From Modestobacter sp. VKM Ac-2984 (GTDB taxonomy: Bacteria; Actinomycetota; Actinomycetes; Mycobacteriales; Geodermatophilaceae): DNA of 64,000 nt. Positions 1 through 64,000 of the stretch are shown here, one piece after another (within the stretch, counting starts at the first letter, position 1; each line of letters opens with the position of its first letter). A program made the translations under genes and the position numbers. Location: contig NZ_JAPVBJ010000002.1 in NCBI RefSeq assembly GCF_026967985.1, positions 548,691 through 612,690 of the forward strand, in the 5' to 3' direction. The notes below the pieces were generated by a model that saw only the letters and a list, made by a program, of their open reading frames with translations, was not told the origin of the DNA and ran no database searches.

Positions 1-655
1 TCGCCACCCCGCCGGACGAGGCCAACCCGGCCCTCGGTGTCCGCGGGCTGCGCACCGCCCGCCGCGACCCCGGCCTGTGACCCACCAGCTGGACGCCGTG
101 GCGCAGGCCGCCAGCAGCACCGGCGCCGCCCCTTGGGTGATGGCGCCGATGGTGGCCACGGTGGCCGAGGCCGCGGAGTTCGCCGCCCAGGTGCGGGAGC
201 GGGGCATGGTGCCGGGCGTCATGGTGGAGGTGCCCTCGGTCGCCGTCCTCGCCGACCGGTTCCTCGAGCACCTGGACTTCCTGTCGATCGGCACCAACGA
301 CCTGTCGCAGTACACGCTCGCCGCCGACCGGCTCTCCGCGGACCTGGCAGACCTGACCGACCCGTGGCAGCCCGCGCTGCTCGCGCTGGTGCAGGCGACG
401 GCGGCGGCCGGTCAGCGCGCCGGGAAGCCCGTGGGGGTCTGCGGTGAGGCGGCCGCCGACCCGATGCTGGCGTGCGTGCTGGTCGGCATGGGGATCACCT
501 CGCTGTCCTGCGCCGCCTCGTCGGTGGCCGGGGTGGGCGCACGGCTGGCGACGGTGGACCTGGCGACCTGTCAGCGGGCCGCCGAGGCCGCCCTCGCCGC
601 GGCCGACCCGCAGTCCGCGCGCGCCGCGGTGCGTGAGGTGCTCGCCGCCGGCTGA
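1..655 (+). pseudogene. ptsI: PTS enzyme I, C-terminal part, apparent frameshift
   Basis: This is the C-terminal PEP-binding domain of phosphoenolpyruvate-protein phosphotransferase, the cytoplasmic enzyme that starts the PTS phosphoryl relay. Bases 3-77 read in one frame as the family motif DEANPALGVRGLR and then hit TGA at 78-80. Family-like sequence resumes in another frame from about base 77 (THQLDAV) and runs to the stop at 653-655. It includes the IGTNDLSQYTLAADR signature and the active-site cysteine in GVCGEAAADP. A single lost base near 75-80 explains the break. The 5' part lies outside the window. It could be a true inactivation, a programmed shift or a sequencing error; the rest of the domain is well conserved, which favours recent damage or error. 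Confidence 0.8.
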
Positions 656-669
656 TCCGGGTGCAGCTC

Positions 670-708
670 AGCGCCCCGTCGGTCCAGCCAGCGGACCGGC
701 GGGGCGCT
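670..708 (+). terminator. Rho-independent-type hairpin after ptsI
   Basis: Arms 670-685 and 693-708 pair over 16 bp with one G-T wobble around a 7-base loop, 14 bp after the ptsI stop. No clear T tract follows, as is usual in such GC-rich genomes. Confidence 0.7.
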
Positions 709-879
709 GTCGTCTCCGGGTGAGGGTGCTCACTCAGCAGAGGTGACCGACTGCACTGCGTTGGTGCTGGACAAGTGACGCTCGGGTGAAGGATCCATGG
801 CCAGCACCCCCTTCGAGTGAAGCTTCCGTCGGAGCCTTCAGCGACACGGCCTTAGATCCGTTGGAATAGTCGTCGCCTT

Positions 880-897
880 GCCTGGTTTAATACAGGC
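880..897 (+). promoter_or_regulatory. A/T-richer promoter region with small inverted repeat
   Basis: The 280-bp gap after ptsI is locally A/T-rich around 850-900. GCCTG (880-884) and CAGGC (893-897) flank an A/T-rich loop (GTTTAATA), about 40 bp upstream of the small gene at 936. It is probably part of that gene's promoter or operator. No convincing -35/-10 pair could be fixed. Confidence 0.3.
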
Positions 898-935
898 GTA
901 ACACCCACTCAGGACCCCCGGAAGAAGGCAGTGAC

Positions 936-1091
936 ATGAGCAGCGTGACCTCCAGCTGGCGTCAGCGTCGGCAGGCGTCGCGTACGCGGCGGGCAGTGGA
1001 TGCCGCCGTCGCCCGCACCAGCAGCCCCGCCATGCGGGACGAGCTGCTGACCCTGGCCAACAGCAGCCAGTTCAACAACGTCCTGCGCTGA
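936..1091 (+). CDS. Small basic protein, 51 aa, unknown function
   Basis: An ATG preceded by a purine-rich GGAAGAAGGCAG ribosome site opens a 51-codon frame. The N-terminal half is rich in Arg (WRQRRQASRTRR) and the C-terminal half is amphipathic (MRDELLTLANSSQ, ending FNNVLR). There is no signal peptide or membrane segment. It stands alone between terminator-like hairpins at 670-708 and 1138-1166, so it is probably its own transcription unit. The basic helix-like N-terminus could bind nucleic acid, but that is only a guess from composition. I do not recognise the family. The ribosome site, isolated promoter region and following hairpin support it being a real gene. Confidence 0.6.
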   Translation: MSSVTSSWRQRRQASRTRRAVDAAVARTSSPAMRDELLTLANSSQFNNVLR

Positions 1092-1137
1092 CCACCCACC
1101 GTCCTCGACGACGAGGGCGGACGCAGGCACGCACCGC

Positions 1138-1166
1138 GACCCCGGACTCCCCATGGGAGCCGGGGT
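1138..1166. terminator. Bidirectional hairpin terminator
   Basis: GACCCCGGACTCCC (1138 on) pairs with GGGAGCCGGGGTC (ending at 1166) with a single bulged base. It sits between the convergent small gene and the phosphatase gene. Confidence 0.6.
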
Positions 1167-1187
1167 CCTCTGCTGTGTGGGGCTTCC

Positions 1188-2027
1188 TCAGTCGCGGAGG
1201 CGGGACCGCAGGGCTGCCTGCTCGTCGGCGCCGAAGCCGTGCTGCTCCAGCCAGCCGATCGGGCCGCCCCAGCGCTCGTCGAGCACCTCCAGCACCCGGC
1301 GCATGGACTCGGCCCGCGGGGTGTGGCTGGCGACGTCGCGCCGGGTCATGTCCTCGGCGTAGGTCGGGCTGCTGGCGAGCTTGGCGACGAGTGCGTCGAT
1401 GATCTCGGCGGTCTGCGCGTAGTCGGCGATGATCGCCTCCGGCGTCACCCCCGCCACCGCGAGGGTCAGCGCGCAGACCACGCCGGTCCGGTCCTTGCCC
1501 GCGGCGCAGTGCACCACCGCAGCACCGGGTCCGCCGGCGGCCAGTGACCGGACTGCGGCCAGCACGTTGTCGGTGCCGTCGGTGAGGTAGCCGAGGTAGG
1601 AGCGGACGGCGGGCGGTTCGCCCTCGTCCCCGGGCGCGACCTGGCGGGGGAGGAGCGACTCCGCCCAGTCGGCCGGCAGCTGGGCCCGGATCTCCTCGTC
1701 GCTCTCCTCGGCGGCGAAGACGTCGGTGCGCAGCCCCCGCTCGGGCAGCAGGGTGAAGTGCCGGTGGGTGACCGTGTCCACGTCGCGCAGCGGGCTGCGC
1801 CCCTCGAGCAGGATCTCGGCGGTGGTCCGCAGGTCGACGACCTCGGTCAGCCCCACCTCCTCGACCAGCGCGGCGACGTCGGCCGGGCTGAGGGTCTGCA
1901 GGTTGTCGCTGCGCAGGACCCGGCCGAACTGCGTCGTCCCGCCGTCGGTGGTCGGCAGCCCGCCCAGGTCACGGGTGTTCGTCGTCCCGTCCAGGTGCAG
2001 CCAGCGGTCGGTGCGAGTGCCAGTCAC
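1188..2027 (-). CDS. Tyrosine/serine-type protein phosphatase (Y_phosphatase3 family)
   Basis: This 279-aa cytoplasmic protein carries the PTP loop HCAAGKDRTG at residues 173-182, giving nucleophile Cys174 and phosphate-binding Arg180. The N-terminal NTRDLGG stretch (17-23) is the usual opening of this family, which resembles the secreted mycobacterial PtpB/lipid phosphatases. No signal peptide is seen. Substrate could be phosphotyrosine, phosphoserine or a phosphoinositide; the sequence cannot decide. The GTG start at 2027 is favoured because a TACGGT -10 box sits exactly 7 bp upstream, which would give a leaderless mRNA. It is convergent with the 51-aa gene and lies 18 bp from the next reverse-strand gene. 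Confidence 0.9.
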   Translation of the reverse strand: MTGTRTDRWLHLDGTTNTRDLGGLPTTDGGTTQFGRVLRSDNLQTLSPADVAALVEEVGLTEVVDLRTTAEILLEGRSPLRDVDTVTHRHFTLLPERGLRTDVFAAEESDEEIRAQLPADWAESLLPRQVAPGDEGEPPAVRSYLGYLTDGTDNVLAAVRSLAAGGPGAAVVHCAAGKDRTGVVCALTLAVAGVTPEAIIADYAQTAEIIDALVAKLASSPTYAEDMTRRDVASHTPRAESMRRVLEVLDERWGGPIGWLEQHGFGADEQAALRSRLRD

Positions 2028-2034
2028 GCCCCTG

Positions 2035-2040
2035 ACCGTA
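2035..2040 (-). promoter_or_regulatory. -10 box of a leaderless promoter
   Basis: On the minus strand TACGGT is followed by 7 bases and then the GTG start of the phosphatase gene, so transcription would begin at or near the start codon. Confidence 0.5.
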
Positions 2041-2045
2041 CGACG

Positions 2046-2963
2046 TCAGCCGCGCGCCAGCAGCTCCCGGCACACGGCGAGCAGCCGTTCGCGCAGCGCA
2101 GCGCCGCGGTCGGCGAAGGCGCGCTGGGCGGCGCCGTACTCGGCCTTGCCCTCCGGCGTCTCGACCGCCACGGGTGCGTACCCGTGGCTCGTGAGGTCGT
2201 AGGGGGAGGCACGCATGTCCAGCTCGCGGACGTCGGCGGCCAGCGCGAAGCAGTCGGCCAGCAGCTCACCGGGCACCGCGGGGCTGAGCTTGTAGGCCCA
2301 CTTGAAGAGGTCCATCGTGGCGTGCAGGCAGCCCGGCTGCTCCAGCTGCTGCTGGGTCTCCCGGGTCGGCGTCAGCGTGTTCCGGGGGGCGCCGGCCCGG
2401 GTGAAGAACCGGAACGCGTCGATGTGGCTGCACTGCACCCGGTGCGACTCGACGACGGCGTCGGTGCCGGCCTGGCCCAGCCGCAGCGGCAGCGGGTGGC
2501 GTACCTCGCCGTCCTCGGGGCGGTAGAGCATCGCCCACTCGTGCATGCCGAAGCAGCCGAACTGTCCCGGGCGGCCGGCCGTCCCGCGAAGCAGGCCCTC
2601 GACCCAGCCGACCGACGACCGCCGCTTGGCCAGGAACGCCGGCACGTCGAGCCCGACCCCGCGCACCGGCTCCCCGGCGGCGTCCCGGGCGTCGACCTCG
2701 GTGTAGAACGGCCAGCTCAGCCGCTCGTCGGCGGCCGCGCCGGTCAGGACGACGCCGACCCCCGGGTGCCAGCGGCGCAGCCGGCCCGGCGTCTCGGAGT
2801 AGTAGGTGAAGAGGAAGTCCAGCACCGGGTGCGCGACCCCGGCCCGGCGGCGCTCCTGGTGCGGCACCAGCCAGGCGTCCATCCGCTGCTGGTGGGCCGC
2901 AGCCCGGGCCGCCCACTCCGCCTCCGGCAGCACCGTCGGCGCAGGGGAGAGCAGCGGGAGCAC
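2046..2963 (-). CDS. Putative 3-methyladenine DNA glycosylase-type protein
   Basis: This is a soluble protein of about 305 aa. It has the conserved LDFLFTYYS block followed by LRRWHPGVGV near the N-terminus, and later FGCFGMHEWAMLYR, HIDAFRFFT and CLHATMDLFKWAYKL. I recognise this set as the actinobacterial family commonly labelled 3-methyladenine DNA glycosylase; biochemical proof for that label is thin, so the function is tentative. The GTG at 2963 (VLPLLSPAPTVLP) was chosen; an in-frame GTG at 2984 is the alternative. It lies divergent to the ABC exporter operon across 177 bp in which I see only the ribosome site of the next gene. Confidence 0.7.
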   Translation of the reverse strand: MLPLLSPAPTVLPEAEWAARAAAHQQRMDAWLVPHQERRRAGVAHPVLDFLFTYYSETPGRLRRWHPGVGVVLTGAAADERLSWPFYTEVDARDAAGEPVRGVGLDVPAFLAKRRSSVGWVEGLLRGTAGRPGQFGCFGMHEWAMLYRPEDGEVRHPLPLRLGQAGTDAVVESHRVQCSHIDAFRFFTRAGAPRNTLTPTRETQQQLEQPGCLHATMDLFKWAYKLSPAVPGELLADCFALAADVRELDMRASPYDLTSHGYAPVAVETPEGKAEYGAAQRAFADRGAALRERLLAVCRELLARG

Positions 2964-3140
2964 CGACCCAGGGTAGGCGCGCACCGCGGACCCCTGACAC
3001 CTGTCACCGCCCGGCCGTGCACCGGCGGGGAGAAGTCGTGCACCCAGGCACCTGTGCCGGCCGCTGTCCGGCGGCAACGTGAGGGGTGCGTCCGACAGCC
3101 CGGCCCGACGGCGGCCGGCGGCGCACCGAGGAGGTCGACC

Positions 3141-4109
3141 GTGCACCCCAGCGCCCCACCCGTGCTCCCACCCGTGACCGTCGAGGCCGCTCCAGCGATC
3201 GCGGTCCGGGACCTGCGGCGCAGCTACGGCGACTTCGAGGCCGTCCGGGGCATCTCCGTCGAGGTGAGGCCCGGGGAGGTGCTCGCCCTCCTGGGGGTCA
3301 ACGGTGCCGGCAAGACCTCCGCCCTGGAGGTGCTGGAGGGGCTCGCCGACGCAGGCAGCGGGACCGTCCGGGTGCTGGGCATGGACCCGGTCACCGAGCG
3401 GGCCCGGGTCCGCCCGCACCTGGGCGTGCTGCTGCAGAGCAGCGGCCTGCCCGGCGACCTCACCGTCGCCGAGACCCTGCGCACGTGGGCCGGCACGCTG
3501 ACCGCACCCCGGCCGGTCGAGGAGGCCCTGACCCAGGTCGGCCTCACCGGTCGCGCCGACGTCCGGGTGCGCAGTCTCTCCGGGGGCGAGCGACGGCGCC
3601 TGGACCTCGCGCTGGCCCTGCTCGGCCGGCCCGGCGTCGTCGTCCTCGACGAGCCGACCACCGGGCTGGACCCGGAGTCCCGACGCCAGGTCTGGGCGCT
3701 GGTCCAGGGGCTGGTGGCCGACGGCGCCGCGGTGCTGCTGACCACGCACCACCTGGAGGAGGCCGAGGAGCTCGCCGACCGCGTCGCCATCATGCGGGGC
3801 GGGCAGATCGTGCTGTCCGGGACCCAGGCCGAGATCGCCGAGACCCAGCCAGCCACCATCCGCTTCGGCCTCGACGAGGACGCCCCGCGGCCGCCGGTCC
3901 CCGCCGGCGTGCAGGTGGTCACCGACGGGCGGCGGGTGGAGTGGCACACCCGCGCGTTGCAGCCGGTGCTCGCCGGGCTGCTGGCCTGGGCGGCCGAGCA
4001 CGGGGTCGTGCTGCGGACCCTGCTGGCCCGCGCCGGCTCCCTGGAGCAGGCCTTCCTCGCCGTCGCCGACGGCACCGACCCGCGCGAGACCCCGGAGGAG
4101 AACGAATGA
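3141..4109 (+). CDS. ABC exporter ATP-binding protein
   Basis: This 322-aa ATPase is of the drug/antibiotic-export (DrrA-like) type. Walker A is GVNGAGKT (52-59), the signature LSGGE is at 146-150 and Walker B VVVLDE at 166-171, followed by a C-terminal DrrA-like extension. The GTG start at 3141 is set by a GAGGAGGT ribosome site 5 bp upstream. The stop overlaps the permease start as ATGA (4106-4109), so the two are translationally coupled. It energises the membrane partner encoded next, and the following histidine kinase and regulator suggest a sensor-exporter module for an envelope stress or antibiotic. The substrate is not predictable. Confidence 0.95.
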   Translation: MHPSAPPVLPPVTVEAAPAIAVRDLRRSYGDFEAVRGISVEVRPGEVLALLGVNGAGKTSALEVLEGLADAGSGTVRVLGMDPVTERARVRPHLGVLLQSSGLPGDLTVAETLRTWAGTLTAPRPVEEALTQVGLTGRADVRVRSLSGGERRRLDLALALLGRPGVVVLDEPTTGLDPESRRQVWALVQGLVADGAAVLLTTHHLEEAEELADRVAIMRGGQIVLSGTQAEIAETQPATIRFGLDEDAPRPPVPAGVQVVTDGRRVEWHTRALQPVLAGLLAWAAEHGVVLRTLLARAGSLEQAFLAVADGTDPRETPEENE

Positions 4110-4933
4110 CCGCCACGACCCCCGATCGCACGACCCTCGACCGCCCCACCAGCGGACCCTCCCGGCTGTCCCGGGTGTGGTCCCTGGCCTCGGCCGAGAC
4201 CAGGATGCTGGGCCGCAACCGGACCGCCCTGGTGAACTCCGTCGTCCTGCCGCTGCTCTTCGTCGCGGCCGTCCCGGCGCTGGGCATGGACGAGGGCGAG
4301 CTGCCCTTCGGCGCCCGGCTGCTGGTGACCGCCGTCGGCATCAGCTTGGTGATGCTGACCTACTACAACCTGGTGACCACTTACGTGGCCCGCCGGGAGG
4401 ACCTGGTGCTGCAGCGGATGCGCACCGGGGAGCTGACCGACGTCGAGGTGCTGGCCGGCACCGCTGCGCCCACCGTGTTCGTCACGCTCGGCCAGGTGGT
4501 GATCATCGCCGCGGGCGTGGTGCTGCTCGGCGAGTGGTCGGCCCCCGCCGACGTCGTCCTGCCGCTGGTCGCCCTGCTCGCGGGGACGCTGCTGATGGTC
4601 GTGCTGGCCGCGGCGAGCACGAGCTTCACCCGGACGCCGGAGTCCGCGCAGATCACCACGTTGCCGATCATCGTGGTCTCCACCGGGCTGTCCGGCGTCT
4701 TCTACCCGCTCTCCGTCTTGCCCGAGGCGCTGGGCCAGATCGCCCGGTTCCTGCCGCTCACCCCGGTCGTCGAGCTGCTGCAGCTGGGCCTGGCCGGCCA
4801 GACCTGGCAGGGCGACCCGGTCGACGGCAGCGTCTGGCCGCACGCCGGCATGCCGCTGGCGGTGCTCGCCGGCTGGCTGGTCGTGGGCTCGATCGCCGCC
4901 CGGCGCGGGTTCCGGTGGGCTCCCCGCCGGTGA
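4106..4933 (+). CDS. ABC-2 type exporter permease
   Basis: This 275-aa membrane protein has about six hydrophobic segments, the first around residues 45-60 (VVLPLLFVAAVPAL) and the last near the C-terminus (AVLAGWLVVGSIAA). A periplasm-facing LSGVFYPLSVLPE block is typical of the ABC-2 family. The start overlaps the ATPase stop by 4 bp. It forms the transport channel with the ATPase. The intergenic gap to the kinase is 32 bp, so all four genes to 6779 are likely one operon. Confidence 0.92.
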   Translation: MTATTPDRTTLDRPTSGPSRLSRVWSLASAETRMLGRNRTALVNSVVLPLLFVAAVPALGMDEGELPFGARLLVTAVGISLVMLTYYNLVTTYVARREDLVLQRMRTGELTDVEVLAGTAAPTVFVTLGQVVIIAAGVVLLGEWSAPADVVLPLVALLAGTLLMVVLAAASTSFTRTPESAQITTLPIIVVSTGLSGVFYPLSVLPEALGQIARFLPLTPVVELLQLGLAGQTWQGDPVDGSVWPHAGMPLAVLAGWLVVGSIAARRGFRWAPRR

Positions 4934-4965
4934 GGTCCCGCCCCCGGGACGGTCGGTACGGCAGC

Positions 4966-6177
4966 ATGACCGCCGTGCCGACCGTCTCCCGCTGGTGGAA
5001 CAGCCGGACGGCGCCGCAGCGGATCGACCTCTACACCCGCTGGTCCTTCTACGTCTTCCTGGCCGGGCTGCCGGTGCTCGCCCTCGCGGTGGTGGGTGCG
5101 GCGGTCGAGGGGGCGGAGCCGACGGAGGGGGCGTGGCTGTTCGTCGCCGGATCCGTCGTCACCGCGGCGATGGCGGTGCAGCTGACCCGGCGGGGGCTGG
5201 CGGCGCACCTGGCCGCACGACCGCTCCCCGGGCGGCTGGCCGTCCTGGCGTTCTGCCTCGCGGGGGCGACGGCGGCCGGCGGGGCCTGGGCGTTCGCCGA
5301 CCGTGAGACGTCGGTCGCGGTGCCGTGGTCGGTCACCCTGCCCCTCGGTGCGGTGCTCATCGCCTGCTCGACGGTCTGGAGCACCCGGCAGCTCGCCCCG
5401 TACGCGATGGGCATCGGGGTGCTTAGCGGCTTCGTCACCTCGCTCGGCGACGCGCACCCTGCCGCGGCCGCCGTGCAGGGCGTGGTGATGGCGACGACGG
5501 TCCTCTTCGTGGTCCTGGCCTTCCGGTTCACCGTCTGGGTGCTCGACGTGGTGCTGGAGATGGAGCGCAGCCGCGGTGTGCAGCTGCAGCTGGCGGTGGC
5601 CGAGGAGCGGCTGCGGTTCGCCCGCGACCTGCACGACGTCATGGGCCGGAACCTCTCGGCGATCGCGGTGAAGAGCCAGCTGGCCGGGGAGCTCGTGCGC
5701 CGGTCCCGGCCGGAGGCCGCCGCGGAGGTGGCCGACATCAGCCGGATCGCCGAGGAGTCGCTGAAGGAGGTCCGGGAGGTGGTCCGCGGCTACCGCCGGA
5801 CCGACCTCACCGGCGAGCTCGCCGGGGCACGCTCCGTGCTGCGCGCGGCCGGCGTGGGCTGCACGGTGCAGGGTGAGGACGGTGCCGGCACCCTGCCCGA
5901 GCCCGTGCAGGCCGCGCTGGGCTGGGTGGTGCTGGAGGCGGTCACCAACGTGCTGCGGCACAGCGAGGCCGCAGAGTGCACGATCACGCTGGAGCGAGGG
6001 AGTGGAGAGGTGCGGCTGACCGTGAGCAACGACGGCGTCTCCACCGACCCGGGTGAGGGCAACGGCCTGACGGGCCTGCGCGAGCGGCTGGCCGGTGCCG
6101 GCGGGACGCTGCACGCCGGCCGGGACGGCGACCGGTTCACCGTCACCGCCACGGTGCCCGCCGGGGGTGCGGCGTGA
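4966..6177 (+). CDS. DesK/NarX-type sensor histidine kinase
   Basis: This is a 403-aa membrane kinase. Residues 28-195 hold five or six transmembrane segments with little extracellular sequence, as in DesK-type sensors that read membrane state. HisKA_3 dimerisation follows with phospho-acceptor His223 in RFARDLHDVMGRN. A short HATPase_c domain has the N box (EAVTNVLRHS) and G box (GNGLTGLRERL). It ends by overlapping the GTG of the response regulator. Neighbouring exporter genes suggest that it controls their expression in response to the exported compound or to membrane perturbation. Confidence 0.93.
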   Translation: MTAVPTVSRWWNSRTAPQRIDLYTRWSFYVFLAGLPVLALAVVGAAVEGAEPTEGAWLFVAGSVVTAAMAVQLTRRGLAAHLAARPLPGRLAVLAFCLAGATAAGGAWAFADRETSVAVPWSVTLPLGAVLIACSTVWSTRQLAPYAMGIGVLSGFVTSLGDAHPAAAAVQGVVMATTVLFVVLAFRFTVWVLDVVLEMERSRGVQLQLAVAEERLRFARDLHDVMGRNLSAIAVKSQLAGELVRRSRPEAAAEVADISRIAEESLKEVREVVRGYRRTDLTGELAGARSVLRAAGVGCTVQGEDGAGTLPEPVQAALGWVVLEAVTNVLRHSEAAECTITLERGSGEVRLTVSNDGVSTDPGEGNGLTGLRERLAGAGGTLHAGRDGDRFTVTATVPAGGAA

Positions 6178-6779
6178 TCCGGGTGCTGCTGGCCGACGAC
6201 GAGAACCTGGTCCGGGTCGCCTTCGCCGCACTGCTCGGCCTGGAGGACGACCTCGAGGTGGTCGCCCAGGCCTCCTCCGGCGCCGAGGCACTGGCGATGG
6301 CCCGGGCGCACACGCCGGACGTCGCCGTCCTGGACCTGCAGATGCCCGACCGGGACGGGATCAGCGTGGCCGGCGAACTCGCCACGCTGCTGCCCGGCTG
6401 TGGGTTGGTCATCGTCACCGGCCACGGGCGGCCGGGGCACCTCAAGCGTGCCCTGGAGGCCGGGGTCCGCGGGTTCCTGCCGAAGACGGTGAGCGCCGCC
6501 GTGCTCAGCGACGTGGTGCGCACCGTGCACCGGGGTGGGCGCTACGTCGACCCGGAGCTGGCGGCGGAGGCGATCAGCGCCGGGGACAGCCCGCTGACGC
6601 CGCGCGAGGCCGACGTGCTGGAGCTGGCCGCCGGCGGCGCTCCGGTGGAGGAGATCGCCGTCCGGGCGCACCTGTCACCGGGGACGGTGCGCAACCACCT
6701 GTCGGCGGCCTCGGCCAAGCTGGGTGCACCGAACCGGCACGCCGCCGTGGAGACGGCGCGCCGGCACGGCTGGATCTGA
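6174..6779 (+). CDS. NarL/FixJ-family response regulator
   Basis: This 201-aa regulator has a receiver domain with acidic pocket D8-D9 and phospho-acceptor Asp54 (VLDLQMPDRDG). A LuxR-type helix-turn-helix follows (LTPREADVLELAAGG ... LSPGTVRNHLSAASAKL). The GTG start overlaps the kinase TGA, so the pair is translationally coupled. It resembles DesR and probably activates the upstream ABC exporter genes or membrane-lipid genes; that target assignment is inference. Confidence 0.94.
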   Translation: MIRVLLADDENLVRVAFAALLGLEDDLEVVAQASSGAEALAMARAHTPDVAVLDLQMPDRDGISVAGELATLLPGCGLVIVTGHGRPGHLKRALEAGVRGFLPKTVSAAVLSDVVRTVHRGGRYVDPELAAEAISAGDSPLTPREADVLELAAGGAPVEEIAVRAHLSPGTVRNHLSAASAKLGAPNRHAAVETARRHGWI

Positions 6780-6784
6780 GGAGG

Positions 6785-6800
6785 GCTCCCTCGCGGGAGC
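6785..6800. terminator. Short hairpin between convergent genes
   Basis: GCTCCC (6785-6790) and GGGAGC (6795-6800) form a 6-bp stem with a TCGC loop between the response regulator and the convergent small gene. It is weak but suitably placed. Confidence 0.4.
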
Positions 6801-6806
6801 GGTGGG

Positions 6807-6986
6807 TCAGGAGTTGCCGGGGCGGGTGACGGAGTCCTCGGTCTGGGCGTCGTCGTCGGTGAGCAGGACGGTGTCCTTCTCGCCGCCGTCCCCGCGGTCG
6901 TGGCCGGGGGTGCCGTCGACCAGGTCGCCCTCGGGGTCGTCGGTCGCCGGGGAGTCGTGGTATCCGCTGGTGGCGGGCTCTGTCAT
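6807..6986 (-). CDS. Small acidic disordered protein, 59 aa
   Basis: The ATG at 6986 follows a GAGAGGTCC ribosome site. The 59-aa product is dominated by Asp, Glu, Gly, Thr and Pro (DDPEGDLVDG, DRGDGGEKD, LTDDDAQTED) with no hydrophobic core, so it is probably intrinsically disordered. The next upstream gene on the same strand (7011-7244) encodes a similar product and ends 24 bp away, so the two are likely co-transcribed. No known domain is recognised. The composition is like hydrophilins that accumulate under water stress, but no function is shown. Confidence 0.6.
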   Translation of the reverse strand: MTEPATSGYHDSPATDDPEGDLVDGTPGHDRGDGGEKDTVLLTDDDAQTEDSVTRPGNS

Positions 6987-7010
6987 GGGGTGGACCTCTC
7001 GATCAGGGGG

Positions 7011-7244
7011 TCAGGACGGGTCGGCGCGCTGCGCCAGCGAGGGCTCGGTGGAGGTGCGCTCCGGCTGGAGGTCGTCGCTCTCCGCGTCCCGTGCCAGCGC
7101 GGCGTCCCGAGTCAACGGGACGCCCTCCCGGGTGCCGGTCTCGTTCGTGTCCTCGGCACCGGTGCCCAGATCGCTGTTGTCGCCCGTCCCGGAAGCCGTG
7201 GGCACGTCCTGCTGGATGCGGTCGCTGCCGCCGGTCTCGCTCAT
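7011..7244 (-). CDS. Small acidic disordered protein, 77 aa
   Basis: A GAGGAGGA ribosome site 7 bp before the ATG at 7244 fixes the start; a longer in-frame reading to 7307 lacks such a site. The 77-aa product is hydrophilic and low in aromatic residues (SGTGDNSDLGTGAEDTNETG), with a charged Arg/Asp/Glu region in the second half. It is likely disordered and co-transcribed with the 59-aa gene downstream. Family unknown. Confidence 0.6.
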   Translation of the reverse strand: MSETGGSDRIQQDVPTASGTGDNSDLGTGAEDTNETGTREGVPLTRDAALARDAESDDLQPERTSTEPSLAQRADPS

Positions 7245-7329
7245 CGCGGTCCTCCTCGCGTGGACGTCGTCCTCCGCCCATGCCCGCGATGCCGCGGGCC
7301 CATGCACCGCCGGCCGCCTCCCGTCCGCC

Positions 7330-9174
7330 TCAGAAGGCGGCTTCGTCGACGTCCATGAGCGCGTTGTCGGTGTGCTCGACGATGAACCGCTCGCTGGCCA
7401 GCGTGGGCAGCACCTGGGCGCAGAAGAACCGGGTGGCGGCGAGCTTGCCCTCGTAGAAGTGCCGGTCGGACTCCGACACCTCGCCGTCCAACGCGGTCAG
7501 CGCGACCTCGGACTGGCGGACCAGCAGCCAGGCGGTGATCAGGTCACCGGTGGCCAGCAGCAGCCGGGAGGTGTTCTGCCCGACCTCGTAGAGCTTGCGG
7601 ACGTCGGTCTGGGCCGCGCCGAGCTGGCCGAACATCGCGCTCAACATGCCCTGGACGTCGCCGAGCGCGGTCGCCAGCAGCGCCCGCTCCTCCTTGAGCC
7701 GCCCGTTGCCGGCCTCGGCCGTGATCGTCGCCTGGACCTGCTCGGCCAGCCAGGTCAGCGCGACCCCGCCGTCCCGGACGATCTTGCGGAAGAAGAAGTC
7801 CTGCCCCTGGATCGCCGTGGTGCCCTCGTAGAGGGTGTCGATCTTGGAGTCCCGGATGTACTGCTCGATCGGGTGGTCCTGCAGGTAGCCCGAACCGCCG
7901 AGCGTCTGCAGCGACTCGGCGGTGAGCAGCTGGGTGGCCCGCTCGGAACCGTGGCCCTTGACGATCGGCAGCAGCAGGTCGTTGACCTTGGCGGCGAGGA
8001 CCGCCTCGGGGCTGTCGGCCGTGCCGGCGGCCTCTGCCTCCATCACCTGGTCGCGGAAGGTGGCGGTGTACAGGTACAGCGCGCGCATGCCCTCGGCGTA
8101 GGCCTTCTGCAGCATCAGCGAGCGCCGGACGTCGGGGTGGTGGGTGATGGTGACCCGCGGGGCGTCCTTGGCCGTGGCGGTGAGGTCGGCTCCCTGCACG
8201 CGCTCCTTGGCGTAGGCCAGGGCCACCTGGTAGCCGGCCGAGAGGGTCGCGATCGCCTTGGTGCCGACGAACATCCGGGCGTACTCGATCACCTTGAACA
8301 TCTGCGCGATGCCGTCGTGCACGTCTCCGACCAGCCAGCCCTGCGCCGGCACCGGGCCGTCGCCGAAGGACAGCTCGCAGGTGGTGGAGACCTTCAGGCC
8401 CATCTTCTTCTCCACGCCGGTCACGTACACGCCGTTGCGCTCGCCGAGCGCGCCGGTGGCCAGGTCCACGTGGAACTTGGGGACGACGAAGAGCGACAGG
8501 CCCTTGCTGCCCGGCTTGGCGCCCTCGGGCCGGGCCAGCACCAGGTGGACGATGTTGTCGCTCAGGTCGTGCTCGGCGGAGGTGATGAAGCGCTTCACCC
8601 CGGTGAGGTGCCAGGAGCCGTCGGGCTGCTGCACCGCCCTCGTCCGCCCGGCACCGACGTCGGAGCCGGCCTCGGGCTCGGTGAGCACCATGGTGGCGCC
8701 CCAGAGGTGCTCGATCATCAGCTCGGCCAGCCGCTGCTGGTCCGGGGTGCCGAGGGAGTGCAGGATCGCCGCGAACGTGGGGCCGGAGCCGTACATGAAC
8801 GCCGCCGGGTTGGCGCCGAGCAGCATCTCGAAGGCGGCCCAGCGCAGGCTGAACGGTGCGCCGAACCCGCCGAGCTCGTCGGGCAGGTCCAGCCGCCACC
8901 ACTCACCGGCGTTCACCGCCCGGACCGACGCCTTGAACGACTCGGGCAGCGTCACCGAGTGCGCCGCCGGGTCGAACACCGGAGGGTTCCGGTCGGCGTC
9001 GGTGAAGGAGTCGGCGAGCGGGCCCTCGGCGAGCCGCCGGACCTCGGCCAGCACCCCGCGGGCGGTCTCGGCGTCCATCTGCTCGAACGGCCCCGTGCCG
9101 AACCTGTCCTTGCTGCTCTGGAACTCGAACAGGTTGAACTCGAGGTCGCGCAGGTTCGCCGTGTAGTGGCCCAT
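7330..9174 (-). CDS. fadE5: FadE5-like long acyl-CoA dehydrogenase
   Basis: This 614-aa flavoenzyme would oxidise acyl-CoA to trans-2-enoyl-CoA and pass electrons to ETF. From the N-terminus it shows the AcylCoA_DH_N extension ([15 protein letters not shown]), the [17 protein letters not shown] substrate/FAD block, and then [40 protein letters not shown] and [16 protein letters not shown]. The overall pattern matches mycobacterial FadE5 (about 611 aa, broad chain length) end to end, including the terminal DEAAF. The gene stands alone. A -35/-10 pair (9257-9262, 9234-9239) directly abuts a near-palindromic site at 9217-9230 that is repeated upstream of the EtfD-like gene, suggesting shared repression. 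Confidence 0.93.
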
Positions 9175-9215
9175 GGGGGGTGCTCCCGTGCTCGCCGGTC
9201 GGACGCGAGCAGGTC

Positions 9216-9230
9216 CTACTCGCGGGTAAC
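9216..9230 (-). promoter_or_regulatory. Operator-like near-palindrome, copy 1
   Basis: CTACTCGCGGGTAAC covers these positions. Its core TACTCGCGGGTA is a palindrome except for one pair. On the minus strand it begins 3 bp after the -10 box TACGGT, so it spans the predicted transcription start of the acyl-CoA dehydrogenase gene, a repressor position. The same 15 bases recur at 32725-32739. Confidence 0.6.
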
Positions 9231-9233
9231 AAG

Positions 9234-9262
9234 ACCGTATGACCGGCCGGTGACCACAGCAA
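9234..9262 (-). promoter_or_regulatory. Promoter of the acyl-CoA dehydrogenase gene
   Basis: On the minus strand TTGCTG (9262-9257) and TACGGT (9239-9234) are separated by exactly 17 bp, a good SigA-type arrangement. Confidence 0.6.
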
Positions 9263-9291
9263 GCACCTCGGCCGCAGCTCGCCCTGCGGGG

Positions 9292-9462
9292 TCAGTCCGC
9301 CGGGCGGGCGTCGGGCTCGGTCTCCGGAGGCGGGTACACCGGGCCGGCCATGCCGTCGGCGCCGTCGTCCCCCGGGGTGGGGGAGACGGCGCCGCCCAGC
9401 GGCTCGACGTCGTGCTCGTCCCGGTCCTGCTCGTCCGGCCGGTCCTGCGGGGAGCTGGTCAT
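9292..9462 (-). CDS. Small acidic Pro-rich protein, 56 aa
   Basis: The ATG at 9462 opens a 56-aa frame. The N-terminal third is highly charged (QDRPDEQDRDEHDVE) and the remainder is rich in Gly and Pro (PVYPPPETEPD). It is predicted disordered and cytoplasmic. It sits 46 bp from the neighbouring 140-aa gene on the same strand and may be its downstream partner. I see no strong ribosome site. Function unknown; one of several such tiny proteins in this region. Confidence 0.5.
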   Translation of the reverse strand: MTSSPQDRPDEQDRDEHDVEPLGGAVSPTPGDDGADGMAGPVYPPPETEPDARPAD

Positions 9463-9507
9463 GCCCCGAGTCTCGACCGCGGGCCGTCCGGCGGCGAGCC
9501 GGGCAGC

Positions 9508-9930
9508 TCAGCCGTCCAGCGCCGGCCCGGCCTCGTGGCGGGGGTGCCCGGACGTGCGCTCGCGCTGCTTCATCCGCGCCTCGAACACGTGTCGGTCGCC
9601 GCCGGCCAGCTCGTCCCGGGCGCGCTGGTCGAAGGCCCGGTAGGTGCTCCAGTAGTTCGCGTCGTAGTCCTCGACGAGCTGGAAGGTCCACCGGTCGGCG
9701 ATCACGTTGCGACCGACGAGGTCGCGCTCGAGGTCGTCGGCCAGCTCGGTGTGCCCGGCGTCGCGGAGGCCGGCGACGGCGTCCTGGAGGAGGAGGTCGG
9801 CCTTGCCGGTGAGCTGGTGGAAGCCGTACAGCAGGCCGCGGGCCTGCTCGACGGTCTCGAGGGACTCGGAGAGCTTGCCCAGGGCGACGACGGTGGCCTC
9901 GTCGAGGTCCGGACGCGAACGGTCGGTCAT
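9508..9930 (-). CDS. Conserved hypothetical helical protein, 140 aa
   Basis: This soluble protein appears largely alpha-helical (LGKLSESLETVEQARGLLYGFHQLTGKADLLLQDAVAGL), with an aromatic block WTFQLVEDYDANYWSTY in the middle and a basic, probably flexible C-terminus. The ATG at 9930 is the first sensible start. I associate the pattern with an uncharacterised actinobacterial family but cannot name a domain. It lies just downstream of the TetR gene on the same strand, separated by a dispersed repeat element, so co-regulation is uncertain. Confidence 0.75.
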   Translation of the reverse strand: MTDRSRPDLDEATVVALGKLSESLETVEQARGLLYGFHQLTGKADLLLQDAVAGLRDAGHTELADDLERDLVGRNVIADRWTFQLVEDYDANYWSTYRAFDQRARDELAGGDRHVFEARMKQRERTSGHPRHEAGPALDG

Positions 9931-9965
9931 GGACCGATCCTGCGGGTGCCCGCGTCGTCCTGCCC

Positions 9966-10025
9966 GGCGGCCCCGCTGCAGGGGCCCGCGAGCGTACGAG
10001 TGGGGGGCAGCGGGGTCCTCCTTCA
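9966..10025 (-). repeat. Dispersed imperfect-palindrome repeat, copy A
   Basis: One of four related 60-bp elements (others at 20081-20139, 30303-30366, 48316-48378). Outer arms CCCCGCTGC and GCAGCGGGG pair; the centre reads CCGCGAGCGTACGAGTGGGG. It overlaps the TetR stop codon (10023-10025) and probably acts as its terminator. Confidence 0.6.
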
Positions 10026-10652
10026 GGCGGAGGCGAGGGCGGCGTCGATCAGCTTCTCGGCCAGTTGACGCCCGTGCGAGGCGGGGCCGTCCGGGCCGAG
10101 CAGACCGCCGGAGAGGTACATCCCGTCGATGATCAGGTGCACCTGTGCGGCGAGGTCGTCGCCGCCGCCGGGGATGAGCTGGTCGGCCAGGCCCTCGAGC
10201 CGGGAGTGCAGCTCGAACTTGTAGTCGGCGGCCGCGCTGCGGGCCGGGTGCTGCGGGTCGTCGTACTCGCTGCTGACGTTGGTGAACGGGCAGCCGCGGA
10301 AGCCGACCCGGGTGACGTCGGCCTCGACGGCGTCGACCACCGAGAGCAGCGCGGCCCGCGGGTCGCCCTGGCGTTCGTCGAGCTCGGCGTCGATGTAGGC
10401 CAGCACGGTGGCGGCCTTGCGCGAGAGGTAGGCGCCGACCAGGTCGTCCTTGCTCTTGAAGAGCCGGTAGACCGTCATCTTCCCCAGGCCGGTCTCGCGG
10501 ACGAGCTCGTCCATCCCCACGCTGCGCGAGCTGCGCGCCGAGAAGAGACGCTCGGCCGTGTCCAGGACGATCTCCTGCCGTTCCGCGCGGGAGCGACGGG
10601 CCGGCAGGGCGCCGTCCTCTGGTGCGTGCAGGGGGAGGGCTGCGGCGGTCAC
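10023..10652 (-). CDS. TetR/AcrR-family transcriptional regulator
   Basis: This is a regulator of about 209 aa. The N-terminal helix-turn-helix is clear (IVLDTAERLFSARSSRSVGMDELVRETGLGKMTVYRLFKSKDDL). The ligand domain contains GFRGCPFTNVSSEY, a pattern common in AcrR-like proteins that repress efflux or lipid genes. The GTG at 10652 was chosen from homology to the usual N-terminal length; an in-frame GTG at 10724 is possible but its ribosome site is badly spaced. Its target is unknown. The operator upstream of the nearby acyl-CoA dehydrogenase gene is one candidate, since TetR proteins often control such genes. Confidence 0.88.
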   Translation of the reverse strand: MTAAALPLHAPEDGALPARRSRAERQEIVLDTAERLFSARSSRSVGMDELVRETGLGKMTVYRLFKSKDDLVGAYLSRKAATVLAYIDAELDERQGDPRAALLSVVDAVEADVTRVGFRGCPFTNVSSEYDDPQHPARSAAADYKFELHSRLEGLADQLIPGGGDDLAAQVHLIIDGMYLSGGLLGPDGPASHGRQLAEKLIDAALASA

Positions 10653-10772
10653 GGTCTGATCGTGCAGCACATCGTGACGGAGCGGTCCACGGCACGCCGA
10701 GGGGGACAGGCCCCTGACCAGCACCTCCGGGGCGAGAGGAGCACCCGGGGCAGTGGGGAACTGTGAGGCGGT

Positions 10773-10824
10773 TGTGACTCTCCGCTGTGACTCTCCGCTG
10801 TGCCGCTCCGCTGTGCCGCTCCAC
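10773..10824. repeat. Four tandem copies of a 13-bp unit
   Basis: Units start at 10773, 10786, 10799 and 10812. The first two are identical (TGTGACTCTCCGC); the third and fourth are variants (TGTGCCGCTCCGC, TGTGCCGCTCCAC). The array lies in the 194-bp gap between the TetR gene and a 39-aa gene. It may be a multi-site operator or a slippage product. Confidence 0.75.
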
Positions 10825-10846
10825 GTGGGGAGCCGGCCGGCTGGGA

Positions 10847-10966
10847 TCAGGCGCGGCGGGTGCGCCGGGGGTTGGCCAGCATCCGGGCGACCGCCTGCTG
10901 CGGGGTCTGCTCCTCGCCGGAGGTGGTGGTGTCGTCGAGCTGCTGGTCGCGGGCGTCTTCGTGCAT
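10847..10966 (-). CDS. Very small hydrophilic protein, 39 aa
   Basis: A GGGAGGGTGAGGGC ribosome site lies directly before the ATG at 10966. The first 20 residues are acidic and Thr/Gln-rich (HEDARDQQLDDTTTSGEEQ) and the last 19 are basic (VARMLANPRRTRRA), giving a bipolar charge pattern. No domain is recognised. It precedes the metal ABC transporter genes' terminus on the same strand, 79 bp away. Reality rests on the strong ribosome site. Confidence 0.5.
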   Translation of the reverse strand: MHEDARDQQLDDTTTSGEEQTPQQAVARMLANPRRTRRA

Positions 10967-11044
10967 GCCCTCACCCTCCCCTGCCGGGCGAGCCGGAAAA
11001 CCGCCCCGAGCCAACTCGGCCCCCATCGGGTGGTGAGACCTCGC

Positions 11045-11926
11045 TCACCTGGTGCGGTCGGGGACCAGCAGGGGCACGTCCAGCACCGGGGCGGAGGTCT
11101 CCCGCGGCACGCGTTCCCAGGTGAGGAGCAGGGTCACCGCCCAGGTCAGGACGGCGAGGGTGGTCACGAAGAAGCTCGGCGGCAGGTTCACCATCGCCGA
11201 GAGGACCAGGCCGAACCAGACGCTGCCCAGGGCGATGGCCACGGCGATCGCGGCCACCAGCCCGGGCCGGGCGGTCATCCGCAGCGCCGCCGCGGCCGGG
11301 GTCACCACCAGGGCGAACAGCAGCAGCGTGCCCACCACCTGCACGGCCATCGTGATGGTCAGCGCGAGCAGGACGACGAAGGCCACGCCCAGGGCGCGGA
11401 CCGGGACCCCGCGGGCCTCCGCCACGGTCGGGTCCACCGAGGCGAAGACGAGGGGCCGGGCGATGACGGCCAGCACGCCGACCACCAGCACGGTGAACCC
11501 GCCGAAGACCCACAGCTGGTCGCGGGAGATGGCCAGCAGGTTCCCGAACAGCACGGTCGTGGTGCTGCTGGCGTTCGCGGTGGCCAGCGAGGCGAACAGC
11601 ACGCCCAAGCCGGTGGCGAAGGCGAGGATCGTGCCGGTGGCCACCTCCCGGTCGGCCACCCGCTTCCCGAACAGCCCGATCAGCAGCCCGCCGCCGACGC
11701 AGAAGACCGCCAGGCCCAGCGTCACCGGGGCGCCGACCAGGATGGCGCCGGTCGCGCCGGGGAAGCCGATGTGGGCCAGGGCGTGGGCGGCGAAGGCGTT
11801 CTGCCGGGTGACGACGAACCAGCCCATCAGCCCGGCGGCCAGCGCGACCATCGAACCGCCGAGCAGGGCGTGCTGCATGAACGTGGTCTGCAGCACCTGC
11901 AGCCAGTTCTCCTGGAAGGTGACCAC
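11045..11926 (-). CDS. znuB: Zinc/manganese ABC importer permease
   Basis: This 293-aa ABC-3 family permease has about eight hydrophobic segments (for example MVALAAGLMGWFVV and AVTLLLTW). It also has the family blocks AFAAHALAHIGFPGATG and VVGTLLLFALVVTPAAAAL. GTG start at 11926, 3 bp after the ATPase stop. It is the last gene of a three-gene metal uptake operon (binding protein, ATPase, permease). The exact metal, zinc or manganese, cannot be fixed from the permease alone; the His-rich binding protein favours zinc. Confidence 0.93.
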   Translation of the reverse strand: MVTFQENWLQVLQTTFMQHALLGGSMVALAAGLMGWFVVTRQNAFAAHALAHIGFPGATGAILVGAPVTLGLAVFCVGGGLLIGLFGKRVADREVATGTILAFATGLGVLFASLATANASSTTTVLFGNLLAISRDQLWVFGGFTVLVVGVLAVIARPLVFASVDPTVAEARGVPVRALGVAFVVLLALTITMAVQVVGTLLLFALVVTPAAAALRMTARPGLVAAIAVAIALGSVWFGLVLSAMVNLPPSFFVTTLAVLTWAVTLLLTWERVPRETSAPVLDVPLLVPDRTR

Positions 11927-11929
11927 GGC

Positions 11930-12727
11930 TCAACCGCCCCGGGTGAAGAGATCGCCCTGCGCGGTGCGCACCACCCGGACCGGGGTGCCGTACAGGTGGG
12001 TGAGCAGGTCCTCGGTGACGACGGCGTCGATCGGGTCGTGGTGCGGGTGCCCGTCGAGCAGGTACACGGCATCGGTGAGCACGGGCAGCAGCGGGTTGAG
12101 GTCGTGCGCGACGACCATCACCGTGACCCGGCGCTCGCGGGTGAGCTCGCCGAGCAGCGCGACCACCTCGTGCTGGTTGCGCAGGTCCAGGTTGGCCAGC
12201 GGCTCGTCCAGCAGCAGCAGCTCGGCGTCGTCGACGATCGCCTGGGCGATCGCGACCCGCTGCTGCTGACCACCGGAGAGCTCCGACATCCGCCGGTCGG
12301 CGTAGCCGGCGGCGCCGACCCGGTCGAGCGCCTCGTCGACCCGGGCCCGCTCGGCGGCCGAGGCGCGGCGCAGCCCGAAGCGCCCCCCGGTCAGGCCGAG
12401 CATGACCAGGTCGCGGGCGCGCACCGCCTCGCCCAGCGCGGCGGTGTAGTTCTGCGGCACGTAGCCGATCCGGCGGTCACCCCGGCTGGGGGTGCGGCCG
12501 AGCACCTCGACCCGCCCGCCGGCGGGGGGCAGCATGCCGAGGACGAGCTGGAACAGCGTGGTCTTCCCGGCGCCGTTGGGCCCGATGACCCCGACCACGG
12601 CACCGGTGGGCACGGTGAGCGTGCCCTGCGACCAGACCAGCCGGCCGCCGCGGACCACCGAGACGTCGTCGAGGACGAGCGCCGGTGGCCGCACGGCGAG
12701 CCGGTCGGCCGTCGGGACGTCTGTCAC
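11930..12727 (-). CDS. znuC: Zinc/manganese ABC importer ATPase
   Basis: This 265-aa ATPase has Walker A GPNGAGKT, signature LSGGQQQR and Walker B LLLLDEP, with the AHDLN switch histidine. The start overlaps the binding-protein stop by 4 bp (ATGA on the minus strand) and the permease follows 3 bp later, so all three are co-translated. It powers metal import through the permease. Confidence 0.95.
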   Translation of the reverse strand: MTDVPTADRLAVRPPALVLDDVSVVRGGRLVWSQGTLTVPTGAVVGVIGPNGAGKTTLFQLVLGMLPPAGGRVEVLGRTPSRGDRRIGYVPQNYTAALGEAVRARDLVMLGLTGGRFGLRRASAAERARVDEALDRVGAAGYADRRMSELSGGQQQRVAIAQAIVDDAELLLLDEPLANLDLRNQHEVVALLGELTRERRVTVMVVAHDLNPLLPVLTDAVYLLDGHPHHDPIDAVVTEDLLTHLYGTPVRVVRTAQGDLFTRGG

Positions 12728-13752
12728 TGACCCCCACCGAGTGCGTTCGACAGCTGCTGCAGCTGGTCCAGCTGCCAGGACACGAAGGACGACTCCCCGT
12801 CCGGCGCCGACTCGGTGACCTCGACGACCGGCACCCCGGCCGTCTCCGCCGCGGCGCGCAGCTGCTCGGGGAGGCTGCCCTCCGTCTGAGAGTTGTACAC
12901 CAGGACGTCGACCGAACCGTCGGCCAGCGCCGCCTCGAACGCGGCCACGTCGCCGGGCGCCGGGTCGGTCTCGTTGCTGGCGGCGTCCCGGTAGCCCTCG
13001 GGGGTGGCGTCGGTCAGGCCGATGGCCTCGGCGGTGTACTGGAACACGCTCTCCGTGGCGGCGTACGAGCGACCGGCGGCGGAGGACTGCAGGGCCGCCA
13101 GCTCGTCCAGGTAGGGCTGCAGGTCGGACTCCCAGGCCTGCGCCTGCTCGGCGAAGTGGTCGGCAGCGTCCGGCGACAGCTCACCGAGCTGCTCGGTCAC
13201 CGCAGCGGCGACGGCCTGCACGTACTCGGGTGAGTACCAGAGGTGCGGGTTGACGCCGCCGTGGCCGTGCTCCTCCTCGGCGTGCTCCTCGCCCTTGGAG
13301 GGCTCCTCCTCCGCGTGCTCCTCCTCTTCCGCGTGCTCCTCCTCGATGCCGACCACCTCGGCCGCGTCGACGACGGTGGGCGCGGGGTCGAGGGTGGCGA
13401 CGGCGTCGGCGGCCCAGTGGTCGTAGTCGGCACCGTTGAGCACGACCAGCTCGGCGTCGGTGAACGCGGCGATGTCGGCGGTCGTCGGCTCGTAGTCGTG
13501 CGGGTCGACCGCCGAGGAGGCGAGCACGGTGGTGACGTTGGTGCAGTCACCGCCCAGCTGCTCGACGATCGAGCCCCACTGGCTCACCGAGACGACGACG
13601 TCGAGGACCTCACCGGGACAGCTCTCCGCGTCGGCCGCGCTGGTCGTGGTGCCCGCGCCGGCGCTGGGGCCCCCACAGGCGGCGAGGGTCAGCGTGGCGG
13701 TGGCGGCCAGGGCGGTGAGCGCCGGGCGGCGGGACAGGGCGAGGCGGGGCAC
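12724..13752 (-). CDS. znuA: Zinc-binding lipoprotein of metal ABC importer
   Basis: This 342-aa ZnuA/TroA-family solute-binding lipoprotein has a signal peptide ending in the lipobox LAAC (lipid Cys26). A Glu/His-rich loop (repeated HAEEE with GHGG) near residues 140-170 is the hallmark of zinc-type ZnuA. Metal-ligand region NPHLWYSPEYV follows, and a late Asp-containing loop (SQTEGSLPEQ) is present. GTG start at 13752 with GAGGA upstream. It delivers extracytoplasmic zinc to the ZnuBC membrane complex. A Zur-box-like sequence lies about 40 bp upstream. Confidence 0.93.
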   Translation of the reverse strand: MPRLALSRRPALTALAATATLTLAACGGPSAGAGTTTSAADAESCPGEVLDVVVSVSQWGSIVEQLGGDCTNVTTVLASSAVDPHDYEPTTADIAAFTDAELVVLNGADYDHWAADAVATLDPAPTVVDAAEVVGIEEEHAEEEEHAEEEPSKGEEHAEEEHGHGGVNPHLWYSPEYVQAVAAAVTEQLGELSPDAADHFAEQAQAWESDLQPYLDELAALQSSAAGRSYAATESVFQYTAEAIGLTDATPEGYRDAASNETDPAPGDVAAFEAALADGSVDVLVYNSQTEGSLPEQLRAAAETAGVPVVEVTESAPDGESSFVSWQLDQLQQLSNALGGGQ

Positions 13753-13789
13753 GGTGGGTCCTCACGGGAGTGGCTACTGGGAATGGTCG

Positions 13790-13804
13790 TCACAATCAGT
13801 ATCA
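13790..13804 (-). promoter_or_regulatory. Possible Zur box upstream of znuA
   Basis: The minus strand reads TGATACTGATTGTGA. It matches 11 of 15 positions of the actinobacterial Zur consensus TGAAAATGATTTTCA as I remember it. It lies 38-52 bp upstream of the znuA start, and zinc-repressed expression would fit. Confidence 0.4.
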
Positions 13805-13873
13805 CCCCAGCCGTGCGCTGCGTCGATGTCGGTCCCCCCACAGCGGGCCCCGCCCCGACCTGCAGGGCCCAGG

Positions 13874-14074
13874 TCAGGCCCCGGTCACCCGGTTCTCCGG
13901 GTCCACGCCCGCGGCCGGGTCGCTGCCCTCGGTCGGGTCGCTGCCCTCGGTCGGGTCGCCGCCCTCGGCCGGCTGCTCGGGGTGCGGCGTGCGGCCGGTC
14001 TCGTGCTGGTCGCTCGTGGCGTCGCCCTCGGCGGGCTCAGCGGGGTGCGGGGTGCGTCCGGTGTTCTCGGTCAT
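13874..14074 (-). CDS. Small repetitive Pro/Glu-rich protein, 66 aa
   Basis: The frame from ATG at 14074 gives 66 aa with internal repeats: GRTPHPAEPAEGD and GRTPHPEQPAEGGD, then DPTEGS twice in tandem. It has almost no hydrophobic residues and should be disordered. The ribosome site is weak (GGGGCACGGGGC). It lies between znuA and ribokinase on the same strand. The repeat periodicity suggests recent internal duplication. Function unknown. Confidence 0.5.
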   Translation of the reverse strand: MTENTGRTPHPAEPAEGDATSDQHETGRTPHPEQPAEGGDPTEGSDPTEGSDPAAGVDPENRVTGA

Positions 14075-14110
14075 GCCCGCCCCGTGCCCCCGCCCGCGGC
14101 GGCGCAACCA

Positions 14111-15034
14111 TCAGCCGACCGGCGTCGCCGCGGGGGTCTGGGGCAGCAGCGCCTGGACCTCGTCGTCGTCCGGCAGCGCACCGCGCGCGCCCGCGCCGGT
14201 CGTCGACAGCGCCGCCGCCGTGACCGCGTAGCGGACCGCGTCGGCCAGCGTCTCGCCGCGGTCTAGCGCGCTGCTCAGCGCACCGCAGAAGCAGTCGCCG
14301 GCGCCGGTGGTGTCGACCGGCTCGACCGGCGGGGGCCCCTGCACGTGCGCCGGACCCTCCGCGGGCACCACCAGAGCGCCCCGTGCGCCCAGGGTGACCA
14401 CCGTCGACCGCACGCCCAGCCCGCAGGCCAGCTCGGCCAGCTCGCCGGGGGAGAGCTCGCCGGACGGCGCGCCGGTCAGCCGGCGCAGCTCGTGCTCGTT
14501 GGGCACCAGGACGTCGACCCGGGCCAGCAGGTCGGCCGGCAGCGGCTGCGGCGGCGCCGGGTTCAGGACGACGGTTCCCCGGGTGGCCGCAGCGGCGGCC
14601 TGCACCGTGTCCAGCGGGCTCTCCAGCTGCAGCAGCAGCACGCCGGCGCGGTGCACCGACTCCACGTCGACGTCCGCGGGGGTCAGCTCGGCGTTGGCGC
14701 CGGGCACCACCACGATCAGGTTCTCCCCGCCGGCCGCCTCGACCGGGATCATGGCCGACCCGGTGGGCACGCCCTCGGTGCGGTGCACCCGCCCCACGTT
14801 CACCCGCGCGTCGGCGAGGGCGGCGAGCTGCCGGCCGGCCGCCGGGTCGGTGCCGACCCGGCCGACCATGTGCACGCCGGTGCCCAGCCGGCCGGCGGCG
14901 GCGGCCTGGTTGGCGCCCTTGCCTCCGGGCAGGACCGCGACCGAGGAGCCGATGACGGTCTCCCCGCGGCCGGGCAGCCGGTCGACGGTCACCACGACGT
15001 CCTCGTTGAGGCTCCCCACCACGGTCACGGACAC
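14111..15034 (-). CDS. rbsK: Ribokinase (PfkB family)
   Basis: This 307-aa cytoplasmic sugar kinase phosphorylates ribose to ribose-5-phosphate with ATP. It shows the N-terminal GSLNEDVVV and PGGKGANQAAAAGRLG block (PfkB signature 1), and DTTGAGDCFCGAL near the C-terminus (signature 2, with the catalytic Asp and anion-hole glycines). Length is normal for RbsK. GTG start. No ribose transporter is adjacent, so it may serve nucleoside salvage; specificity for another pentose is possible. Confidence 0.92.
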   Translation of the reverse strand: MSVTVVGSLNEDVVVTVDRLPGRGETVIGSSVAVLPGGKGANQAAAAGRLGTGVHMVGRVGTDPAAGRQLAALADARVNVGRVHRTEGVPTGSAMIPVEAAGGENLIVVVPGANAELTPADVDVESVHRAGVLLLQLESPLDTVQAAAAATRGTVVLNPAPPQPLPADLLARVDVLVPNEHELRRLTGAPSGELSPGELAELACGLGVRSTVVTLGARGALVVPAEGPAHVQGPPPVEPVDTTGAGDCFCGALSSALDRGETLADAVRYAVTAAALSTTGAGARGALPDDDEVQALLPQTPAATPVG

Positions 15035-15079
15035 GGCATCTCCCCGGTGGTCACCACGGCGCCAGCGTAGAGAGGCCGC

Positions 15080-15580
15080 TCAGTCGGTCGCCGCCGTCCG
15101 CCGCTGCCGCAGCGGCAGCCCGTACCAGGTGGTCAGCCCGATGAGGACGATCGCCGCGCACACCGTGACCGCCGGCCACCGCCCGAGCACCACGTCCAGC
15201 ACGAGCAGCACCGCGCTGGTGATCCCGGTGAGGAGCAGGGTCAGCCCGACCACCAGCGACCGGTCGGCGAACCGGACGATCGCCGCCTTCTGCCGCCGCC
15301 GGAACAGCATCCGGTGGAAGGAGACGGGGGCGATGAGGACCACCGTGGCCGTGGCGGTGCTGATCATCGTGACCGCGTAGACCGTCGTCCCGAAGGTGCC
15401 GAGGTCGGCGAAGCGGGACTGGAAGGGCAGGGTCAGCAGGAAGGCGAAGAGCACCTGGACGGCGGTGATCGCCACCCGGATCTCCTGCAGCACCTCGTTG
15501 ACGTTGCGGTCCAGCACCTCGTCGGGTGTCTCACCGCGGGCCAGGGCGGTCCGTTCGGCCTCGCTCCGTTTCTCCGCCAC
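15080..15580 (-). CDS. DUF6328 family membrane protein
   Basis: This 166-aa protein has a charged N-terminus followed by RNVNEVLQEIRVAITAVQVLFAFLLTLPF. Four predicted membrane helices follow, with a cytoplasmic FHRMLFRRRQK loop in the middle and a basic tail. The motif set fits the actinobacterial DUF6328 family, whose role is unknown. It is divergent to the DUF3140 gene with a 47-bp gap, so both may share a promoter region. Confidence 0.82.
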   Translation of the reverse strand: MAEKRSEAERTALARGETPDEVLDRNVNEVLQEIRVAITAVQVLFAFLLTLPFQSRFADLGTFGTTVYAVTMISTATATVVLIAPVSFHRMLFRRRQKAAIVRFADRSLVVGLTLLLTGITSAVLLVLDVVLGRWPAVTVCAAIVLIGLTTWYGLPLRQRRTAATD

Positions 15581-15627
15581 CTGCCTGCGGTACCGCAGGC
15601 GCAGCCGATCGACACCCGGAGACGCCC

Positions 15628-15981
15628 GTGCCCGAGCACCAGACCGAGGACGCCGACAGCACCCGCCGCGAGTTCGGCGAGGCGGTGAACATGACCGCCG
15701 GTGAGCTGGAGGGGTGGCTGGAGACCGAGGAGTCGCAGTCGGTGGGGCAGAAGAGCGGCGGGTCGGGGGAGTCCACCGGGCACGAGTCGGGCCGGCGGAT
15801 CGTGCAGTTGCTGCGCACGAAGAAGGCCGACCTCACCGACGACGACCTCTCCCACATGCGCAAGGTGCACGGCTACGTGCAGCGCCACCTGGCCCAGGAG
15901 CCCGCCAAGGAGGACGTCGAGACGTCGCGGTGGCGGTACTCGCTGATGAACTGGGGTCACGACCCGCTCAAGGACAAGTAG
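15628..15981 (+). CDS. DUF3140 family protein
   Basis: This is a 117-aa hydrophilic protein. The family core is evident: FGEAVNMTAGELEGWL, SVGQKSG, ESTGHESGRRIVQLLRTKK, LTDDDLSHMRKVHGYVQRHL and the final WRYSLMNWGHDPL. DUF3140 proteins are small, actinobacterial and uncharacterised; some carry helix-turn-helix-like character but no function is established. GTG start at 15628 after CGGAGACGCCC. The methyltransferase gene begins 10 bp later, so it may head that operon. Confidence 0.85.
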   Translation: MPEHQTEDADSTRREFGEAVNMTAGELEGWLETEESQSVGQKSGGSGESTGHESGRRIVQLLRTKKADLTDDDLSHMRKVHGYVQRHLAQEPAKEDVETSRWRYSLMNWGHDPLKDK

Positions 15982-15991
15982 CCTCGCCGGC

Positions 15992-16738
15992 GTGCAGCGC
16001 AACGACCCGGCGCAGTACGACCAGCTGGCCGACCAGTGGTGGGACCCGCACGGCGGCTTCGCGATGCTCCAGTGGATCGCCGCGTCGCGGGCCGGCCACG
16101 TTCCGCCGGCGCCGGCGCCCGGTGCCGTCCTGGTGGACCTCGCCTGCGGCGGTGGCCTGATGGCCCCGCACGTGCAGCGGCTCGGGTACCGGCACGTCGG
16201 CGTGGACATCGGGCTGGCCGGGCTGGAGGTCGCCCGCCGGCACGCGGTCTCCGTCGTCCGTGGGTCGGTGCTGGAGGTGCCGCTCGCCGACGGGTGCGCC
16301 GACGTCGTCACCGCCGGGGAGATCCTCGAGCACGTCGCGGACCCCGGGCAGGTGCTCGCCGAGAGCGCCCGGCTGCTCAAGCCCGGCGGTCTGCTGGTCA
16401 TCGACTCGATCGCGGACACCCGGCTCGCCCCGATCGTGGCGGTCCGGATCGCCGAGCGGCTGCCCGGTGGGCCGCCGCCGGGGATCCACGACCCGGCGCT
16501 GTTCGTCGACCGGAAGGCGCTGCTGGCCACCGCGGACCGGCTGGGGCTGGACCTGCGGTTGGTCGGCCTGCGCCCCTCGGTGCGCGACCTGGTCGCCTGG
16601 CGGCGGGGACGACGGGACGACGTGCGGATGCGCACCATGCCCTGGACCGGGATCCTGTTCGCCGGCTCGGCGACCAAGCGCCCGGAGCCCGTCGCCGAGC
16701 AGCGGGCGCCGGGGTCCGCACGTACGGTCGGGGCATGA
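15992..16738 (+). CDS. UbiG-like class I SAM methyltransferase
   Basis: This 248-aa protein has the Rossmann motif VDLACGGG (48-55), the acidic ribose-binding loop GVDIGLAGL, and an ITAGEILEHV-like motif. The N-terminal YDQLADQWWDPHGGF opening is typical of UbiG O-methyltransferases that act on polyprenyl phenols. Next to a type III polyketide synthase, it more likely methylates an alkylresorcinol, alkylpyrone or related polyketide. Its stop overlaps the ATG of a 16-codon reading frame that in turn overlaps the synthase start. GTG start at 15992. Confidence 0.85.
   Translation: MQRNDPAQYDQLADQWWDPHGGFAMLQWIAASRAGHVPPAPAPGAVLVDLACGGGLMAPHVQRLGYRHVGVDIGLAGLEVARRHAVSVVRGSVLEVPLADGCADVVTAGEILEHVADPGQVLAESARLLKPGGLLVIDSIADTRLAPIVAVRIAERLPGGPPPGIHDPALFVDRKALLATADRLGLDLRLVGLRPSVRDLVAWRRGRRDDVRMRTMPWTGILFAGSATKRPEPVAEQRAPGSARTVGA
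16723..16728 (+). promoter_or_regulatory. -10 box of a possible leaderless promoter
   Basis: TACGGT is followed 6 bp later by the ATG at 16735. This is the spacing seen here for other leaderless-type starts. It would give the polyketide synthase its own promoter inside the methyltransferase 3' end. Confidence 0.35.
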
Positions 16739-16785
16739 CCGTCAGCGGCCCCGAGACCCCGAACGCGCCGGGAACGGCCTGGTGA
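16735..16785 (+). CDS. Possible 16-codon leader reading frame
   Basis: The ATG overlaps the methyltransferase TGA (ATGA) and its own TGA overlaps the GTG of the polyketide synthase (GTGA). The three genes use three different frames and are stitched by stop/start overlaps. The encoded peptide (MTVSGPETPNAPGTAW) has no recognisable feature. It may only be a coupling device passing ribosomes to the synthase, or a coincidence of the short gap. Confidence 0.3.
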   Translation: MTVSGPETPNAPGTAW

Positions 16786-17810
16786 CCGCCGCAGTCGTCA
16801 CCGGTTCGGGCCGCGCCCTGCCGGCCAGCTACCAGCAGGGCGAGGTCTGGGACGGGTACTTCGCCGCCAAGTACGCCGGTCTGCGCGCCGCCGAGCGGGT
16901 GTTCCGCAGCGCCGGCGTCCGCAGCCGGCACGCGGTGGTCAACCCCGTCGACGAGGACGTGTCGCAGTGGGGCACCGGGGCGCGGATGGAGCGCTACGTC
17001 ACCGAAGGGCTCCCGCTGGGCAAGCAGGCCGTCGCGACCGCGCTGGACGCCGCCGGGCTGGCTCCCGGGGACGTCGGGCAGTTCGCCGTCGCCACCTGCA
17101 CCGGGTACGCCACCCCGGGTCTGGACATCCGGCTGGCCAGCGACCTGGGCATGCCGCTCGGGCTGCAGCGACTGCTCGTGGGCCACATGGGCTGTTACGC
17201 GGCGCTGCCCGGCCTGGCTGCCGTGAGCGACTTCGTCACGGCACGTTCCCGGCCGGCCGTGCTGCTGTGCCTGGAGCTGACCAGCCTGCACGTGCAGCCG
17301 GCCGTCGCCGACCTGGAGCAGGTCGTCACCCACGCGCTGTTCAGCGACGCCGCGGCCGCGATCGTCGTCGAGCCTGCCGCCCGGCGGGGCCGGCGGGTGG
17401 CCGGGATGGTCGCCCGCACCGACGCGGCCACCGCCGACCACATGACCTGGGACGTCACCGACCTGGGCTTCCGGATGGGGCTGTCGCCCCGGGTTCCCGA
17501 CGTGCTCGCCCGGCACGTCGGCGGGGTGGTCGAGGAGCTGCTCACCGAGGCGGGCCTGCGCGTCGAGGACGTCGCGGGGTGGGCGGTGCACCCGGGCGGG
17601 CCGCGGATCCTGGACGTCGTCCGGGACGAGCTGGGGCTCACCGAGGAGCAGATGGCGCCGTCACGCCGGGTGCTCGCCGAGCACGGCAACTGCTCGTCGG
17701 CGACGGTGCTGCTGGTGCTCGACGAGCTCGCCGACGTCGACGGCCCGGTGGTCGCGATGGCCTTCGGGCCCGGCCTGACCCTCTACGCCACCCTGCTGCT
17801 CCCCGTCTGA
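16782..17810 (+). CDS. Type III polyketide synthase
   Basis: This 342-aa chalcone/stilbene-synthase-family enzyme condenses an acyl-CoA starter with malonyl-CoA extenders. The catalytic triad is visible: Cys138 in VGHMGCYAALPG, His270 in VHPGGPRILD and Asn303 in EHGNCSSATV. The CoA-binding loop and C-terminal GFGPG-like stretch (AFGPGLTLYATLL) are intact. Likely products are alkylpyrones or alkylresorcinols, as for other actinobacterial homologues; the starter is not predictable. The GTG start at 16782 is chosen from the overlap and the N-terminal homology (VTGSGRALPAS). The adjacent methyltransferase is the likely tailoring enzyme. Confidence 0.93.
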   Translation: MTAAVVTGSGRALPASYQQGEVWDGYFAAKYAGLRAAERVFRSAGVRSRHAVVNPVDEDVSQWGTGARMERYVTEGLPLGKQAVATALDAAGLAPGDVGQFAVATCTGYATPGLDIRLASDLGMPLGLQRLLVGHMGCYAALPGLAAVSDFVTARSRPAVLLCLELTSLHVQPAVADLEQVVTHALFSDAAAAIVVEPAARRGRRVAGMVARTDAATADHMTWDVTDLGFRMGLSPRVPDVLARHVGGVVEELLTEAGLRVEDVAGWAVHPGGPRILDVVRDELGLTEEQMAPSRRVLAEHGNCSSATVLLVLDELADVDGPVVAMAFGPGLTLYATLLLPV

Positions 17811-17885
17811 CCCGAACCCCCCGGCCAGCTGGCCACCCGTTGGGCTGGCTGCCCCCTGGGCCGGCCGCCGCCCGGGTCAACCCGG

Positions 17886-17933
17886 GCGAGCTGACGTTGA
17901 GCCGCGCCACGGCATGGCTCAACGTCAGTTCGC
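17886..17933. terminator. Strong bidirectional hairpin
   Basis: Arms 17886-17903 and 17916-17933 pair over 18 bp (13 perfect plus 5 with one G-T pair) around a 12-base loop. The element lies between the convergent polyketide synthase and dhaM genes. Confidence 0.75.
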
Positions 17934-17994
17934 GCGGCTCAACCCGGGGTGCAGCATGCCGCCGGCGGCTCGGCCGGAGATGCCGAGCCCGCCA

Positions 17995-18405
17995 TCAGCC
18001 CAGGTGGGCCTGCTTGGGGGCCAGGCCGCGGAGCGCCTCGGCGGCCACCCGGTCCCGGTCGGCACCGCCGGCGGCGACGACCGCGGCCCCGACCAGGCCC
18101 TCGACCAGCGGGGCCGCGCTGAGCACCACCCGCGCCCGGACGTCGTCGTCCAGCAGCTCCAGCGCCGTCTCGGCGGACATCACCGCACTGCCCAGGTCCA
18201 TCAGCACCACCACGCCGTCCCCGGAGTCGGCGGCGGTGATGGCCGTGGACACGGCGACCGCGTCGGTGCCCAGCCCGCCGTCGTCGGTGCCGGCGGCCAC
18301 CTCGATGGCCAGGGTCGAGTTCGGCAGCATCTGCCGGGCCAGCTCGACGGCGGCATCCGCCAGCGGCCGGCTGTGCGAGACGACGACGATGCCCACGGCG
18401 GCCAC
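17995..18405 (-). CDS. dhaM: Dihydroxyacetone kinase phosphotransferase subunit DhaM
   Basis: This 136-aa EIIA-mannose-type protein carries the phosphoryl group from HPr to the ADP bound to DhaL. The phospho-histidine is His11 in GIVVVSHSRPLADA, and VVVLMDLGSAVMSAE is the second family block. It lacks the HPr and EI-like extensions of E. coli DhaM, so it depends on separate general PTS proteins. GTG start 2 bp after the dhaL stop; third gene of the K-L-M operon. The ptsI at the window start, its expected phosphate source, appears frameshifted. Confidence 0.93.
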   Translation of the reverse strand: MAAVGIVVVSHSRPLADAAVELARQMLPNSTLAIEVAAGTDDGGLGTDAVAVSTAITAADSGDGVVVLMDLGSAVMSAETALELLDDDVRARVVLSAAPLVEGLVGAAVVAAGGADRDRVAAEALRGLAPKQAHLG

Positions 18406-18407
18406 GG

Positions 18408-19037
18408 TCAGCTCCTCCCCAGCGTCGCCGCGGCGGCCTCGACCAGCAGCACCGCCGACTCGGCGCCCGGGTCGACGTGGTCGGCGCTCCGCTCGCCCAG
18501 GTAGCTGGCCCGGCCCTTGCGGGCGACCAGCGGCGTCACCGAGTCGCGACCCCGCGCCGCGGCGTCCGCGGCCGCGCGCAGCGCCACGTCCAGCTCCTGC
18601 CCGGCGCCGACCGCCTCGGTGAGGGCGTCGGCCGCGGGCAGCAGCGCGTCCACCATCGTCTTGTCCTGCAGCTCGGCCTTGCCGCGGGCGACGACGCCCT
18701 CGACGCCGGCCCGGAACGCAGCGGCGAAGGCGGCCGGTGAGCCGTCGTCCAGGGCGCCGGACATCCGCAGGAAGAGCGTCCCGTACAGCGGGCCGCTGGT
18801 GCCGCCCACCTTGCTGATCATGGTCATCGCGACGGTCTTCAGCAGCGCCGCACCGTCGGCCGGTGGGGTCGCGTCGAGGGCGGCGACGGCTGCGGTCATC
18901 CCGCGGTGCATGTTCGTGCCGTGGTCGGCGTCGCCGATGGCGGAGTCCAGCTCGGTCAGCTCGTCGCGGTGCTCGGTGACGGCGCGGGCGTACTCGCGCA
19001 CCCAGGCGCCGAGGGCGTCGGTGTCCAGCGTGGCCAT
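18408..19037 (-). CDS. dhaL: Dihydroxyacetone kinase ADP-binding subunit DhaL
   Basis: This 209-aa subunit holds ADP as a cofactor re-phosphorylated by DhaM and transfers phosphate to dihydroxyacetone on DhaK. The Mg/ADP-binding aspartates lie in DSAIGDADHGTNM (Asp31, Asp36, Asp38). KVGGTSGPLYGT and the late ASYLGERSADHVDPGA loop are also family hallmarks. ATG at 19037, 2 bp after the dhaK stop, so translation is coupled. Confidence 0.94.
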   Translation of the reverse strand: MATLDTDALGAWVREYARAVTEHRDELTELDSAIGDADHGTNMHRGMTAAVAALDATPPADGAALLKTVAMTMISKVGGTSGPLYGTLFLRMSGALDDGSPAAFAAAFRAGVEGVVARGKAELQDKTMVDALLPAADALTEAVGAGQELDVALRAAADAAARGRDSVTPLVARKGRASYLGERSADHVDPGAESAVLLVEAAAATLGRS

Positions 19038-19039
19038 GC

Positions 19040-20041
19040 TCAGACCCCCCACCGCAGCGCCGGCGTGCGCACCGGGGCGTCCCAGAGCCGGATCAGCTCG
19101 TCGTCGACCTTCAGCAGGGTGATCGAGCAGCCGGCCATCTCCAGGCTGGTCATGTACGAGCCGACCAGCGAGCGGGCCACCGTCACGCCGGCCTTGGCCA
19201 GCACCGCCTGCACCTCGGCGTACACGACGTAGAGCTCGAGCAGCGGCGTGCCGCCCATCCCGTTGACGAAGGCGAGCACCCCGTCGCCGCCGGTGAAGTC
19301 CAGGTCGGCCAGCACCGGCTCCAGCAGCATCTCGGCGACCTCGCGCGCCGGGGCGACCGGCACCCGGCGGCGGCCCGGCTCGCCGTGGATGCCCACGCCC
19401 AGCTCCATCTCATCCGCGGGCAGGTCGAAGGTGGGCTTGCCGGCGGACGGCACGGTGCAGGAGGTGAGCGCCATGCCCATGCTGCGGCCCTGCCCGTTGA
19501 CCCGGCGGGCCACCTCGGCGACCTCGGCCAGCGGGCGGCCCTGCTCGGCGGCGGCGCCGGCCAGCTTCTCCACCAGCACGGTGACGCCCACGCCGCGCCG
19601 GCCGGCGGTGTAGAGGCTGTCCTGGACGGCGACGTCGTCGTCGGTGACGACGGAGACCACCTCGGTGCCGGACTCGGCGGCGACCAGCTCGGCGGCCATC
19701 TCGAAGTTCATCACGTCGCCGGTGTAGTTCTTGACGATGTGCAGGACGCCGGCGCCGGCGTCGACCCCCTGGGTCGCCGCGACCATCTGGTCCGGGACGG
19801 GGGAGGTGAACACCTCGCCGGCGCAGGCGGCGTCGAGCATGCCGAGCCCCACGAACCCGCCGTGCAGCGGCTCGTGGCCGGAGCCGCCTCCGGAGACCAG
19901 GCCGACCTTGCCCGCCACCGGCGCATCGCCGCGGAAGACGACCCGGTGTTCGGGGTCGATCCGCAGCTCGGGGTGTGCTGCGGCCATGCCGCGCAGGGCG
20001 TCGTCGACGACGTCTGCCGGGTCGTTGATGAGCTTCTTCAT
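19040..20041 (-). CDS. dhaK: Dihydroxyacetone kinase substrate-binding subunit DhaK
   Basis: This 333-aa subunit binds dihydroxyacetone covalently as a hemiaminal through His219 (GVGIHGEPGRRR). His56 in GGGSGHEP is the second catalytic histidine. Length matches DhaK of PTS-dependent kinases. An AGGAGCCCGCG ribosome site fixes the ATG at 20041. It is the first gene of dhaKLM and feeds DHA phosphate into glycolysis. The upstream 284-bp gap holds a dispersed repeat and the divergent dehydrogenase gene; no dhaR-type regulator is present nearby. Confidence 0.95.
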   Translation of the reverse strand: MKKLINDPADVVDDALRGMAAAHPELRIDPEHRVVFRGDAPVAGKVGLVSGGGSGHEPLHGGFVGLGMLDAACAGEVFTSPVPDQMVAATQGVDAGAGVLHIVKNYTGDVMNFEMAAELVAAESGTEVVSVVTDDDVAVQDSLYTAGRRGVGVTVLVEKLAGAAAEQGRPLAEVAEVARRVNGQGRSMGMALTSCTVPSAGKPTFDLPADEMELGVGIHGEPGRRRVPVAPAREVAEMLLEPVLADLDFTGGDGVLAFVNGMGGTPLLELYVVYAEVQAVLAKAGVTVARSLVGSYMTSLEMAGCSITLLKVDDELIRLWDAPVRTPALRWGV

Positions 20042-20080
20042 CGCGGGCTCCTGATCATGGGGGACGAGCGAACCGTAGTA

Positions 20081-20139
20081 GAAGGACCCCCTCCTCCCCA
20101 CCCCTCGCGAGCTCGGGGCGGTGCCCTGGAGGGGGCCGC
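20081..20139 (+). repeat. Dispersed imperfect-palindrome repeat, copy D
   Basis: In inverted orientation relative to the other three copies: GAAGGACCCCCTCCTCCCCA at 20081-20100, then CCCCTCGCGAGC and a complementary GGAGGGGGCC end. Unlike the others it is not at a stop codon but in the dhaK upstream region. A separate perfect palindrome CCCCGAGCTCGGGG follows at 20183-20196. Confidence 0.55.
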
Positions 20140-20325
20140 GTCGGCAACGGGGAGCGGTCCGCAATCGTCGGACGACGTTTCTCCCCGAGCTCGGGGCTGC
20201 ACGAGAGACGTGACCTGGGGCACACTCGGCCTCCCATGCCCTCCAGCGCATGCCGGTCGAAGAACTGGCGGCCGGAGGGTGCACGACCCAGGACCGGTCC
20301 CCCCAGAGCTGAGGAGCTCCCCCAG

Positions 20326-21552
20326 ATGGCTGGCAACAGAGGCGTTGCGTACATCGAGCCCGGCAAGGTCGAGGTGCACGAGACCGACTACCCGAAGCTG
20401 GAACTGCAGGACGGGCCGGGGGTGAACCCGGCCAACGTGGGCCGCAAGCTGAACCACGGGGTGATCCTCAAGGTGGTCACCACCAACATCTGCGGCAGCG
20501 ACCAGCACATGGTCCGCGGCCGGACGACGGCGCCGCCGAACCTGGTGCTCGGCCACGAGATCCTCGGCGAGGTCGTCGAGAAGGGGTCCGACGTCGAGTT
20601 CATCGAGGTGGGCGACCTCTGCTCGGTGCCGTTCAACATCGCCTGCGGGCGCTGTCGCAACTGCAAGGAGGGCAAGACCGGGATCTGCCTGAACGTGAAC
20701 CCGGCGCGCCCCGGAGCGGCCTACGGGTACGTGGACATGGGCGGCTGGGTCGGCGGGCAGGCCGAGTACGTGACGGTGCCCTACGCCGACTGGAACCTGC
20801 TGAAGTTCCCGGACAAGGACCAGGCCATGGAGAAGATCCTGGACCTGACCATGCTGTCGGACATCTTCCCGACCGGCTTCCACGGGGCGGTCACCGCCGG
20901 GGTGAAGCCCGGCTCGACCGTGTACATCGCCGGGGCCGGCCCGGTGGGGCTCGCGGCGGCCGTCGGCGCCCAGCTCCTCGGTGCCTCGGTGGTGATCGTC
21001 GCCGACCTCGTCGAGCAGCGGCTGGCCCAGGCACGCAGCTTCGGCTGCGAGACCGTCGACGTGTCCAAGGGCTCGCCGCAGGACCAGATCGAGCAGATCC
21101 TGGGCGAGCCGCAGGTGGACGCCGCCGTCGACGCGGTGGGCTTCGAGGCCCGCGGCCACGGCGAGGGCGCGGGCAAGGAGGCGCCGGCCACGGTGCTGAA
21201 CTCGCTGATGGAGGTCACCGCGGCCGGCGGTGCCATCGGCATCCCGGGGCTCTACGTCACCGGTGACCCGGGTGGCATCGACGAGGCGGCCAAGGTCGGC
21301 TCGCTGTCGCTGAGCCTGGGCACCGGCTGGGCGAAGTCGCTCTCCTTCACCACCGGTCAGTGCCCGGTGATGCGCTACAACCTGGGGCTGATGAAGGCGA
21401 TCCTGAACGACAAGGTGCAGATCGCGAAGGCGGTCAACGCCACGACCATCTCCCTGGACGAGGCGCCGCAGGGGTACCAGGACTTCGACTCCGGTGCGGC
21501 GAAGAAGTACGTGATCGACCCGCACGGGATGGTCGGCAAGAAGGCCGCCTAG
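20326..21552 (+). CDS. fdhA: Glutathione-independent formaldehyde dehydrogenase-like zinc ADH
   Basis: This is a 408-aa NAD-dependent zinc alcohol dehydrogenase superfamily enzyme. Catalytic zinc ligands include Cys56 (NICGSDQH) and His77-Glu78 (GHEILG). The structural zinc cysteines are 107, 110, 113 and 121 (CGRCRNCKEGKTGIC). The Rossmann stretch is IAGAGPVGLAAAVGAQLLGA. The long insert and the N-terminal GNRGVAYIEPGKVEV opening match Pseudomonas-type FdhA, which oxidises formaldehyde without glutathione, often by dismutation with tightly bound NAD. A GAGGAG site lies 9 bp before the ATG. It is divergent from dhaKLM; related substrates such as other aldehydes are possible. Confidence 0.9.
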   Translation: MAGNRGVAYIEPGKVEVHETDYPKLELQDGPGVNPANVGRKLNHGVILKVVTTNICGSDQHMVRGRTTAPPNLVLGHEILGEVVEKGSDVEFIEVGDLCSVPFNIACGRCRNCKEGKTGICLNVNPARPGAAYGYVDMGGWVGGQAEYVTVPYADWNLLKFPDKDQAMEKILDLTMLSDIFPTGFHGAVTAGVKPGSTVYIAGAGPVGLAAAVGAQLLGASVVIVADLVEQRLAQARSFGCETVDVSKGSPQDQIEQILGEPQVDAAVDAVGFEARGHGEGAGKEAPATVLNSLMEVTAAGGAIGIPGLYVTGDPGGIDEAAKVGSLSLSLGTGWAKSLSFTTGQCPVMRYNLGLMKAILNDKVQIAKAVNATTISLDEAPQGYQDFDSGAAKKYVIDPHGMVGKKAA

Positions 21553-21558
21553 GACGAC

Positions 21559-21588
21559 GCGGGCCCGGGGCGGGTGCCCCGGGCCCGC
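21559..21588. terminator. Bidirectional hairpin
   Basis: Perfect 13-bp arms 21559-21571 and 21576-21588 with a GGGT loop sit between the convergent dehydrogenase and acetyltransferase genes. Confidence 0.7.
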
Positions 21589-21592
21589 CGCG

Positions 21593-22147
21593 TCACCACA
21601 GGTCGCCCCGGCGCCAGTCGCAGACCAGCCGGACGGCGGGGTCCAGCGGCGCCGGGGTGGCCGGGGTGGGCAGCACGAACACCGCCTCGCCCGGGGTGGC
21701 GACCACGCCCTCGGGGGTCAGCGCCGCCAGGTCGCCGGACCAGGGGAGCCACCCGCGCGCGCCGTACAGCCGGGCGCCGTCCTCGCTGGCGGCCAGCGCG
21801 CCGAGCTCGAAGCCGCCCCGGACGAACCGTTCCGCCTCTGCCATCACGGCCGCGCCGACGCCGCGGCGGCGCAGGGCGGCCGCGGTGGCGACGGCCTCGA
21901 CGTAGCCGGTCCGCAGCGTCCGGCCGGCGACGACGAGCTGGCGGACGACGACGGCGGCATGCCCGGCCAGCTCGCCGTCCACGGTGGCCAGCACGTGCAC
22001 GCCGCCGAGCGCGTGGGACCAGTCGTCGTCGCTGAACCCGTCGGTGAACGCCGTGTCGAGAAAGCCCCGGAGCCGGTGGAGCTCGGCTGTGGAGAGGTCG
22101 GCGGTGGGGGCGCTGCGGACGGTGACCGTCGTGCGGGTGTGGCTCAC
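21593..22147 (-). CDS. AAC(2')-I-like aminoglycoside N-acetyltransferase
   Basis: This 184-aa GNAT enzyme matches the chromosomal aminoglycoside 2'-N-acetyltransferases of mycobacteria along its length. Diagnostic blocks are LGGVHVLA, the GYVEAVAT strand, the acetyl-CoA loop RRRGVGAAV, GFELGALAAS, RLYGARGWLPWSG and the C-terminal CDWRRGDLW. It would acetylate the 2' amino group of gentamicin- or tobramycin-like drugs, but the natural role of this family may be different (cell-wall related in mycobacteria). GTG start at 22147. Single gene, convergent with the dehydrogenase. Generic GNAT activity on another amine cannot be excluded. Confidence 0.85.
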   Translation of the reverse strand: MSHTRTTVTVRSAPTADLSTAELHRLRGFLDTAFTDGFSDDDWSHALGGVHVLATVDGELAGHAAVVVRQLVVAGRTLRTGYVEAVATAAALRRRGVGAAVMAEAERFVRGGFELGALAASEDGARLYGARGWLPWSGDLAALTPEGVVATPGEAVFVLPTPATPAPLDPAVRLVCDWRRGDLW

Positions 22148-22205
22148 CGGACCAGCTTCGCGGAGGCGTCGCCGTGCCGCCCCGGGAGGGGCGCTGGAGG
22201 AGGAG

Positions 22206-22276
22206 AGCGGGTGACGAGAATCGAACTCGCACTGTCAGCTTGGGAAGCTGATGTTCTACCATTGAACTACACCCGC
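22206..22276 (-). tRNA. tRNA-Gly (anticodon CCC)
   Basis: The minus strand folds as a complete cloverleaf of 71 nt. The acceptor stem is GCGGGTG/CACCCGC and the D arm contains GTTCAATGGTAGAAC. The anticodon stem is TCAGC/GCTGA with loop TTCCCAA (anticodon CCC), and the T arm contains GTTCGATTC. CCA is not encoded. It reads GGG glycine codons. Confidence 0.95.
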
Positions 22277-22310
22277 GGCAGGTCAGTGACCTGTCGGAGA
22301 GCTTAGCAAG

Positions 22311-22349
22311 ACAGTCGCCCCCGACCGGAACCCGGTCGGGGGCGACTGT
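22311..22349 (-). terminator. Strong terminator of the subtilase gene
   Basis: Perfect 18-bp arms 22311-22328 and 22332-22349 with a 3-base loop lie 12 bp beyond the subtilase stop codon and upstream of the tRNA gene. Confidence 0.85.
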
Positions 22350-22360
22350 GTCTCAGCGGC

Positions 22361-25054
22361 TCAGAGCAACACGCCTCGGCAGCTGGTGCTGCAGTCCAGC
22401 GACCAGAACGAGCTGCCCAGCCGCCCGAAGGCCGCCGAGCGCACCAGCCGCTCGCCGTTCGGCCCGACCGCGGTGACCACGGACGAGCCGCCGCCGGTGT
22501 CCGGGGTGCTCCCGGCATCCGGCGCCGTCCCGTCGTCGGTGCCCGGCGCGGAGTCCGTGCCGCCATCGCTGGTCGGCTCCTCGACGTAGGTGAGGCCGTC
22601 GGCCAGCACCGAGGACTCCGTGCCGGACGGACCGAAGACGAAGACGTCGTACACACCCGCCACCAGCTCCGGAGCGGTGAAGACGACCGACGTGTTGTCG
22701 GCGCTGACGACGGTGGCCTCCCGGGTGTCCCCGATCCGCACCCGTGCGCCGTTGGGGACGTTGGTGCCGGTGACCGTGACGCGCGTCCCGCCGGCGGTGC
22801 TGACGACCGCCGGGGAGATGCTGGTCAGCCCGAACGGCCCGACCTCCGGATAGGTGACGACGGACGGCGGCGGGGTGGTGTCACCCGGCGCGGGATCCAC
22901 GCTGGACCCGGTGTCGCTGCCCGGGACGGGGGTGCCGGGGTCGGTGGTGCCCGGGTCCGTCCCTGGGTCGCTGGTCCCCGGCTCGGCGGGGCCCGGGTTC
23001 GGTCCTGGGTCGCTGGTCTCTGGCTCGGCGGGGTCCGTGGTGCCGGGGCCCGTGGTGTCCGGATCCGTGGTGTCCGGGTCCGTGGGGTCAGGGTCCGTGG
23101 TGCCCGGGCCGGTCGTCCCGGGGTCGTCCGTTCCCGGGCCCGTGGTGTCGGGGTCGCTGGTGCCGGGGCCACTGGTGCCCGGGTCGGCCGTGCCGGGGCC
23201 CGGGGTGCCGGGGTCGGTGGTGCCCGGGACCGTCGTCCCGGGGGTGCTCGTGCCCGGGTCGGTGCTGCCGTCGGTGCCGGGGTCGGTCGTTCCGGGGCCG
23301 GTCCCGGGCGTCGTCCCGCTGTCCGGCGCGGGCGCCGGCGTGGCGCCGACCAGCAGCGGCGCGGCGAAGGTGTCGCCGAACGGCTGACCGTCGACGATCA
23401 GCTGCGCGCTGAGCGCGTATCGGCCGGGGGCCAGGTCGACCGAGGGGGCCACCTCCAGGCCCTCCACCGTGGTCAGCGCACCCAGCGGGACGGTGACCTG
23501 GCCGGCGTCGTCCGTGGTCAGCGTCGCTCCCGCGACCGTGACGTCCTCACCGGAGAGCGCCCAGACCTCGCCGCCGTGCTCCATGCCCAGGCTCAGCACC
23601 ATCTCGTAGGTGCCGGCCAGGTCCGGGCCGGTCGCTCGGACCAGCGGTGTCGCCTGCCCCGCCGGGGCCGTCATCGAGGTGAACCTGTAGCCGACACTGG
23701 TCTCGGGTGCCAGGTGGCTGAGGGTCAGCCGGCCGCCGGTCACCGACTTCCCCTGGAAGGCGGTGATCGGGTCGACGTCCGCCAGCAGCGCGGCCTTCAG
23801 CTCGGCGGCCGTGGCGGTCGGCATGGTGGTCCGGTAGAGCGCCAGTGCGGCTGCGACGTGCGGTGCGGCGATCGACGTCCCGCTCACCAATCGGTAGCTG
23901 CCGTCGTTCCAGGTGGTCGCCACCTTGTTGCCGGGGGCGAACAGGTCCACCGACGTCGCTCCGTAGGCGGAGCTGGCGGAGACGCCGTCCTCCGCATTGG
24001 AGCTGCCCACGACGACGAGGTTGTCGTCCGGCAGGCTCGCCGGGTAGAACATCGAGGAGTCGCGGTCGAGCGCGTCGTTGCCCGCTGCGGCCACGATCAG
24101 GACCCCCTTGCTGGCCGCGTAGGCGATGGCCGACTGCAGGTTCGTCAGTGCGCTCCCGGTGAACTGACCTCCCCACGATGCGTTGATGATCGTGGCGCCG
24201 TGGTCGACGGCGTAGCGGATGGCCTGTGCGCCGAGGTTGGCGTCGACGGAGTCCCCGCTGCCGATGACCAGCGGCATGATGGTCGCCTTCGGCGCCACAC
24301 CCGCAGAACCGATGCCGTTCCCCGCGCGAGCGGCGAGGACGCCGGCGACCGAGGCCCCGTGCGTGCCGTTCGCCCCGTTGTCCACGTCGGGGCTGTTCGC
24401 GGAGAAGTTCCAGCCGTGACAGTCCCCGGTCAGTCCGTCACCGTCGGCGTCCTCCGTGCAGGACGGATTGGTCCACAACGACCCGGCCAGGTCCGGGTGG
24501 TCGGAGTCGAAGCCGGTGTCGGTGAGGGCGATGACGACGCCTTCACCGGTGGAGGCGCTCCAGCCGTCGGTCACGTCGACGTCGGCGTCGGCCGTGGCTA
24601 CCTGCTGGTACACGTTCGTTCCCGTGTTCTCCAGGTTCCAGCCGTACTGGGCCGCATAGGGGTCGCTGACCGTCCCGAGCGCCGGGATCGACGGCGACAG
24701 CTCGACGTCGGCCACGCCAGGCAGTGATCGCAGGGTCTGTACCGAGATGCCGTCGGTCGCCACCAGCGCGGTGCCGTCGTAGAGCCGCTGCGCGGAGTCG
24801 ACGCCGTCCTGCTGGTCCAGATCGGCCAGGAACTCCGGCGTCGCGTCCCCCGCTGCTCCGGTGACCACGTACCGGGTGAGGCCGTCGCCGGCGCCGAAGC
24901 CGTCGGCGACGGCGATCGGGAGGCCGGGCCCGGCCAGGGCGTCCACTGCGGCCGCGCCGCCGAAGCCGGTCAGCGCAGCGGCGACGACGGCGACCATGCG
25001 CACGCCCCGGCCGTGCGCGGGCAGCCGACTGCCCTGGTGGCCCACGAGATCCAT
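22361..25054 (-). CDS. Secreted S8 subtilisin-like protease with linker and IPT/TIG domain
   Basis: This is an 897-aa exported serine protease. A hydrophobic signal segment (residues about 20-45) is followed by a prodomain-like region to about 125. The S8 catalytic domain has Asp179 (ALTDTGFDSDH), His232 (GTHGASVAGV), oxyanion Asn326 (AAGN) and Ser394 (SGTSIAAPHVA). A beta-rich region comes next. A linker of about 140 residues built from GTTDPGT-like units spans roughly 600-740, and an IPT/TIG fold (ISPAVVSTAGGTRVTVTGTNVP) lies at about 750-830. The C-terminus has a Cys pair (LDCSTSCRG). No LPXTG or transmembrane anchor is seen. Likely roles are extracellular protein turnover or surface processing. 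Confidence 0.9.
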   Translation of the reverse strand: MDLVGHQGSRLPAHGRGVRMVAVVAAALTGFGGAAAVDALAGPGLPIAVADGFGAGDGLTRYVVTGAAGDATPEFLADLDQQDGVDSAQRLYDGTALVATDGISVQTLRSLPGVADVELSPSIPALGTVSDPYAAQYGWNLENTGTNVYQQVATADADVDVTDGWSASTGEGVVIALTDTGFDSDHPDLAGSLWTNPSCTEDADGDGLTGDCHGWNFSANSPDVDNGANGTHGASVAGVLAARAGNGIGSAGVAPKATIMPLVIGSGDSVDANLGAQAIRYAVDHGATIINASWGGQFTGSALTNLQSAIAYAASKGVLIVAAAGNDALDRDSSMFYPASLPDDNLVVVGSSNAEDGVSASSAYGATSVDLFAPGNKVATTWNDGSYRLVSGTSIAAPHVAAALALYRTTMPTATAAELKAALLADVDPITAFQGKSVTGGRLTLSHLAPETSVGYRFTSMTAPAGQATPLVRATGPDLAGTYEMVLSLGMEHGGEVWALSGEDVTVAGATLTTDDAGQVTVPLGALTTVEGLEVAPSVDLAPGRYALSAQLIVDGQPFGDTFAAPLLVGATPAPAPDSGTTPGTGPGTTDPGTDGSTDPGTSTPGTTVPGTTDPGTPGPGTADPGTSGPGTSDPDTTGPGTDDPGTTGPGTTDPDPTDPDTTDPDTTGPGTTDPAEPETSDPGPNPGPAEPGTSDPGTDPGTTDPGTPVPGSDTGSSVDPAPGDTTPPPSVVTYPEVGPFGLTSISPAVVSTAGGTRVTVTGTNVPNGARVRIGDTREATVVSADNTSVVFTAPELVAGVYDVFVFGPSGTESSVLADGLTYVEEPTSDGGTDSAPGTDDGTAPDAGSTPDTGGGSSVVTAVGPNGERLVRSAAFGRLGSSFWSLDCSTSCRGVLL
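22905..23335. repeat. Degenerate tandem repeat encoding PGTTDPGT-type linker
   Basis: Within the subtilase gene, short units such as GGGTCGGTGGTGCC and variants recur for about 430 bp. They encode a Gly/Pro/Thr/Asp linker. Such arrays change length readily by slippage and are difficult to assemble. Confidence 0.75.
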
Positions 25055-25177
25055 CCGGTCCTCCTCCGAGGTGCACCCCGTGCCGTCACGGCGGTGCTCG
25101 AAGGAGGGGCATCGGCCCGGCGGGTCCCCCGCTGGAGCGTGCCGGTTGCCGCTCGCCCCATCGGGTGACCCCGGACC

Positions 25178-26137
25178 TCAGCCCCGCATCGCGCCGAGGA
25201 AGCCGGTCATCTCCGAACGCAGCTTCTCCGCCATCCGGGACAGCCCGGTGGTGTCCCCGGCCGGTCCCAACGACGCGGAGCCGTCCACCGCGGCGGCGAT
25301 CCCGTCGACCAGGCCGTTCATCTCCGCCACCGTCGCCCCCACGGTGCTCATGCCGGCGGCGACGTCGTCGCACGCGGTGCGCATCGACTCGACCTGGGCG
25401 GTGATCCGCTCGGTGGACCGGGCGGTCTCGTCGGCCAGGTCCTTGACCTCGGAGGCCACCACCGCGAAGCCCTTGCCCGCCTCACCGGCGCGGGCCGCCT
25501 CGATGGTGGCGTTCAGCGCCAGCAGCCGGGTCTGTGCCGCCACCGAGTCGATCATGGCGACGATGCCCTTGATCTCCGCCGACGAGCGGGTCAGCGAGTC
25601 GATGGTGCCGCGGGCGGCAGCCACCTCCGTGCTCGCGGCCGTCGCCGCCTGGGTCAGGCCATGGGCCGAGGCGGACAGCTCGGTGGATGCCGTCGCGACC
25701 TGCTCGCTCATGCCGAGCACGACCGTCTCGAACTCGTCGGCCAGCTGCAGCCGGGAGGTCTGTGCCTCGGCCACCCGGGACGCCGACTCCTGCATCGCCG
25801 CCCGGGCGGAGTTGATCACCTCCGCGCCGCGGCGGTAGGCGCCGGAGAGACCGGTCAGCAGCAGTCTGCGGTGGAACCGGCCCTCCGCTGCCGAGGTCAG
25901 CGCCGCTCCGGCCTCGCGTACGAAGGCGTCGGAGACGTCCAGCACCCGGTTGACGCTGTTGTGCAGTGCGACCAGCTCGGGGACGTCGCAGGACCCCGGG
26001 ACCGGACGGCTGCGCGCCTCCAGGTCGCCGGCGGCGGCGCTGTCGCATGCGGCCACGAGCTGCCGGACGAACCCTCGGTAGACCTCCAGCTCCGCGGCCG
26101 CGCTGAGCTGGCCGTCCCCACGGCGACGCGGGCTCAC
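25178..26137 (-). CDS. Soluble methyl-accepting chemotaxis-type signalling protein
   Basis: This 319-aa protein has no transmembrane segment. An N-terminal helical region of about 120 residues is followed by a coiled-coil signalling domain. Its hairpin tip [39 protein letters not shown] is split here only for description (residues about 205-245) and is the conserved CheA/CheW-binding region. Its GTG start overlaps the TGA of the PAS-domain gene (GTGA), so the two are translationally coupled. Together they resemble the aerotaxis receptor Aer cut in two. Other chemotaxis genes are not in the window. Confidence 0.9.
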
Positions 26138-26712
26138 TGCTCGTCCTCCCCGATGACCGACCAGACGAACTCCTCGTACGACGCCGCGTGCTGGGCGACC
26201 AGCTCGCCCAGCAGCCGGCTCGACGCCTCCACCGCTGCCCGGCCGTTCGGCTGGCGGCGCTCCTCGGCGACCAGCTGGGCGTACAGCGGGCGCACCGCGG
26301 CCACCGCGCGGGCAGCCGGACGACGCCGGTTGGAGTGGTAGCCGACCACCCGCCCGTCGGCGCCGAAGGACGGCGTCACGTGCGCCAGCACCCAGTAGTT
26401 GGCGCCGTCGGCGGCCAGGTTGTCGATGTAGGCGAAGATCTCGTGCCCCTCGGCCAGGGTGTCCCAGAGCAGCTTGAAGACCGCCTTGGGCATCTCCGGG
26501 TGCCGGATCAGGTTGTGCGGCTGCCCCAGGACCTCGTCCAGGTCGTAGCCGCTGACCCGCAGGAAGACGTCGTTGGCGTAGGTGATCACGCCCCGGGTGT
26601 CGGTCTTGGAGACGATGAGCTCGTCGGCGGAGAACGTCCGCTCGACCCCCGTCGGTCGGACCACCTGCTGCCTCGGTCGGGCCTCGCCGGGCGCCGGCCG
26701 TGTGGTGACCAT
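26134..26712 (-). CDS. Aer-type PAS domain sensor protein
   Basis: This is a 192-aa soluble protein. Residues 25-130 form a PAS domain with the Aer pattern: [19 protein letters not shown], then [31 protein letters not shown] (in successive segments), and [20 protein letters not shown] at the C-terminal side. Such domains bind FAD in Aer and sense cellular redox state; cofactor binding here is inferred. The C-terminal third is helical. GAGAGGGGCGGG precedes the ATG at 26712. It is coupled to the downstream MCP gene by a 4-bp overlap, so it is likely the sensory half of a split receptor. Confidence 0.87.
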
Positions 26713-26835
26713 CCCGCCCCTCTCTCTGTGTGCTCGAGTTCCGGCACCGGTCGGTGCCTCTTGGTCATCGGCAGTCCGGCGGTGAGATCGAGCCTGGCCA
26801 CCGGAACGGGACGAAGGTCCCGGCAGGCCGGTCCC

Positions 26836-26841
26836 TAGACT
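26836..26841 (+). promoter_or_regulatory. -10 box of leaderless dcd promoter
   Basis: TAGACT is followed by 7 bases and the dcd ATG; no ribosome site precedes the start. Confidence 0.55.
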
Positions 26842-26848
26842 CCGCGCC

Positions 26849-27442
26849 ATGCTGCTGTCCGACCGCGACATCCGAGCGGCCCTGGCGACCGGCCGGCTCG
26901 GGATCGAGCCCTACGAGCCGGCGATGGTGCAGCCCTCGAGCATCGACGTCCGGCTCGACCGGTTCTTCCGGGTGTTCAACAACGCCCGGTACACCCACAT
27001 CGACCCGGCCGAGCAGCAGGACGACCTGACCACCCTCGTCGAGCCGACCGGCGACGACGCCTTCGTGCTGCACCCGGGCGAGTTCGTGCTCGGGTCGACG
27101 CTGGAGGTCGTCAGCATCCCCGACGACCTGGCCGCCCGGCTGGAGGGGAAGTCCTCGCTGGGGCGCTTGGGCCTGCTCACCCACTCGACGGCGGGGTTCG
27201 TCGACCCCGGGTTCTCCGGGCACATCACGCTGGAGCTCTCCAACGTGGCGAACCTGCCGATCACGCTGTGGCCGGGGATGAAGATCGGCCAGCTGTGCCT
27301 GTTCCAGCTGAGCTCGGCCGCCGAGCACCCCTACGGCTCGGCGCTCTACGGCTCGCGCTACCAGGACCAGCGCGGGCCGACGCCGTCCCGGTCCTTCCGC
27401 AACTTCAACCGGGCCGAGACCCGCCGCCCCGACCCGGCCTGA
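26849..27442 (+). CDS. dcd: dCTP deaminase
   Basis: This 197-aa trimeric dUTPase-superfamily enzyme deaminates dCTP. In mycobacterial-type homologues it also cleaves the product directly to dUMP. Motifs: [18 protein letters not shown] (residues 26-43), [24 protein letters not shown] (in two parts, 99-122) and ITLEL with catalytic Glu129, then the C-terminal [20 protein letters not shown]. Length is normal. It starts from a leaderless-type promoter. It supplies dUMP for thymidylate synthesis. It stands alone, divergent from the PAS/MCP pair. Confidence 0.95.
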
Positions 27443-27532
27443 CCCGTCTCCCGGGTGGCGGGTGTCCGACCCCTCGGTGAACGGTGGCGCCAAGCCGGAT
27501 GACGGGCCGCCTTGCTGGGTAGGCCCTGCCCC

Positions 27533-28306
27533 ATGGACCCCCGGGACACTGCTGTTCTCCTGCCTCAGCCGTCGGGCAACCACATCGTGGACGGATTCTT
27601 CGACTGCGCCGAGGAGTCGGCGCACTACGCGTTCTCGGTCCAGCTCCTGCTGACCCAGTACGCGACCCTGGTGCCCTGGCAGGCCGAGGGCGTGGCGGAG
27701 CTCGGCAGCGGTGACGCGCGGGCCATCGCGCACGTCGTGCGGGCGGTGCCCGGCTTGCAGGTGCACGGCACCGACATCAGCACGACGTCGGTCGAGCGGG
27801 CCCGGCAGACGATCGACGGCCTCGGCGTCGGCGACCGCTACACCGTCGAGCACGGTGACTTCTTCGCCTGGGCCGACTCCCCGGACGGGCGGGACGTCTC
27901 CACGGTGATCGCCAACCCGCCCTACATCCCCGCGCCGGACGCCGACATCCTGATGCCCGAGCTCTGGGGCGGCTGGTACGGCAACGACATGGTCCTCCGG
28001 CTGCTCAAGGCCGGTTTCGAGCACCTGCTGGTCGCGCTGCCCAGTTACTCCGACCCCGCCGCCACCCTGTCCACGGCCCGCGACCTCGGGTACCAGGTGG
28101 CCAACTTCCTGGCGATGGGCCTGGAGTTCGGGGCCTACAGCGGGGAGCCGAAGGTCCGGGAGCACATCGCCGCGCTCACCGCGGACGGGCACGGCTGGGC
28201 GGGCGAGGACTCCTACGTCGTCGCCGTCGCGCTGCTCACCCGGTCACCGGAGCTGCGCCGGGACCGGTCGACCGAACTGCTCCGCGCCCTGCAGCTGTCG
28301 GTCTGA
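27533..28306 (+). CDS. Class I SAM methyltransferase (HemK/PrmC-like small-MT family)
   Basis: This 257-aa protein has SAM motif I ELGSGDA (56-62), acidic loop HGTDIS, and a NPPYIPAP motif at 128-135. NPPY is typical of N-methyltransferases acting on glutamine or on a base, including PrmC/HemK and RNA methyltransferases. There is no PrmC-type N-terminal helical domain, so it is not a standard release-factor enzyme. The ATG at 27533 gives the best N-terminus; a TTG at 27512 is possible. It is convergent with the MFS gene. Substrate unknown. Confidence 0.8.
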   Translation: MDPRDTAVLLPQPSGNHIVDGFFDCAEESAHYAFSVQLLLTQYATLVPWQAEGVAELGSGDARAIAHVVRAVPGLQVHGTDISTTSVERARQTIDGLGVGDRYTVEHGDFFAWADSPDGRDVSTVIANPPYIPAPDADILMPELWGGWYGNDMVLRLLKAGFEHLLVALPSYSDPAATLSTARDLGYQVANFLAMGLEFGAYSGEPKVREHIAALTADGHGWAGEDSYVVAVALLTRSPELRRDRSTELLRALQLSV

Positions 28307-28316
28307 GCCCGGTCGG

Positions 28317-29627
28317 TCAGCGCTCGGTCCGCGGGAGGAGGACGGGCGGTTCGGCCCCGGCGACCTCGGTCTCCGGGAAGTCGCCGAGGCGAGCGGCCGG
28401 GCCGACGAGCCCGGGCACCTCGTCGTCGACGTACCGCGGCCGGCAGATGCTCCAGCCGGTGACCAGCAGCAGCCCAACCCCGGCGTAGACCAACACGAAC
28501 ATGCCGGTGTAGCCGCCGGTGACGCCCCGCAGCAGGCCGACCAGCAGCGGCCCCACCCCGGCCAGCGCGTACCCCCAGCCCTGGGCGACGGTGGACAGGG
28601 CGCTCACCGACTCCGGGGTGCGGCCGCGCAGCCCGAAGAGGGCCAGGATCATCGCGAACGTGCCCATGCCCAACCCGAGCAGGCAGACCCACAGCCAGGT
28701 CAGCGTGAGCGGGGCGAGCAGCAGGCCGGTCCAGCCGGCCAGGTAACAGGCGATGAAGGCCAGCAGCATCGGCCGCTGCCAGTGCGGCCGCACCGTGCCG
28801 AGCGGGACGACGGCGTTGAGCGGGATGACGATCAGTGCGTTCAGCCCGACCAGGAAACCGGCCGCCTCCGCGGACATGCCCTGGTCGCGGAGGTACTGCG
28901 CCGTCCAGCCGACGATGACGTAGGCCTGCATCGCCTGCAGCCCGAAGAAGGCGGCCATCGTCCAGGCCAGCCGACTGCGTCGGAGCTCCCGCAGCCGCAC
29001 CGCGGTGTGCCCGCCCCGGGAGGCGCCCGGCCGGACGGGGACGGCGAGCCAGGGCAGCGCCGCGAGCAGGGCGAACACCGCCCAGATGCCCAGTCCCCAG
29101 CGCCAGCCGTCGGCGCCGGCGGCCGCGGCGATCGGCGCCGTGGAGACGGCGGCGACCGCCCCGCCGATCGCCAGCGCGGTGCTGTAGGCGCCCACCAGCA
29201 GGCCGGTGCGCTCCGGGAACCACCGCTTGACCAGTCCGGGGAGCAGCACGTTGCCGAGCGCCCCGCCGACCATCGTGGCCACGGTGCCGAGGAGGAACAC
29301 CCACACGTTGGGCACCGACACCCGCAGCAGCAGCCCGATCGCCATGACCAGCAGGGCCGCGGCCAGCACGTGCCCGTCGCGGAACCGGGCGGCCAGCGGC
29401 GGGCCGGCGAAGCCGATCAGCGCGAAGCAGATCAGCGGCATGCTGGTGATCAGTCCGGCGAGGCCGGAGGAGATGCCCAGGCCGCGTTCGATCTCCTGCA
29501 GCACCGGGCCGACGCTGTTGACCGCGGTGCGCAGGTTGAACCCGGTCAGCACGATCGCCGTCCCGACCAGGACCAGCCCCTGCCGGGAGGACGTGCGCGG
29601 CGGCAGCGAGGCGGCGGCGCGGGTCAC
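28317..29627 (-). CDS. CynX/NimT-family MFS permease
   Basis: This 436-aa transporter has 12 predicted membrane segments. The N-terminal GFNLRTAVNSVGPVLQEI and LVKRWFPERTGLLVGAYSTALAIGG blocks are typical of the cyanate/nitroimidazole CynX-NimT branch of the major facilitator superfamily. Substrate is not predictable; small anions or drugs are known for relatives. The GTG at 29627 is preceded by GGAGGAGGATGAGCGGAC. The C-terminal 35 residues are a hydrophilic tail. Confidence 0.87.
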   Translation of the reverse strand: MTRAAASLPPRTSSRQGLVLVGTAIVLTGFNLRTAVNSVGPVLQEIERGLGISSGLAGLITSMPLICFALIGFAGPPLAARFRDGHVLAAALLVMAIGLLLRVSVPNVWVFLLGTVATMVGGALGNVLLPGLVKRWFPERTGLLVGAYSTALAIGGAVAAVSTAPIAAAAGADGWRWGLGIWAVFALLAALPWLAVPVRPGASRGGHTAVRLRELRRSRLAWTMAAFFGLQAMQAYVIVGWTAQYLRDQGMSAEAAGFLVGLNALIVIPLNAVVPLGTVRPHWQRPMLLAFIACYLAGWTGLLLAPLTLTWLWVCLLGLGMGTFAMILALFGLRGRTPESVSALSTVAQGWGYALAGVGPLLVGLLRGVTGGYTGMFVLVYAGVGLLLVTGWSICRPRYVDDEVPGLVGPAARLGDFPETEVAGAEPPVLLPRTER

Positions 29628-29693
29628 GTCCGCTCATCCTCCTCCCCGAGCCGCGGCAGGCCGGGAGCCGGGTCGGGGCCGGGCCGCGTCGGG

Positions 29694-30254
29694 TCAGCGG
29701 GTGTCGGTCACCGTGACCGGGACCTCGGCCACCTGTTCGGTCGTCCCGTCGACGGCCACCCGCAGCATCACCAGGTCGTGGACGCCGTCACCGGCCGGGG
29801 CGGCCAACTGCAGGACCGGACTCAGGCACTGGGGCAGCCGGAACGCCGGTCCGGCCGCGGTCTGGGTGTAGCTGACGGTGCTGCCGGCGTCGCCGCGGAC
29901 CGGTTCGCCGTCCAGGGTCATCACGTAGTCGACGTCCTCGGCCCCGGTCACCCGGAACCGCAGCGGCTGGCCGGCGGCCACGACACTGCTGGCGACGGCG
30001 ATCCCCGGGTCGTCGCAGTCGGCGGTGAGGGTCACGTCCTCGGCACCCCGGCCGCCGGCGACGGCGAGCACCGTCATCGCCACGATCGCGACGGCCAGCC
30101 AGGTCCAGTGCCGGCTGCGCCGGATCGTCGGGCGGTCGTCGGCCAGCGCGCGCTCGTCGTTGACGTCGCGGGCGTAGTGCATCCGGGTGCTGCGGGAGGC
30201 CGCGGCGCGCTCGGCCTCGCCCCGACGACGGCCGCCGCCGTACGGAGAGCTCAT
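29694..30254 (-). CDS. Hypothetical single-pass membrane protein, 186 aa
   Basis: The first 50 residues are cytoplasmic and basic (YGGGRRRGEAERAAASRSTR). One transmembrane helix (WTWLAVAIVAMTVLAVAGG, about 53-71) is followed by an exported domain of about 110 residues rich in beta strands, with cysteines at CDD and LPQCLSP that may form a disulfide. No domain is recognised. The ATG at 30254 gives the simplest topology. It lies downstream of the EtfD-like gene but a repeat/terminator element separates them. Confidence 0.7.
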   Translation of the reverse strand: MSSPYGGGRRRGEAERAAASRSTRMHYARDVNDERALADDRPTIRRSRHWTWLAVAIVAMTVLAVAGGRGAEDVTLTADCDDPGIAVASSVVAAGQPLRFRVTGAEDVDYVMTLDGEPVRGDAGSTVSYTQTAAGPAFRLPQCLSPVLQLAAPAGDGVHDLVMLRVAVDGTTEQVAEVPVTVTDTR

Positions 30255-30302
30255 GCCGCCCAGTGTCCGCCCCAGGTGTGCGGTCGCGTCATCCTCGTCC
30301 TG

Positions 30303-30366
30303 CGGCCCCCGTGCAGGGTCCCGCCGCGAGCCTGCGAGTGGTGGGGGGCACGGGGGTCCTTCTTCA
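30303..30366 (-). repeat. Dispersed imperfect-palindrome repeat, copy B
   Basis: Outer arms CCCCCGTGC and GCACGGGGG pair. The centre contains CCGCCGCGAGCCTGCGAG, identical to copy C. It overlaps the stop codon of the EtfD-like gene (30364-30366). Confidence 0.65.
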
Positions 30367-32655
30367 GCTGTGCTGGGTGGCGGCGGAGCCGGTGCCGGCC
30401 GGGTCGTCGGGCTCGGTGCCCACGCCCGGGCCGGACTCCGTGCCCGGCGCACCCGCGGGGGCCATGGAACGGAGCAGGATCTGGCTGACGTCCAGGACCT
30501 CGACGTGCGACTTCGCCTCGCCGGCCTGCTGCTTGCTGGTCACCGCGTCGCTCAGCATGGTGATGCAGAACGGGCACGCGGTGGAGATGACGTCCGGGTC
30601 CAGCTCGAGCGCCTCCTCGGTGCGCTCGACGTTGATCCGCTTGCCGATCTTCTCCTCCATCCACATCCGCGCGCCGCCGGCACCGCAGCAGAAGCCGCGG
30701 TCCTTGCAGCGGTGCATCTCTTGGGTGGTCAGGCCCTGCACGGAGTCGAGGATCTCCCGCGGGGGCGTGTAGACCTTGTTGTGCCGGCCCAGGAAGCACG
30801 GGTCGTGGTAGGTGACCTTGCGGTCGATCGGGGTGACCGGGGTCAGCCGCCCCTCCTCGACCAGCTGGCCGAGCAGCTGGGTGTGGTGGACGACGTCGTA
30901 GTCGCCGCCGAGCTGCGGGTACTCGCGGTTGATCGAGTTGAAGCAGTGCGGGCAGGTGGCGACGATCTTCCGCCGTCCGGCCGGGCGCTCCTCGAAGACG
31001 GCGTTCAGCGTCTCCACGTTCTCCTGCGCCAGCTGCTGGAACAGGAACTCGTTGCCCATCCGGCGGGCCGGGTCACCCGAGCAGGTCTCCCCGTTGCCCA
31101 GGACGGCGAACTCCACGTCGGCGATGTGCAGCAGCTCGGCGACGGCCTTGGTGACCTTCTTGGCGCGGTCGTCGATGGCGCCGGCGCAGCCGACCCAGAA
31201 CAGGTACTCGACGTCGTCGTCGATGGCGCCCTCGACCTGCCGGACCTCGAAGTCCAGCTCCTTCATCCACTCCTCGCGGACGTTGCCGCCCACGCCCCAC
31301 GGGTTCCCGCGGTTCTCCAGGTTGCGCATCATCACGCCGGCCTCGGAGGGGAAGCTGGACTCGATCAGCACCTGGTAGCGGCGCATGTCCATGATGTGGT
31401 CGACGTGCTCGATGTCGACCGGGCACTGCTCGACGCAGGCACCGCAGTTGGTGCAGCTCCACAGCACGTCGGGGTCGATGACCCCGCCCTCCTCGAGGGT
31501 GCCGACCAGCGGGCGGTGTGCCTGGGCGTCGTTGGTGCCCTCGATCCGGGCGTAGCCCGACGCCCAGACCTGCTCGTCGCTGGGCTCCAGGGTGGTGAAG
31601 TCGGCGAAGTTCGGGGCCTCGTCGGAGGCCTTGGTCGCGCCGGTCAGGTACGGGGCCTTGGCGTACAGGTGGTCCCGCAGGTCCATGATCACCATCTTCG
31701 GCGACAAGGGCTTGCCGGTGTTCCAGGCCGGGCACTGGCTCTGGCACCGCCCGCACTCGGTGCAGGTGGTGAAGTCCAGCATCCCCTTCCAGGTGAAGTC
31801 CTCGATCTTGCCGCGGCCGAAGACGTCGTCCTCACCGGGGTCCTCGAAGTCGATCGGCTTGCCGCCCGACGTCATCGCCGGCAGCGGGCCGAGGGCCTGG
31901 GAGCCGTCGTCCTCACGCTTGAAGTAGATGTTGAAGAACGCGCTGAACCGGTGCCACGCGACGCCCATGTTGAGCACCCGGGAGATGGTGATCAGCCAGC
32001 CGAGCGAGACGACGATCTTGATGAAGGCGACGATCGACAGCAGGTCGGGGTTCGCCGGGACGATGTTCGCCAGCGCTCCGGAGATCGGGTGCGACCAGGC
32101 CGGGGCGTCGGTCAGGTCGGCGGAGACCTTGATCGCGCGGATCAGCAGGATGCAGATGCCGATGGTCAGGACGACGGCCTCGACGAAGTAGCCGCGCCCC
32201 TCGTTGGACCCGGCGAACCGGCTGGCCCGGCCCTTGCGGCGCGGGTGGTCGAGCTGCCGCCGGACGATCAGGTACAGGATGCCCAGGACCGTGGCGGCGC
32301 CGATCAGGTCGACGAAGAGGTTCCAGAGCGCCCACTCGCCGATCAGCGGGAGGTGCCACTCCGGGTCGAAGACCTCGCCGAACGCCTCGACGAGGGTGAG
32401 GAAGAGGCCGTAGAACCCGATGAAGACGAACCAGTGGGCGGCGCCGATGGCCGACCACTTGAGCATCCGGGTGTGCCCCAGCGACTCGACGGCCAGCGTC
32501 TTCAGCCGCGGGCCGACCGGGCCGGAGCGGGTCGGGTCGGGCTGGCCGCTGCGGAAGATCCGCAGCATCGCGCGGACGGCCTTGGTGGCGTAGACCACCG
32601 AGACGATCAGCAGGATCACGGCCAGCGTGCCGAGGACGATCTGCAACGGGCCCAT
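30364..32655 (-). CDS. etfD: EtfD-like membrane Fe-S ETF:quinone oxidoreductase
   Basis: This is a 763-aa membrane protein. The N-terminal NarI-like part (residues 1-245) has about six transmembrane helices with conserved histidines. Two 4Fe-4S motifs follow: CTECGRCQSQCP (Cys298, 301, 304, 308) and CTNCGACVEQCP (401, 404, 407, 411). Two cysteine-rich CCG domains then appear (FWVGCAG ... CCGAGGARMWMEEK). This order is that of mycobacterial EtfD (Rv0338c type), which takes electrons from EtfBA into the quinone pool and is needed for beta-oxidation. ATG at 32655 with GAGGGAGCTC before it. The promoter carries the same operator-like site as the FadE5-like gene. Confidence 0.9.
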   Translation of the reverse strand: MGPLQIVLGTLAVILLIVSVVYATKAVRAMLRIFRSGQPDPTRSGPVGPRLKTLAVESLGHTRMLKWSAIGAAHWFVFIGFYGLFLTLVEAFGEVFDPEWHLPLIGEWALWNLFVDLIGAATVLGILYLIVRRQLDHPRRKGRASRFAGSNEGRGYFVEAVVLTIGICILLIRAIKVSADLTDAPAWSHPISGALANIVPANPDLLSIVAFIKIVVSLGWLITISRVLNMGVAWHRFSAFFNIYFKREDDGSQALGPLPAMTSGGKPIDFEDPGEDDVFGRGKIEDFTWKGMLDFTTCTECGRCQSQCPAWNTGKPLSPKMVIMDLRDHLYAKAPYLTGATKASDEAPNFADFTTLEPSDEQVWASGYARIEGTNDAQAHRPLVGTLEEGGVIDPDVLWSCTNCGACVEQCPVDIEHVDHIMDMRRYQVLIESSFPSEAGVMMRNLENRGNPWGVGGNVREEWMKELDFEVRQVEGAIDDDVEYLFWVGCAGAIDDRAKKVTKAVAELLHIADVEFAVLGNGETCSGDPARRMGNEFLFQQLAQENVETLNAVFEERPAGRRKIVATCPHCFNSINREYPQLGGDYDVVHHTQLLGQLVEEGRLTPVTPIDRKVTYHDPCFLGRHNKVYTPPREILDSVQGLTTQEMHRCKDRGFCCGAGGARMWMEEKIGKRINVERTEEALELDPDVISTACPFCITMLSDAVTSKQQAGEAKSHVEVLDVSQILLRSMAPAGAPGTESGPGVGTEPDDPAGTGSAATQHS

Positions 32656-32724
32656 GAGCTCCCTCTCGTGCGTGCGCGGGCGTCGTCGCCCACCCGGCAC
32701 GGACACTAACCGGGCGGCCACAGG

Positions 32725-32739
32725 CTACTCGCGGGTAAC
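32725..32739 (-). promoter_or_regulatory. Operator-like near-palindrome, copy 2
   Basis: CTACTCGCGGGTAAC, identical to 9216-9230, lies 70-84 bp upstream of the EtfD-like ATG. A possible -10 TAGTGT (minus strand, 32708-32703) is 17 bp downstream, so the site would cover the -35 region. Confidence 0.6.
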
Positions 32740-32770
32740 CCCCCAGTCCCCGCGGCGCCGCCGCCGCCGG

Positions 32771-32819
32771 CCTCACCTCCCGGGGCCTGACCTCACGTCG
32801 TGCGGTGAGGACGGCGCCC
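32771..32819 (+). repeat. 49-bp direct repeat, left copy
   Basis: It shares CCTCxCCTCCCGGGG at its left end and a perfect 19-bp block TGCGGTGAGGACGGCGCCC at its right end with 33926-33974; about 41 of 49 positions agree overall. The two copies bracket the AbiEi-like gene. Confidence 0.75.
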
Positions 32820-32844
32820 GACGAGTGCGGTCGGCCGTGCGCGG

Positions 32845-33843
32845 TCAACCGACTCGCGGTCGGCCGATGGCCCGGGGCACGACGGTGAAGCGGCGATCGA
32901 CCGGACCGGCGACGCCGAGCATGCAGCGCAGTCGCCGGTCGAGCGCGCCCCATCCGCGGTCGACGTCCTCGTCGGCGATCCGCACCACCCGGACGTCCAG
33001 GGAGCGCAGCGCGTCCTCCCGCCGCTTCTCCTCCCACAGCACCTGCCCGGGCGTGCGACCACGCCAGGGGTCGGTGTACTTCAGCTTCCCGTCGAACTCC
33101 AGGGCGATCGCCGCGTCGTCGTACCAGCCGTCGACCACGGCGAGGAGCCGGCCGTCGGACCAGATCTCGACCTGCGGCTGGAACACCGGCAGGCCCGCGC
33201 CGACGACCCGCAATCGGCCGCGTGTCTCCAGCGGTGACTCGGCTCGGCCGTCGGCGAGGGCGACGGCCCGGACTGCGCGAGGGGTGCCGGGCCAGTGGCG
33301 GGCGAGGGCGAGCGTGTCCTGGAGCTCCGACGAGGTCGTCTGTCCGGCGAGCAACCCGGCGTCCATCGCGATGACCGCGTCCTCCAGCGACCACTCCCGC
33401 CCGCAGTCGACCAGGGTGCGGGCGGGAGAGGTCAGGGGCACCGGTCCGCGGTGCGCCCGGTGTTGCGGCGGCACGGGGGCGCAGGCCATCCGGTAATCGG
33501 CCGTGCGGCGCCACTGGTGTGGATCGGTGAGCCGGACGGTGCCGGGCTCGCGCCGGGGGACCGGCCAGCCCCACACCCGTGCCGCGGACGCGTGGCTGGC
33601 GACGGCGGTGGGTCGGGCCAGCGACGTCAGCACGGCCAGGCACTCGACGGCGTGCCGGACGCCGTCCCGCTCGGTCACCGCTAGGTCCTCGGCCGTGGTG
33701 TAGACCCCCTGGCGCAGTCGCACCCACCGCCCCGAGGAGCGGAGGGCGCGGATCTCGTCGGGGCCGTAGCCGGCGGAGCGCGCCTCTGCGACGGAGAAGA
33801 CGCCCATCCGACCGTTCGCCGCATGCCTCAGTGCCGGGTGCAC
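32845..33843 (-). CDS. AbiEi-antitoxin-like protein with DUF559 nuclease-fold domain
   Basis: The product is about 332 aa. The N-terminus has the AbiEi antitoxin winged helix (GVFSVAEARSAGYGPDEIRALRSSGRWVRLRQGVY, in two segments, residues about 14-48). The middle keeps the SPARTLVDCGREWSLEDAVIAMDAGL block. The C-terminus is a DUF559/Vsr-like fold with ALEFDGKLKYTDP and EEKRREDALRSLDVRVVRI, where Glu, Asp and Lys could form a nuclease site. These orphan fusions are frequent in actinobacteria; no AbiEii toxin gene is adjacent. GTG 33843 is uncertain (33864 or ATG 33807 are alternatives). It is flanked by 49-bp direct repeats, a sign of possible mobility. Confidence 0.75.
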   Translation of the reverse strand: MHPALRHAANGRMGVFSVAEARSAGYGPDEIRALRSSGRWVRLRQGVYTTAEDLAVTERDGVRHAVECLAVLTSLARPTAVASHASAARVWGWPVPRREPGTVRLTDPHQWRRTADYRMACAPVPPQHRAHRGPVPLTSPARTLVDCGREWSLEDAVIAMDAGLLAGQTTSSELQDTLALARHWPGTPRAVRAVALADGRAESPLETRGRLRVVGAGLPVFQPQVEIWSDGRLLAVVDGWYDDAAIALEFDGKLKYTDPWRGRTPGQVLWEEKRREDALRSLDVRVVRIADEDVDRGWGALDRRLRCMLGVAGPVDRRFTVVPRAIGRPRVG

Positions 33844-33925
33844 CGAGGCAGTCTCGGCGATCACCGACGTTGGAGGTCGCTGCAGTCGGGTACCTGTGGA
33901 CGACGGCCCGCCTGAGCGCTCGCCG

Positions 33926-33974
33926 TCCTCGCCTCCCGGGGGCGAGCCGCACCTCCTGCGGTGAGGACGGCGCC
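33926..33974 (+). repeat. 49-bp direct repeat, right copy
   Basis: Partner of 32771-32819, same orientation, 1155 bp apart. The local CCGCACCTCCTGCGG can form a small hairpin. It lies between the AbiEi-like gene and the dnaK promoter. Confidence 0.75.
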
Positions 33975-34052
33975 CTTTCGATGAGGGCCGCGTCACTTGC
34001 CGGGCCCCTGGGAACACCGCCGCCACCCCTGCCGTTAGGCTGGGCAGGAAAG

Positions 34053-34071
34053 TTGAGCGGACCAGGCGCAA
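34053..34071 (+). promoter_or_regulatory. HAIR-like HspR operator upstream of dnaK
   Basis: TTGAGC-N7-GCGCAA resembles the HAIR consensus CTTGAGT-N7-ACTCAAG in the left half, with a degenerate right half. Its spacer GGACCAG is almost the same as that of the clpB element (GGAACAG). It lies 67-85 bp upstream of the dnaK ATG. Confidence 0.5.
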
Positions 34072-34137
34072 GGACGGCGCCGGCCCTCGGCTCCCAGACC
34101 AGCACCACCCCGTCAGCAACGCTAGGAGAGGCCTTCC

Positions 34138-36024
34138 ATGGCACGAGCAGTCGGAATCGACCTCGGCACCACGAACTCCGTCGTGTCGGTCCTCGAGGGC
34201 GGCGAGCCCACCGTCATCGCCAACTCCGAGGGTGCGCGCACCACCCCCTCGGTCGTCGCGTTCGCCAAGAACGGCGAGGTCCTGGTCGGCCAGTCGGCCA
34301 AGAACCAGGCGGTCACCAACGTCGACCGCACGATCCGCAGCGTCAAGCGCGAGATCGGCACCACCTGGAAGACCGGCGACATCGACGGCAAGCAGTACAC
34401 CCCGCAGGAGATCAGCGCGCGGGTGCTGCAGAAGCTCAAGCGCGACGCCGAGACCTACCTGGGCGAGCCGGTCACCGAGGCCGTCATCACCGTCCCCGCC
34501 TACTTCGAGGACGCCCAGCGCCAGGCGACCAAGGAGGCCGGGGAGATCGCCGGCCTGAACGTGCTGCGCATCGTCAACGAGCCCACCGCCGCGGCCCTGG
34601 CCTACGGACTGGACAAGGGCGAGACCGAGCAGACCATCCTGGTCTTCGACCTCGGTGGCGGCACCTTCGACGTCAGCCTGCTGGAGATCGGCGACGGCGT
34701 CATCGAGGTGAAGTCCACCGCCGGTGACAACAAGCTCGGTGGTGACGACTGGGACGAGCGGGTCGTCAAGCACCTGGTGCAGACGTTCAACGCCCAGTCC
34801 GGCATCGACCTGGCCAAGGACAAGCTGGCCATGCAGCGTCTGCGTGAGGCCGCCGAGAAGGCGAAGATCGAGCTGTCCGGCGCGCAGTCGACGAACGTGA
34901 ACCTGCCCTACATCACCGCCGGCGCCGACGGCCCGATGCACCTGGACGTCACGATCACCCGCGCCGAGTTCCAGCGGCTGACCCAGGACCTGCTGGACCG
35001 CACCAAGGCCCCGTTCAACCAGGCGATCCGCGACGCCGGCGTCAAGGTCGGCGACATCGACCACGTCGTCCTGGTGGGTGGCTCGACCCGGATGCCCGCC
35101 GTCACCGAGCTCGTCCGCGAGCTGACCGGCGGCAAGGAGCCCAACAAGGGCGTCAACCCGGACGAGGTCGTCGCCGTGGGTGCCGCGCTGCAGGCCGGTG
35201 TGCTCCGCGGTGAGGTCAAGGACGTCCTGCTGCTCGACGTCACCCCGCTGTCCCTGGGCATCGAGACCAAGGGCGGGATCATGACCAAGCTCATCGAGCG
35301 CAACACCACGATCCCGACCAAGCGCTCGGAGATCTTCACGACGGCCGACGACAACCAGCCGTCCGTGCAGATCCAGGTCTTCCAGGGTGAGCGCGAGATG
35401 GCCTCCTACAACAAGAAGCTCGGCATGTTCGAGCTGACCGGTCTGCCCCCGGCGCCTCGCGGCGTCCCGCAGATCGAGGTGGCCTTCGACATCGACGCCA
35501 ACGGCATCGTGCACGTCCACGCCAAGGACCTCGGCACGGGCAAGGAGCAGTCGATGACCATCACCGGTGGCTCGGCCCTGCCCAAGGACGACATCGCCCG
35601 GATGATGGCCGACGCCGAGGCGCACGCCGAGGAGGACAAGAAGCGCCGCGACGAGGCCGAGACCCGCAACCTGGCCGAGTCGCTGCAGTACCAGACCGAG
35701 AAGTTCCTGGCCGAGAACGGCGACAAGATCCCGGCCGACAAGAAGGAGGAGCTCGGCGAGGCGCTGACCGAGCTCCGCTCCTCCCTCGGTGGTTCGGACA
35801 TCGCCGCGATCAAGACCGCACAGGAGAAGGTCGCCCGGATCTCCCAGGAGGTCGGCGGGGCGCTCTACGCCCAGGCGCAGGCCGACGGTGCCGCCGGCGG
35901 CGCGGCAGGTGACGCCGGCTTCGACGGCGCCACCGACGCGACCGGGGCGACCTCGTCCCAGTCCGCCGGGGACGACGACGTCGTCGACGCCGAGATCGTG
36001 GACGACGACTCCGACAAGCGGTGA
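34138..36024 (+). CDS. dnaK: Chaperone DnaK (Hsp70)
   Basis: This 628-aa ATP-dependent chaperone refolds proteins together with DnaJ and GrpE. It opens with [20 protein letters not shown]. The other Hsp70 signatures are present ([19 protein letters not shown] and [13 protein letters not shown]), as are the substrate-binding domain [17 protein letters not shown] and a Gly/Ala/Asp-rich tail ending DDDSDKR. AGGAGAGGCCTTCC precedes the ATG. It is first in dnaK-grpE-dnaJ-hspR; heat induction by relief of HspR binding at the upstream HAIR-like site is expected. Codon use is markedly optimised compared with neighbours, as for highly expressed genes. Confidence 0.98.
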
Positions 36025-36045
36025 CCTCACCGTCGACGCGCAGGC

Positions 36046-36073
36046 GCACCGGCCCGGGTGACCGGGCCGGTGC
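36046..36073 (+). terminator. Intra-operon hairpin between dnaK and grpE
   Basis: Perfect 12-bp arms 36046-36057 and 36062-36073 with a GTGA loop follow the dnaK stop by 21 bp. It may partially terminate or stabilise the dnaK transcript so that dnaK exceeds grpE. Confidence 0.55.
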
Positions 36074-36088
36074 CCTCGGGGAGAGACG

Positions 36089-36844
36089 ATGAGCCAGCAG
36101 GACGAGCAGGCGCCGCGGGTCGTCATCCGCGACAAACGGCGCATCGACCCGACCAGCGGCACGGTCCGGGCACCGGCCGGTGACGAGCCGGCCGGTGCCA
36201 CGCCGGAGCAGGGAGAGCAGATGAGCGAGCACGACAACGACACGAGCGGTTCCGGGAACGGAGCAGGTCCGGTCGTCGAACCACCACTGACCGGTGGGAT
36301 CGAGAGCGGGGCCGACGACGCCGCGCGGCAGCTGGCCGAGCGGACCGAGGACCTGCAGCGGGTCACCGCCGAGTACGCGAACTACCGGCGCCGGGTCGAG
36401 CGCGACCGCGTCCTCGTCGTCGACCAGGCGGCCGAGCGGTTCGCCGGCCAGCTGTTCCCGATCGTCGACGACATCGAGCGCGCCCGGGACCACGGCGACC
36501 TCAACGGCGCCTTCAAGGTCGTCGCCGACCGGGTGCTCGGGCTGCTCGACGGCCTCGGGGTCACCTCGTTCGGCAAGCCGGGCGACCCGTTCGACCCGGC
36601 CCTGCACGAGGCGGTCCTGCACGACACCTCCCCGGAGGTGACCGAGCCGACCGCCACCACGGTGCTGCGGCCGGGCTTCCAGCGCGGTGACCGGGTGCTG
36701 CGCACCGCGATGGTCGGCGTGAGCGAGCCAGAGACCCCGGCCGCCCCCGCTGCGGCAGCGGGTGCACCGGAGGTCGTGGACGCCGAGGTGGTCGACACCA
36801 CCGCGGACGCCGAGCAGTCGGGCTCCGGCTCGGCCGCCGGCTGA
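36089..36844 (+). CDS. grpE: Nucleotide exchange factor GrpE
   Basis: This is the 251-aa exchange factor for DnaK. An actinobacterial N-terminal extension ([15 protein letters not shown]) precedes a long helix ([26 protein letters not shown]), and the C-terminal beta domain contains [18 protein letters not shown] and [20 protein letters not shown]. It is somewhat longer than E. coli GrpE because both ends are extended and acidic. ATG after GGGGAGAGACG. Second gene of the operon. Confidence 0.96.
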
Positions 36845-36856
36845 GCCCGACCCCCC

Positions 36857-36895
36857 GGCCGGTCCGGCCTCCGTACTCCGGAGGCCGGACCGGCC
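36857..36895 (+). terminator. Strong intra-operon hairpin between grpE and dnaJ
   Basis: Perfect 17-bp arms 36857-36873 and 36879-36895 with a 5-base loop, 12 bp after the grpE stop. It is as strong as the best terminators in the window yet lies inside the operon, so it is probably an attenuator or mRNA-processing boundary. Confidence 0.6.
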
Positions 36896-36926
36896 CGTCA
36901 CCCGCCCAGCAGAGAGGAGGCGCCCG

Positions 36927-38171
36927 ATGAGCAGCACCCGGGACTTCATCGAGAAGGACTACTACGCGGCCCTGGGCGTCGCCAAGGACGCCGACGCCGC
37001 GGCCATCAAGAAGGCCTACCGGCAGCTGGCCCGTGAGCTGCACCCGGACAAGAACCCGGGCAACAGCCAGGCCGAGACCCGCTTCAAGGAGGTCTCGGAG
37101 GCCTACGACGTCCTGTCCGACCCGAAGCGGCGGGCGGAGTACGACGACGCCCGCCGGCTGTTCGGGGCCGGCGGCTTCCGGCCAGGCGCCGGGGCACCCG
37201 GCGGCTTCTCCGGTGGCTTCCCCGGCGGGGGCGGTGCCGGCGCGGGCCAGCCCTTCGACCTCGGCGACCTCTTCGGCGGTGCAGCCGGCGCGCCCGGCGC
37301 CGGGGGACGTGCCGGTGGGCTGGGTGACCTGTTCGGCGGGCTCTTCACCGGGGGTGGGGCGAGCCCGGGTGGCGCCGCGCGTGGCCGCAGCCAGGCTGCC
37401 TCTGGTCCGGCCCGGGGCCAGGACGTCGAGACCGAGGCCACCCTCGCCTTCGACGAGGCCGTGCTCGGCGTGACCGTGCCGCTGCGGATGCAGAGCCCGG
37501 GCACCTGCCCGACCTGCGCCGGCAGCGGTGCCCGCCCGGGCACCAGCCCGCACACCTGTCCGGTCTGCAACGGCGCGGGCGTCACCAGCCGCAGCCAGGG
37601 CGCGTTCGCCTTCTCCGAACCGTGCAAGGAGTGCCGCGGCACCGGTTCGGTCGTCGAGGACCCCTGCCCGGAGTGCAAGGGCGGCGGCGTCACCACCCAG
37701 ACCCGCACCATCACGGTGCGCATCCCGGCCGGGGTCAAGGACGGGCAGCGCATCCGACTGGCCGGCAAGGGCGCACCGGGGCGTCGCGGCGGTCCGGCCG
37801 GCGACCTGTTCGTCGTCGTCCACGTCAGCGGCTCGGAGCTGTTCGGGCGCACCGGCAACGACCTCACCCTGACCGTGCCGGTGTCCTTCGCCGAGGCGGC
37901 GCTGGGCACCACGCTCACCGTCCCCACCTTGGACGGCTCGGTGTCGCTGAAGGTCCCGGCCGGCACCTCCAGCGGCCGCACCTTCCGGGTCCGCGGCCGG
38001 GGCGTGCCGGGCAAGGCCGCGACCGGTGACCTGCTGGTCACCGTGGAGGTCGCCGTCCCGAGTCGGTTGACCCCGGGTGCCCGGGAGGCGATCGAGAAGC
38101 TCGCCGCCGAGCTGCCCGACGACCCCCGACCGGAGGTCACGGCCGCGCTCCGGAACGGAGCGACGCGATGA
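36927..38171 (+). CDS. dnaJ: Chaperone DnaJ (type I Hsp40)
   Basis: This 414-aa co-chaperone stimulates DnaK ATPase. J domain residues 10-75 contain HPD at 39-41. A Gly/Phe-rich region with [14 protein letters not shown]-type sequence follows. The zinc domain has four CxxCxGxG-type repeats ([33 protein letters not shown]), and the C-terminal substrate domain has the usual VRGRGVPG. Actinobacteria often have two dnaJ genes; this one is the operon-linked copy. It overlaps hspR by 4 bp. Confidence 0.96.
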
Positions 38172-38599
38172 CGCTCCCCGACCCCGGGCGCGCCTTCGCC
38201 GAGGACGCCCCGGTCTTCGTCATCTCCGTCGCGGCCGAGCTGGCCGGCATGCACGCCCAGACGCTGCGCCAGTACGACCGGCTCGGCTTGGTCAGCCCCG
38301 GCCGCACGGCCGGCGGGGGCCGCCGGTACAGCCCCCGGGACGTGGCGCTGCTGCGCGAGGTGCAGCGGCTCAGCCAGGAGGACGGCGTCAACCTGGCCGG
38401 GATCAAGCGGATCATCGAGCTGGAGTCCCGGGTCGAGGCGCTCCAGGCCCGGGTCACCGAGCTGCTCGACGAACTGGAGCTCTCCGAGGCCCACCGGATC
38501 GCGGCGGAGGCCGCGGTGTCGGCCGCCTACCGCCGCGACCTGGTGCCCCGCACGTCCAGCTCCGCGCTGGTGGTGTGGCGGCCGACGGGCCGGCAGTGA
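38168..38599 (+). CDS. hspR: Heat-shock repressor HspR (MerR family)
   Basis: This 143-aa MerR-type regulator has the N-terminal winged helix ([40 protein letters not shown], in segments, residues about 16-55). A coiled-coil follows ([20 protein letters not shown]). HspR binds HAIR elements with DnaK as corepressor, coupling free DnaK to repression. It is translationally coupled to dnaJ by ATGA. Candidate targets in this window are dnaK (34053-34071) and clpB (57887-57907). Confidence 0.95.
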
Positions 38600-38688
38600 C
38601 CGGCCCCGGGAACGCCGGGTCCGCCCCGGACGTGGATACCGGTGTGACCGTCGACAGCGCAGCCCGCGCCATCCCGGAGGAGTCCGAC

Positions 38689-39171
38689 GTGGAGCGCACC
38701 GCGCAGGACCCGCACGCCGCCTACGTCGCGCTCGAACGCGAGGTGGCCCTCCTGCTGCGCCGGTCCCGTGCGATCTCCGGCCGGCTGGGCGGCCAGCTGC
38801 ACCAGGACCTGGACGGCGCGGCGTACGGCCTGCTCGTGCTGCTGGACGACGCCGGCCCGCTGCGGGCCAGTGACGTCGTCGCGCGGCTGGGTCTGGACAA
38901 GAGCACGGTCAGCCGCCAGGTGGCCTCGCTCGTCGACCTCGGCCTGGTCGACCGGGTCGCGGACCCCGACGACGGCCGCGCCCAGGTGCTGTCGACGTCC
39001 GAGGAGGGCCACCGGCGGCTCAGTCGGCTCCGTGACGCCCGGCGGGCGCGCTGGGAGGCCGACCTCGCCGACTGGGAGACCTCCGACGTCGCCACCCTCG
39101 CCCAGCTGTTGGGCCGGCTGAACCGGCTCGGCGAGGCCCACGAGGCCGAGGTCACCGCCCAGACCGAGTGA
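38689..39171 (+). CDS. MarR-family transcriptional regulator
   Basis: This is a 160-aa winged-helix regulator. The DNA-binding region is clear (LRASDVVARLGLDKSTVSRQVASLVDLGLVDRV, then DPDDGRAQVLSTSEEG wing). GTG at 38689 is chosen for its GGAGGAG site 6 bp upstream; a GTG at 38644 is in frame without such a site. It lies 89 bp after hspR and ends at a strong hairpin, so it may be read through from the heat-shock operon or have its own promoter. Ligand and targets unknown. Confidence 0.87.
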   Translation: MERTAQDPHAAYVALEREVALLLRRSRAISGRLGGQLHQDLDGAAYGLLVLLDDAGPLRASDVVARLGLDKSTVSRQVASLVDLGLVDRVADPDDGRAQVLSTSEEGHRRLSRLRDARRARWEADLADWETSDVATLAQLLGRLNRLGEAHEAEVTAQTE

Positions 39172-39175
39172 CGCC

Positions 39176-39207
39176 GAACGGCCCGCCCCCATGGGGGCGG
39201 GCCGTTC
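39176..39207. terminator. Perfect-palindrome bidirectional terminator
   Basis: Fifteen-base perfect arms 39176-39190 and 39193-39207 lie between the convergent MarR and glcF genes, touching both ends. Confidence 0.85.
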
Positions 39208-39208
39208 G

Positions 39209-40612
39209 TCAGTGCTGGGGGCCCAGGGTGCTGACCGGGAGGCCCCGGATCGAGGCGTCGATGACCTCGATGGTGTGCGCCAGGCCGATCCGGGTGCCCT
39301 GCCGCTCCAGCGAGGACGAGACCTGCATCAGGCACCCGGGGTTCGCGGTCACCAGCAGCTCGGCCCCGGTGCCGGCGATGTTGCGCGCCTTCCGGTCGCC
39401 GAGCTCGCGGGCGGGCTCGGGGTTGAGCACGTTCCAGATCCCGGCCGAACCACAGCAGACCTCGGCCTCGGCGATCTCCCGCAGCTGCAGGCCGGGGATC
39501 TCCTTCAGCAGGTTCCGCGGCTGGCTGCGGATGCCCTGGGCGTGCCCGAGGTGGCAGGCGTCGTGGTAGGCCACGGTGACCTCCAGCGGGTGCCGCGGGG
39601 CGACGCTGCCGAGCTCGGCGAGGAACTCCGAGACGTCCCGGACCTTGCCGGAGAAGGCCTTCGCCCGCTCGGCGTAGTCCGGGTCGTCGGCGAGGATGTC
39701 GGCGTACTCCTTCATGCTCGAGCCACAGCCGGCCGCGTTGACCACGACCGCGTCGACGCCGGCGCTCTCGAACGCGTCGATCGTGGCGCGGGCGAAGGAC
39801 TCCGCCTCCTCCTGCCGGCCGTTGTGCACCGACAGCGCCCCGCAGCAGCCCTGCCGGCGCGGGATGATGACGTCACAGCCCTCGGCGGCGAGCACCCGGG
39901 CGGTCGCGGCGTTCACCCCGGGGAAGAACTCGCCCTGCACGCAGCCGGTGAGCATGCCGACCACGGCCCGCCGGGCGCCGGTGGCCGGCACCCGCTCGGG
40001 CAGCTTCTCCCGCTTCTCCAGCACCGGCGCCAGGCCCTCCATCGCGGCCAGCTTCGGTGCGAGCCGGTCCAGCAGCCCGCTGCGCCGCACGACCTTCGGC
40101 AGGCCGCTGGCCTGGTAGGCGCGCAGCGGTCCGCGCAGCGCCCGGAGCCGCTTCTTGTACGGGAACAGCGCGAAGATCGCCGTGCGCATCGCCCGGTCGC
40201 CGGGGCTGCGGGTGTGGTGCCGCTCCACCTGGACCCGGGTGGCCTCGATGAGCTTGTCGTACTGGACGCCGGAGGGGCAGGCGGTCACGCAGGCCATGCA
40301 GCCCAGGCAGGCGTCGAAGTGCTGCACCATCGTGTCGCTGAGCGGTGCGCCCTGCAGTCCGGCCTTCATCAGGTCGATCCGGCCGCGCGGGGAGTCCATC
40401 TCCTCGCCCCACAGCGTGTACGTGGGGCAGGTGGACAGGCAGAAGCCGCAGTGCACGCAGTCGCTGATCAGCTCCGCCGAGGGCGGGTGGTCCTCGTCGA
40501 ACGCCGACCGCACGGTCGGGGTGCCCACGGGCACCGGACCGGCGCTGAGGGCGTCGGCCTTCCGTGGGTCGCTCTGCGGCTCGTCGGAACGGGCGCGGGT
40601 TGACTCGACCAT
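39209..40612 (-). CDS. glcF: Glycolate oxidase iron-sulfur subunit
   Basis: This is the 467-aa Fe-S subunit of the three-part glycolate dehydrogenase. Two 4Fe-4S motifs, CVHCGFCLSTCP and CLGCMACVTACP, are followed by two CCG domains (LTGCVQG ... GCCGAL and HDACHLGH ... CCGSAGIWN). It accepts electrons from GlcD/GlcE flavins and passes them to the quinone pool. The ATG overlaps the glcE stop (TGATG), so translation is coupled. Last gene of glcDEF, immediately followed by the terminator. A lactate-type LutA role is less likely because glcE and glcD are adjacent. Confidence 0.93.
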   Translation of the reverse strand: MVESTRARSDEPQSDPRKADALSAGPVPVGTPTVRSAFDEDHPPSAELISDCVHCGFCLSTCPTYTLWGEEMDSPRGRIDLMKAGLQGAPLSDTMVQHFDACLGCMACVTACPSGVQYDKLIEATRVQVERHHTRSPGDRAMRTAIFALFPYKKRLRALRGPLRAYQASGLPKVVRRSGLLDRLAPKLAAMEGLAPVLEKREKLPERVPATGARRAVVGMLTGCVQGEFFPGVNAATARVLAAEGCDVIIPRRQGCCGALSVHNGRQEEAESFARATIDAFESAGVDAVVVNAAGCGSSMKEYADILADDPDYAERAKAFSGKVRDVSEFLAELGSVAPRHPLEVTVAYHDACHLGHAQGIRSQPRNLLKEIPGLQLREIAEAEVCCGSAGIWNVLNPEPARELGDRKARNIAGTGAELLVTANPGCLMQVSSSLERQGTRIGLAHTIEVIDASIRGLPVSTLGPQH

Positions 40613-41874
40613 CAGATGCCTCCGACGAACCGGCCGGGCGCCAGGCGGCGCTCGGGGTCGAACTGTTCCTTGACCCGGCGCATCAGGTCGATCGCCGGTA
40701 CAGGGCCCCACACGTCGACCGCGGACTTGACCGCCGGGGGGCCGTCGACGACGACCAGTGCGCCGCCGTGCTCGGTGCAGACCGCCCGGGTGCGGGCGAC
40801 CACGTCGGCCACCGCCTCCACCGACGCGTCGGCGCCGAGCGAGGCGTAGAGGACCCCCGCCCCGCCGGAACCGCGGACCGTGAGGGCGACCCCGGCGTCC
40901 TCCGCGGCCCGGCGGGCGGCGGTGAGCACCGGCGCCAGGCCGGACAGCGCGCAGGTGAGCTTCAGGCCGGTCGACCCGGGCTCGTCGGTCCACGGCAGCA
41001 CGCCCCAGCCGGGCGGTGCGGCCTCGGCGGCGTCCGCCCCGGCCCCCAGCAGCCGGCGGGTGGTGGTCGTCCGGGCCTCGACGCCGGCGGGGGTGCCCTC
41101 CAGCAGGACCCCGACCGTGCCGGCGCCGTCGACGCGCCACTCCACCTCCACGGCAGCGGGCACGACCTGCGCGTGCACCACCGACTGGACCAGCCGTGAG
41201 GCGTCCTCGGGGGTGCCGAACGGCACCGTGACGAACCGCCGGGCGGCCGGCACCGGGTGCAGCCGGAAGACGGCCTGGGTGACGACGACGAGGGTGCCGA
41301 ACGAGCCGATGACCAGCTTGCCCAAGTCGTAGCCGGCCACGTTCTTCACCACCCGGCCACCGGCCTTGGCGACCACGCCGTCGGCGCGCACCACGGTGAC
41401 GCCGATCAGCAGGTCGCGGGCGGTGCCGACGGCGACCCGGCCGGGGCCGCTGGCGTTGGTCGCGAGCATGCCGCCGACGGTGCCGCCGGCGACCGGTTCG
41501 TCCAGCGCCAGCCGCTGGCCGGCCGAGCCCGCGGTCTGCTGGACGTCGGAGAGCAGCGCGCCGGCCTGGGTGTCGACGATGAGGTCACCGGCGGCGTGGT
41601 CGAGCACCCGGTTCATCCGGCTCAGGTCCAGCACCACGTCGGCGGACTCCGGTGGCCGGCCCCAGCTGAGCTTGGTGCCCCGGCCCCGGGGGACGACGGT
41701 GAGCCCGGCGGCCGCGGCGGCGCGCAGCACGGCGGCGGTCTCCTCCGTGGACCCGGGCCGGGCGACCAGCGCGGCGGGCACCCCGTCGACGGCGTCGGCC
41801 GGGGTGGCGTCGGTGACCTCCGCGCAGGCGTCGGAGAGGCGGGTGCGGGCGGTGTCGAGGTCGATCGTGGTCAT
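40612..41874 (-). CDS. glcE: Glycolate oxidase FAD-binding subunit GlcE
   Basis: This 420-aa FAD_binding_4 family protein has the flavin-binding strand VVPRGRGTKLSWG and the EPVAGGTVGGMLATNASGPGR block. GGRVVKNVAGYDLGKLVIGSFGTL is diagnostic for GlcE. It overlaps glcF and glcD by one base each (TGATG), giving a tightly coupled operon. It works with GlcD to oxidise glycolate to glyoxylate. Confidence 0.94.
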   Translation of the reverse strand: MTTIDLDTARTRLSDACAEVTDATPADAVDGVPAALVARPGSTEETAAVLRAAAAAGLTVVPRGRGTKLSWGRPPESADVVLDLSRMNRVLDHAAGDLIVDTQAGALLSDVQQTAGSAGQRLALDEPVAGGTVGGMLATNASGPGRVAVGTARDLLIGVTVVRADGVVAKAGGRVVKNVAGYDLGKLVIGSFGTLVVVTQAVFRLHPVPAARRFVTVPFGTPEDASRLVQSVVHAQVVPAAVEVEWRVDGAGTVGVLLEGTPAGVEARTTTTRRLLGAGADAAEAAPPGWGVLPWTDEPGSTGLKLTCALSGLAPVLTAARRAAEDAGVALTVRGSGGAGVLYASLGADASVEAVADVVARTRAVCTEHGGALVVVDGPPAVKSAVDVWGPVPAIDLMRRVKEQFDPERRLAPGRFVGGI

Positions 41875-43430
41875 CAGAACGCGTCCGCCAGTCCGGCCTC
41901 GACCAGCGGGTGCGCCTTCTTCCGCTTGCCGGGCACCTCACCGCACAGCCGCGGGGTGGGGAAGATCTTGCCGGGGTTGGAGATGTTGCCCGGGTCGAAG
42001 GCGCACCGGACGAGCTGCATGGTGTCCAGGTCGTCGTCGGTGAACATCTTCGGCATGTAGGCGGCCTTGTCCACGCCGACCCCGTGCTCGCCGGTGATCG
42101 CCCCGCCGTGGGTGATGCAGAGGTCCAGGATCGCGCCGCTGACCTTCTCCGCGGCCTCGGTGGCGCCCTCCTTCTCCCCGTCGAAGAGGACCAGCGGGTG
42201 CAGGTTGCCGTCGCCGGCGTGGAAGACGTTGGCGACCCGGACCCCGGAGGACGACGACAGCTCCGCGATCGCCCGCAGCACCTCCGGGAGCGCGGTCCGC
42301 GGGATCACGCCGTCCTGGACGATGTAGTCGGGGCTGATCCGGCCCACGGCGGCGAAGGCGGACTTGCGGCCGCGCCAGATCAGCGCGCGCTCGGTGGCGT
42401 CGGTGGCCAGTCGCAGCTCGAAGGAGCCGTTCTCCTGGCAGAACCGCTCGACCAGCTGGTACTCGTGCTCGACCTCGGCCGAGGCGCCGTCCAGCTCGAT
42501 GACCAGGACCGCGCCGGCGCCGGCGGGGTAGTTGCAGTGCACCGCGGCCTCGGCGGCCTCGATGGCCAGGGCGTCCATCATCTCGATCGCGGCGGGCAGG
42601 ACGCCCGCGCTGATGATCGCCGAGGTGGCGGCCCCGGCGTCGTCGGTGGTGTGGAACCCGACGAGCAGGGTGCGGACCTCCTCGGGCAGCCGCACCAGCC
42701 GGACGGTGGCGGTGGTGGCGATGCCGAGCGTGCCCTCGGAGCCGACGACGGTGCCGAGCAGGTCGTAGCCGGGGGAGTCCGGCGCCAGGCCGCCGAGGGA
42801 GACGACGTCGCCCTGCGGGGTGATCAGCTCGGTGCCCAGGACGTGGTTGCTGGTGAACCCGTACTTCAGGCAGTGCGCGCCGCCGGAGTTCTCGGCCAGG
42901 TTGCCGCCGATGGAGCAGATCTGTTGGCTGCTGGGGTCGGGGGCGTAGTAGTAGCCCTCGGGGGTGGCCGCGCGGGTGACGTCGAGGTTGATGACGCCGG
43001 GCTCCACGATCGCGCGCTGGTCGGCGCGGCGGATCTCGCGGATCGTCCGCATCCGGGAGGTGACCAGCAGGACGCCGTCGGCCCGGGGGAGCGCCCCGCC
43101 GGAGAGCCCGGTGCCCGAGCCGCGGGCGACGAACGGGACGCCGTGCTCGGAGCAGGCCTTCACCACCGCGGCCAGCTGCTCGGTCGTCTCCGGGAGCACC
43201 ACCAGTGCGGGGGTGACCCGGTAGTGGGCCAGGCCGTCGCACTCGTAGGTGCGCAGCTGGGTGGGGTCGGCGATCACGCCGGTCTCGGGCATGAGGGCCC
43301 GGGCCACCCGGCCCACGGCCGCGATGCCCGCTGCGTTGTCCCCCGCCTCACCGGTGGCCGAGGTCGCCTCGGGTGGGGTGTCGCCGAGGACCGGGCCGGC
43401 CGTCGTCTCGGTGCCGTGCGTTCCGCTCAT
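41874..43430 (-). CDS. glcD: Glycolate oxidase FAD-linked subunit GlcD
   Basis: This is the 518-aa catalytic flavoprotein subunit. The FAD_binding_4 domain has PFVARGSGTGLSGGALP and CSIGGNLAENSGGAHCLKYG. The FAD-oxidase C-terminal domain has VFHAGDGNLHPLVLFD and ITGEHGVGVDKAAYM, including the substrate-binding histidines. Oxidises glycolate (possibly also D-lactate) to the 2-oxo acid. ATG at 43430 is used; an overlapping GTG at 43433 adds one residue. First gene of glcDEF, separated from aceB by a 44-bp palindrome. Confidence 0.94.
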   Translation of the reverse strand: MSGTHGTETTAGPVLGDTPPEATSATGEAGDNAAGIAAVGRVARALMPETGVIADPTQLRTYECDGLAHYRVTPALVVLPETTEQLAAVVKACSEHGVPFVARGSGTGLSGGALPRADGVLLVTSRMRTIREIRRADQRAIVEPGVINLDVTRAATPEGYYYAPDPSSQQICSIGGNLAENSGGAHCLKYGFTSNHVLGTELITPQGDVVSLGGLAPDSPGYDLLGTVVGSEGTLGIATTATVRLVRLPEEVRTLLVGFHTTDDAGAATSAIISAGVLPAAIEMMDALAIEAAEAAVHCNYPAGAGAVLVIELDGASAEVEHEYQLVERFCQENGSFELRLATDATERALIWRGRKSAFAAVGRISPDYIVQDGVIPRTALPEVLRAIAELSSSSGVRVANVFHAGDGNLHPLVLFDGEKEGATEAAEKVSGAILDLCITHGGAITGEHGVGVDKAAYMPKMFTDDDLDTMQLVRCAFDPGNISNPGKIFPTPRLCGEVPGKRKKAHPLVEAGLADAF

Positions 43431-43480
43431 CACGTGCCGCCTTCACTGCCGGACCTGCTGGTTGGTTCGGGGTGGTGCGA

Positions 43481-43524
43481 CCCCCGCTGACCACCGGGAT
43501 GGCCATCCCGGTGGTCAGCGGGGG
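43481..43524 (-). terminator. 44-bp perfect palindrome after aceB
   Basis: Bases 43481-43502 are exactly complementary to 43503-43524, with no loop base spared. Transcription of aceB would end here, 7 bp past its stop, before the glcD start. It might alternatively be a regulator site. Confidence 0.75.
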
Positions 43525-43530
43525 AGTGGA

Positions 43531-45132
43531 TCAGGGCATGCGCTCGTAGGCCGGGACGGTGAGGAAGTCGTTGTACTCATCGCTCAGGGCCATCTCGGTG
43601 AAGAGCGCACGGGCATCGTCCCACCGGCCGGAGGCGTACGCATCTCCCTTGGCCTCGGCGATGACGGCCATCTCCTCCTCGATCACCCGCTGCACCAGCT
43701 CGGTGGTGACCTGCTGGCCGTCGCTGAGCCGGACGCCGTTGTGCAGCCACTGCCACACCTGGCTGCGGCTGATCTCAGCGGTGGCGGCGTCCTCCATCAG
43801 GCCGTTGATGCCGGCGGCGCCGGAGCCGCGCAGCCAGGACTCCACGTACTGGATGCCGACGCTGACGTTGGCCCGCAGCCCGCCCTCGGTGGCCTCACCG
43901 GGGGTGGACTTGACGTCCAGCAGCTCGGCCGCGGTGACGTGCACGTCCTCGCGTGTCTTGTCCAGCTGGTTGGGCCGGTCGCCGAGCACCTTGTCGAAGG
44001 CGTCCATCGCGGTCTGCACCATGCCGGGGTGGGCCACCCAGGAGCCGTCGAAGCCGTCGTCGGCCTCACGGGTCTTGTCCTCGGTGATCTTGTTGTAGGC
44101 GAACTCGTTCTTCGCCGCGTCCTTGCTCGGGATGAACGCGGACATGCCGCCCATCGCGTGCGCGCCGCGCTTGTGGCAGGTGCGCACCAGCAGTTCGGTG
44201 TAGGCGCGCATGAACGGCACGGTCATCCCCACCGAGTTGCGGTCCGGGAGGGTGAAGTCGTCGCCGCGGGTGCGGAAGGTCTTGATGACGCTGAACATGT
44301 AGTCCCAGCGGCCGGCGTTGAGGCCGGAGGAGTGCTCGCGCAGCTCGTAGAGGATCTCCTCCATCTCGAAGGCCGCGGGGTAGGTCTCGATCAGGCAGGT
44401 GGCCCGGATGGTGCCGCGCGGGATGCCCAGGTGGTCCTGGCCCAGCACGAAGGCGTCGTTCCACAGCCGCGCCTCGAGGTGGCTCTCCATCTTCGGCAGG
44501 TAGAAGTACGGACCCTGGCCGCGGTCGATCTGCTTCTGCCCGCAGGCGGAGAGGTAGAGCGCGAAGTCGACCAGGCTGCCCGAGGTCTGCTCACCGTCGA
44601 CGGTGATGTGCTTCTCCGGCAGGTGCCAGCCACGGGGCCGGACGATGATCGTCGGCAGCTCGTCGTCCGGCTTGAGCTCGTACGCCTTCCCCTGCGGGCT
44701 GGTGAAGTCGATGGTGCGGTCGATCGAGTCCATCAGGTTGAGCGGGCCGTTGACGACGTTCTCCCAGAGCGGGGAGTTGGCGTCCTCCTGGTCGGCCAGC
44801 CAGCACTTGGCGCCGGAGTTGAGCGCGTTGATCGTCATCTTGCGGTCGGTCGGGCCGGTCATCTCCACCCGGCGGTCGACCAGGCCGGGGGCCGACGGGG
44901 CCACCCGCCAGGAGTCGTCCTCACGGACGGCGGCCGTCTCGGGCAGGAAGTCGAGCGTGCCGCCGTCGGCGAGCGCCTGGACCCGCTCCGTGCGCGCCCG
45001 CAGTCGCTCCAGCCGGCGGCCGTTGAGCTCACGGTGCAGCAGCGCGATGAGACCCAGGGCCTGAGGCGTCAGCACCTCGTCGAACCGCGGGCCCATCGGG
45101 CCGGTGATCTCCACGCCGTCGACCGTGCTCAT
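43531..45132 (-). CDS. aceB: Malate synthase A
   Basis: This 533-aa enzyme condenses glyoxylate with acetyl-CoA to malate. Signatures: FLPETAAVREDDSWRVA, DQEDANSPLWENVVNG, FYLPKMESHLEARLW and CLIETYPAAFEMEEILYEL, with the catalytic Asp region in DVHVTAAELLDV. Its length is that of isoform A, not the larger G form. ATG at 45132 after GGGGAGAGCA. It is divergent from the IclR regulator, with a TTCCG-N5-CGGAA operator between. It disposes of the glyoxylate produced by GlcDEF. Confidence 0.96.
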   Translation of the reverse strand: MSTVDGVEITGPMGPRFDEVLTPQALGLIALLHRELNGRRLERLRARTERVQALADGGTLDFLPETAAVREDDSWRVAPSAPGLVDRRVEMTGPTDRKMTINALNSGAKCWLADQEDANSPLWENVVNGPLNLMDSIDRTIDFTSPQGKAYELKPDDELPTIIVRPRGWHLPEKHITVDGEQTSGSLVDFALYLSACGQKQIDRGQGPYFYLPKMESHLEARLWNDAFVLGQDHLGIPRGTIRATCLIETYPAAFEMEEILYELREHSSGLNAGRWDYMFSVIKTFRTRGDDFTLPDRNSVGMTVPFMRAYTELLVRTCHKRGAHAMGGMSAFIPSKDAAKNEFAYNKITEDKTREADDGFDGSWVAHPGMVQTAMDAFDKVLGDRPNQLDKTREDVHVTAAELLDVKSTPGEATEGGLRANVSVGIQYVESWLRGSGAAGINGLMEDAATAEISRSQVWQWLHNGVRLSDGQQVTTELVQRVIEEEMAVIAEAKGDAYASGRWDDARALFTEMALSDEYNDFLTVPAYERMP

Positions 45133-45218
45133 TGCTCTCCCCTGGGGTCGGTGCCGTCCGGCGACGGTGCCGAGGCGTTCCCCGGGCCGGTGGGACGGGC
45201 CGTGCAAGTGGTGTCACA

Positions 45219-45233
45219 TTCCGAGAAGCGGAA
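45219..45233. promoter_or_regulatory. Candidate IclR operator, copy 1 (aceB/iclR)
   Basis: TTCCGAGAAGCGGAA is a perfect 5-bp inverted repeat with a 5-base spacer, 87 bp upstream of aceB and 153 bp upstream of iclR. A matching TTCCG-N5-CGGAA occurs at 49942-49956. Confidence 0.6.
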
Positions 45234-45385
45234 GGTTCCATCTGTGATGCGGAAAACGTATCCTCGGTCACCTACGGGGTCAAGGCGATCACGGCGCTCC
45301 GGCGCCGGGCGGTCGTCCGGCCCCGGGCTCTCGGGGGACGAGGACGGTGGCGGGCCCCGGGTGCACGGGACGACGGAGGAGTGGC

Positions 45386-46180
45386 ATGGCCGAGACGAGC
45401 GGCGGTTCCGACGGGGGTGTGCAGTCCCTGGAGCGTGCGTTCCTCCTCCTGGAGCTGATGGCCGAGGACGGCGGCGAGGTGGCGCTGTCCCGGCTGGCGG
45501 TGGACAGCGGCCTGCCCCTGTCCACCATCCACCGCCTGGTCCGCACCCTGGTCGCCCGCGGCTACGTGCGTCAGCTCCCCTCCCGGCGCTACGTGCTGGG
45601 CCCCCGGCTGATCCACCTGGGCGAGAGCTCGTCGCGGACCCTGGGCACCTGGGCCCGGCCGCACCTGAACGACCTGGTCGACTCCACCGGGGAGACGGCG
45701 AACCTGGCGATGCTCGACGGCGACCGGGTGGTCTACGTCGCCCAGGTGCCCTCCAAGCACTCGATGCGGATGTTCACCGAGGTCGGCCGGCGGGTTCACC
45801 TGCACTGCACCGGCGTGGGCAAGGCGCTGCTCTCCCAGCTGCCCCCGGGGACCGCCCGTGACCTGCTGGAGCGCGGTGGCATGCCCCGCCGCACCGCCAA
45901 GACCATCACCGACCCCGACGAGCTGCTCGCGCTGCTGCCCCGGATCGCCGAGCAGGGCTACGTGCTGGACGACGGCGAGCAGGAGATCGGCGTGCGGTGC
46001 GTCGCCGTCCCGGTGCCCGGCGGCCCGGCGCAGACCGCGATCTCGGTCTCCGGCCCCGAGGGGCGGGTGCCGATGGAGAGCGTGCCGGAGATCGTGGCGC
46101 TGCTGCAGCAGGCCGCGGCCGGGCTCGCCGCCGAGCTGCGCGACGACAGCGCCCGCGCGCTCAGCGGCCGGTCCAGCTGA
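45386..46180 (+). CDS. IclR-family transcriptional regulator
   Basis: This 264-aa regulator has the N-terminal winged helix (QSLERAFLLLELMAEDGGEVALSRLAVDSGLPLSTIHRLVRTL, in segments, residues about 13-55). The IclR ligand domain has LHCTGVGKALLSQLP and GYVLDDGEQEIGVRCVAVPV. GGAGGAG precedes the ATG. Divergent placement from malate synthase and the shared palindrome suggest it controls glyoxylate/allantoate-type metabolism, with glyoxylate a plausible ligand. Its 3' end overlaps the convergent enoyl-CoA hydratase gene by 20 bp. Confidence 0.93.
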   Translation: MAETSGGSDGGVQSLERAFLLLELMAEDGGEVALSRLAVDSGLPLSTIHRLVRTLVARGYVRQLPSRRYVLGPRLIHLGESSSRTLGTWARPHLNDLVDSTGETANLAMLDGDRVVYVAQVPSKHSMRMFTEVGRRVHLHCTGVGKALLSQLPPGTARDLLERGGMPRRTAKTITDPDELLALLPRIAEQGYVLDDGEQEIGVRCVAVPVPGGPAQTAISVSGPEGRVPMESVPEIVALLQQAAAGLAAELRDDSARALSGRSS

Positions 46181-46946
46181 CCTGTCCACGGTCCACGAAG
46201 GCCCGCACGCCGGCCCGGAAGTCCGCACTGCCGAACACCTCCCGCACCAGGTCGTCGCCGTCCGGCAGCCCGGCCCGGCGCAGCCGGGCCACCGCCTGAC
46301 CGGCGGCCTTCATGCTCAGCGGCGCGTGCCCGAGCAGCGTCTCGACGAGCGAGGCCAGCGCCGGGTCGAGCTCCCCGTCGGGCACCACCTCGCCGACGAA
46401 GCCGGCCGCGGCCGCGTCCGCGGCGGACAGCAGCTTCGCGCGCAGCAGCATGTCCAGCGTCCGACCCGGGCCGAGGTGGTGCACCAACAGCGAGTAGGTG
46501 TTCATCGACAGGCAGTTGCCCAGCGTGCGGGCGATCGGGACGCCGAACCGGGACGACGCCGTCGCCACCCGCAGGTCGCAGGCGGCGGCCAGGGCGAGCC
46601 CGCCACCGACGCAGGAGCCCTCGACCGCGGCGACGGTCGGCACGGTGACGTCCTCCAGCCGGTTCACCACCCGCTCGATCCGCGCCTCGTAGGCGATGCC
46701 GTCGTCCCCGCTGCTGGACTCCCCCTCACCGAACGTCAGGAACTGGGCGATGTCGGTCCCGGCGACGAAGGCCCGGCCGCCGGCGCCACGCAGCACCAGC
46801 ACCCGCACCGACTCCTCGGCGTCGGCCCGGGCGCAGGCCCCCTCGAGCCCCTCGTACATCGCGAAGGTCATCGCGTTGCGGGCCGCGGGACGGTTGAACA
46901 GCACGGTGAGCACCGCGCCGTCCTGGGTGACCTCGAGCTCGCTCAT
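46161..46946 (-). CDS. Enoyl-CoA hydratase/isomerase family protein
   Basis: This is a 261-aa crotonase-fold protein. The oxyanion-hole blocks are FVAGTDIAQF and EGSCVGGGLALAAACDLRVA. Position of the usual catalytic glutamates is partly changed (RFGVPIARTLG), so hydratase, isomerase or CoA-ester hydrolase activity are all possible. Its ATG overlaps the CoA-transferase stop (ATGA), so both act together on a CoA-activated acid. Substrate unknown; the surrounding glycolate, malate synthase and dicarboxylate carrier genes suggest a short hydroxy- or dicarboxylic acid. Confidence 0.88.
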   Translation of the reverse strand: MSELEVTQDGAVLTVLFNRPAARNAMTFAMYEGLEGACARADAEESVRVLVLRGAGGRAFVAGTDIAQFLTFGEGESSSGDDGIAYEARIERVVNRLEDVTVPTVAAVEGSCVGGGLALAAACDLRVATASSRFGVPIARTLGNCLSMNTYSLLVHHLGPGRTLDMLLRAKLLSAADAAAAGFVGEVVPDGELDPALASLVETLLGHAPLSMKAAGQAVARLRRAGLPDGDDLVREVFGSADFRAGVRAFVDRGQVSWTGR

Positions 46947-48217
46947 GCGCTGTCCTCTCCAGGGGGTGGTGTCACGGTGTCGGGGGCGACGGACTCCGGG
47001 GCGACGGCCTCCGGGGCGACGGTCTCCGGGGCCACGGCGTCGACGACCTCGGCCGGGACGCCGTACCGGGTGAGCACCGCCCGGGTGTCGGCGCCCAGCG
47101 GGGGTCCGGCGACGCCGCGGACGGCGGGGGTGCGGGAGAACCGCATCGGCGAGCCGATCTGCCGCACCGGCCCGAGGGTCGGGTGCGGGGCGTCCCAGAA
47201 GAAGCCGCGCGCGTTCAGGTGCTCGTCGGTGAACACCTCGCCGTAGTCGTTGATCGGGGCGCAGGGCACCCCGGCGGCGCCGAGCGCCGCGAGCAGGTCG
47301 GCGGTGGTGCGGGTCCGGGTGCGGCTCTCCACGACGTCCAGCAGCTCGCCGCGGCGGGCGTGCCGGCGGCTGGCGTCGGCGTAGCCGGGGTCGGCGAGCT
47401 CGTCGGCCATGTCCAGCGTGGCGCACAGCCCGGCCCAGGTGTTGGGGGTGTTGGCGCCGATGGTCACCCAGCCGTCGGCGGTCTGGAACGCCTGGTAGGG
47501 CGCCTGGCTCTGGTGCGCCGAGCCCAGCGGCCCGCCCACCTCGCCGGTGGCGAACCACTTGCCGGCCTCCCACACCGCGAGGCTGACCCCGGCCTCGAAC
47601 AGCGAGACGTCGATCGACTGGCCCACGCCGGTGCGGTCCCGCTCGCGCAGCGCCGCGGTGACCGCCAGGGCCAGGTAGAGGCCGCAGACCAGGTCGCAGA
47701 CCGGGACGCCGACCTTGACCGGCTCGCCGCCCGGGGTGCCGGTGATGCTCATGATCCCGCTGCGCGCCTGGGCCATGATGTCCAGCCCGGGCAACGGGGC
47801 GAGCGGCCCGTCCTGGCCCCAGCCGGACCCGGAGGCGTGGACCACCCGTGGGTTGACCGCCCAGATCGCGGCCGCGTCCAGCCCCAGCCGGGCCATCGCG
47901 CCGGGCCGGAGGTTCTCGATCACCACGTCGGCGGCGGCGACCAGCTCGAGGAACGCCTGCTTGCCGGCGGCCGACTTGAGGTCCAGCGCGACGGACTCCT
48001 TGTTCCGGTTCAGCCGCAGGTAGGGCGAGCTCTCGCCGTCCACGAACGGCCCGCTGGCCCGGACCGGGTCGCCGGACCGGGGGTCCTCCACCTTGACCAC
48101 CCGGGCACCCAGGTCGGCCAGCTGCATCGCGGCGTACGGCGCCGCCATGAAGACGCCGACCTCCAGGACGGTGATGCCGGTCAGGGGCGGCTGGTCGCCC
48201 GGTGCGGGTGTGCTCAC
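46943..48217 (-). CDS. Family III CoA-transferase (CaiB/BaiF)
   Basis: This is a 424-aa CoA-transferase. Conserved blocks: GITVLEVGVFMAAPYAAMQLADLGARVVKVE (residues about 14-45, in segments), the catalytic aspartate region (GLDIMAQARSGIMSITG), GQSIDVSLFEAG and GAAGVPCAPIND. Members activate oxalate, carnitine, succinate or mesaconate-type acids using an acyl-CoA donor. GTG at 48217 after CGGAGGCAGAC. The last 40 residues are an added tail of repeated VAPE(T/A/S) units absent from typical members. Coupled to the crotonase-fold gene downstream. Confidence 0.9.
   Translation of the reverse strand: MSTPAPGDQPPLTGITVLEVGVFMAAPYAAMQLADLGARVVKVEDPRSGDPVRASGPFVDGESSPYLRLNRNKESVALDLKSAAGKQAFLELVAAADVVIENLRPGAMARLGLDAAAIWAVNPRVVHASGSGWGQDGPLAPLPGLDIMAQARSGIMSITGTPGGEPVKVGVPVCDLVCGLYLALAVTAALRERDRTGVGQSIDVSLFEAGVSLAVWEAGKWFATGEVGGPLGSAHQSQAPYQAFQTADGWVTIGANTPNTWAGLCATLDMADELADPGYADASRRHARRGELLDVVESRTRTRTTADLLAALGAAGVPCAPINDYGEVFTDEHLNARGFFWDAPHPTLGPVRQIGSPMRFSRTPAVRGVAGPPLGADTRAVLTRYGVPAEVVDAVAPETVAPEAVAPESVAPDTVTPPPGEDSA
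46978..47040. repeat. 15-bp tandem repeat encoding VAPE units
   Basis: About four copies of a GGGGCGACGG(A/C/T)CTCC-like unit encode VAPET-VAPEA-VAPES-VAPDT at the C-terminus of the CoA-transferase, probably an unstructured slippage-prone tail. Confidence 0.7.
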
Positions 48218-48315
48218 GTCTGCCTCCGCGGTGGTGGTCGTCTCGTCGTGCTCCGGACGTGACCGCGCCCCGGCGGCAGGATCGCCGTCCGGGGCGCGGG
48301 TTGGTGAGGTGGTGG

Positions 48316-48378
48316 TCGGCCCCGTCCCGGGTCCCGCCGCGAGCCTGCGAGGGGTGGGGAGGACGGGGTCCTTCCTCA
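48316..48378 (-). repeat. Dispersed imperfect-palindrome repeat, copy C
   Basis: Outer arms CCCCGTCC and GGACGGGG pair. The centre CCGCCGCGAGCCTGCGAG is identical to copy B. It overlaps the stop codon of the carrier gene (48376-48378). Confidence 0.65.
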
Positions 48379-49890
48379 GAGCCAGCCGGGCACGATCAGG
48401 ACCAGCCAGGTGATCGGCGGGATGAGCGCGACCATCGAGAAGCCCCAGACGGTGAGGTTCTTGAACGTCCGCTCCCGCTCGGCCTCGGTGGCGTTGGCGA
48501 CCACGAGGGCCCCGCTGGTGGAGAACGGGCTGGAGTCGACGATCGAGGAGGACATCGCCAGCGCGGTGATCAGGCCGATCGCCCCGATCGCGTTGTCGCC
48601 CTGCAGGAAGGGCACGGCCAGCGGGATCAGCGCACCGAGGATGCCGGTGGTCGAGGCGAAGGCCGAGACGACGGCGCCGATGTAGCAGATCAGCAGCGCG
48701 GCGATCAGCGGGAGGCCCATCTGGGCGACGTTGTCCCCGAGCCAGCCGGGCACGTCCTGGTCCTGCATCAGCCCGACGAAGGTGACGATGCCGCAGATCA
48801 GCAGCACGGTCGGCCAGGCGATCTGGCCGACGGCGCCCTTGGCGCCGCGCGGGGCGACGACCGAGAGGATCACGCCGACGGTGATCGCCATCAGGCCGAT
48901 GTCGAGGCCCAGCGGGAGCAGCGACCCGACGACCAGGACGACGAGCCCGATCAGCGTCAGCGTGCGGTCCCGGTCGAGCGTGGTGACCGCGCCGTGGTCC
49001 TCCGTGGCCAGGGCGGTGGTCTGCAGCGACCGCTGGTCGGCGCGCTCGCCGGCCGTGGGGTGCTGGTGACCGGGCTGCCCGTGCCGCGCCTCGGTGACCT
49101 GGCCGCCGGCCAGTGCGGCGCCACCGGTGCCGGTGCTGCCGACCGCGGTGCGGGACGCCGAGACGCCGCCGCCGGGGATGTCCTCGCCGGTGTCCTCGGT
49201 GGCGTCCCCAGCGACGGAGGCCGCCACGAAGTCGTCGTCGCGGTTGTCGGTGAGGTCGACCCGCCCGCCGCCGAGCAGCTTGCGGCCGCCGAACAGGAAG
49301 AAGACGGCGATGGAGAGCAGGATGTTGATGACGATCGAGGCGCCCCAGAGGAACAGCGGGCTGCCCTCCAGGCCGTTCTCCTCGACCACGGTGTTCGTGA
49401 TGACACCGAAGATCGACAGCGGCGAGAACCCTCCGGCGGTGGCGCCGTTGATGATGAACAGGCCCATCAGCACCGGGTTGATCTGGTAGCGCCGCGCGAA
49501 GGACATGCCGACCGGGGCGATGATCGCCACCACCGCCGGCACGACGCCGCCGATGGCGGTGAGCACGCCGGTGACGGTGAACATCGCCCACGGGATGGCG
49601 GCCAGCCGGCCGCCGGAGGCGGTGACGGCGGCGTGCACCAGCCAGTCGACGGTGCCGTTGTTCTTCGCGATGGCGAAGAGGTACGTCACCCCGACCAGGA
49701 CGACGAACAACGACCCGGGGAAGAAGCCGAAGACCGCGTCGTCGTACGGCAGCTCGTCGTCGGTGCCGTAGATGAAGTAGCCGGCGATGAACGCCGCCAC
49801 CAGGGCCAGGGCCCCCATGTGCACGGGCAGGACCGTGGCGATCAGGAAGACCACCAACAAGATCGAGATCAAGACGAGCTGTACGGACAC
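48376..49890 (-). CDS. MatC-type dicarboxylate carrier (SLC13/ArsB-like fold)
   Basis: This 504-aa membrane carrier has 10-12 hydrophobic segments in two halves: N-terminal MatC_N block IATVLPVHMGALALVAAFIAGY and GGFSPLSIFGVITNTVV, C-terminal STTGILGALIPLAVPFL and SSIVDSSPFSTSGALVVAN. A hydrophilic central loop of about 110 residues, rich in Gly/Thr/Asp, is unusually long. Relatives carry malonate or other dicarboxylates. GTG at 49890 is chosen by family N-terminus; a GTG at 49926 is in frame. The promoter region bears the second TTCCG-N5-CGGAA site, linking it to the IclR regulon. Confidence 0.87.
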   Translation of the reverse strand: MSVQLVLISILLVVFLIATVLPVHMGALALVAAFIAGYFIYGTDDELPYDDAVFGFFPGSLFVVLVGVTYLFAIAKNNGTVDWLVHAAVTASGGRLAAIPWAMFTVTGVLTAIGGVVPAVVAIIAPVGMSFARRYQINPVLMGLFIINGATAGGFSPLSIFGVITNTVVEENGLEGSPLFLWGASIVINILLSIAVFFLFGGRKLLGGGRVDLTDNRDDDFVAASVAGDATEDTGEDIPGGGVSASRTAVGSTGTGGAALAGGQVTEARHGQPGHQHPTAGERADQRSLQTTALATEDHGAVTTLDRDRTLTLIGLVVLVVGSLLPLGLDIGLMAITVGVILSVVAPRGAKGAVGQIAWPTVLLICGIVTFVGLMQDQDVPGWLGDNVAQMGLPLIAALLICYIGAVVSAFASTTGILGALIPLAVPFLQGDNAIGAIGLITALAMSSSIVDSSPFSTSGALVVANATEAERERTFKNLTVWGFSMVALIPPITWLVLIVPGWL

Positions 49891-49941
49891 CGGCGTCCCC
49901 AGGGTTGGTCGAGGCGGGTGTGCCACCCGCCGGCCAAGCGC

Positions 49942-49956
49942 TTCCGCGATACGGAA
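49942..49956. promoter_or_regulatory. Candidate IclR operator, copy 2 (carrier gene)
   Basis: TTCCGCGATACGGAA has the same 5-5-5 architecture and identical half sites as 45219-45233. It lies 52 bp upstream of the carrier GTG start at 49890 and within the divergent region shared with the aminotransferase. Confidence 0.6.
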
Positions 49957-50054
49957 CCGCGCTTTCGCTAGCGGGGATTAGAAGCGGTGGCGCGGCCAGT
50001 GTCAAGGCTCACAAGACGTCCGAGATGTCTCTGCGTCAATCCACTTGCCGGTAG

Positions 50055-50060
50055 TAGCCT
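50055..50060 (+). promoter_or_regulatory. -10 box upstream of the aminotransferase gene
   Basis: TAGCCT precedes an ATG at 50066 by 5 bp. That ATG is in frame with the aminotransferase and could give a leaderless longer form; the internal ATG at 50129 with a GGAGG site fits the family start better. Confidence 0.4.
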
Positions 50061-50128
50061 CCCGCATGGTGGACTTCCGGTGTCGAGCCGGGGATCCGGA
50101 CGAGAGCCACACCCATGGAGGCACGGGC

Positions 50129-51301
50129 ATGTCAGTGACGACGACGACCGGCGGGCGCCACTTCCTGCAGATCCCGGGGCCGACCAACGTGCCCGACCGG
50201 GTGCTGCGGGCGATGGCCGCCCCGACCATCGACCACCGCGGCCCGGAGTTCGCCGCCCTCGGCCTGGAGGTCCTCGAGGCCGTCAAGCCCGTCTTCGGCA
50301 CCACCCAGCCGGTCGTCATCTACCCCGCGTCGGGCACCGGTGCCTGGGAGGCGGCGCTCGCCAACACGCTCTCGCCCGGGGACAAGGTGCTGGCCTTCGA
50401 GACCGGCCACTTCGCCACCCTCTGGCAGGACATGGCCACCCGGCTGGGCCTGCAGGTCGAGTTCGTGCCCGGCGACTGGCGGCACGGCGCCGACCCGGCC
50501 GCGGCCCAGGAGCGGCTCGCCGCCGACGCCGGCCACGAGATCAAGGCCGTCATGGTGGTCCACAACGAGACCTCCACCGGCGTGACCAGCCGGGTCTCCG
50601 AGGTGCGCAAGGCCATCGACGCTGCCGAGCACCCGGCCCTGCTGCTGGTCGACACCATCTCCTCGCTGGGCAGCATCGACTACCGGCACGACGAGTGGGG
50701 CGTCGACGTCACCGTCGCCGGGTCGCAGAAGGGGCTCATGCTCCCGCCCGGGCTGAGCTTCAACGCGGTCAGCGAGAAGGCGTTGCAGGCGTCGAAGACC
50801 GCCGGCCTGCCCCGCTCGTTCTGGGACTGGCAGCCGATCCTGGCCGCCAACGAGCGCGGCTTCTTCCCGTACACGCCGGCCACCAACCTGCTCTACGCGC
50901 TGAAGGTCGCGCTGGAGATGCTCGACGACGAGGGCCTGGCCAACGTCTACGCCCGGCACACCCGGCACGCCGAGGCCACCCGGGCCGCCGTCCGGGGCTG
51001 GGGGCTGGAGGTGCTCGCCCTCGACGAGCGGGAGTACTCCGGCTCGCTGACCGCCATCCACATGCCGGACGGCGGCGCCGACGCCGTCCGGGCGACGATC
51101 CTGCGGGAGTACGACATGTCGCTGGGTGCCGGGCTGGGCAAGCTCGCGGACAAGGTGTTCCGGATCGGGCACCTGGGCCACTTCAACGACCTGACCCTGG
51201 TCGGCACCCTGGGTGGTGTGCAGATGGGCCTGGTCCGCAGTGGTGTGCCGATCGACCCGAACGGGATCCAGGCGGCCCTCGAGCGCCTGCAGCAGGCATG
51301 A
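50129..51301 (+). CDS. Alanine/serine-glyoxylate aminotransferase
   Basis: This is a 390-aa class V PLP aminotransferase. It begins GGRHFLQIPGPTNVPDRVLRAM, typical of the serine-glyoxylate/alanine-glyoxylate family. The PLP-binding lysine is Lys201 in VAGSQKGLMLPPGLSF, and Asp175 (LLLVDTISSLGS) contacts the pyridine ring. It converts glyoxylate to glycine using serine or alanine. GGAGG lies before the ATG. Its stop overlaps the next gene (ATGA), and it offers a second outlet for glyoxylate besides malate synthase. Confidence 0.94.
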   Translation: MSVTTTTGGRHFLQIPGPTNVPDRVLRAMAAPTIDHRGPEFAALGLEVLEAVKPVFGTTQPVVIYPASGTGAWEAALANTLSPGDKVLAFETGHFATLWQDMATRLGLQVEFVPGDWRHGADPAAAQERLAADAGHEIKAVMVVHNETSTGVTSRVSEVRKAIDAAEHPALLLVDTISSLGSIDYRHDEWGVDVTVAGSQKGLMLPPGLSFNAVSEKALQASKTAGLPRSFWDWQPILAANERGFFPYTPATNLLYALKVALEMLDDEGLANVYARHTRHAEATRAAVRGWGLEVLALDEREYSGSLTAIHMPDGGADAVRATILREYDMSLGAGLGKLADKVFRIGHLGHFNDLTLVGTLGGVQMGLVRSGVPIDPNGIQAALERLQQA

Positions 51302-54228
51302 CAGCGGCCCCGGAGCGCCCCCGCGTGGGGGTGGCGGACCTGGAGCAGGAGCTGACCCGGGCGCTGGACGGCGAGGTCGCGTTCGACGACTACACCCGGC
51401 ACATCTTCAGCCAGGACGCCTCGATGTACACGATGACGCCGGTCGGGGTCGCCTACCCGGCGCACACCGCCGACGTGGTCGCCGCGGTGCGGCTGGCCCG
51501 CGAGGCCGGCATCCCGGTGCTCGCCCGCGGGGCGGGCACCAGCCTGGCCGGGCAGACCGTCGGCCCGGGGCTGGTGCTGGACCTCTCCCGGCACATGCAC
51601 CGGATCACCGAGCTGGACCCGGAGGCGCGCACCGCCCGGGTGGAGCCGGGGGTCGTGCAGGACGACCTCAACCGGGCTGCTGCCGACGCCGGCCTGATGT
51701 TCGGGCCGGACACCTCGACGTCCAACCGCGCCACCATCGGCGGGATGATCGGCAACAACTCCGCCGGCAGCGGCTCGGTGCGCTTCGGCATGACGATCGA
51801 CCACGTCGAGGAGGTCGACGTCGTCCTGGCCGACGGCTCGACGGCCACCTTCGGGGTCGTCGACGAGGCCGAGCGCGCCCGCCGTGCCCAGGGCGACACG
51901 CTGGAGGCGGAGATCTACCGCCGGCTGCCCGAGCTGGTCGCGGCGAACACGGAGGCGATCGCCACCGGGTTCCCGTCCTTCTGGCGGCGGGCCGGTGGCT
52001 ACCGGCTGGACCGGCTGGCCGAGGGGCAGCCCTTCGACCTGGCCAAGTTCTTGGTCGGCTCCGAGGGCACGCTGGCGATCATCACCTCCGCCCGGGTCGG
52101 GCTGGTGCCCAAGCCGTCCAAGCAGGTCTTCGCGGTGGGCCACTTCCAGACCGTGCAGGCGGCGATCAACGCCACCGAGGACGCGCTGTCGGTCGACCCG
52201 GCGCAGGTCGAGCTGCTGGACCGCACGATCCTGGACCTCTCCCGGCAGAAGATCGAGTACGCCGGGCTGGGCAAGATCCTGCAGGGCGACCCGGAGGCGC
52301 TGCTGTTCGTCTCCTTCACCGGGGACGACGAGGCGCAGCTGGTCGAGTCGATGGACTCCCTCGTCGAGCTGTGGGAGCGCAACGGGCACGGCTACCACAC
52401 CCTGCGGGCGGTCACCCCGGCCCAGCAGGGCGCGCTGCTCAAGGTGCGCAAGTCCGCCCTGGGCCTGCTGATGGCCAACTCGGTGGGCGCCCGCCGGCCG
52501 CTGGCGTTCGTCGAGGACACCGCCGTCGACCCCAAGCACCTGGCCGCGTACACCGCCCGCTTCCGCGACGTGCTGGACCGGCACGGGCTCGAGGCGGGGT
52601 TCTACGGCCACTGCTCGGTCGGGTGTCTGCACATCCGCCCGTTCGTCGACCTCTCCCAGCCGGGTCAGGTCGAGGTGATGCGCTCGGTCGCCGTCGAGGT
52701 CAAGGACCTGGTGCGCGAGTACGGCGGGGTGAACTCCAGCGAGCACGGCGACGGGCTGGCCCGCAGCGAGTTCAACCGCGAGCTGTTCGGCGACGACCTC
52801 TACGAGGCGATGCGGCAGGTCAAGGGGATCTTCGACCCGCAGGGCACGCTGAACCCCGGCAAGATCGTCGACTCCCCGGCGATGACCGAGCACCTGCGGG
52901 ACGAGAACCCGCCGCAGCCCGGCCCGCTGCGCACCCGCCTGCAGTTCGACGTCGTCGGCGGGATGTTCGGCGCCGCCGACCGCTGCATGAACATCGGGCT
53001 GTGCCGCAAGTCCACGACCGGGGCGATGTGCCCGTCCTACATCGCGACCCGGATGGAGGAGCACTCCACCCGCGGCCGTGCGGGCGCGCTGGTCAAGGCG
53101 CTCAGCGAGGGCGACCCGCACACCGCGCTGGCCGACGAGCGGCTGCACGAGGTGCTCGACCTGTGCCTGATGTGCAAGGCCTGCAAGAGCGAGTGCCCGC
53201 TCGGCGTCGACGTCTCGGCGATGAAGAGCGAGGCGCTGGCGGCCAAGCACGACGTGCACGGCACCCCGCTGCGGTCGCGGGCGTTCGGGGCGATCCGGAC
53301 GCTCAACCGACTGGGCTCGGCCACCGCGCCGCTGTCCAACCTGCCCGGCAGGATCAAGCCGCTGCGGGCGCTGATGGACGCCCGCCTCGGCATCGCCCGC
53401 CAGCGGGACCTGCCGGTCTTCCACCGGACGACGCTGATGCGCTGGTTCAAGCGGCACGACGCACCGGCGGCGCTGACCCAGCAGCCGGTCACGATGCTGG
53501 CCGACTCGTTCACCAGCTACACCGAGCCGGGCATCGGTCAGGCCGTGGTGCGGCTGCTGGAGGCGGCCGGGCACCCGGTGCGGCTGGAGAGCAAGGGCTG
53601 CTGCGGCCGCGCGAGCATCTCCAAGGGCCTGCTGGACGACGCCCGGGGCAAGGCGCAGAAGCTGGCGGCCAACCTGTGCGAGGGCTCCGAGCCCGGCTCG
53701 CCGATCGTGGGCTGCGAGCCCTCCTGCATCCTCACGCTGCGCGCCGAGCACGTGGAGCTGCTGCCCGACGACCCGAACGTCCGGGACGTCGCGGCGCGGG
53801 TGAGGCTGCCCGAGGAGCTGCTGGTCGAGGCGATCGACGCCGGTCGCCTGCGGCTGCGCGAGGACAGCTGGCTGGCCGGGCGGACGGTGGTCTTCCACGG
53901 CCACTGCCACCAGAAGGCCGAGGCCGGGACGGCGGCCACCGTGGCGCTGCTGTCGCGGATCCCCGGGGTCACCGTGCAGGAGCTGGACGCCGGCTGCTGC
54001 GGCATGGCCGGGTCGTTCGGCTTCGAGTCCGAGCACTACGACGTGTCCCTGCAGGTGGGGGAGGACCGGCTGTTCCCGGCCGTCCGGGCGGCCGCGCCCG
54101 ACGCGGTCATCGCCGCGACCGGCGTCTCCTGCCGCCAGCAGATCTTCCACGGCACCCAGCGCACCGCCTGGCACCCGGCGGAGCTGGTCCTGGAGGCGCT
54201 CTCCCCGGCGACGCAGGTGCCGGCCTGA
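51298..54228 (+). CDS. FAD/Fe-S D-2-hydroxyacid dehydrogenase (YdiJ-like)
   Basis: This is a 976-aa fusion enzyme. Residues 40-480 form FAD_binding_4 (PVLARGAGTSLAGQTVGPG, GGMIGNNSAGSGSVRFG) and FAD-oxidase C domains (FYGHCSVGCLHIRPF, VNSSEHGDGLARS). Residues about 560-650 carry Fe-S motifs (CMNIGLCRK ... MCPSY and CLMCKACKSECP), then CCG domains (GCCGRASIS, GHCHQKA ... GCCGMAGSFG). This is the layout of E. coli YdiJ and related D-2-hydroxyglutarate or D-lactate dehydrogenases. Electrons go from the flavin through Fe-S clusters to the respiratory chain. Coupled to the aminotransferase by a 4-bp overlap; substrate here is inferred only by family. Confidence 0.92.
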   Translation: MTAAPERPRVGVADLEQELTRALDGEVAFDDYTRHIFSQDASMYTMTPVGVAYPAHTADVVAAVRLAREAGIPVLARGAGTSLAGQTVGPGLVLDLSRHMHRITELDPEARTARVEPGVVQDDLNRAAADAGLMFGPDTSTSNRATIGGMIGNNSAGSGSVRFGMTIDHVEEVDVVLADGSTATFGVVDEAERARRAQGDTLEAEIYRRLPELVAANTEAIATGFPSFWRRAGGYRLDRLAEGQPFDLAKFLVGSEGTLAIITSARVGLVPKPSKQVFAVGHFQTVQAAINATEDALSVDPAQVELLDRTILDLSRQKIEYAGLGKILQGDPEALLFVSFTGDDEAQLVESMDSLVELWERNGHGYHTLRAVTPAQQGALLKVRKSALGLLMANSVGARRPLAFVEDTAVDPKHLAAYTARFRDVLDRHGLEAGFYGHCSVGCLHIRPFVDLSQPGQVEVMRSVAVEVKDLVREYGGVNSSEHGDGLARSEFNRELFGDDLYEAMRQVKGIFDPQGTLNPGKIVDSPAMTEHLRDENPPQPGPLRTRLQFDVVGGMFGAADRCMNIGLCRKSTTGAMCPSYIATRMEEHSTRGRAGALVKALSEGDPHTALADERLHEVLDLCLMCKACKSECPLGVDVSAMKSEALAAKHDVHGTPLRSRAFGAIRTLNRLGSATAPLSNLPGRIKPLRALMDARLGIARQRDLPVFHRTTLMRWFKRHDAPAALTQQPVTMLADSFTSYTEPGIGQAVVRLLEAAGHPVRLESKGCCGRASISKGLLDDARGKAQKLAANLCEGSEPGSPIVGCEPSCILTLRAEHVELLPDDPNVRDVAARVRLPEELLVEAIDAGRLRLREDSWLAGRTVVFHGHCHQKAEAGTAATVALLSRIPGVTVQELDAGCCGMAGSFGFESEHYDVSLQVGEDRLFPAVRAAAPDAVIAATGVSCRQQIFHGTQRTAWHPAELVLEALSPATQVPA

Positions 54229-54250
54229 CCGCCGGCTGAGACGCACGCCC

Positions 54251-54298
54251 CAGGACGGGCGGCGAGCGGACCCTCGGGTCCGGTCGCCGCCCGTCCTG
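54251..54298 (+). terminator. Long hairpin terminator
   Basis: Twenty-three-base arms 54251-54273 and 54276-54298 pair with one mismatch, 22 bp after the dehydrogenase stop. Confidence 0.8.
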
Positions 54299-54330
54299 CG
54301 TCTGCGAGACGCGGGTCACCGGATCTAGCT

Positions 54331-54368
54331 GTTGCATACAGCAACCAACGAGTGCACGATGGTTGCTG
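54331..54368 (+). promoter_or_regulatory. MarR-type operator region
   Basis: GTTGCATACAGCAAC (54331-54345) is an inverted repeat. CAGCAACC (54339-54346) also pairs with GGTTGCTG (54361-54368). Two nested palindromes 52-89 bp upstream of the MarR gene fit autorepression of the regulator-efflux operon. Confidence 0.6.
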
Positions 54369-54419
54369 TCTACATGTACCGGGTGACCCGCCCGGCGGCG
54401 GATCAGCAGAGGACGCGAC

Positions 54420-54980
54420 GTGCAGCTCACCCCGGAGACCTCCGAACGGCTCACCGCCGGCGTGGCCCGGCTGGTGCGCACCGTCAAGCACCTGGGGCCC
54501 CGGGCCGCCGCCGACCTCTACGGCGACCTCCCCTCCTTCGGGTGGGCGCTGCTGGTGCCGCTGGAGCAGGCCGGCGCCCAGCGGTGCAGCGCCCTGGCCG
54601 ACCACGCCGGCGTCGACGTCTCGGTGGCCAGCCGGCAGGTGGCGGCGCTGGAACGTGCCGGCTACGTCGAGCGGCGGCCCGACCCGCTCGACGGCCGCGC
54701 CAGCCTGATCAGCATCAGCGACGCCGGTTCCGCAGCCCTCGTCCACACCCGCGGCGTCCGCGGTCGGTGGGCGGTCGAGGCGCTGGCCGACTGGACCGAG
54801 GACGAGGCGCGGGAGTTCAGCGGCCTGCTGGAGAAGCTCGCCGACGGCCTCGACCGCGCGGGTCGCCGTCCCGCCCGGGCCGGCGGCCCCGTCCCCGCAG
54901 CCCGCGCTCCTGCGACGTCGGCCTCCGCGACGTCCGCACCCGCACCCGTACCTGCAACGCCTGGAGAGAACCGCCGATGA
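54420..54980 (+). CDS. MarR-family regulator of efflux operon
   Basis: This 186-aa winged-helix protein has RCSALADHAGVDVSVASRQVAALERAGYVERRPDPLDGRAS (in segments, residues about 59-99) as DNA-binding region and wing. A C-terminal tail of about 35 residues is Ala/Pro/Thr-rich and likely disordered. GTG start after AGAGGACGCGAC. It overlaps the MFS gene by 4 bp, so it should be a self-regulated repressor responding to the pump's substrate. Confidence 0.9.
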   Translation: MQLTPETSERLTAGVARLVRTVKHLGPRAAADLYGDLPSFGWALLVPLEQAGAQRCSALADHAGVDVSVASRQVAALERAGYVERRPDPLDGRASLISISDAGSAALVHTRGVRGRWAVEALADWTEDEAREFSGLLEKLADGLDRAGRRPARAGGPVPAARAPATSASATSAPAPVPATPGENRR

Positions 54981-56650
54981 GCAGCCCCGCACCCACCCGG
55001 TCCGCCGCCGGTGCGACCGTCGACCCGGCCGCCGGTCCGTCGGCGGTCGCCCCCGTCGAGCAGCAGGGGCGGATGACCCACCGGCAGATCCTGAGTGCGC
55101 TGTCGGGGATGTTGCTGGCGATGTTCGTGGCGTTCCTGTCCTCGACCGTCGTCTCCAACGCCCTGCCGACGATCATCACCGACCTGCGCGGCACGCAGAG
55201 CCAGTACACCTGGGTGGTCACCGCCACCCTGCTGGCCTCGACCGCGTCCACGCCGATCTGGGGCAAGCTCGCCGACCTGTTCAGCAAGAAGCTGCTGATC
55301 CAGATCTCGATCGTGGTCTTCATCGTCGGCTCGATGCTGGCCGGGCTCTCGGAGTCGCTGCCGACGCTGATCGGCTGGCGGGTGCTGCAGGGCCTGGGGC
55401 TGGGTGGGCTGCAGGCGCTGGTGCAGATCGCGATGGCCGCGATGATCAGCCCGCGGGAGCGGGGCCGGTACTCCGGCCTGCTCGGCTCGGTGATGGCGGT
55501 CGCCACCGTCGGCGGCCCGCTGATCGGTGGCCTGCTGGTCGACACCAGCTGGCTCGGCTGGCGCTGGTGCTTCTTCGTCGGCATCCCGTTCGCGGTCGTG
55601 GCCCTGGTGCTGCTGCAGCGCACCCTGCACCTGCCGGTGACCAAGCGGGACGTCTCCATCGACTACCTGGGTGCGGCGTTCCTGACCGCCGGCGTCTCGG
55701 CGCTGCTGATCTGGGTGACGCTGGCCGGGGACAGCTTCGCCTGGGCGTCGGTGGAGACCGTCCTGTTCGTGGCGGGCGGCGTGCTCGCCATCGTCGCGTT
55801 CGTCGTCACCGAGCTGCGGGCGAAGGAGCCGATCGTCCCGCTCCGGCTGTTCCGGGACCGGACGACGACGCTGGCGATCATCGCCAGCGTCGCCATCGGT
55901 GTCGCGATGTTCGGCTCCACGGTCTTCCTCGGCCAGTACCTGCAGATCTCCCGTGGCTACTCGCCGACGGCGGCCGGCCTGCTCACCATCCCGATGGTCG
56001 GCGGCCTGCTCGTCTCCTCGACCGTCTCCGGGATCCTGATCACCCGCACCGGGTTCTGGAAGCGCTACCTGGTCGCCGGGTCGGTGCTGGTGGCCCTCGG
56101 GTTCGGCCTGCTGGCCACGATCGACCACGCCACGGACATGGTGGTGCTCGGCGTCTTCCTCACCGTGCTCGGCGTCGGGATCGGCATGACCATGCAGAAC
56201 CTGGTGCTGGCCGTGCAGAACACCGTGGCGGCCACCGACCTGGGGGCGGCCAGCTCGGCGGTGGCGTTCTTCCGCAGCCTCGGCGGCACGATCGGGGTCT
56301 CGGTGCTCGGCGCGGTGCTCTCCGGCCGGGTGGGCACGCTCATCCAGTCGGGGCTGGCCGACGTCCCGGGGGCGTCGGCAGCGGCCGGGTCCCAGGACAT
56401 CGGGCTGGCCAGCCTGGCCGACGCCCCGGCGCCGATCCAGGCGCTGATCCGGGTCTCCTACGGCGACGCGACCGGGCGGGTCTTCCTCATCGCGGCGGTG
56501 CTGTCGCTCATCACGATCGTGGCCGTCCTGCTCATCCGGGAGGTCGCGCTGCGCACCGAGACCGGTGACGAGCGGCTGCAGGCCGAGCGCGGCACCTCCG
56601 GCAACACGACCGCCGACGTCGACGCACAGTTGGCCGGGCGGCGCGGCTGA
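54977..56650 (+). CDS. DHA2-family MFS multidrug efflux pump
   Basis: This 557-aa, 14-segment proton antiporter has the DHA2 pattern: FLSSTVVSNALPTIITDL in helix 1, motif A GKLADLFSKKLLIQ, motif B-like WRVLQGLGLGGLQAL, and motif C-like VGGPLIGGLLVD. Relatives export dyes, antibiotics and disinfectants. Translationally coupled to the MarR gene upstream and ended by a perfect terminator. Confidence 0.93.
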   Translation: MSSPAPTRSAAGATVDPAAGPSAVAPVEQQGRMTHRQILSALSGMLLAMFVAFLSSTVVSNALPTIITDLRGTQSQYTWVVTATLLASTASTPIWGKLADLFSKKLLIQISIVVFIVGSMLAGLSESLPTLIGWRVLQGLGLGGLQALVQIAMAAMISPRERGRYSGLLGSVMAVATVGGPLIGGLLVDTSWLGWRWCFFVGIPFAVVALVLLQRTLHLPVTKRDVSIDYLGAAFLTAGVSALLIWVTLAGDSFAWASVETVLFVAGGVLAIVAFVVTELRAKEPIVPLRLFRDRTTTLAIIASVAIGVAMFGSTVFLGQYLQISRGYSPTAAGLLTIPMVGGLLVSSTVSGILITRTGFWKRYLVAGSVLVALGFGLLATIDHATDMVVLGVFLTVLGVGIGMTMQNLVLAVQNTVAATDLGAASSAVAFFRSLGGTIGVSVLGAVLSGRVGTLIQSGLADVPGASAAAGSQDIGLASLADAPAPIQALIRVSYGDATGRVFLIAAVLSLITIVAVLLIREVALRTETGDERLQAERGTSGNTTADVDAQLAGRRG

Positions 56651-56664
56651 CCACCGGGACGTGC

Positions 56665-56700
56665 AGAGGCCCGTCTCCCCACGAGGGGAGACGGGCCTCT
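56665..56700 (+). terminator. Perfect hairpin terminator
   Basis: Sixteen-base perfect arms 56665-56680 and 56685-56700 with an ACGA loop lie 15 bp after the efflux pump stop, between it and the convergent osmC gene. Confidence 0.85.
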
Positions 56701-56737
56701 GTGCGGTCCAGGCCCCCGGCGAGCCGGAGGTGCTGCC

Positions 56738-57172
56738 TCAGAGGAGGCTGGCGTCCAGGGTGATGTCCACGGCGGCCAGCGCCTTGCTCACCGGGCAGCC
56801 GGCCTTGGCGGCCTGGGCGGCCTTGTCGAAGCCGGCGGCGTCGAGCCCGTCGACCTCGCCGCGCACGGTCAGCGCGATCGCGGTGATCGTCGGGGCGCCG
56901 TCCTGCTGGCCGAGGGTCACGTCCGCGCTCACCTCGAGCGACTGCGTCGTGCCACCGGCCTTGCCGATCTCGCTGGAGAGCGCCATGGCGTAGCAGGACG
57001 AGTGGGCGGCGGCGATGAGCTCCTCGGGGCTGGTGGTGCCCCCGGCCTCGTCAGCGGCCCGCTTGGGGAAGCTGACGTCGAACGTGCCGACCTTCGAGCT
57101 GGAGAGCTCGACCTGGCCGGAGCCCTCCTGCAGGGAGCCGTTCCAGGCAGTGCGTGCGGTACGGGTGGGCAT
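56738..57172 (-). CDS. osmC: OsmC-family peroxiredoxin
   Basis: This 144-aa thiol peroxidase reduces organic hydroperoxides. Redox cysteines are Cys60 (HSSCYAMALS) and Cys126 (KAGCPVSKAL). The N-terminal TARTAWNGSLQEGSG and FPKRAADEAGGTTSPEEL point to the OsmC rather than Ohr subgroup. GAGGAGG precedes the ATG at 57172. It lies 138 bp downstream of an OhrR-type gene on the same strand, so peroxide-inducible control is likely. Confidence 0.93.
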   Translation of the reverse strand: MPTRTARTAWNGSLQEGSGQVELSSSKVGTFDVSFPKRAADEAGGTTSPEELIAAAHSSCYAMALSSEIGKAGGTTQSLEVSADVTLGQQDGAPTITAIALTVRGEVDGLDAAGFDKAAQAAKAGCPVSKALAAVDITLDASLL

Positions 57173-57310
57173 CGGACCTCCTCTTCGTCGGTGACGGCCG
57201 CGACGCAGGGCTGCGCTGCGGCCGGACACCGGTTCTGACGGGGTCAACCGTTCCCGGCCGGCGGTGTTCCCGCCACCGGGACGCGTCCGGCCCCTGCCCG
57301 GGGCCCTTCC

Positions 57311-57772
57311 TCAGACGGTGGTGATCGCGCGGGTCTCGGCCACCCGCTCGGTGATCAGCCGCAGCTGGGCCTTCAACTCGTCGAACTGCGACTGGTTCAG
57401 GGCCAGGGCGTCGATCATCTCCGCGGAGATCGAACAGGCTGGGCCCTGCAGCGCCCGGCCGGCGTCGGTCAGCCGGACGGAGACCGACCGCTCGTCGTCG
57501 GCCCGGCGGTGCCGGGTCACCAGCCCCGCAGCGGTGAGCCGCTTGAGCAGGGGGGACAGGGTGCCGGAGTCGAGTGCCAGGCGGGTGCCCAGCTGCCCGA
57601 CGCTCTGCCCGTCCTCCTCCCACAGCAGCATGAGGACGAGGTACTGGGGATAGGTGACCCCCAGCTCGTCCAGCATGGGGCGGTACCGGGCGGTGACCGC
57701 GCGTGAGGCCGCGTAGAGCGCGAAACAGAGCTGATCGTCGAGAGCGACGCTCGGCGACGGGGTGTCTGTCAT
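57311..57772 (-). CDS. ohrR: OhrR-type MarR-family peroxide sensor
   Basis: This is a 153-aa regulator. The N-terminal DDQLCFALYAASRAVTARYRPML block contains the peroxide-reactive cysteine (Cys16) seen in OhrR proteins, followed by GVTYPQYLVLMLLWEEDG and the winged helix. The wing is RRADDERSVSVRLTDAGR. Oxidation of the Cys should release it from DNA and induce osmC downstream. ATG at 57772; the frame extends further upstream but without a ribosome site or homology. Confidence 0.9.
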   Translation of the reverse strand: MTDTPSPSVALDDQLCFALYAASRAVTARYRPMLDELGVTYPQYLVLMLLWEEDGQSVGQLGTRLALDSGTLSPLLKRLTAAGLVTRHRRADDERSVSVRLTDAGRALQGPACSISAEMIDALALNQSQFDELKAQLRLITERVAETRAITTV

Positions 57773-57886
57773 GGGGCAAGAGTAGGGCGCGATCCGGCTG
57801 TAGGCAGCCGTGTGTCCCAAGTCGTCGCGTTTTCTGCCAGGGTCGGACGCCGTGGGAGTCCGTCGGACGGCCCTGGACGCCGCCAG

Positions 57887-57907
57887 GTTGAGCGGAACAG
57901 ACTCAAG
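57887..57907 (+). promoter_or_regulatory. HAIR element (HspR operator) upstream of clpB
   Basis: TTGAGC-GGAACAG-ACTCAA matches the HAIR consensus TTGAGT-N7-ACTCAA in 11 of 12 half-site bases. It lies 63-83 bp upstream of the clpB ATG. Confidence 0.8.
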
Positions 57908-57969
57908 TCCTGCTCCGTTGAGCTCGACGAGACCGTCCCGTGCCGCAGGAGAGGACAGACCCACCCGCC

Positions 57970-60642
<2,673 letters not shown>

Positions 60643-60646
60643 GGCG

Positions 60647-60677
60647 CCGTGCCCGCCGTCGACGACGGCGGGCACGG
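60647..60677. terminator. Bidirectional hairpin terminator
   Basis: Perfect 14-bp arms 60647-60660 and 60664-60677 with a GAC loop, between the convergent clpB and DUF4190 genes. Confidence 0.85.
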
Positions 60678-60682
60678 TCGGG

Positions 60683-61222
60683 TCAGCCGGTGGCGTCCTG
60701 GAGGCACTCCTCGAAGGCGACCTGGTCACCGGTCTGGCTGAACTCGTCGGTGCAGCTCTCGGCGGTGGTCACGAAGAAGACCGTCGCGGCCAGGATGATC
60801 GCCCCGAGCACCAGGCCGATGGCCCCGGTCACGATCCCGGCGATCGGCATGCCGCGGTTGTCGGCCCGCCGGGCCTTGACCCGGCGCAGCGCGACGATGC
60901 CCAGGATGATCGCCAGTGACCCCAGCACGACGCCGGGGACGCCGAGGAAGAAGGCCCCCGGCAGGGACAGGAGGCCCAGGACCAGGGAGGCGATCCCGAG
61001 TCCGTTGGACTTCTGGGGTGCGCCGTAACCGCCCGGCTGCTGCCCGTAGGGGTCCGGCTGGCCGTACTGGATCGGCTGCCCGTACGCGGCCGCCTGCCCG
61101 TAGGCAGCGGGCTCACCGTAGGCAGGTGGTCCGGGCTGGCCGTAGCCGTGGGCGCCCCCCTGCCCCGGGCGGTCGTCGCCGGGACGGGAGGGGTCGGGCG
61201 GCGGTGCTGGGGGCGTCGTCAC
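60683..61222 (-). CDS. DUF4190-type membrane protein with Gly/Tyr/Pro-rich N-terminus
   Basis: The protein is about 179 aa. Residues 1-75 are low-complexity with repeated AYGQ/PYGQ units ([17 protein letters not shown]). Two membrane helices follow ([32 protein letters not shown] and [23 protein letters not shown], each shown in part), separated by a basic RRVKARR turn. The short C-terminal extracytoplasmic segment contains two Cys (SCTDEF, ECLQD). DUF4190 is a widespread actinobacterial family of unknown role. GTG at 61222; ribosome site unclear. Confidence 0.78.
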
Positions 61223-61403
61223 CCCCCGGAGCGTATGGCGTCGGTCAGGAGGCGGCACCCGCAGCCACCCGCCCTCGGTCCCCGGAGGGGCGTGCCCCGG
61301 GCGGGTGACGGCAGGGTCTCACCGGGTCGGATCCGGTGACGGCGAGGTGCGGATGCGCGATGATCTTCGAGGTCCATCCGCCGAGGTCACCCGAGGAGCC
61401 GTC

Positions 61404-62045
61404 ATGACGTCAGGACCGCAGGACCCACAGCACGGCGGGCACGGGCAGCAGTCGCCGCAGGGCGGGCCGCCCCAGTACGGGCAGGACCCCCAGTACGGGC
61501 AGGGCGGGCCGCAGTACGGCGCGCAGTCCCCGTGGGGGCAGGGCGGGCCGGAGCAGCCCGGGCCGCCCGCCTACCCCGCCGCACCCGGCGCCCAGTACGG
61601 CGGCGCCCCTGCTGCCCCGACGGAGCGACCGACCACGGTCAAGGCCGGGATCGGTGCGTTCCTGGCGAACACGCTCCTCGGGCTGATCGCCTCGATCATC
61701 ACCTTCACCAGCCTCGACTCGCAGATCGACGACCTGGTCGTCGACCAGGCGCTCACCCGCGACGAGGCGTCGGCGGCGCTCACCATCGGTGCGGTCATCG
61801 GCCTCATCCTGACGGCGGCCTACCTGCTGGTGCTGTTCTTCGCCTGGAAGGGCCACAACTGGGCGCGCATCGTCCTGTGGGTGCTGGGCGGCCTGAGTGT
61901 GCTGTTCAGCCTGCTGGGCGCGTCGGCCCTCGGGTTCCTCGGCGTGCTGGGTCTGCTGCTCACCATCGCCGGGATCGTGCTGCTGGCGCTCAAGCCCTCC
62001 AGCGAGTGGTACCGGGCGGAGACCCGGCGGCGCAACCAGTTCTGA
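61404..62045 (+). CDS. Membrane protein with Gln/Gly/Tyr-rich N-terminus
   Basis: The protein is about 213 aa. The first 80 residues are low-complexity (QYGQDPQYGQGGPQYG). Four transmembrane segments follow (AFLANTLLGLIASIITF, IGAVIGLILTAAYLLVLFF, IVLWVLGGLSVLFSLLG, FLGVLGLLLTIAGIVLLAL), with a charged loop DDLVVDQALTRDEAS. GAGGAGCCGTC precedes the ATG. It is divergent from the DUF4190 gene and has the same tail style, so the two may be functionally related. Family not identified. Confidence 0.75.
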   Translation: MTSGPQDPQHGGHGQQSPQGGPPQYGQDPQYGQGGPQYGAQSPWGQGGPEQPGPPAYPAAPGAQYGGAPAAPTERPTTVKAGIGAFLANTLLGLIASIITFTSLDSQIDDLVVDQALTRDEASAALTIGAVIGLILTAAYLLVLFFAWKGHNWARIVLWVLGGLSVLFSLLGASALGFLGVLGLLLTIAGIVLLALKPSSEWYRAETRRRNQF

Positions 62046-62051
62046 GACCGG

Positions 62052-62525
62052 TCAGCTGCGGCTGCGGCTGCGTGGGCCGGACGAGGCCCACGCAGTCGTC
62101 GTCCGGGCCAGCAGGCTGGTCCCGGCGGCCGCACAGAGCACCAGCACCAGCAGCGACGAGGCCGCCACGCCACCGGTCAGGAAGGTCGCGCCGAGGGTCA
62201 GCAGCCCCAGCGGCACGCTGACGGCCATGCCGGTCCACCGCGCCCACGCCCGCCCGCGGGCGAGGAACACCGCGGAGACGGCGGCCAGCAGCCCGAACAC
62301 CACGGCCTGGGTCAGGTTCAGCAGCACGGCCCGCTCGGCGTCGGAGCGCGGCGAACCCGGCTGCGCCTCGGCGAGGGTGTCGACCACGGTGTCCCGGACG
62401 GCGAAGGTGAGCAGCGCGTTCAGCAGGAGCAACAGGGCCAGGGCGGCGAGCACGCCGATCGAGACCTTGACCGACACGGGGGTCTCCGGGCGGGGCGGGC
62501 CGGGGGGCGTGCGGCTGCTGCTCAC
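62052..62525 (-). CDS. Hypothetical four-helix membrane protein, 157 aa
   Basis: A Pro/Arg-rich N-terminus of about 20 residues leads into a helix (KVSIGVLAALALLLLLNALLTFAV). An extracytoplasmic acidic loop and three more helices follow (VVFGLLAAVSAVFL, MAVSVPLGLLTLGATFL, ASSLLVLVLCAAAG). It ends with a basic Arg/Ser tail. GTG at 62525 is the likely start; no strong ribosome site is seen. No family recognised. Confidence 0.7.
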   Translation of the reverse strand: MSSSRTPPGPPRPETPVSVKVSIGVLAALALLLLLNALLTFAVRDTVVDTLAEAQPGSPRSDAERAVLLNLTQAVVFGLLAAVSAVFLARGRAWARWTGMAVSVPLGLLTLGATFLTGGVAASSLLVLVLCAAAGTSLLARTTTAWASSGPRSRSRS

Positions 62526-62652
62526 CGCGTCAGGGTGGCACGCCGGGGCGGGACCCCGGTCGGCTGCCGCGCCGGATGCGATGCTGGCGGCGGCCGACAC
62601 ACCACACCACCGTGGGCGGCCGGTGACCGACACCAGGAGGACAGCCGCAGTG

Positions 62653-63339
62653 ATGGCCCCCCGGCAGACCCGAGCCGCCGTCCCGTCCCGCATCGGCGGG
62701 CTCCTCGCCGTCCCCGTCCTCCTGGCCGGGATCGCCGGCTGCAGCGGGTCCGACGACGAACCGACCGCCCGCGCCACCCCCAGCGCCACGGCCACCGAGA
62801 CCAGCGCGGCACCGACGACGGAGGCGGTCGCGGCGCCCACCGGACCGATCGGACCCGGGTGCGACCTGGTCTTCCCCGCCGCGGCCGACGGGGCGCCGGT
62901 GGACCTGACAGCCCAGCCGGTGAGCGCGGCGGTGGGCGCCAACCCGCAGCTGAGCACGCTCACCGCGGCCGTGGGCGCGGCCAACCTCGTCGATGTGCTC
63001 AACGCCCGCGAGGAGGTCACGGTGCTGGCGCCGACCAACGCCGCCTTCGACGCGCTGGGCCCCGATGCACTGCCCGCGCTGCTCGGGGACGGCCCGCGGC
63101 TGACCTCACTGCTGACCCACCACGTGCTGCCCGGTCGGCTGGCGCCGGCCGAACTCGTCGGCGAGCACGTCACGCTCAACGGCGACCCGATCACCGTGGC
63201 CGGGCCCCCCGAGGCGCCGACCATCGCCGCGGAGGGCACCCTCGCCGGCGCCGCCCCGGCGACCGTGGTCTGCGGCGACGTCCCGACGGCGAACGCCACC
63301 GTCTACGTCATCGACCAGGTGCTCGCCCCGGCCGGCTGA
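62653..63339 (+). CDS. Fasciclin-domain lipoprotein
   Basis: This 228-aa exported protein has a signal peptide ending in lipobox AGIAGC (lipid Cys30). A Thr/Ala-rich spacer precedes one FAS1 domain (residues about 85-226): NPQLSTLTAAVGAANLVDVLN, VTVLAPTNAAFDALG and the late ATVYVIDQVLAP. It resembles mycobacterial MPT70/MPT83-like proteins involved in surface adhesion. AGGAGG lies upstream; GTG 62650 and ATG 62653 are both possible starts. Confidence 0.9.
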   Translation: MAPRQTRAAVPSRIGGLLAVPVLLAGIAGCSGSDDEPTARATPSATATETSAAPTTEAVAAPTGPIGPGCDLVFPAAADGAPVDLTAQPVSAAVGANPQLSTLTAAVGAANLVDVLNAREEVTVLAPTNAAFDALGPDALPALLGDGPRLTSLLTHHVLPGRLAPAELVGEHVTLNGDPITVAGPPEAPTIAAEGTLAGAAPATVVCGDVPTANATVYVIDQVLAPAG

Positions 63340-63374
63340 CCTGTGCGGACGGCGTCCCCGTCCGCCGGCCTCAG

Positions 63375-63380
63375 TAGGGT
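63375..63380 (+). promoter_or_regulatory. -10 box of leaderless pyrE promoter
   Basis: TAGGGT is followed by 7 bases and the pyrE ATG, with no ribosome site in between. Confidence 0.5.
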
Positions 63381-63387
63381 TCCCGCC

Positions 63388-63945
63388 ATGAACGCCCCCG
63401 CTCCGGCGCACCCCGACCGTGACCGGCTGCTCGAGCTCATCGTCGACCTCGCCGTCGTGCACGGGAAGGTGACGCTCTCCTCCGGCCAGGAGGCCGACTG
63501 GTACATCGACCTGCGCCGGGTGACGCTGCACCACGAGGCCGCCCCGCTGGTGGGCCGGGTGATGCGCCAGCTCACCGGCGACCTGCGCTACGACGTGGTC
63601 GGTGGGCTGACCCTGGGCGCCGACCCGGTCGCCACCGCGATGCTGCACGCCGCCTCGGCCGGCGAGGGGTTCCTGGACGCCTGCGTGGTGCGCAAGGCGA
63701 CCAAGACGCACGGGATGCAGCGGCGGATCGAGGGGCCCGACGTCGCCGGCCGCACCGTGCTGGTGGTCGAGGACGTCTCCACCACCGGCGGCAGCCCGCT
63801 CACCGCCGTCGAGGCGCTGCAGGAGGCCGGCGCCGAGGTGCTGGGCGTGGCCGTCATCGTCGACCGCGGCGCCCGCGCGGCCGTCGAGGCGGCCGGCCTG
63901 GAGTACCGCGCGGCGTTCGAGCTCGCCGACCTCGGCCTCTCCTGA
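63388..63945 (+). CDS. pyrE: Orotate phosphoribosyltransferase
   Basis: This 185-aa enzyme converts orotate and PRPP to OMP in pyrimidine synthesis. The PRPP-binding motif is VLVVEDVSTTGGSPL. The family N-terminus (KVTLSSGQEADWYIDLRRVTLH), GGLTLGADPVATAM and VVRKATKTHGMQRRIEG are all present. It begins at a leaderless-type promoter. It is a single gene here with no other pyr genes next to it. The last 55 bp of the window after it contain only a short GGAGGG/CCCTCC inverted repeat. Confidence 0.95.
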   Translation: MNAPAPAHPDRDRLLELIVDLAVVHGKVTLSSGQEADWYIDLRRVTLHHEAAPLVGRVMRQLTGDLRYDVVGGLTLGADPVATAMLHAASAGEGFLDACVVRKATKTHGMQRRIEGPDVAGRTVLVVEDVSTTGGSPLTAVEALQEAGAEVLGVAVIVDRGARAAVEAAGLEYRAAFELADLGLS

Positions 63946-64000
63946 CGGAGGGCCCCCTCCCGCCACCCTCCGCACCCTCAGGACGGGACCCTGACGGGGG

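What the first reader, a model, noticed from the sequence alone, without database searches (positions are those of the whole stretch)
9216..32739. Identical operator in front of FadE5-like dehydrogenase and EtfD-like oxidoreductase
CTACTCGCGGGTAAC occurs at 9216-9230 directly downstream of a well-formed promoter (17-bp spacer) and again at 32725-32739 in the etfD promoter. The core is near-palindromic. The two products act at the start and end of the acyl-CoA to quinone electron route, so a shared repressor would co-tune substrate oxidation and electron disposal. The TetR gene at 10023-10652 is a nearby candidate regulator.
Basis: partly seen in the sequence, partly recalled or inferred. Interest (0 to 1): 0.72.

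Follow-up and report, generated by a model that had tools for sequence, protein, structure and literature searches.

The report
Shared fat-burning switch site in actinobacteria
The repeated DNA sign in front of two fat-burning genes is a real regulatory site that recurs before the same genes in many actinobacteria, and it points to a fatty-acid-sensing regulator of the FasR type, not to the regulator gene next door, as the likely switch for burning fat.

Summary
The 15-mer occurs at 9216-9230 and 32725-32739 and nowhere else in the 4.56 Mb genome. It is one form of a 16-bp palindrome, GYTACYNNNNRGTARC. The 7 genomic sites within one mismatch of GYTACYCGCGRGTARC all lie before beta-oxidation or electron-transfer genes. 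In a class-wide sample, 92 of 92 genomes with FadE5 carry it upstream of at least one copy, mostly as a tandem pair inside the promoter. Of the 30 best loci each, EtfD has it in 23 and EtfB in 19.

The neighbouring TetR is probably not the regulator. The best candidate is a FasR-like TetR elsewhere in the genome (C16:68907-69497): its orthologs carry the motif upstream of their own gene in 9 of 30 class loci and 39 of 80 named loci, its recognition helix equals that of M. tuberculosis FasR, and the FasR co-crystal DNA contains motif half-sites. I propose an acyl-CoA-released repressor of beta-oxidation. Binding, sign and effector are untested. Against it: three FasR-less genomes keep the operator, and the window organism's own fasR promoter has only a weak site.

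The parts
9215..9230 (.). Operator of the FadE5-like gene (CCTACTCGCGGGTAAC on +; GTTACCCGCGAGTAGG on the gene's strand), directly downstream of the -10 and so over the expected transcription start
   Evidence: a site upstream of at least one FadE5 copy in 92 of 92 FadE5-bearing genomes
9239..9254 (.). Probable degenerate partner operator (GTCACCGGCCGGTCAT on the gene's strand, 3 mismatches), 24 bp upstream of the main one, in the -35/-10 spacer, at the tandem position seen in relatives
   Evidence: weight-matrix score 6.5; tandem spacing mostly 24-25 bp in relatives; inferred
9257..9262 (-). -35 element TTGCTG of the FadE5-like promoter
   Evidence: sequence; a TTG lies just before the first operator in 48 of 67 tandem promoters against 7 of 67 in the same-size window 30 bp further up
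9234..9239 (-). -10 element TACGGT, 17-bp spacer
   Evidence: sequence
7330..9174 (-). FadE5-like acyl-CoA dehydrogenase, 614 aa
   Evidence: Pfam acyl-CoA dehydrogenase domains; FadE5 structures 6kpt/6kse E 6.5e-249
32724..32739 (.). Operator of the EtfD-like gene (GTTACCCGCGAGTAGC on the gene's strand), exact match to GYTACYNNNNRGTARC
   Evidence: 22.9 bits; a site before EtfD in 23 of the 30 best loci, own included
32703..32708 (-). Candidate -10 (TAGTGT) of the EtfD-like gene; the operator would then lie over the -35 region
   Evidence: sequence only; inferred
30364..32655 (-). EtfD-like membrane oxidoreductase, 763 aa, with 4Fe-4S and CCG domains
   Evidence: Pfam; 9ojn E 7.3e-239
10023..10652 (-).
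   Evidence: no motif in its promoter; no relative in 29 other class FadE5 loci; best PDB match 3g7r

Best explanation
The two sites are operators of a fatty-acid-oxidation regulon that is conserved across the class. A FasR-like TetR dimer (in this genome at C16:68907-69497, outside the window) binds the 16-bp palindrome GYTACYNNNNRGTARC. At fadE5 of relatives the operators fill the -35/-10 spacer and the transcription start, so bound protein should block RNA polymerase (repression; inferred from position). By analogy with M. tuberculosis FasR, which lets go of DNA when it binds acyl-CoA of C16 or longer (published), long-chain acyl-CoA would release the protein and switch on acyl-CoA dehydrogenases, ETF and EtfD together, so that electrons taken from acyl-CoA have a route to quinone. 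In this genome the regulon also seems to reach crotonyl-CoA carboxylase/reductase and an HpcH/HpaI-type lyase, possibly linking beta-oxidation to acetyl-CoA assimilation. Shown: the sites, their conservation and position, the target genes, the motif before fasR in other genomes, the conserved recognition helix. Inferred: the FasR-like protein as binder, repression, acyl-CoA as inducer.
For: Own genome: the 7 sites at 0-1 mismatch of GYTACYCGCGRGTARC all lie before beta-oxidation/ETF genes; GYTACYNNNNRGTARC exact: 8 sites, control 0. FadE5: 92 of 98 upstream regions have a site of 14 bits or more and each of 92 genomes has one at some copy; the 6 misses are one of two copies in six genomes. Not used in training: 67 of 73; for the 64: 62, reversed matrix 0, mononucleotide shuffles 0.1 expected. 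EtfD 23 of 30 best loci (reversed 1); EtfB 19 of 30 (reversed 0). Regulator: site of 14 bits or more within about 100 bp upstream of fasR in 9 of 30 class loci (three of them from one family), control 0 in 200 kb; TACYN4RGTA upstream of fasR in 39 of the 80 best named loci, control 0 of 80 (24 of the 39 are Streptomyces); at 10 bits 31 of 80, reversed matrix 2 of 80; none of the 29 other own-genome TetR loci scanned (of 35) has one at its own gene. The FasR co-crystal oligo (PMC7382501, passage) is found in 4 of 6 genomes within a 29-bp stretch that reads as two such 16-mers offset by 13 bp; the same offset occurs at 5 of 97 fadE5 regions. Helix GVSKPVLYQHF is identical in own and M. tuberculosis FasR. 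Genomes with FasR (f25 left out): 406 sites against 176 control in 98 genomes; without: 16 against 25 in 17.
Against: G090, G105 and G106 have no FasR-like gene by two profile searches yet keep the operator before fadE5; G105 keeps it before EtfD and EtfB too. They also hold TetRs in the paralog score range. Either draft gaps or another protein binds. The own fasR promoter has only a weak site (5.8 bits), and 21 of 30 class fasR loci have none at 14 bits within the stretch held. The own protein scores 247 bits against a curated cut-off of 330 for mycobacterial FasR. M. tuberculosis FasR is published as an activator of fas-acpS, and the fas sites are imperfect (5.5-12.9 bits). Seven of 30 EtfD and 11 of 30 EtfB regions lack a site at 14 bits (a few are cut short by contig ends). 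Twelve genomes have FasR but no FadE5 and show little site excess (29 against 22). Of 16 own-genome sites at two mismatches only 4 lie before fat-metabolism genes. The exact fixed-core 16-mer in 39 near genomes: 11 sites, control 0, but 5 of the 11 are not at fad/etf genes. Co-occurrence tests are not corrected for phylogeny. In M. tuberculosis etfD transcripts respond to IdeR/iron and to peroxide (PMC8593149, passage), so other regulators act on it there. No binding or expression data.
Confidence: 0.72

Rival explanations
1. The operator is real and controls beta-oxidation, but another conserved regulator binds it (for example the FasR paralog at C18:143466-144035 or an unrecognised protein).
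For: Three FasR-less genomes keep the operator and have TetRs in the paralog score range; the own fasR promoter has only a weak site.
Against: The own paralog has a different recognition region (GTSKTVVYRHF). Best hits of the same score range (104-122 bits) exist in FasR-less genomes with 0 or 1 motif (G043, G083, G101, G152); whether these hits are all one paralog family was not tested. The motif sits before fasR in several genera and its half-sites are in the FasR co-crystal DNA.
Confidence: 0.16
2. A FasR-like protein binds these sites but activates the beta-oxidation genes instead of repressing them.
For: M. tuberculosis FasR is a published activator of fas-acpS (PMC7382501, passages). The EtfD operator lies upstream of its candidate -10.
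Against: At fadE5 the operators lie between -35 and -10 and over the start, a position that blocks polymerase; an activator removed by acyl-CoA would shut off fat oxidation when its substrate appears (inference).
Confidence: 0.08
3. The TetR encoded at 10023-10652, next to fadE5, binds both sites.
For: It lies 0.8 kb from the fadE5 operator and is a TetR-family protein.
Against: No motif in its own promoter; recognition region GLGKMTVYRLF and no relative in the flanks of 29 other class FadE5 loci, although those promoters keep the operator.
Confidence: 0.03
4. The match of the two 15-mers is chance.
For: Mismatch-tolerant scans of the window alone gave no significant excess.
Against: A site before FadE5 in 92 of 92 genomes; reversed matrix 0 of 64.
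Confidence: 0.01

Closest known systems
M. tuberculosis FasR (Rv3208) and its fas-acpS promoter (PMC7382501: passages and section 10 seen; PMC7652896: one passage)
   Same: The FasR-like protein's best solved-structure match is FasR (6o6p E 4.8e-55; next protein 3.3e-18), 94 of 202 aligned residues identical, helix GVSKPVLYQHF unchanged. The crystal DNA contains the motif's half-sites.
   Different: Published as an activator of fatty-acid synthesis (fas-acpS). Here the sites lie in promoters of fatty-acid oxidation genes, at fadE5 in a repressor position. Whether the window genome has FAS-I was not tested, nor the effector.
E. coli FadR (GntR family; recalled)
   Same: Would work alike: one acyl-CoA-released protein for fatty-acid degradation and, where FAS-I exists, synthesis.
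   Different: Unrelated protein family and operator; the dual role is inferred here.
TetR-type FadR of Bacillus and Thermus (function recalled; PDB 3whb and 1vi0 appear at E about 4e-8)
   Same: TetR-type, acyl-CoA-responsive repressor of beta-oxidation genes.
   Different: Distant sequence; the operator differs by recollection.
MadR, BkaR, KstR of mycobacteria (MadR passages seen; the others listings)
   Same: TetR regulators of lipid or keto-acid metabolism. Deleting madR lowered five putative acyl-CoA dehydrogenase transcripts, read by its authors as indirect.
   Different: Other targets; MadR's published consensus is TCTGTGxxxxxxxGT.

Membership tests
FasR (NCBIfam NF053731, mycobacterial FasR) | Score above the curated cut-off of 330 bits | tested here: not met
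   247 bits, profile positions 2-198 of 199; 6 of 118 class genomes pass. I therefore write 'FasR-like', not 'FasR'.
FasR (NCBIfam NF053731, mycobacterial FasR) | TetR-type helix-turn-helix with FasR's recognition helix | tested here: met
   TetR_N E 2.3e-17; GVSKPVLYQHF identical to 6o6p
FasR (NCBIfam NF053731, mycobacterial FasR) | Gene neighbourhood as around a gene over the cut-off | tested here: met
   A small 'VEVKIGV...' protein and a second similar protein ('...TWLE.LVK.YVGD...') lie near the gene in L073 (over the cut-off) and in L103 (own), compared by eye; the small gene's orientation differs.
FasR (NCBIfam NF053731, mycobacterial FasR) | Long acyl-CoA tunnel and release from DNA by C16 or longer acyl-CoA | not testable with these tools
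   Of five positions mutated in the paper two are identical (L98, L185) and three similar (L106M, F123Y, V163I) in the own protein; no ligand test
FasR (NCBIfam NF053731, mycobacterial FasR) | Binds and activates fas-acpS | not tested
   No search for FAS-I in the window genome was made
FadE5 acyl-CoA dehydrogenase | Full-length similarity to FadE5 | tested here: met
   6kpt, residues 1-614 on 1-611, E 6.5e-249; 6kse is named FadE5; next other protein 6e-88
EtfD | Oxidoreductase with 4Fe-4S and CCG domains similar to mycobacterial EtfD | tested here: met
   CCG and Fer4 domains; 9ojn E 7.3e-239. That 9ojn is EtfD is inferred from its molecule name and the 2026 EtfD structure paper (passages).
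TetR-type operator of a repressor | Palindrome overlapping the core promoter of the controlled gene | tested here: met
   At fadE5; for etfD the promoter is only a candidate

The most novel reading that the evidence does not exclude
FasR-like proteins are the general fatty-acid-degradation repressors of the class: an acyl-CoA-released TetR that controls acyl-CoA dehydrogenases, ETF, EtfD, thiolase, acyl-CoA ligase and, in many genomes, its own gene, with activation of FAS-I in mycobacteria as a later addition. That would make FasR the actinobacterial counterpart of E. coli FadR, controlling degradation and synthesis in opposite directions from one acyl-CoA signal.
Probability: 0.6. Interest if true: 0.85.

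Novelty: new variant of a known kind. Interest (0 to 1): 0.76.

Why it matters
How actinobacteria switch fatty-acid oxidation on is poorly described; a 2017 Streptomyces coelicolor paper (PMC5539140, passage) says the regulatory signals and genes for fatty-acid catabolism in these bacteria had not been described so far. The result names an operator, a target list and a regulator that can be tested directly. It would also recast FasR, studied as an activator of synthesis, as a regulator of degradation, and explain how the dehydrogenase, ETF and EtfD steps, which work as one electron route, are expressed together.

Tried and rejected
Chance match: rejected by conservation. Neighbouring TetR: set aside. 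Literal motif in papers: 12 strings in two searches, no paper. Papers joining FasR/Rv3208 with fadE5/Rv0338c: one search returned one paper, without FasR or Rv3208; searches showed none among their listed titles (one search listed 20 of 79). All this covers open-licence PMC only. The first FasR paper (PMC3752660) was not held, so its exact inverted repeats were not seen. MftR (proposed operator sequence TCCATTCTGGCACTCGATGCCATATAT) and MadR do not fit the motif. The fixed-core 16-mer at up to 3 mismatches is useless (202 sites against 205 control). Structure prediction was not run, because solved FasR structures exist. Of the 8 exact GYTACYNNNNRGTARC sites in the own genome I placed 7; the eighth was not in the truncated listings. 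Of 16 two-mismatch sites, four are before fat-metabolism genes, at least eight lie inside or at the end of coding frames, three (L025, L032, L405) are unclear and one (C15:492890) was not examined.
Full report
The observation. CTACTCGCGGGTAAC is present at 9216-9230 and 32725-32739 and at no other place in the 4.56 Mb genome. Both copies lie upstream of minus-strand genes, about 40 and 70 bp before the ATGs of 7330-9174 and 30364-32655. The first product is a FadE5 (6kpt/6kse, E 6.5e-249). The second matches 9ojn (E 7.3e-239) and has 4Fe-4S and CCG domains, as EtfD does. The promoter is as stated: TTGCTG, 17 bp, TACGGT on the minus strand, then the operator (sequence). The nearest named relatives of the genome's FasR-like protein are Geodermatophilaceae (88% to a Modestobacter MAG), so the organism is probably of that family.

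The genome. The core TACYCGCGRGTA occurs three times; the third copy, a perfect palindrome, lies about 30 bp before another acyl-CoA dehydrogenase. Extended to 16 bp with at most one mismatch there are 7 sites: before etfD, the FadE5-like gene, etfB-etfA, an AMP-binding acyl-CoA ligase, a thiolase and two further acyl-CoA dehydrogenases. Of 16 sites with two mismatches four lie before fat-metabolism genes: two more acyl-CoA dehydrogenases, an HpcH/HpaI-type lyase, and crotonyl-CoA carboxylase/reductase (TIGR01751, 289 bits over the half gene fetched, below the whole-protein cut-off). Of the other twelve, at least eight are in or at the end of coding frames, three are unclear and one was not examined. 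The relaxed palindrome GYTACYNNNNRGTARC occurs 8 times, its control 0 times; I placed 7 of the 8. The exact fixed-core 16-mer in 39 near genomes gave 11 genomes with one site each, control 0; six sites are before etfD or fadE5, five are elsewhere or unclear.

Relatives. FadE5 orthologs were taken from 118 genomes spread over the class, 92 with a match. A matrix was trained on 50 sites from 25 upstream regions. Over all 98 copies, 92 regions have a site of at least 14 bits, and each of the 92 genomes has one before at least one copy; the six misses are one of two copies in six genomes of family f8. Of the 73 regions not used for training, 67 have it. For the 64 regions the count is 62, the reversed matrix gave 0 and mononucleotide shuffles 0.1 expected. 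In 67 of 97 regions sites of at least 8 bits form a pair 20-28 bp apart, most often 24 or 25; five regions have a pair offset by 13 bp. A TTG lies just before the first site in 48 of 67 pairs, against 7 of 67 in the same-size window 30 bp further up. So the first operator fills the -35/-10 spacer and the second covers the start. The window promoter keeps a degenerate first operator (9239-9254) 24 bp from the good one. Among the 30 best loci each (own included; 100 and 107 genomes matched), EtfD has a site of 14 bits in 23 (reversed 1, shuffles 0.1) and EtfB in 19 (reversed 0, shuffles 0.1). A few of these regions are cut short by contig ends.

The regulator. Of the 118 class genomes 101 have a FasR-like TetR of more than 200 bits. 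In 9 of the 30 best loci a site of 14 bits lies within about 100 bp upstream of fasR itself; three of the nine are from one family and share the region with a divergent acyl-CoA dehydrogenase. In the 80 best named loci of one database scan (582 relatives found, 80 kept), 39 have TACYN4RGTA within about 400 bp upstream of the match, the control pattern 0; 24 of the 39 are Streptomyces (24 of 26 Streptomyces loci, GTTACYSAAAAGTACG or close). At 10 bits the matrix finds 31 of 80, reversed 2 of 80. Gene starts were not mapped. In the window genome 30 of 36 TetR loci were scanned; none has a site of 14 bits at its own promoter. The own fasR has only TCTACCGTCGGGTAGG at 5.8 bits, although 7 of the 14 named Geodermatophilaceae loci (L265-L278) have a site of 10 bits or more. 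The DNA of the FasR co-crystal (PMC7382501, passage) matches 4 of 6 family-f8 genomes, there within stretches such as GTTACTGGCGAGTTCTACGCACGGGTAAC, which read as two imperfect 16-mers offset by 13 bp (5.5-12.9 bits), the same offset as in five fadE5 regions. The paper reports neighbouring dimers on one DNA fragment in the crystal (section 10), which fits such overlap. Among solved structures the own protein is closest to M. tuberculosis FasR (E 4.8e-55; next protein 3.3e-18), with the same recognition helix, but it stays below NCBIfam's cut-off for mycobacterial FasR.

Presence and absence. Genomes with FasR, the three of family f25 left out because of a repeat (121 sites against 2), have 406 sites against 176 control (98 genomes); genomes without have 16 against 25 (17 genomes). 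FadE5 and FasR co-occur: with FadE5 89 have FasR and 3 do not; without FadE5 12 have it and 14 do not (Fisher 8.9e-9, not corrected for kinship). The 12 genomes with FasR but no FadE5 show 29 sites against 22. The three exceptions, G090, G105 and G106, have FadE5 with the operator but no FasR by two profile searches, and G105 has sites before EtfD and EtfB too. They are draft assemblies, so gaps are possible, but they are the main evidence against.

Mechanism. Shown: the operator, its conservation, its place in the fadE5 promoter and its targets. Supported: a FasR-like protein as binder. Inferred: repression, from the position at fadE5, and release by long-chain acyl-CoA, from published work on M. 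tuberculosis FasR. The neighbouring TetR is set aside. In M. tuberculosis other inputs on etfD are reported (iron through IdeR, peroxide; PMC8593149, passage), so FasR need not be the only regulator. Most novel reading: FasR is the class's general regulator of fat degradation and the counterpart of E. coli FadR. I found no paper that says so in ten searches (open-licence PMC only; listings and passages, not whole texts).

Noticed in passing
L392-L401, L139, L140 (family f25 genomes G071, G047, G089): A dispersed repeat carries, in many copies, two operator-like palindromes in inverted orientation 53 bp apart; GYTACYNNNNRGTARC occurs 93 times in G071, control 0. It may be a small mobile or palindromic element that carries this regulator's site.
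   Followed up: partly
L402 (G000:C16:206025) and L027 (G000:C3:113356): Operator-like sites precede crotonyl-CoA carboxylase/reductase and an HpcH/HpaI-type lyase, suggesting that acetyl-CoA assimilation by the ethylmalonyl-CoA pathway joins the regulon.
   Followed up: partly
fadE5 and etfD lie on one contig about 11-18 kb apart in at least G037, G045, G059, G065 and G102, as they do about 21 kb apart in this window.
   Followed up: no
L345-L348: A further palindrome, GTTACGGTCGAGTAGC or close, lies 96 bp from the FasR crystal-oligo site in all four, possibly another of the published inverted repeats.
   Followed up: no
L103:1801-1816: The weak site upstream of the own fasR touches the first start codon of a divergent gene that looks like an alpha/beta hydrolase by eye.
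   Followed up: no
L141 (G064:C17:4292): The motif precedes a gene that by eye is a thiolase like the one with the site in the window genome, in another family.
   Followed up: no
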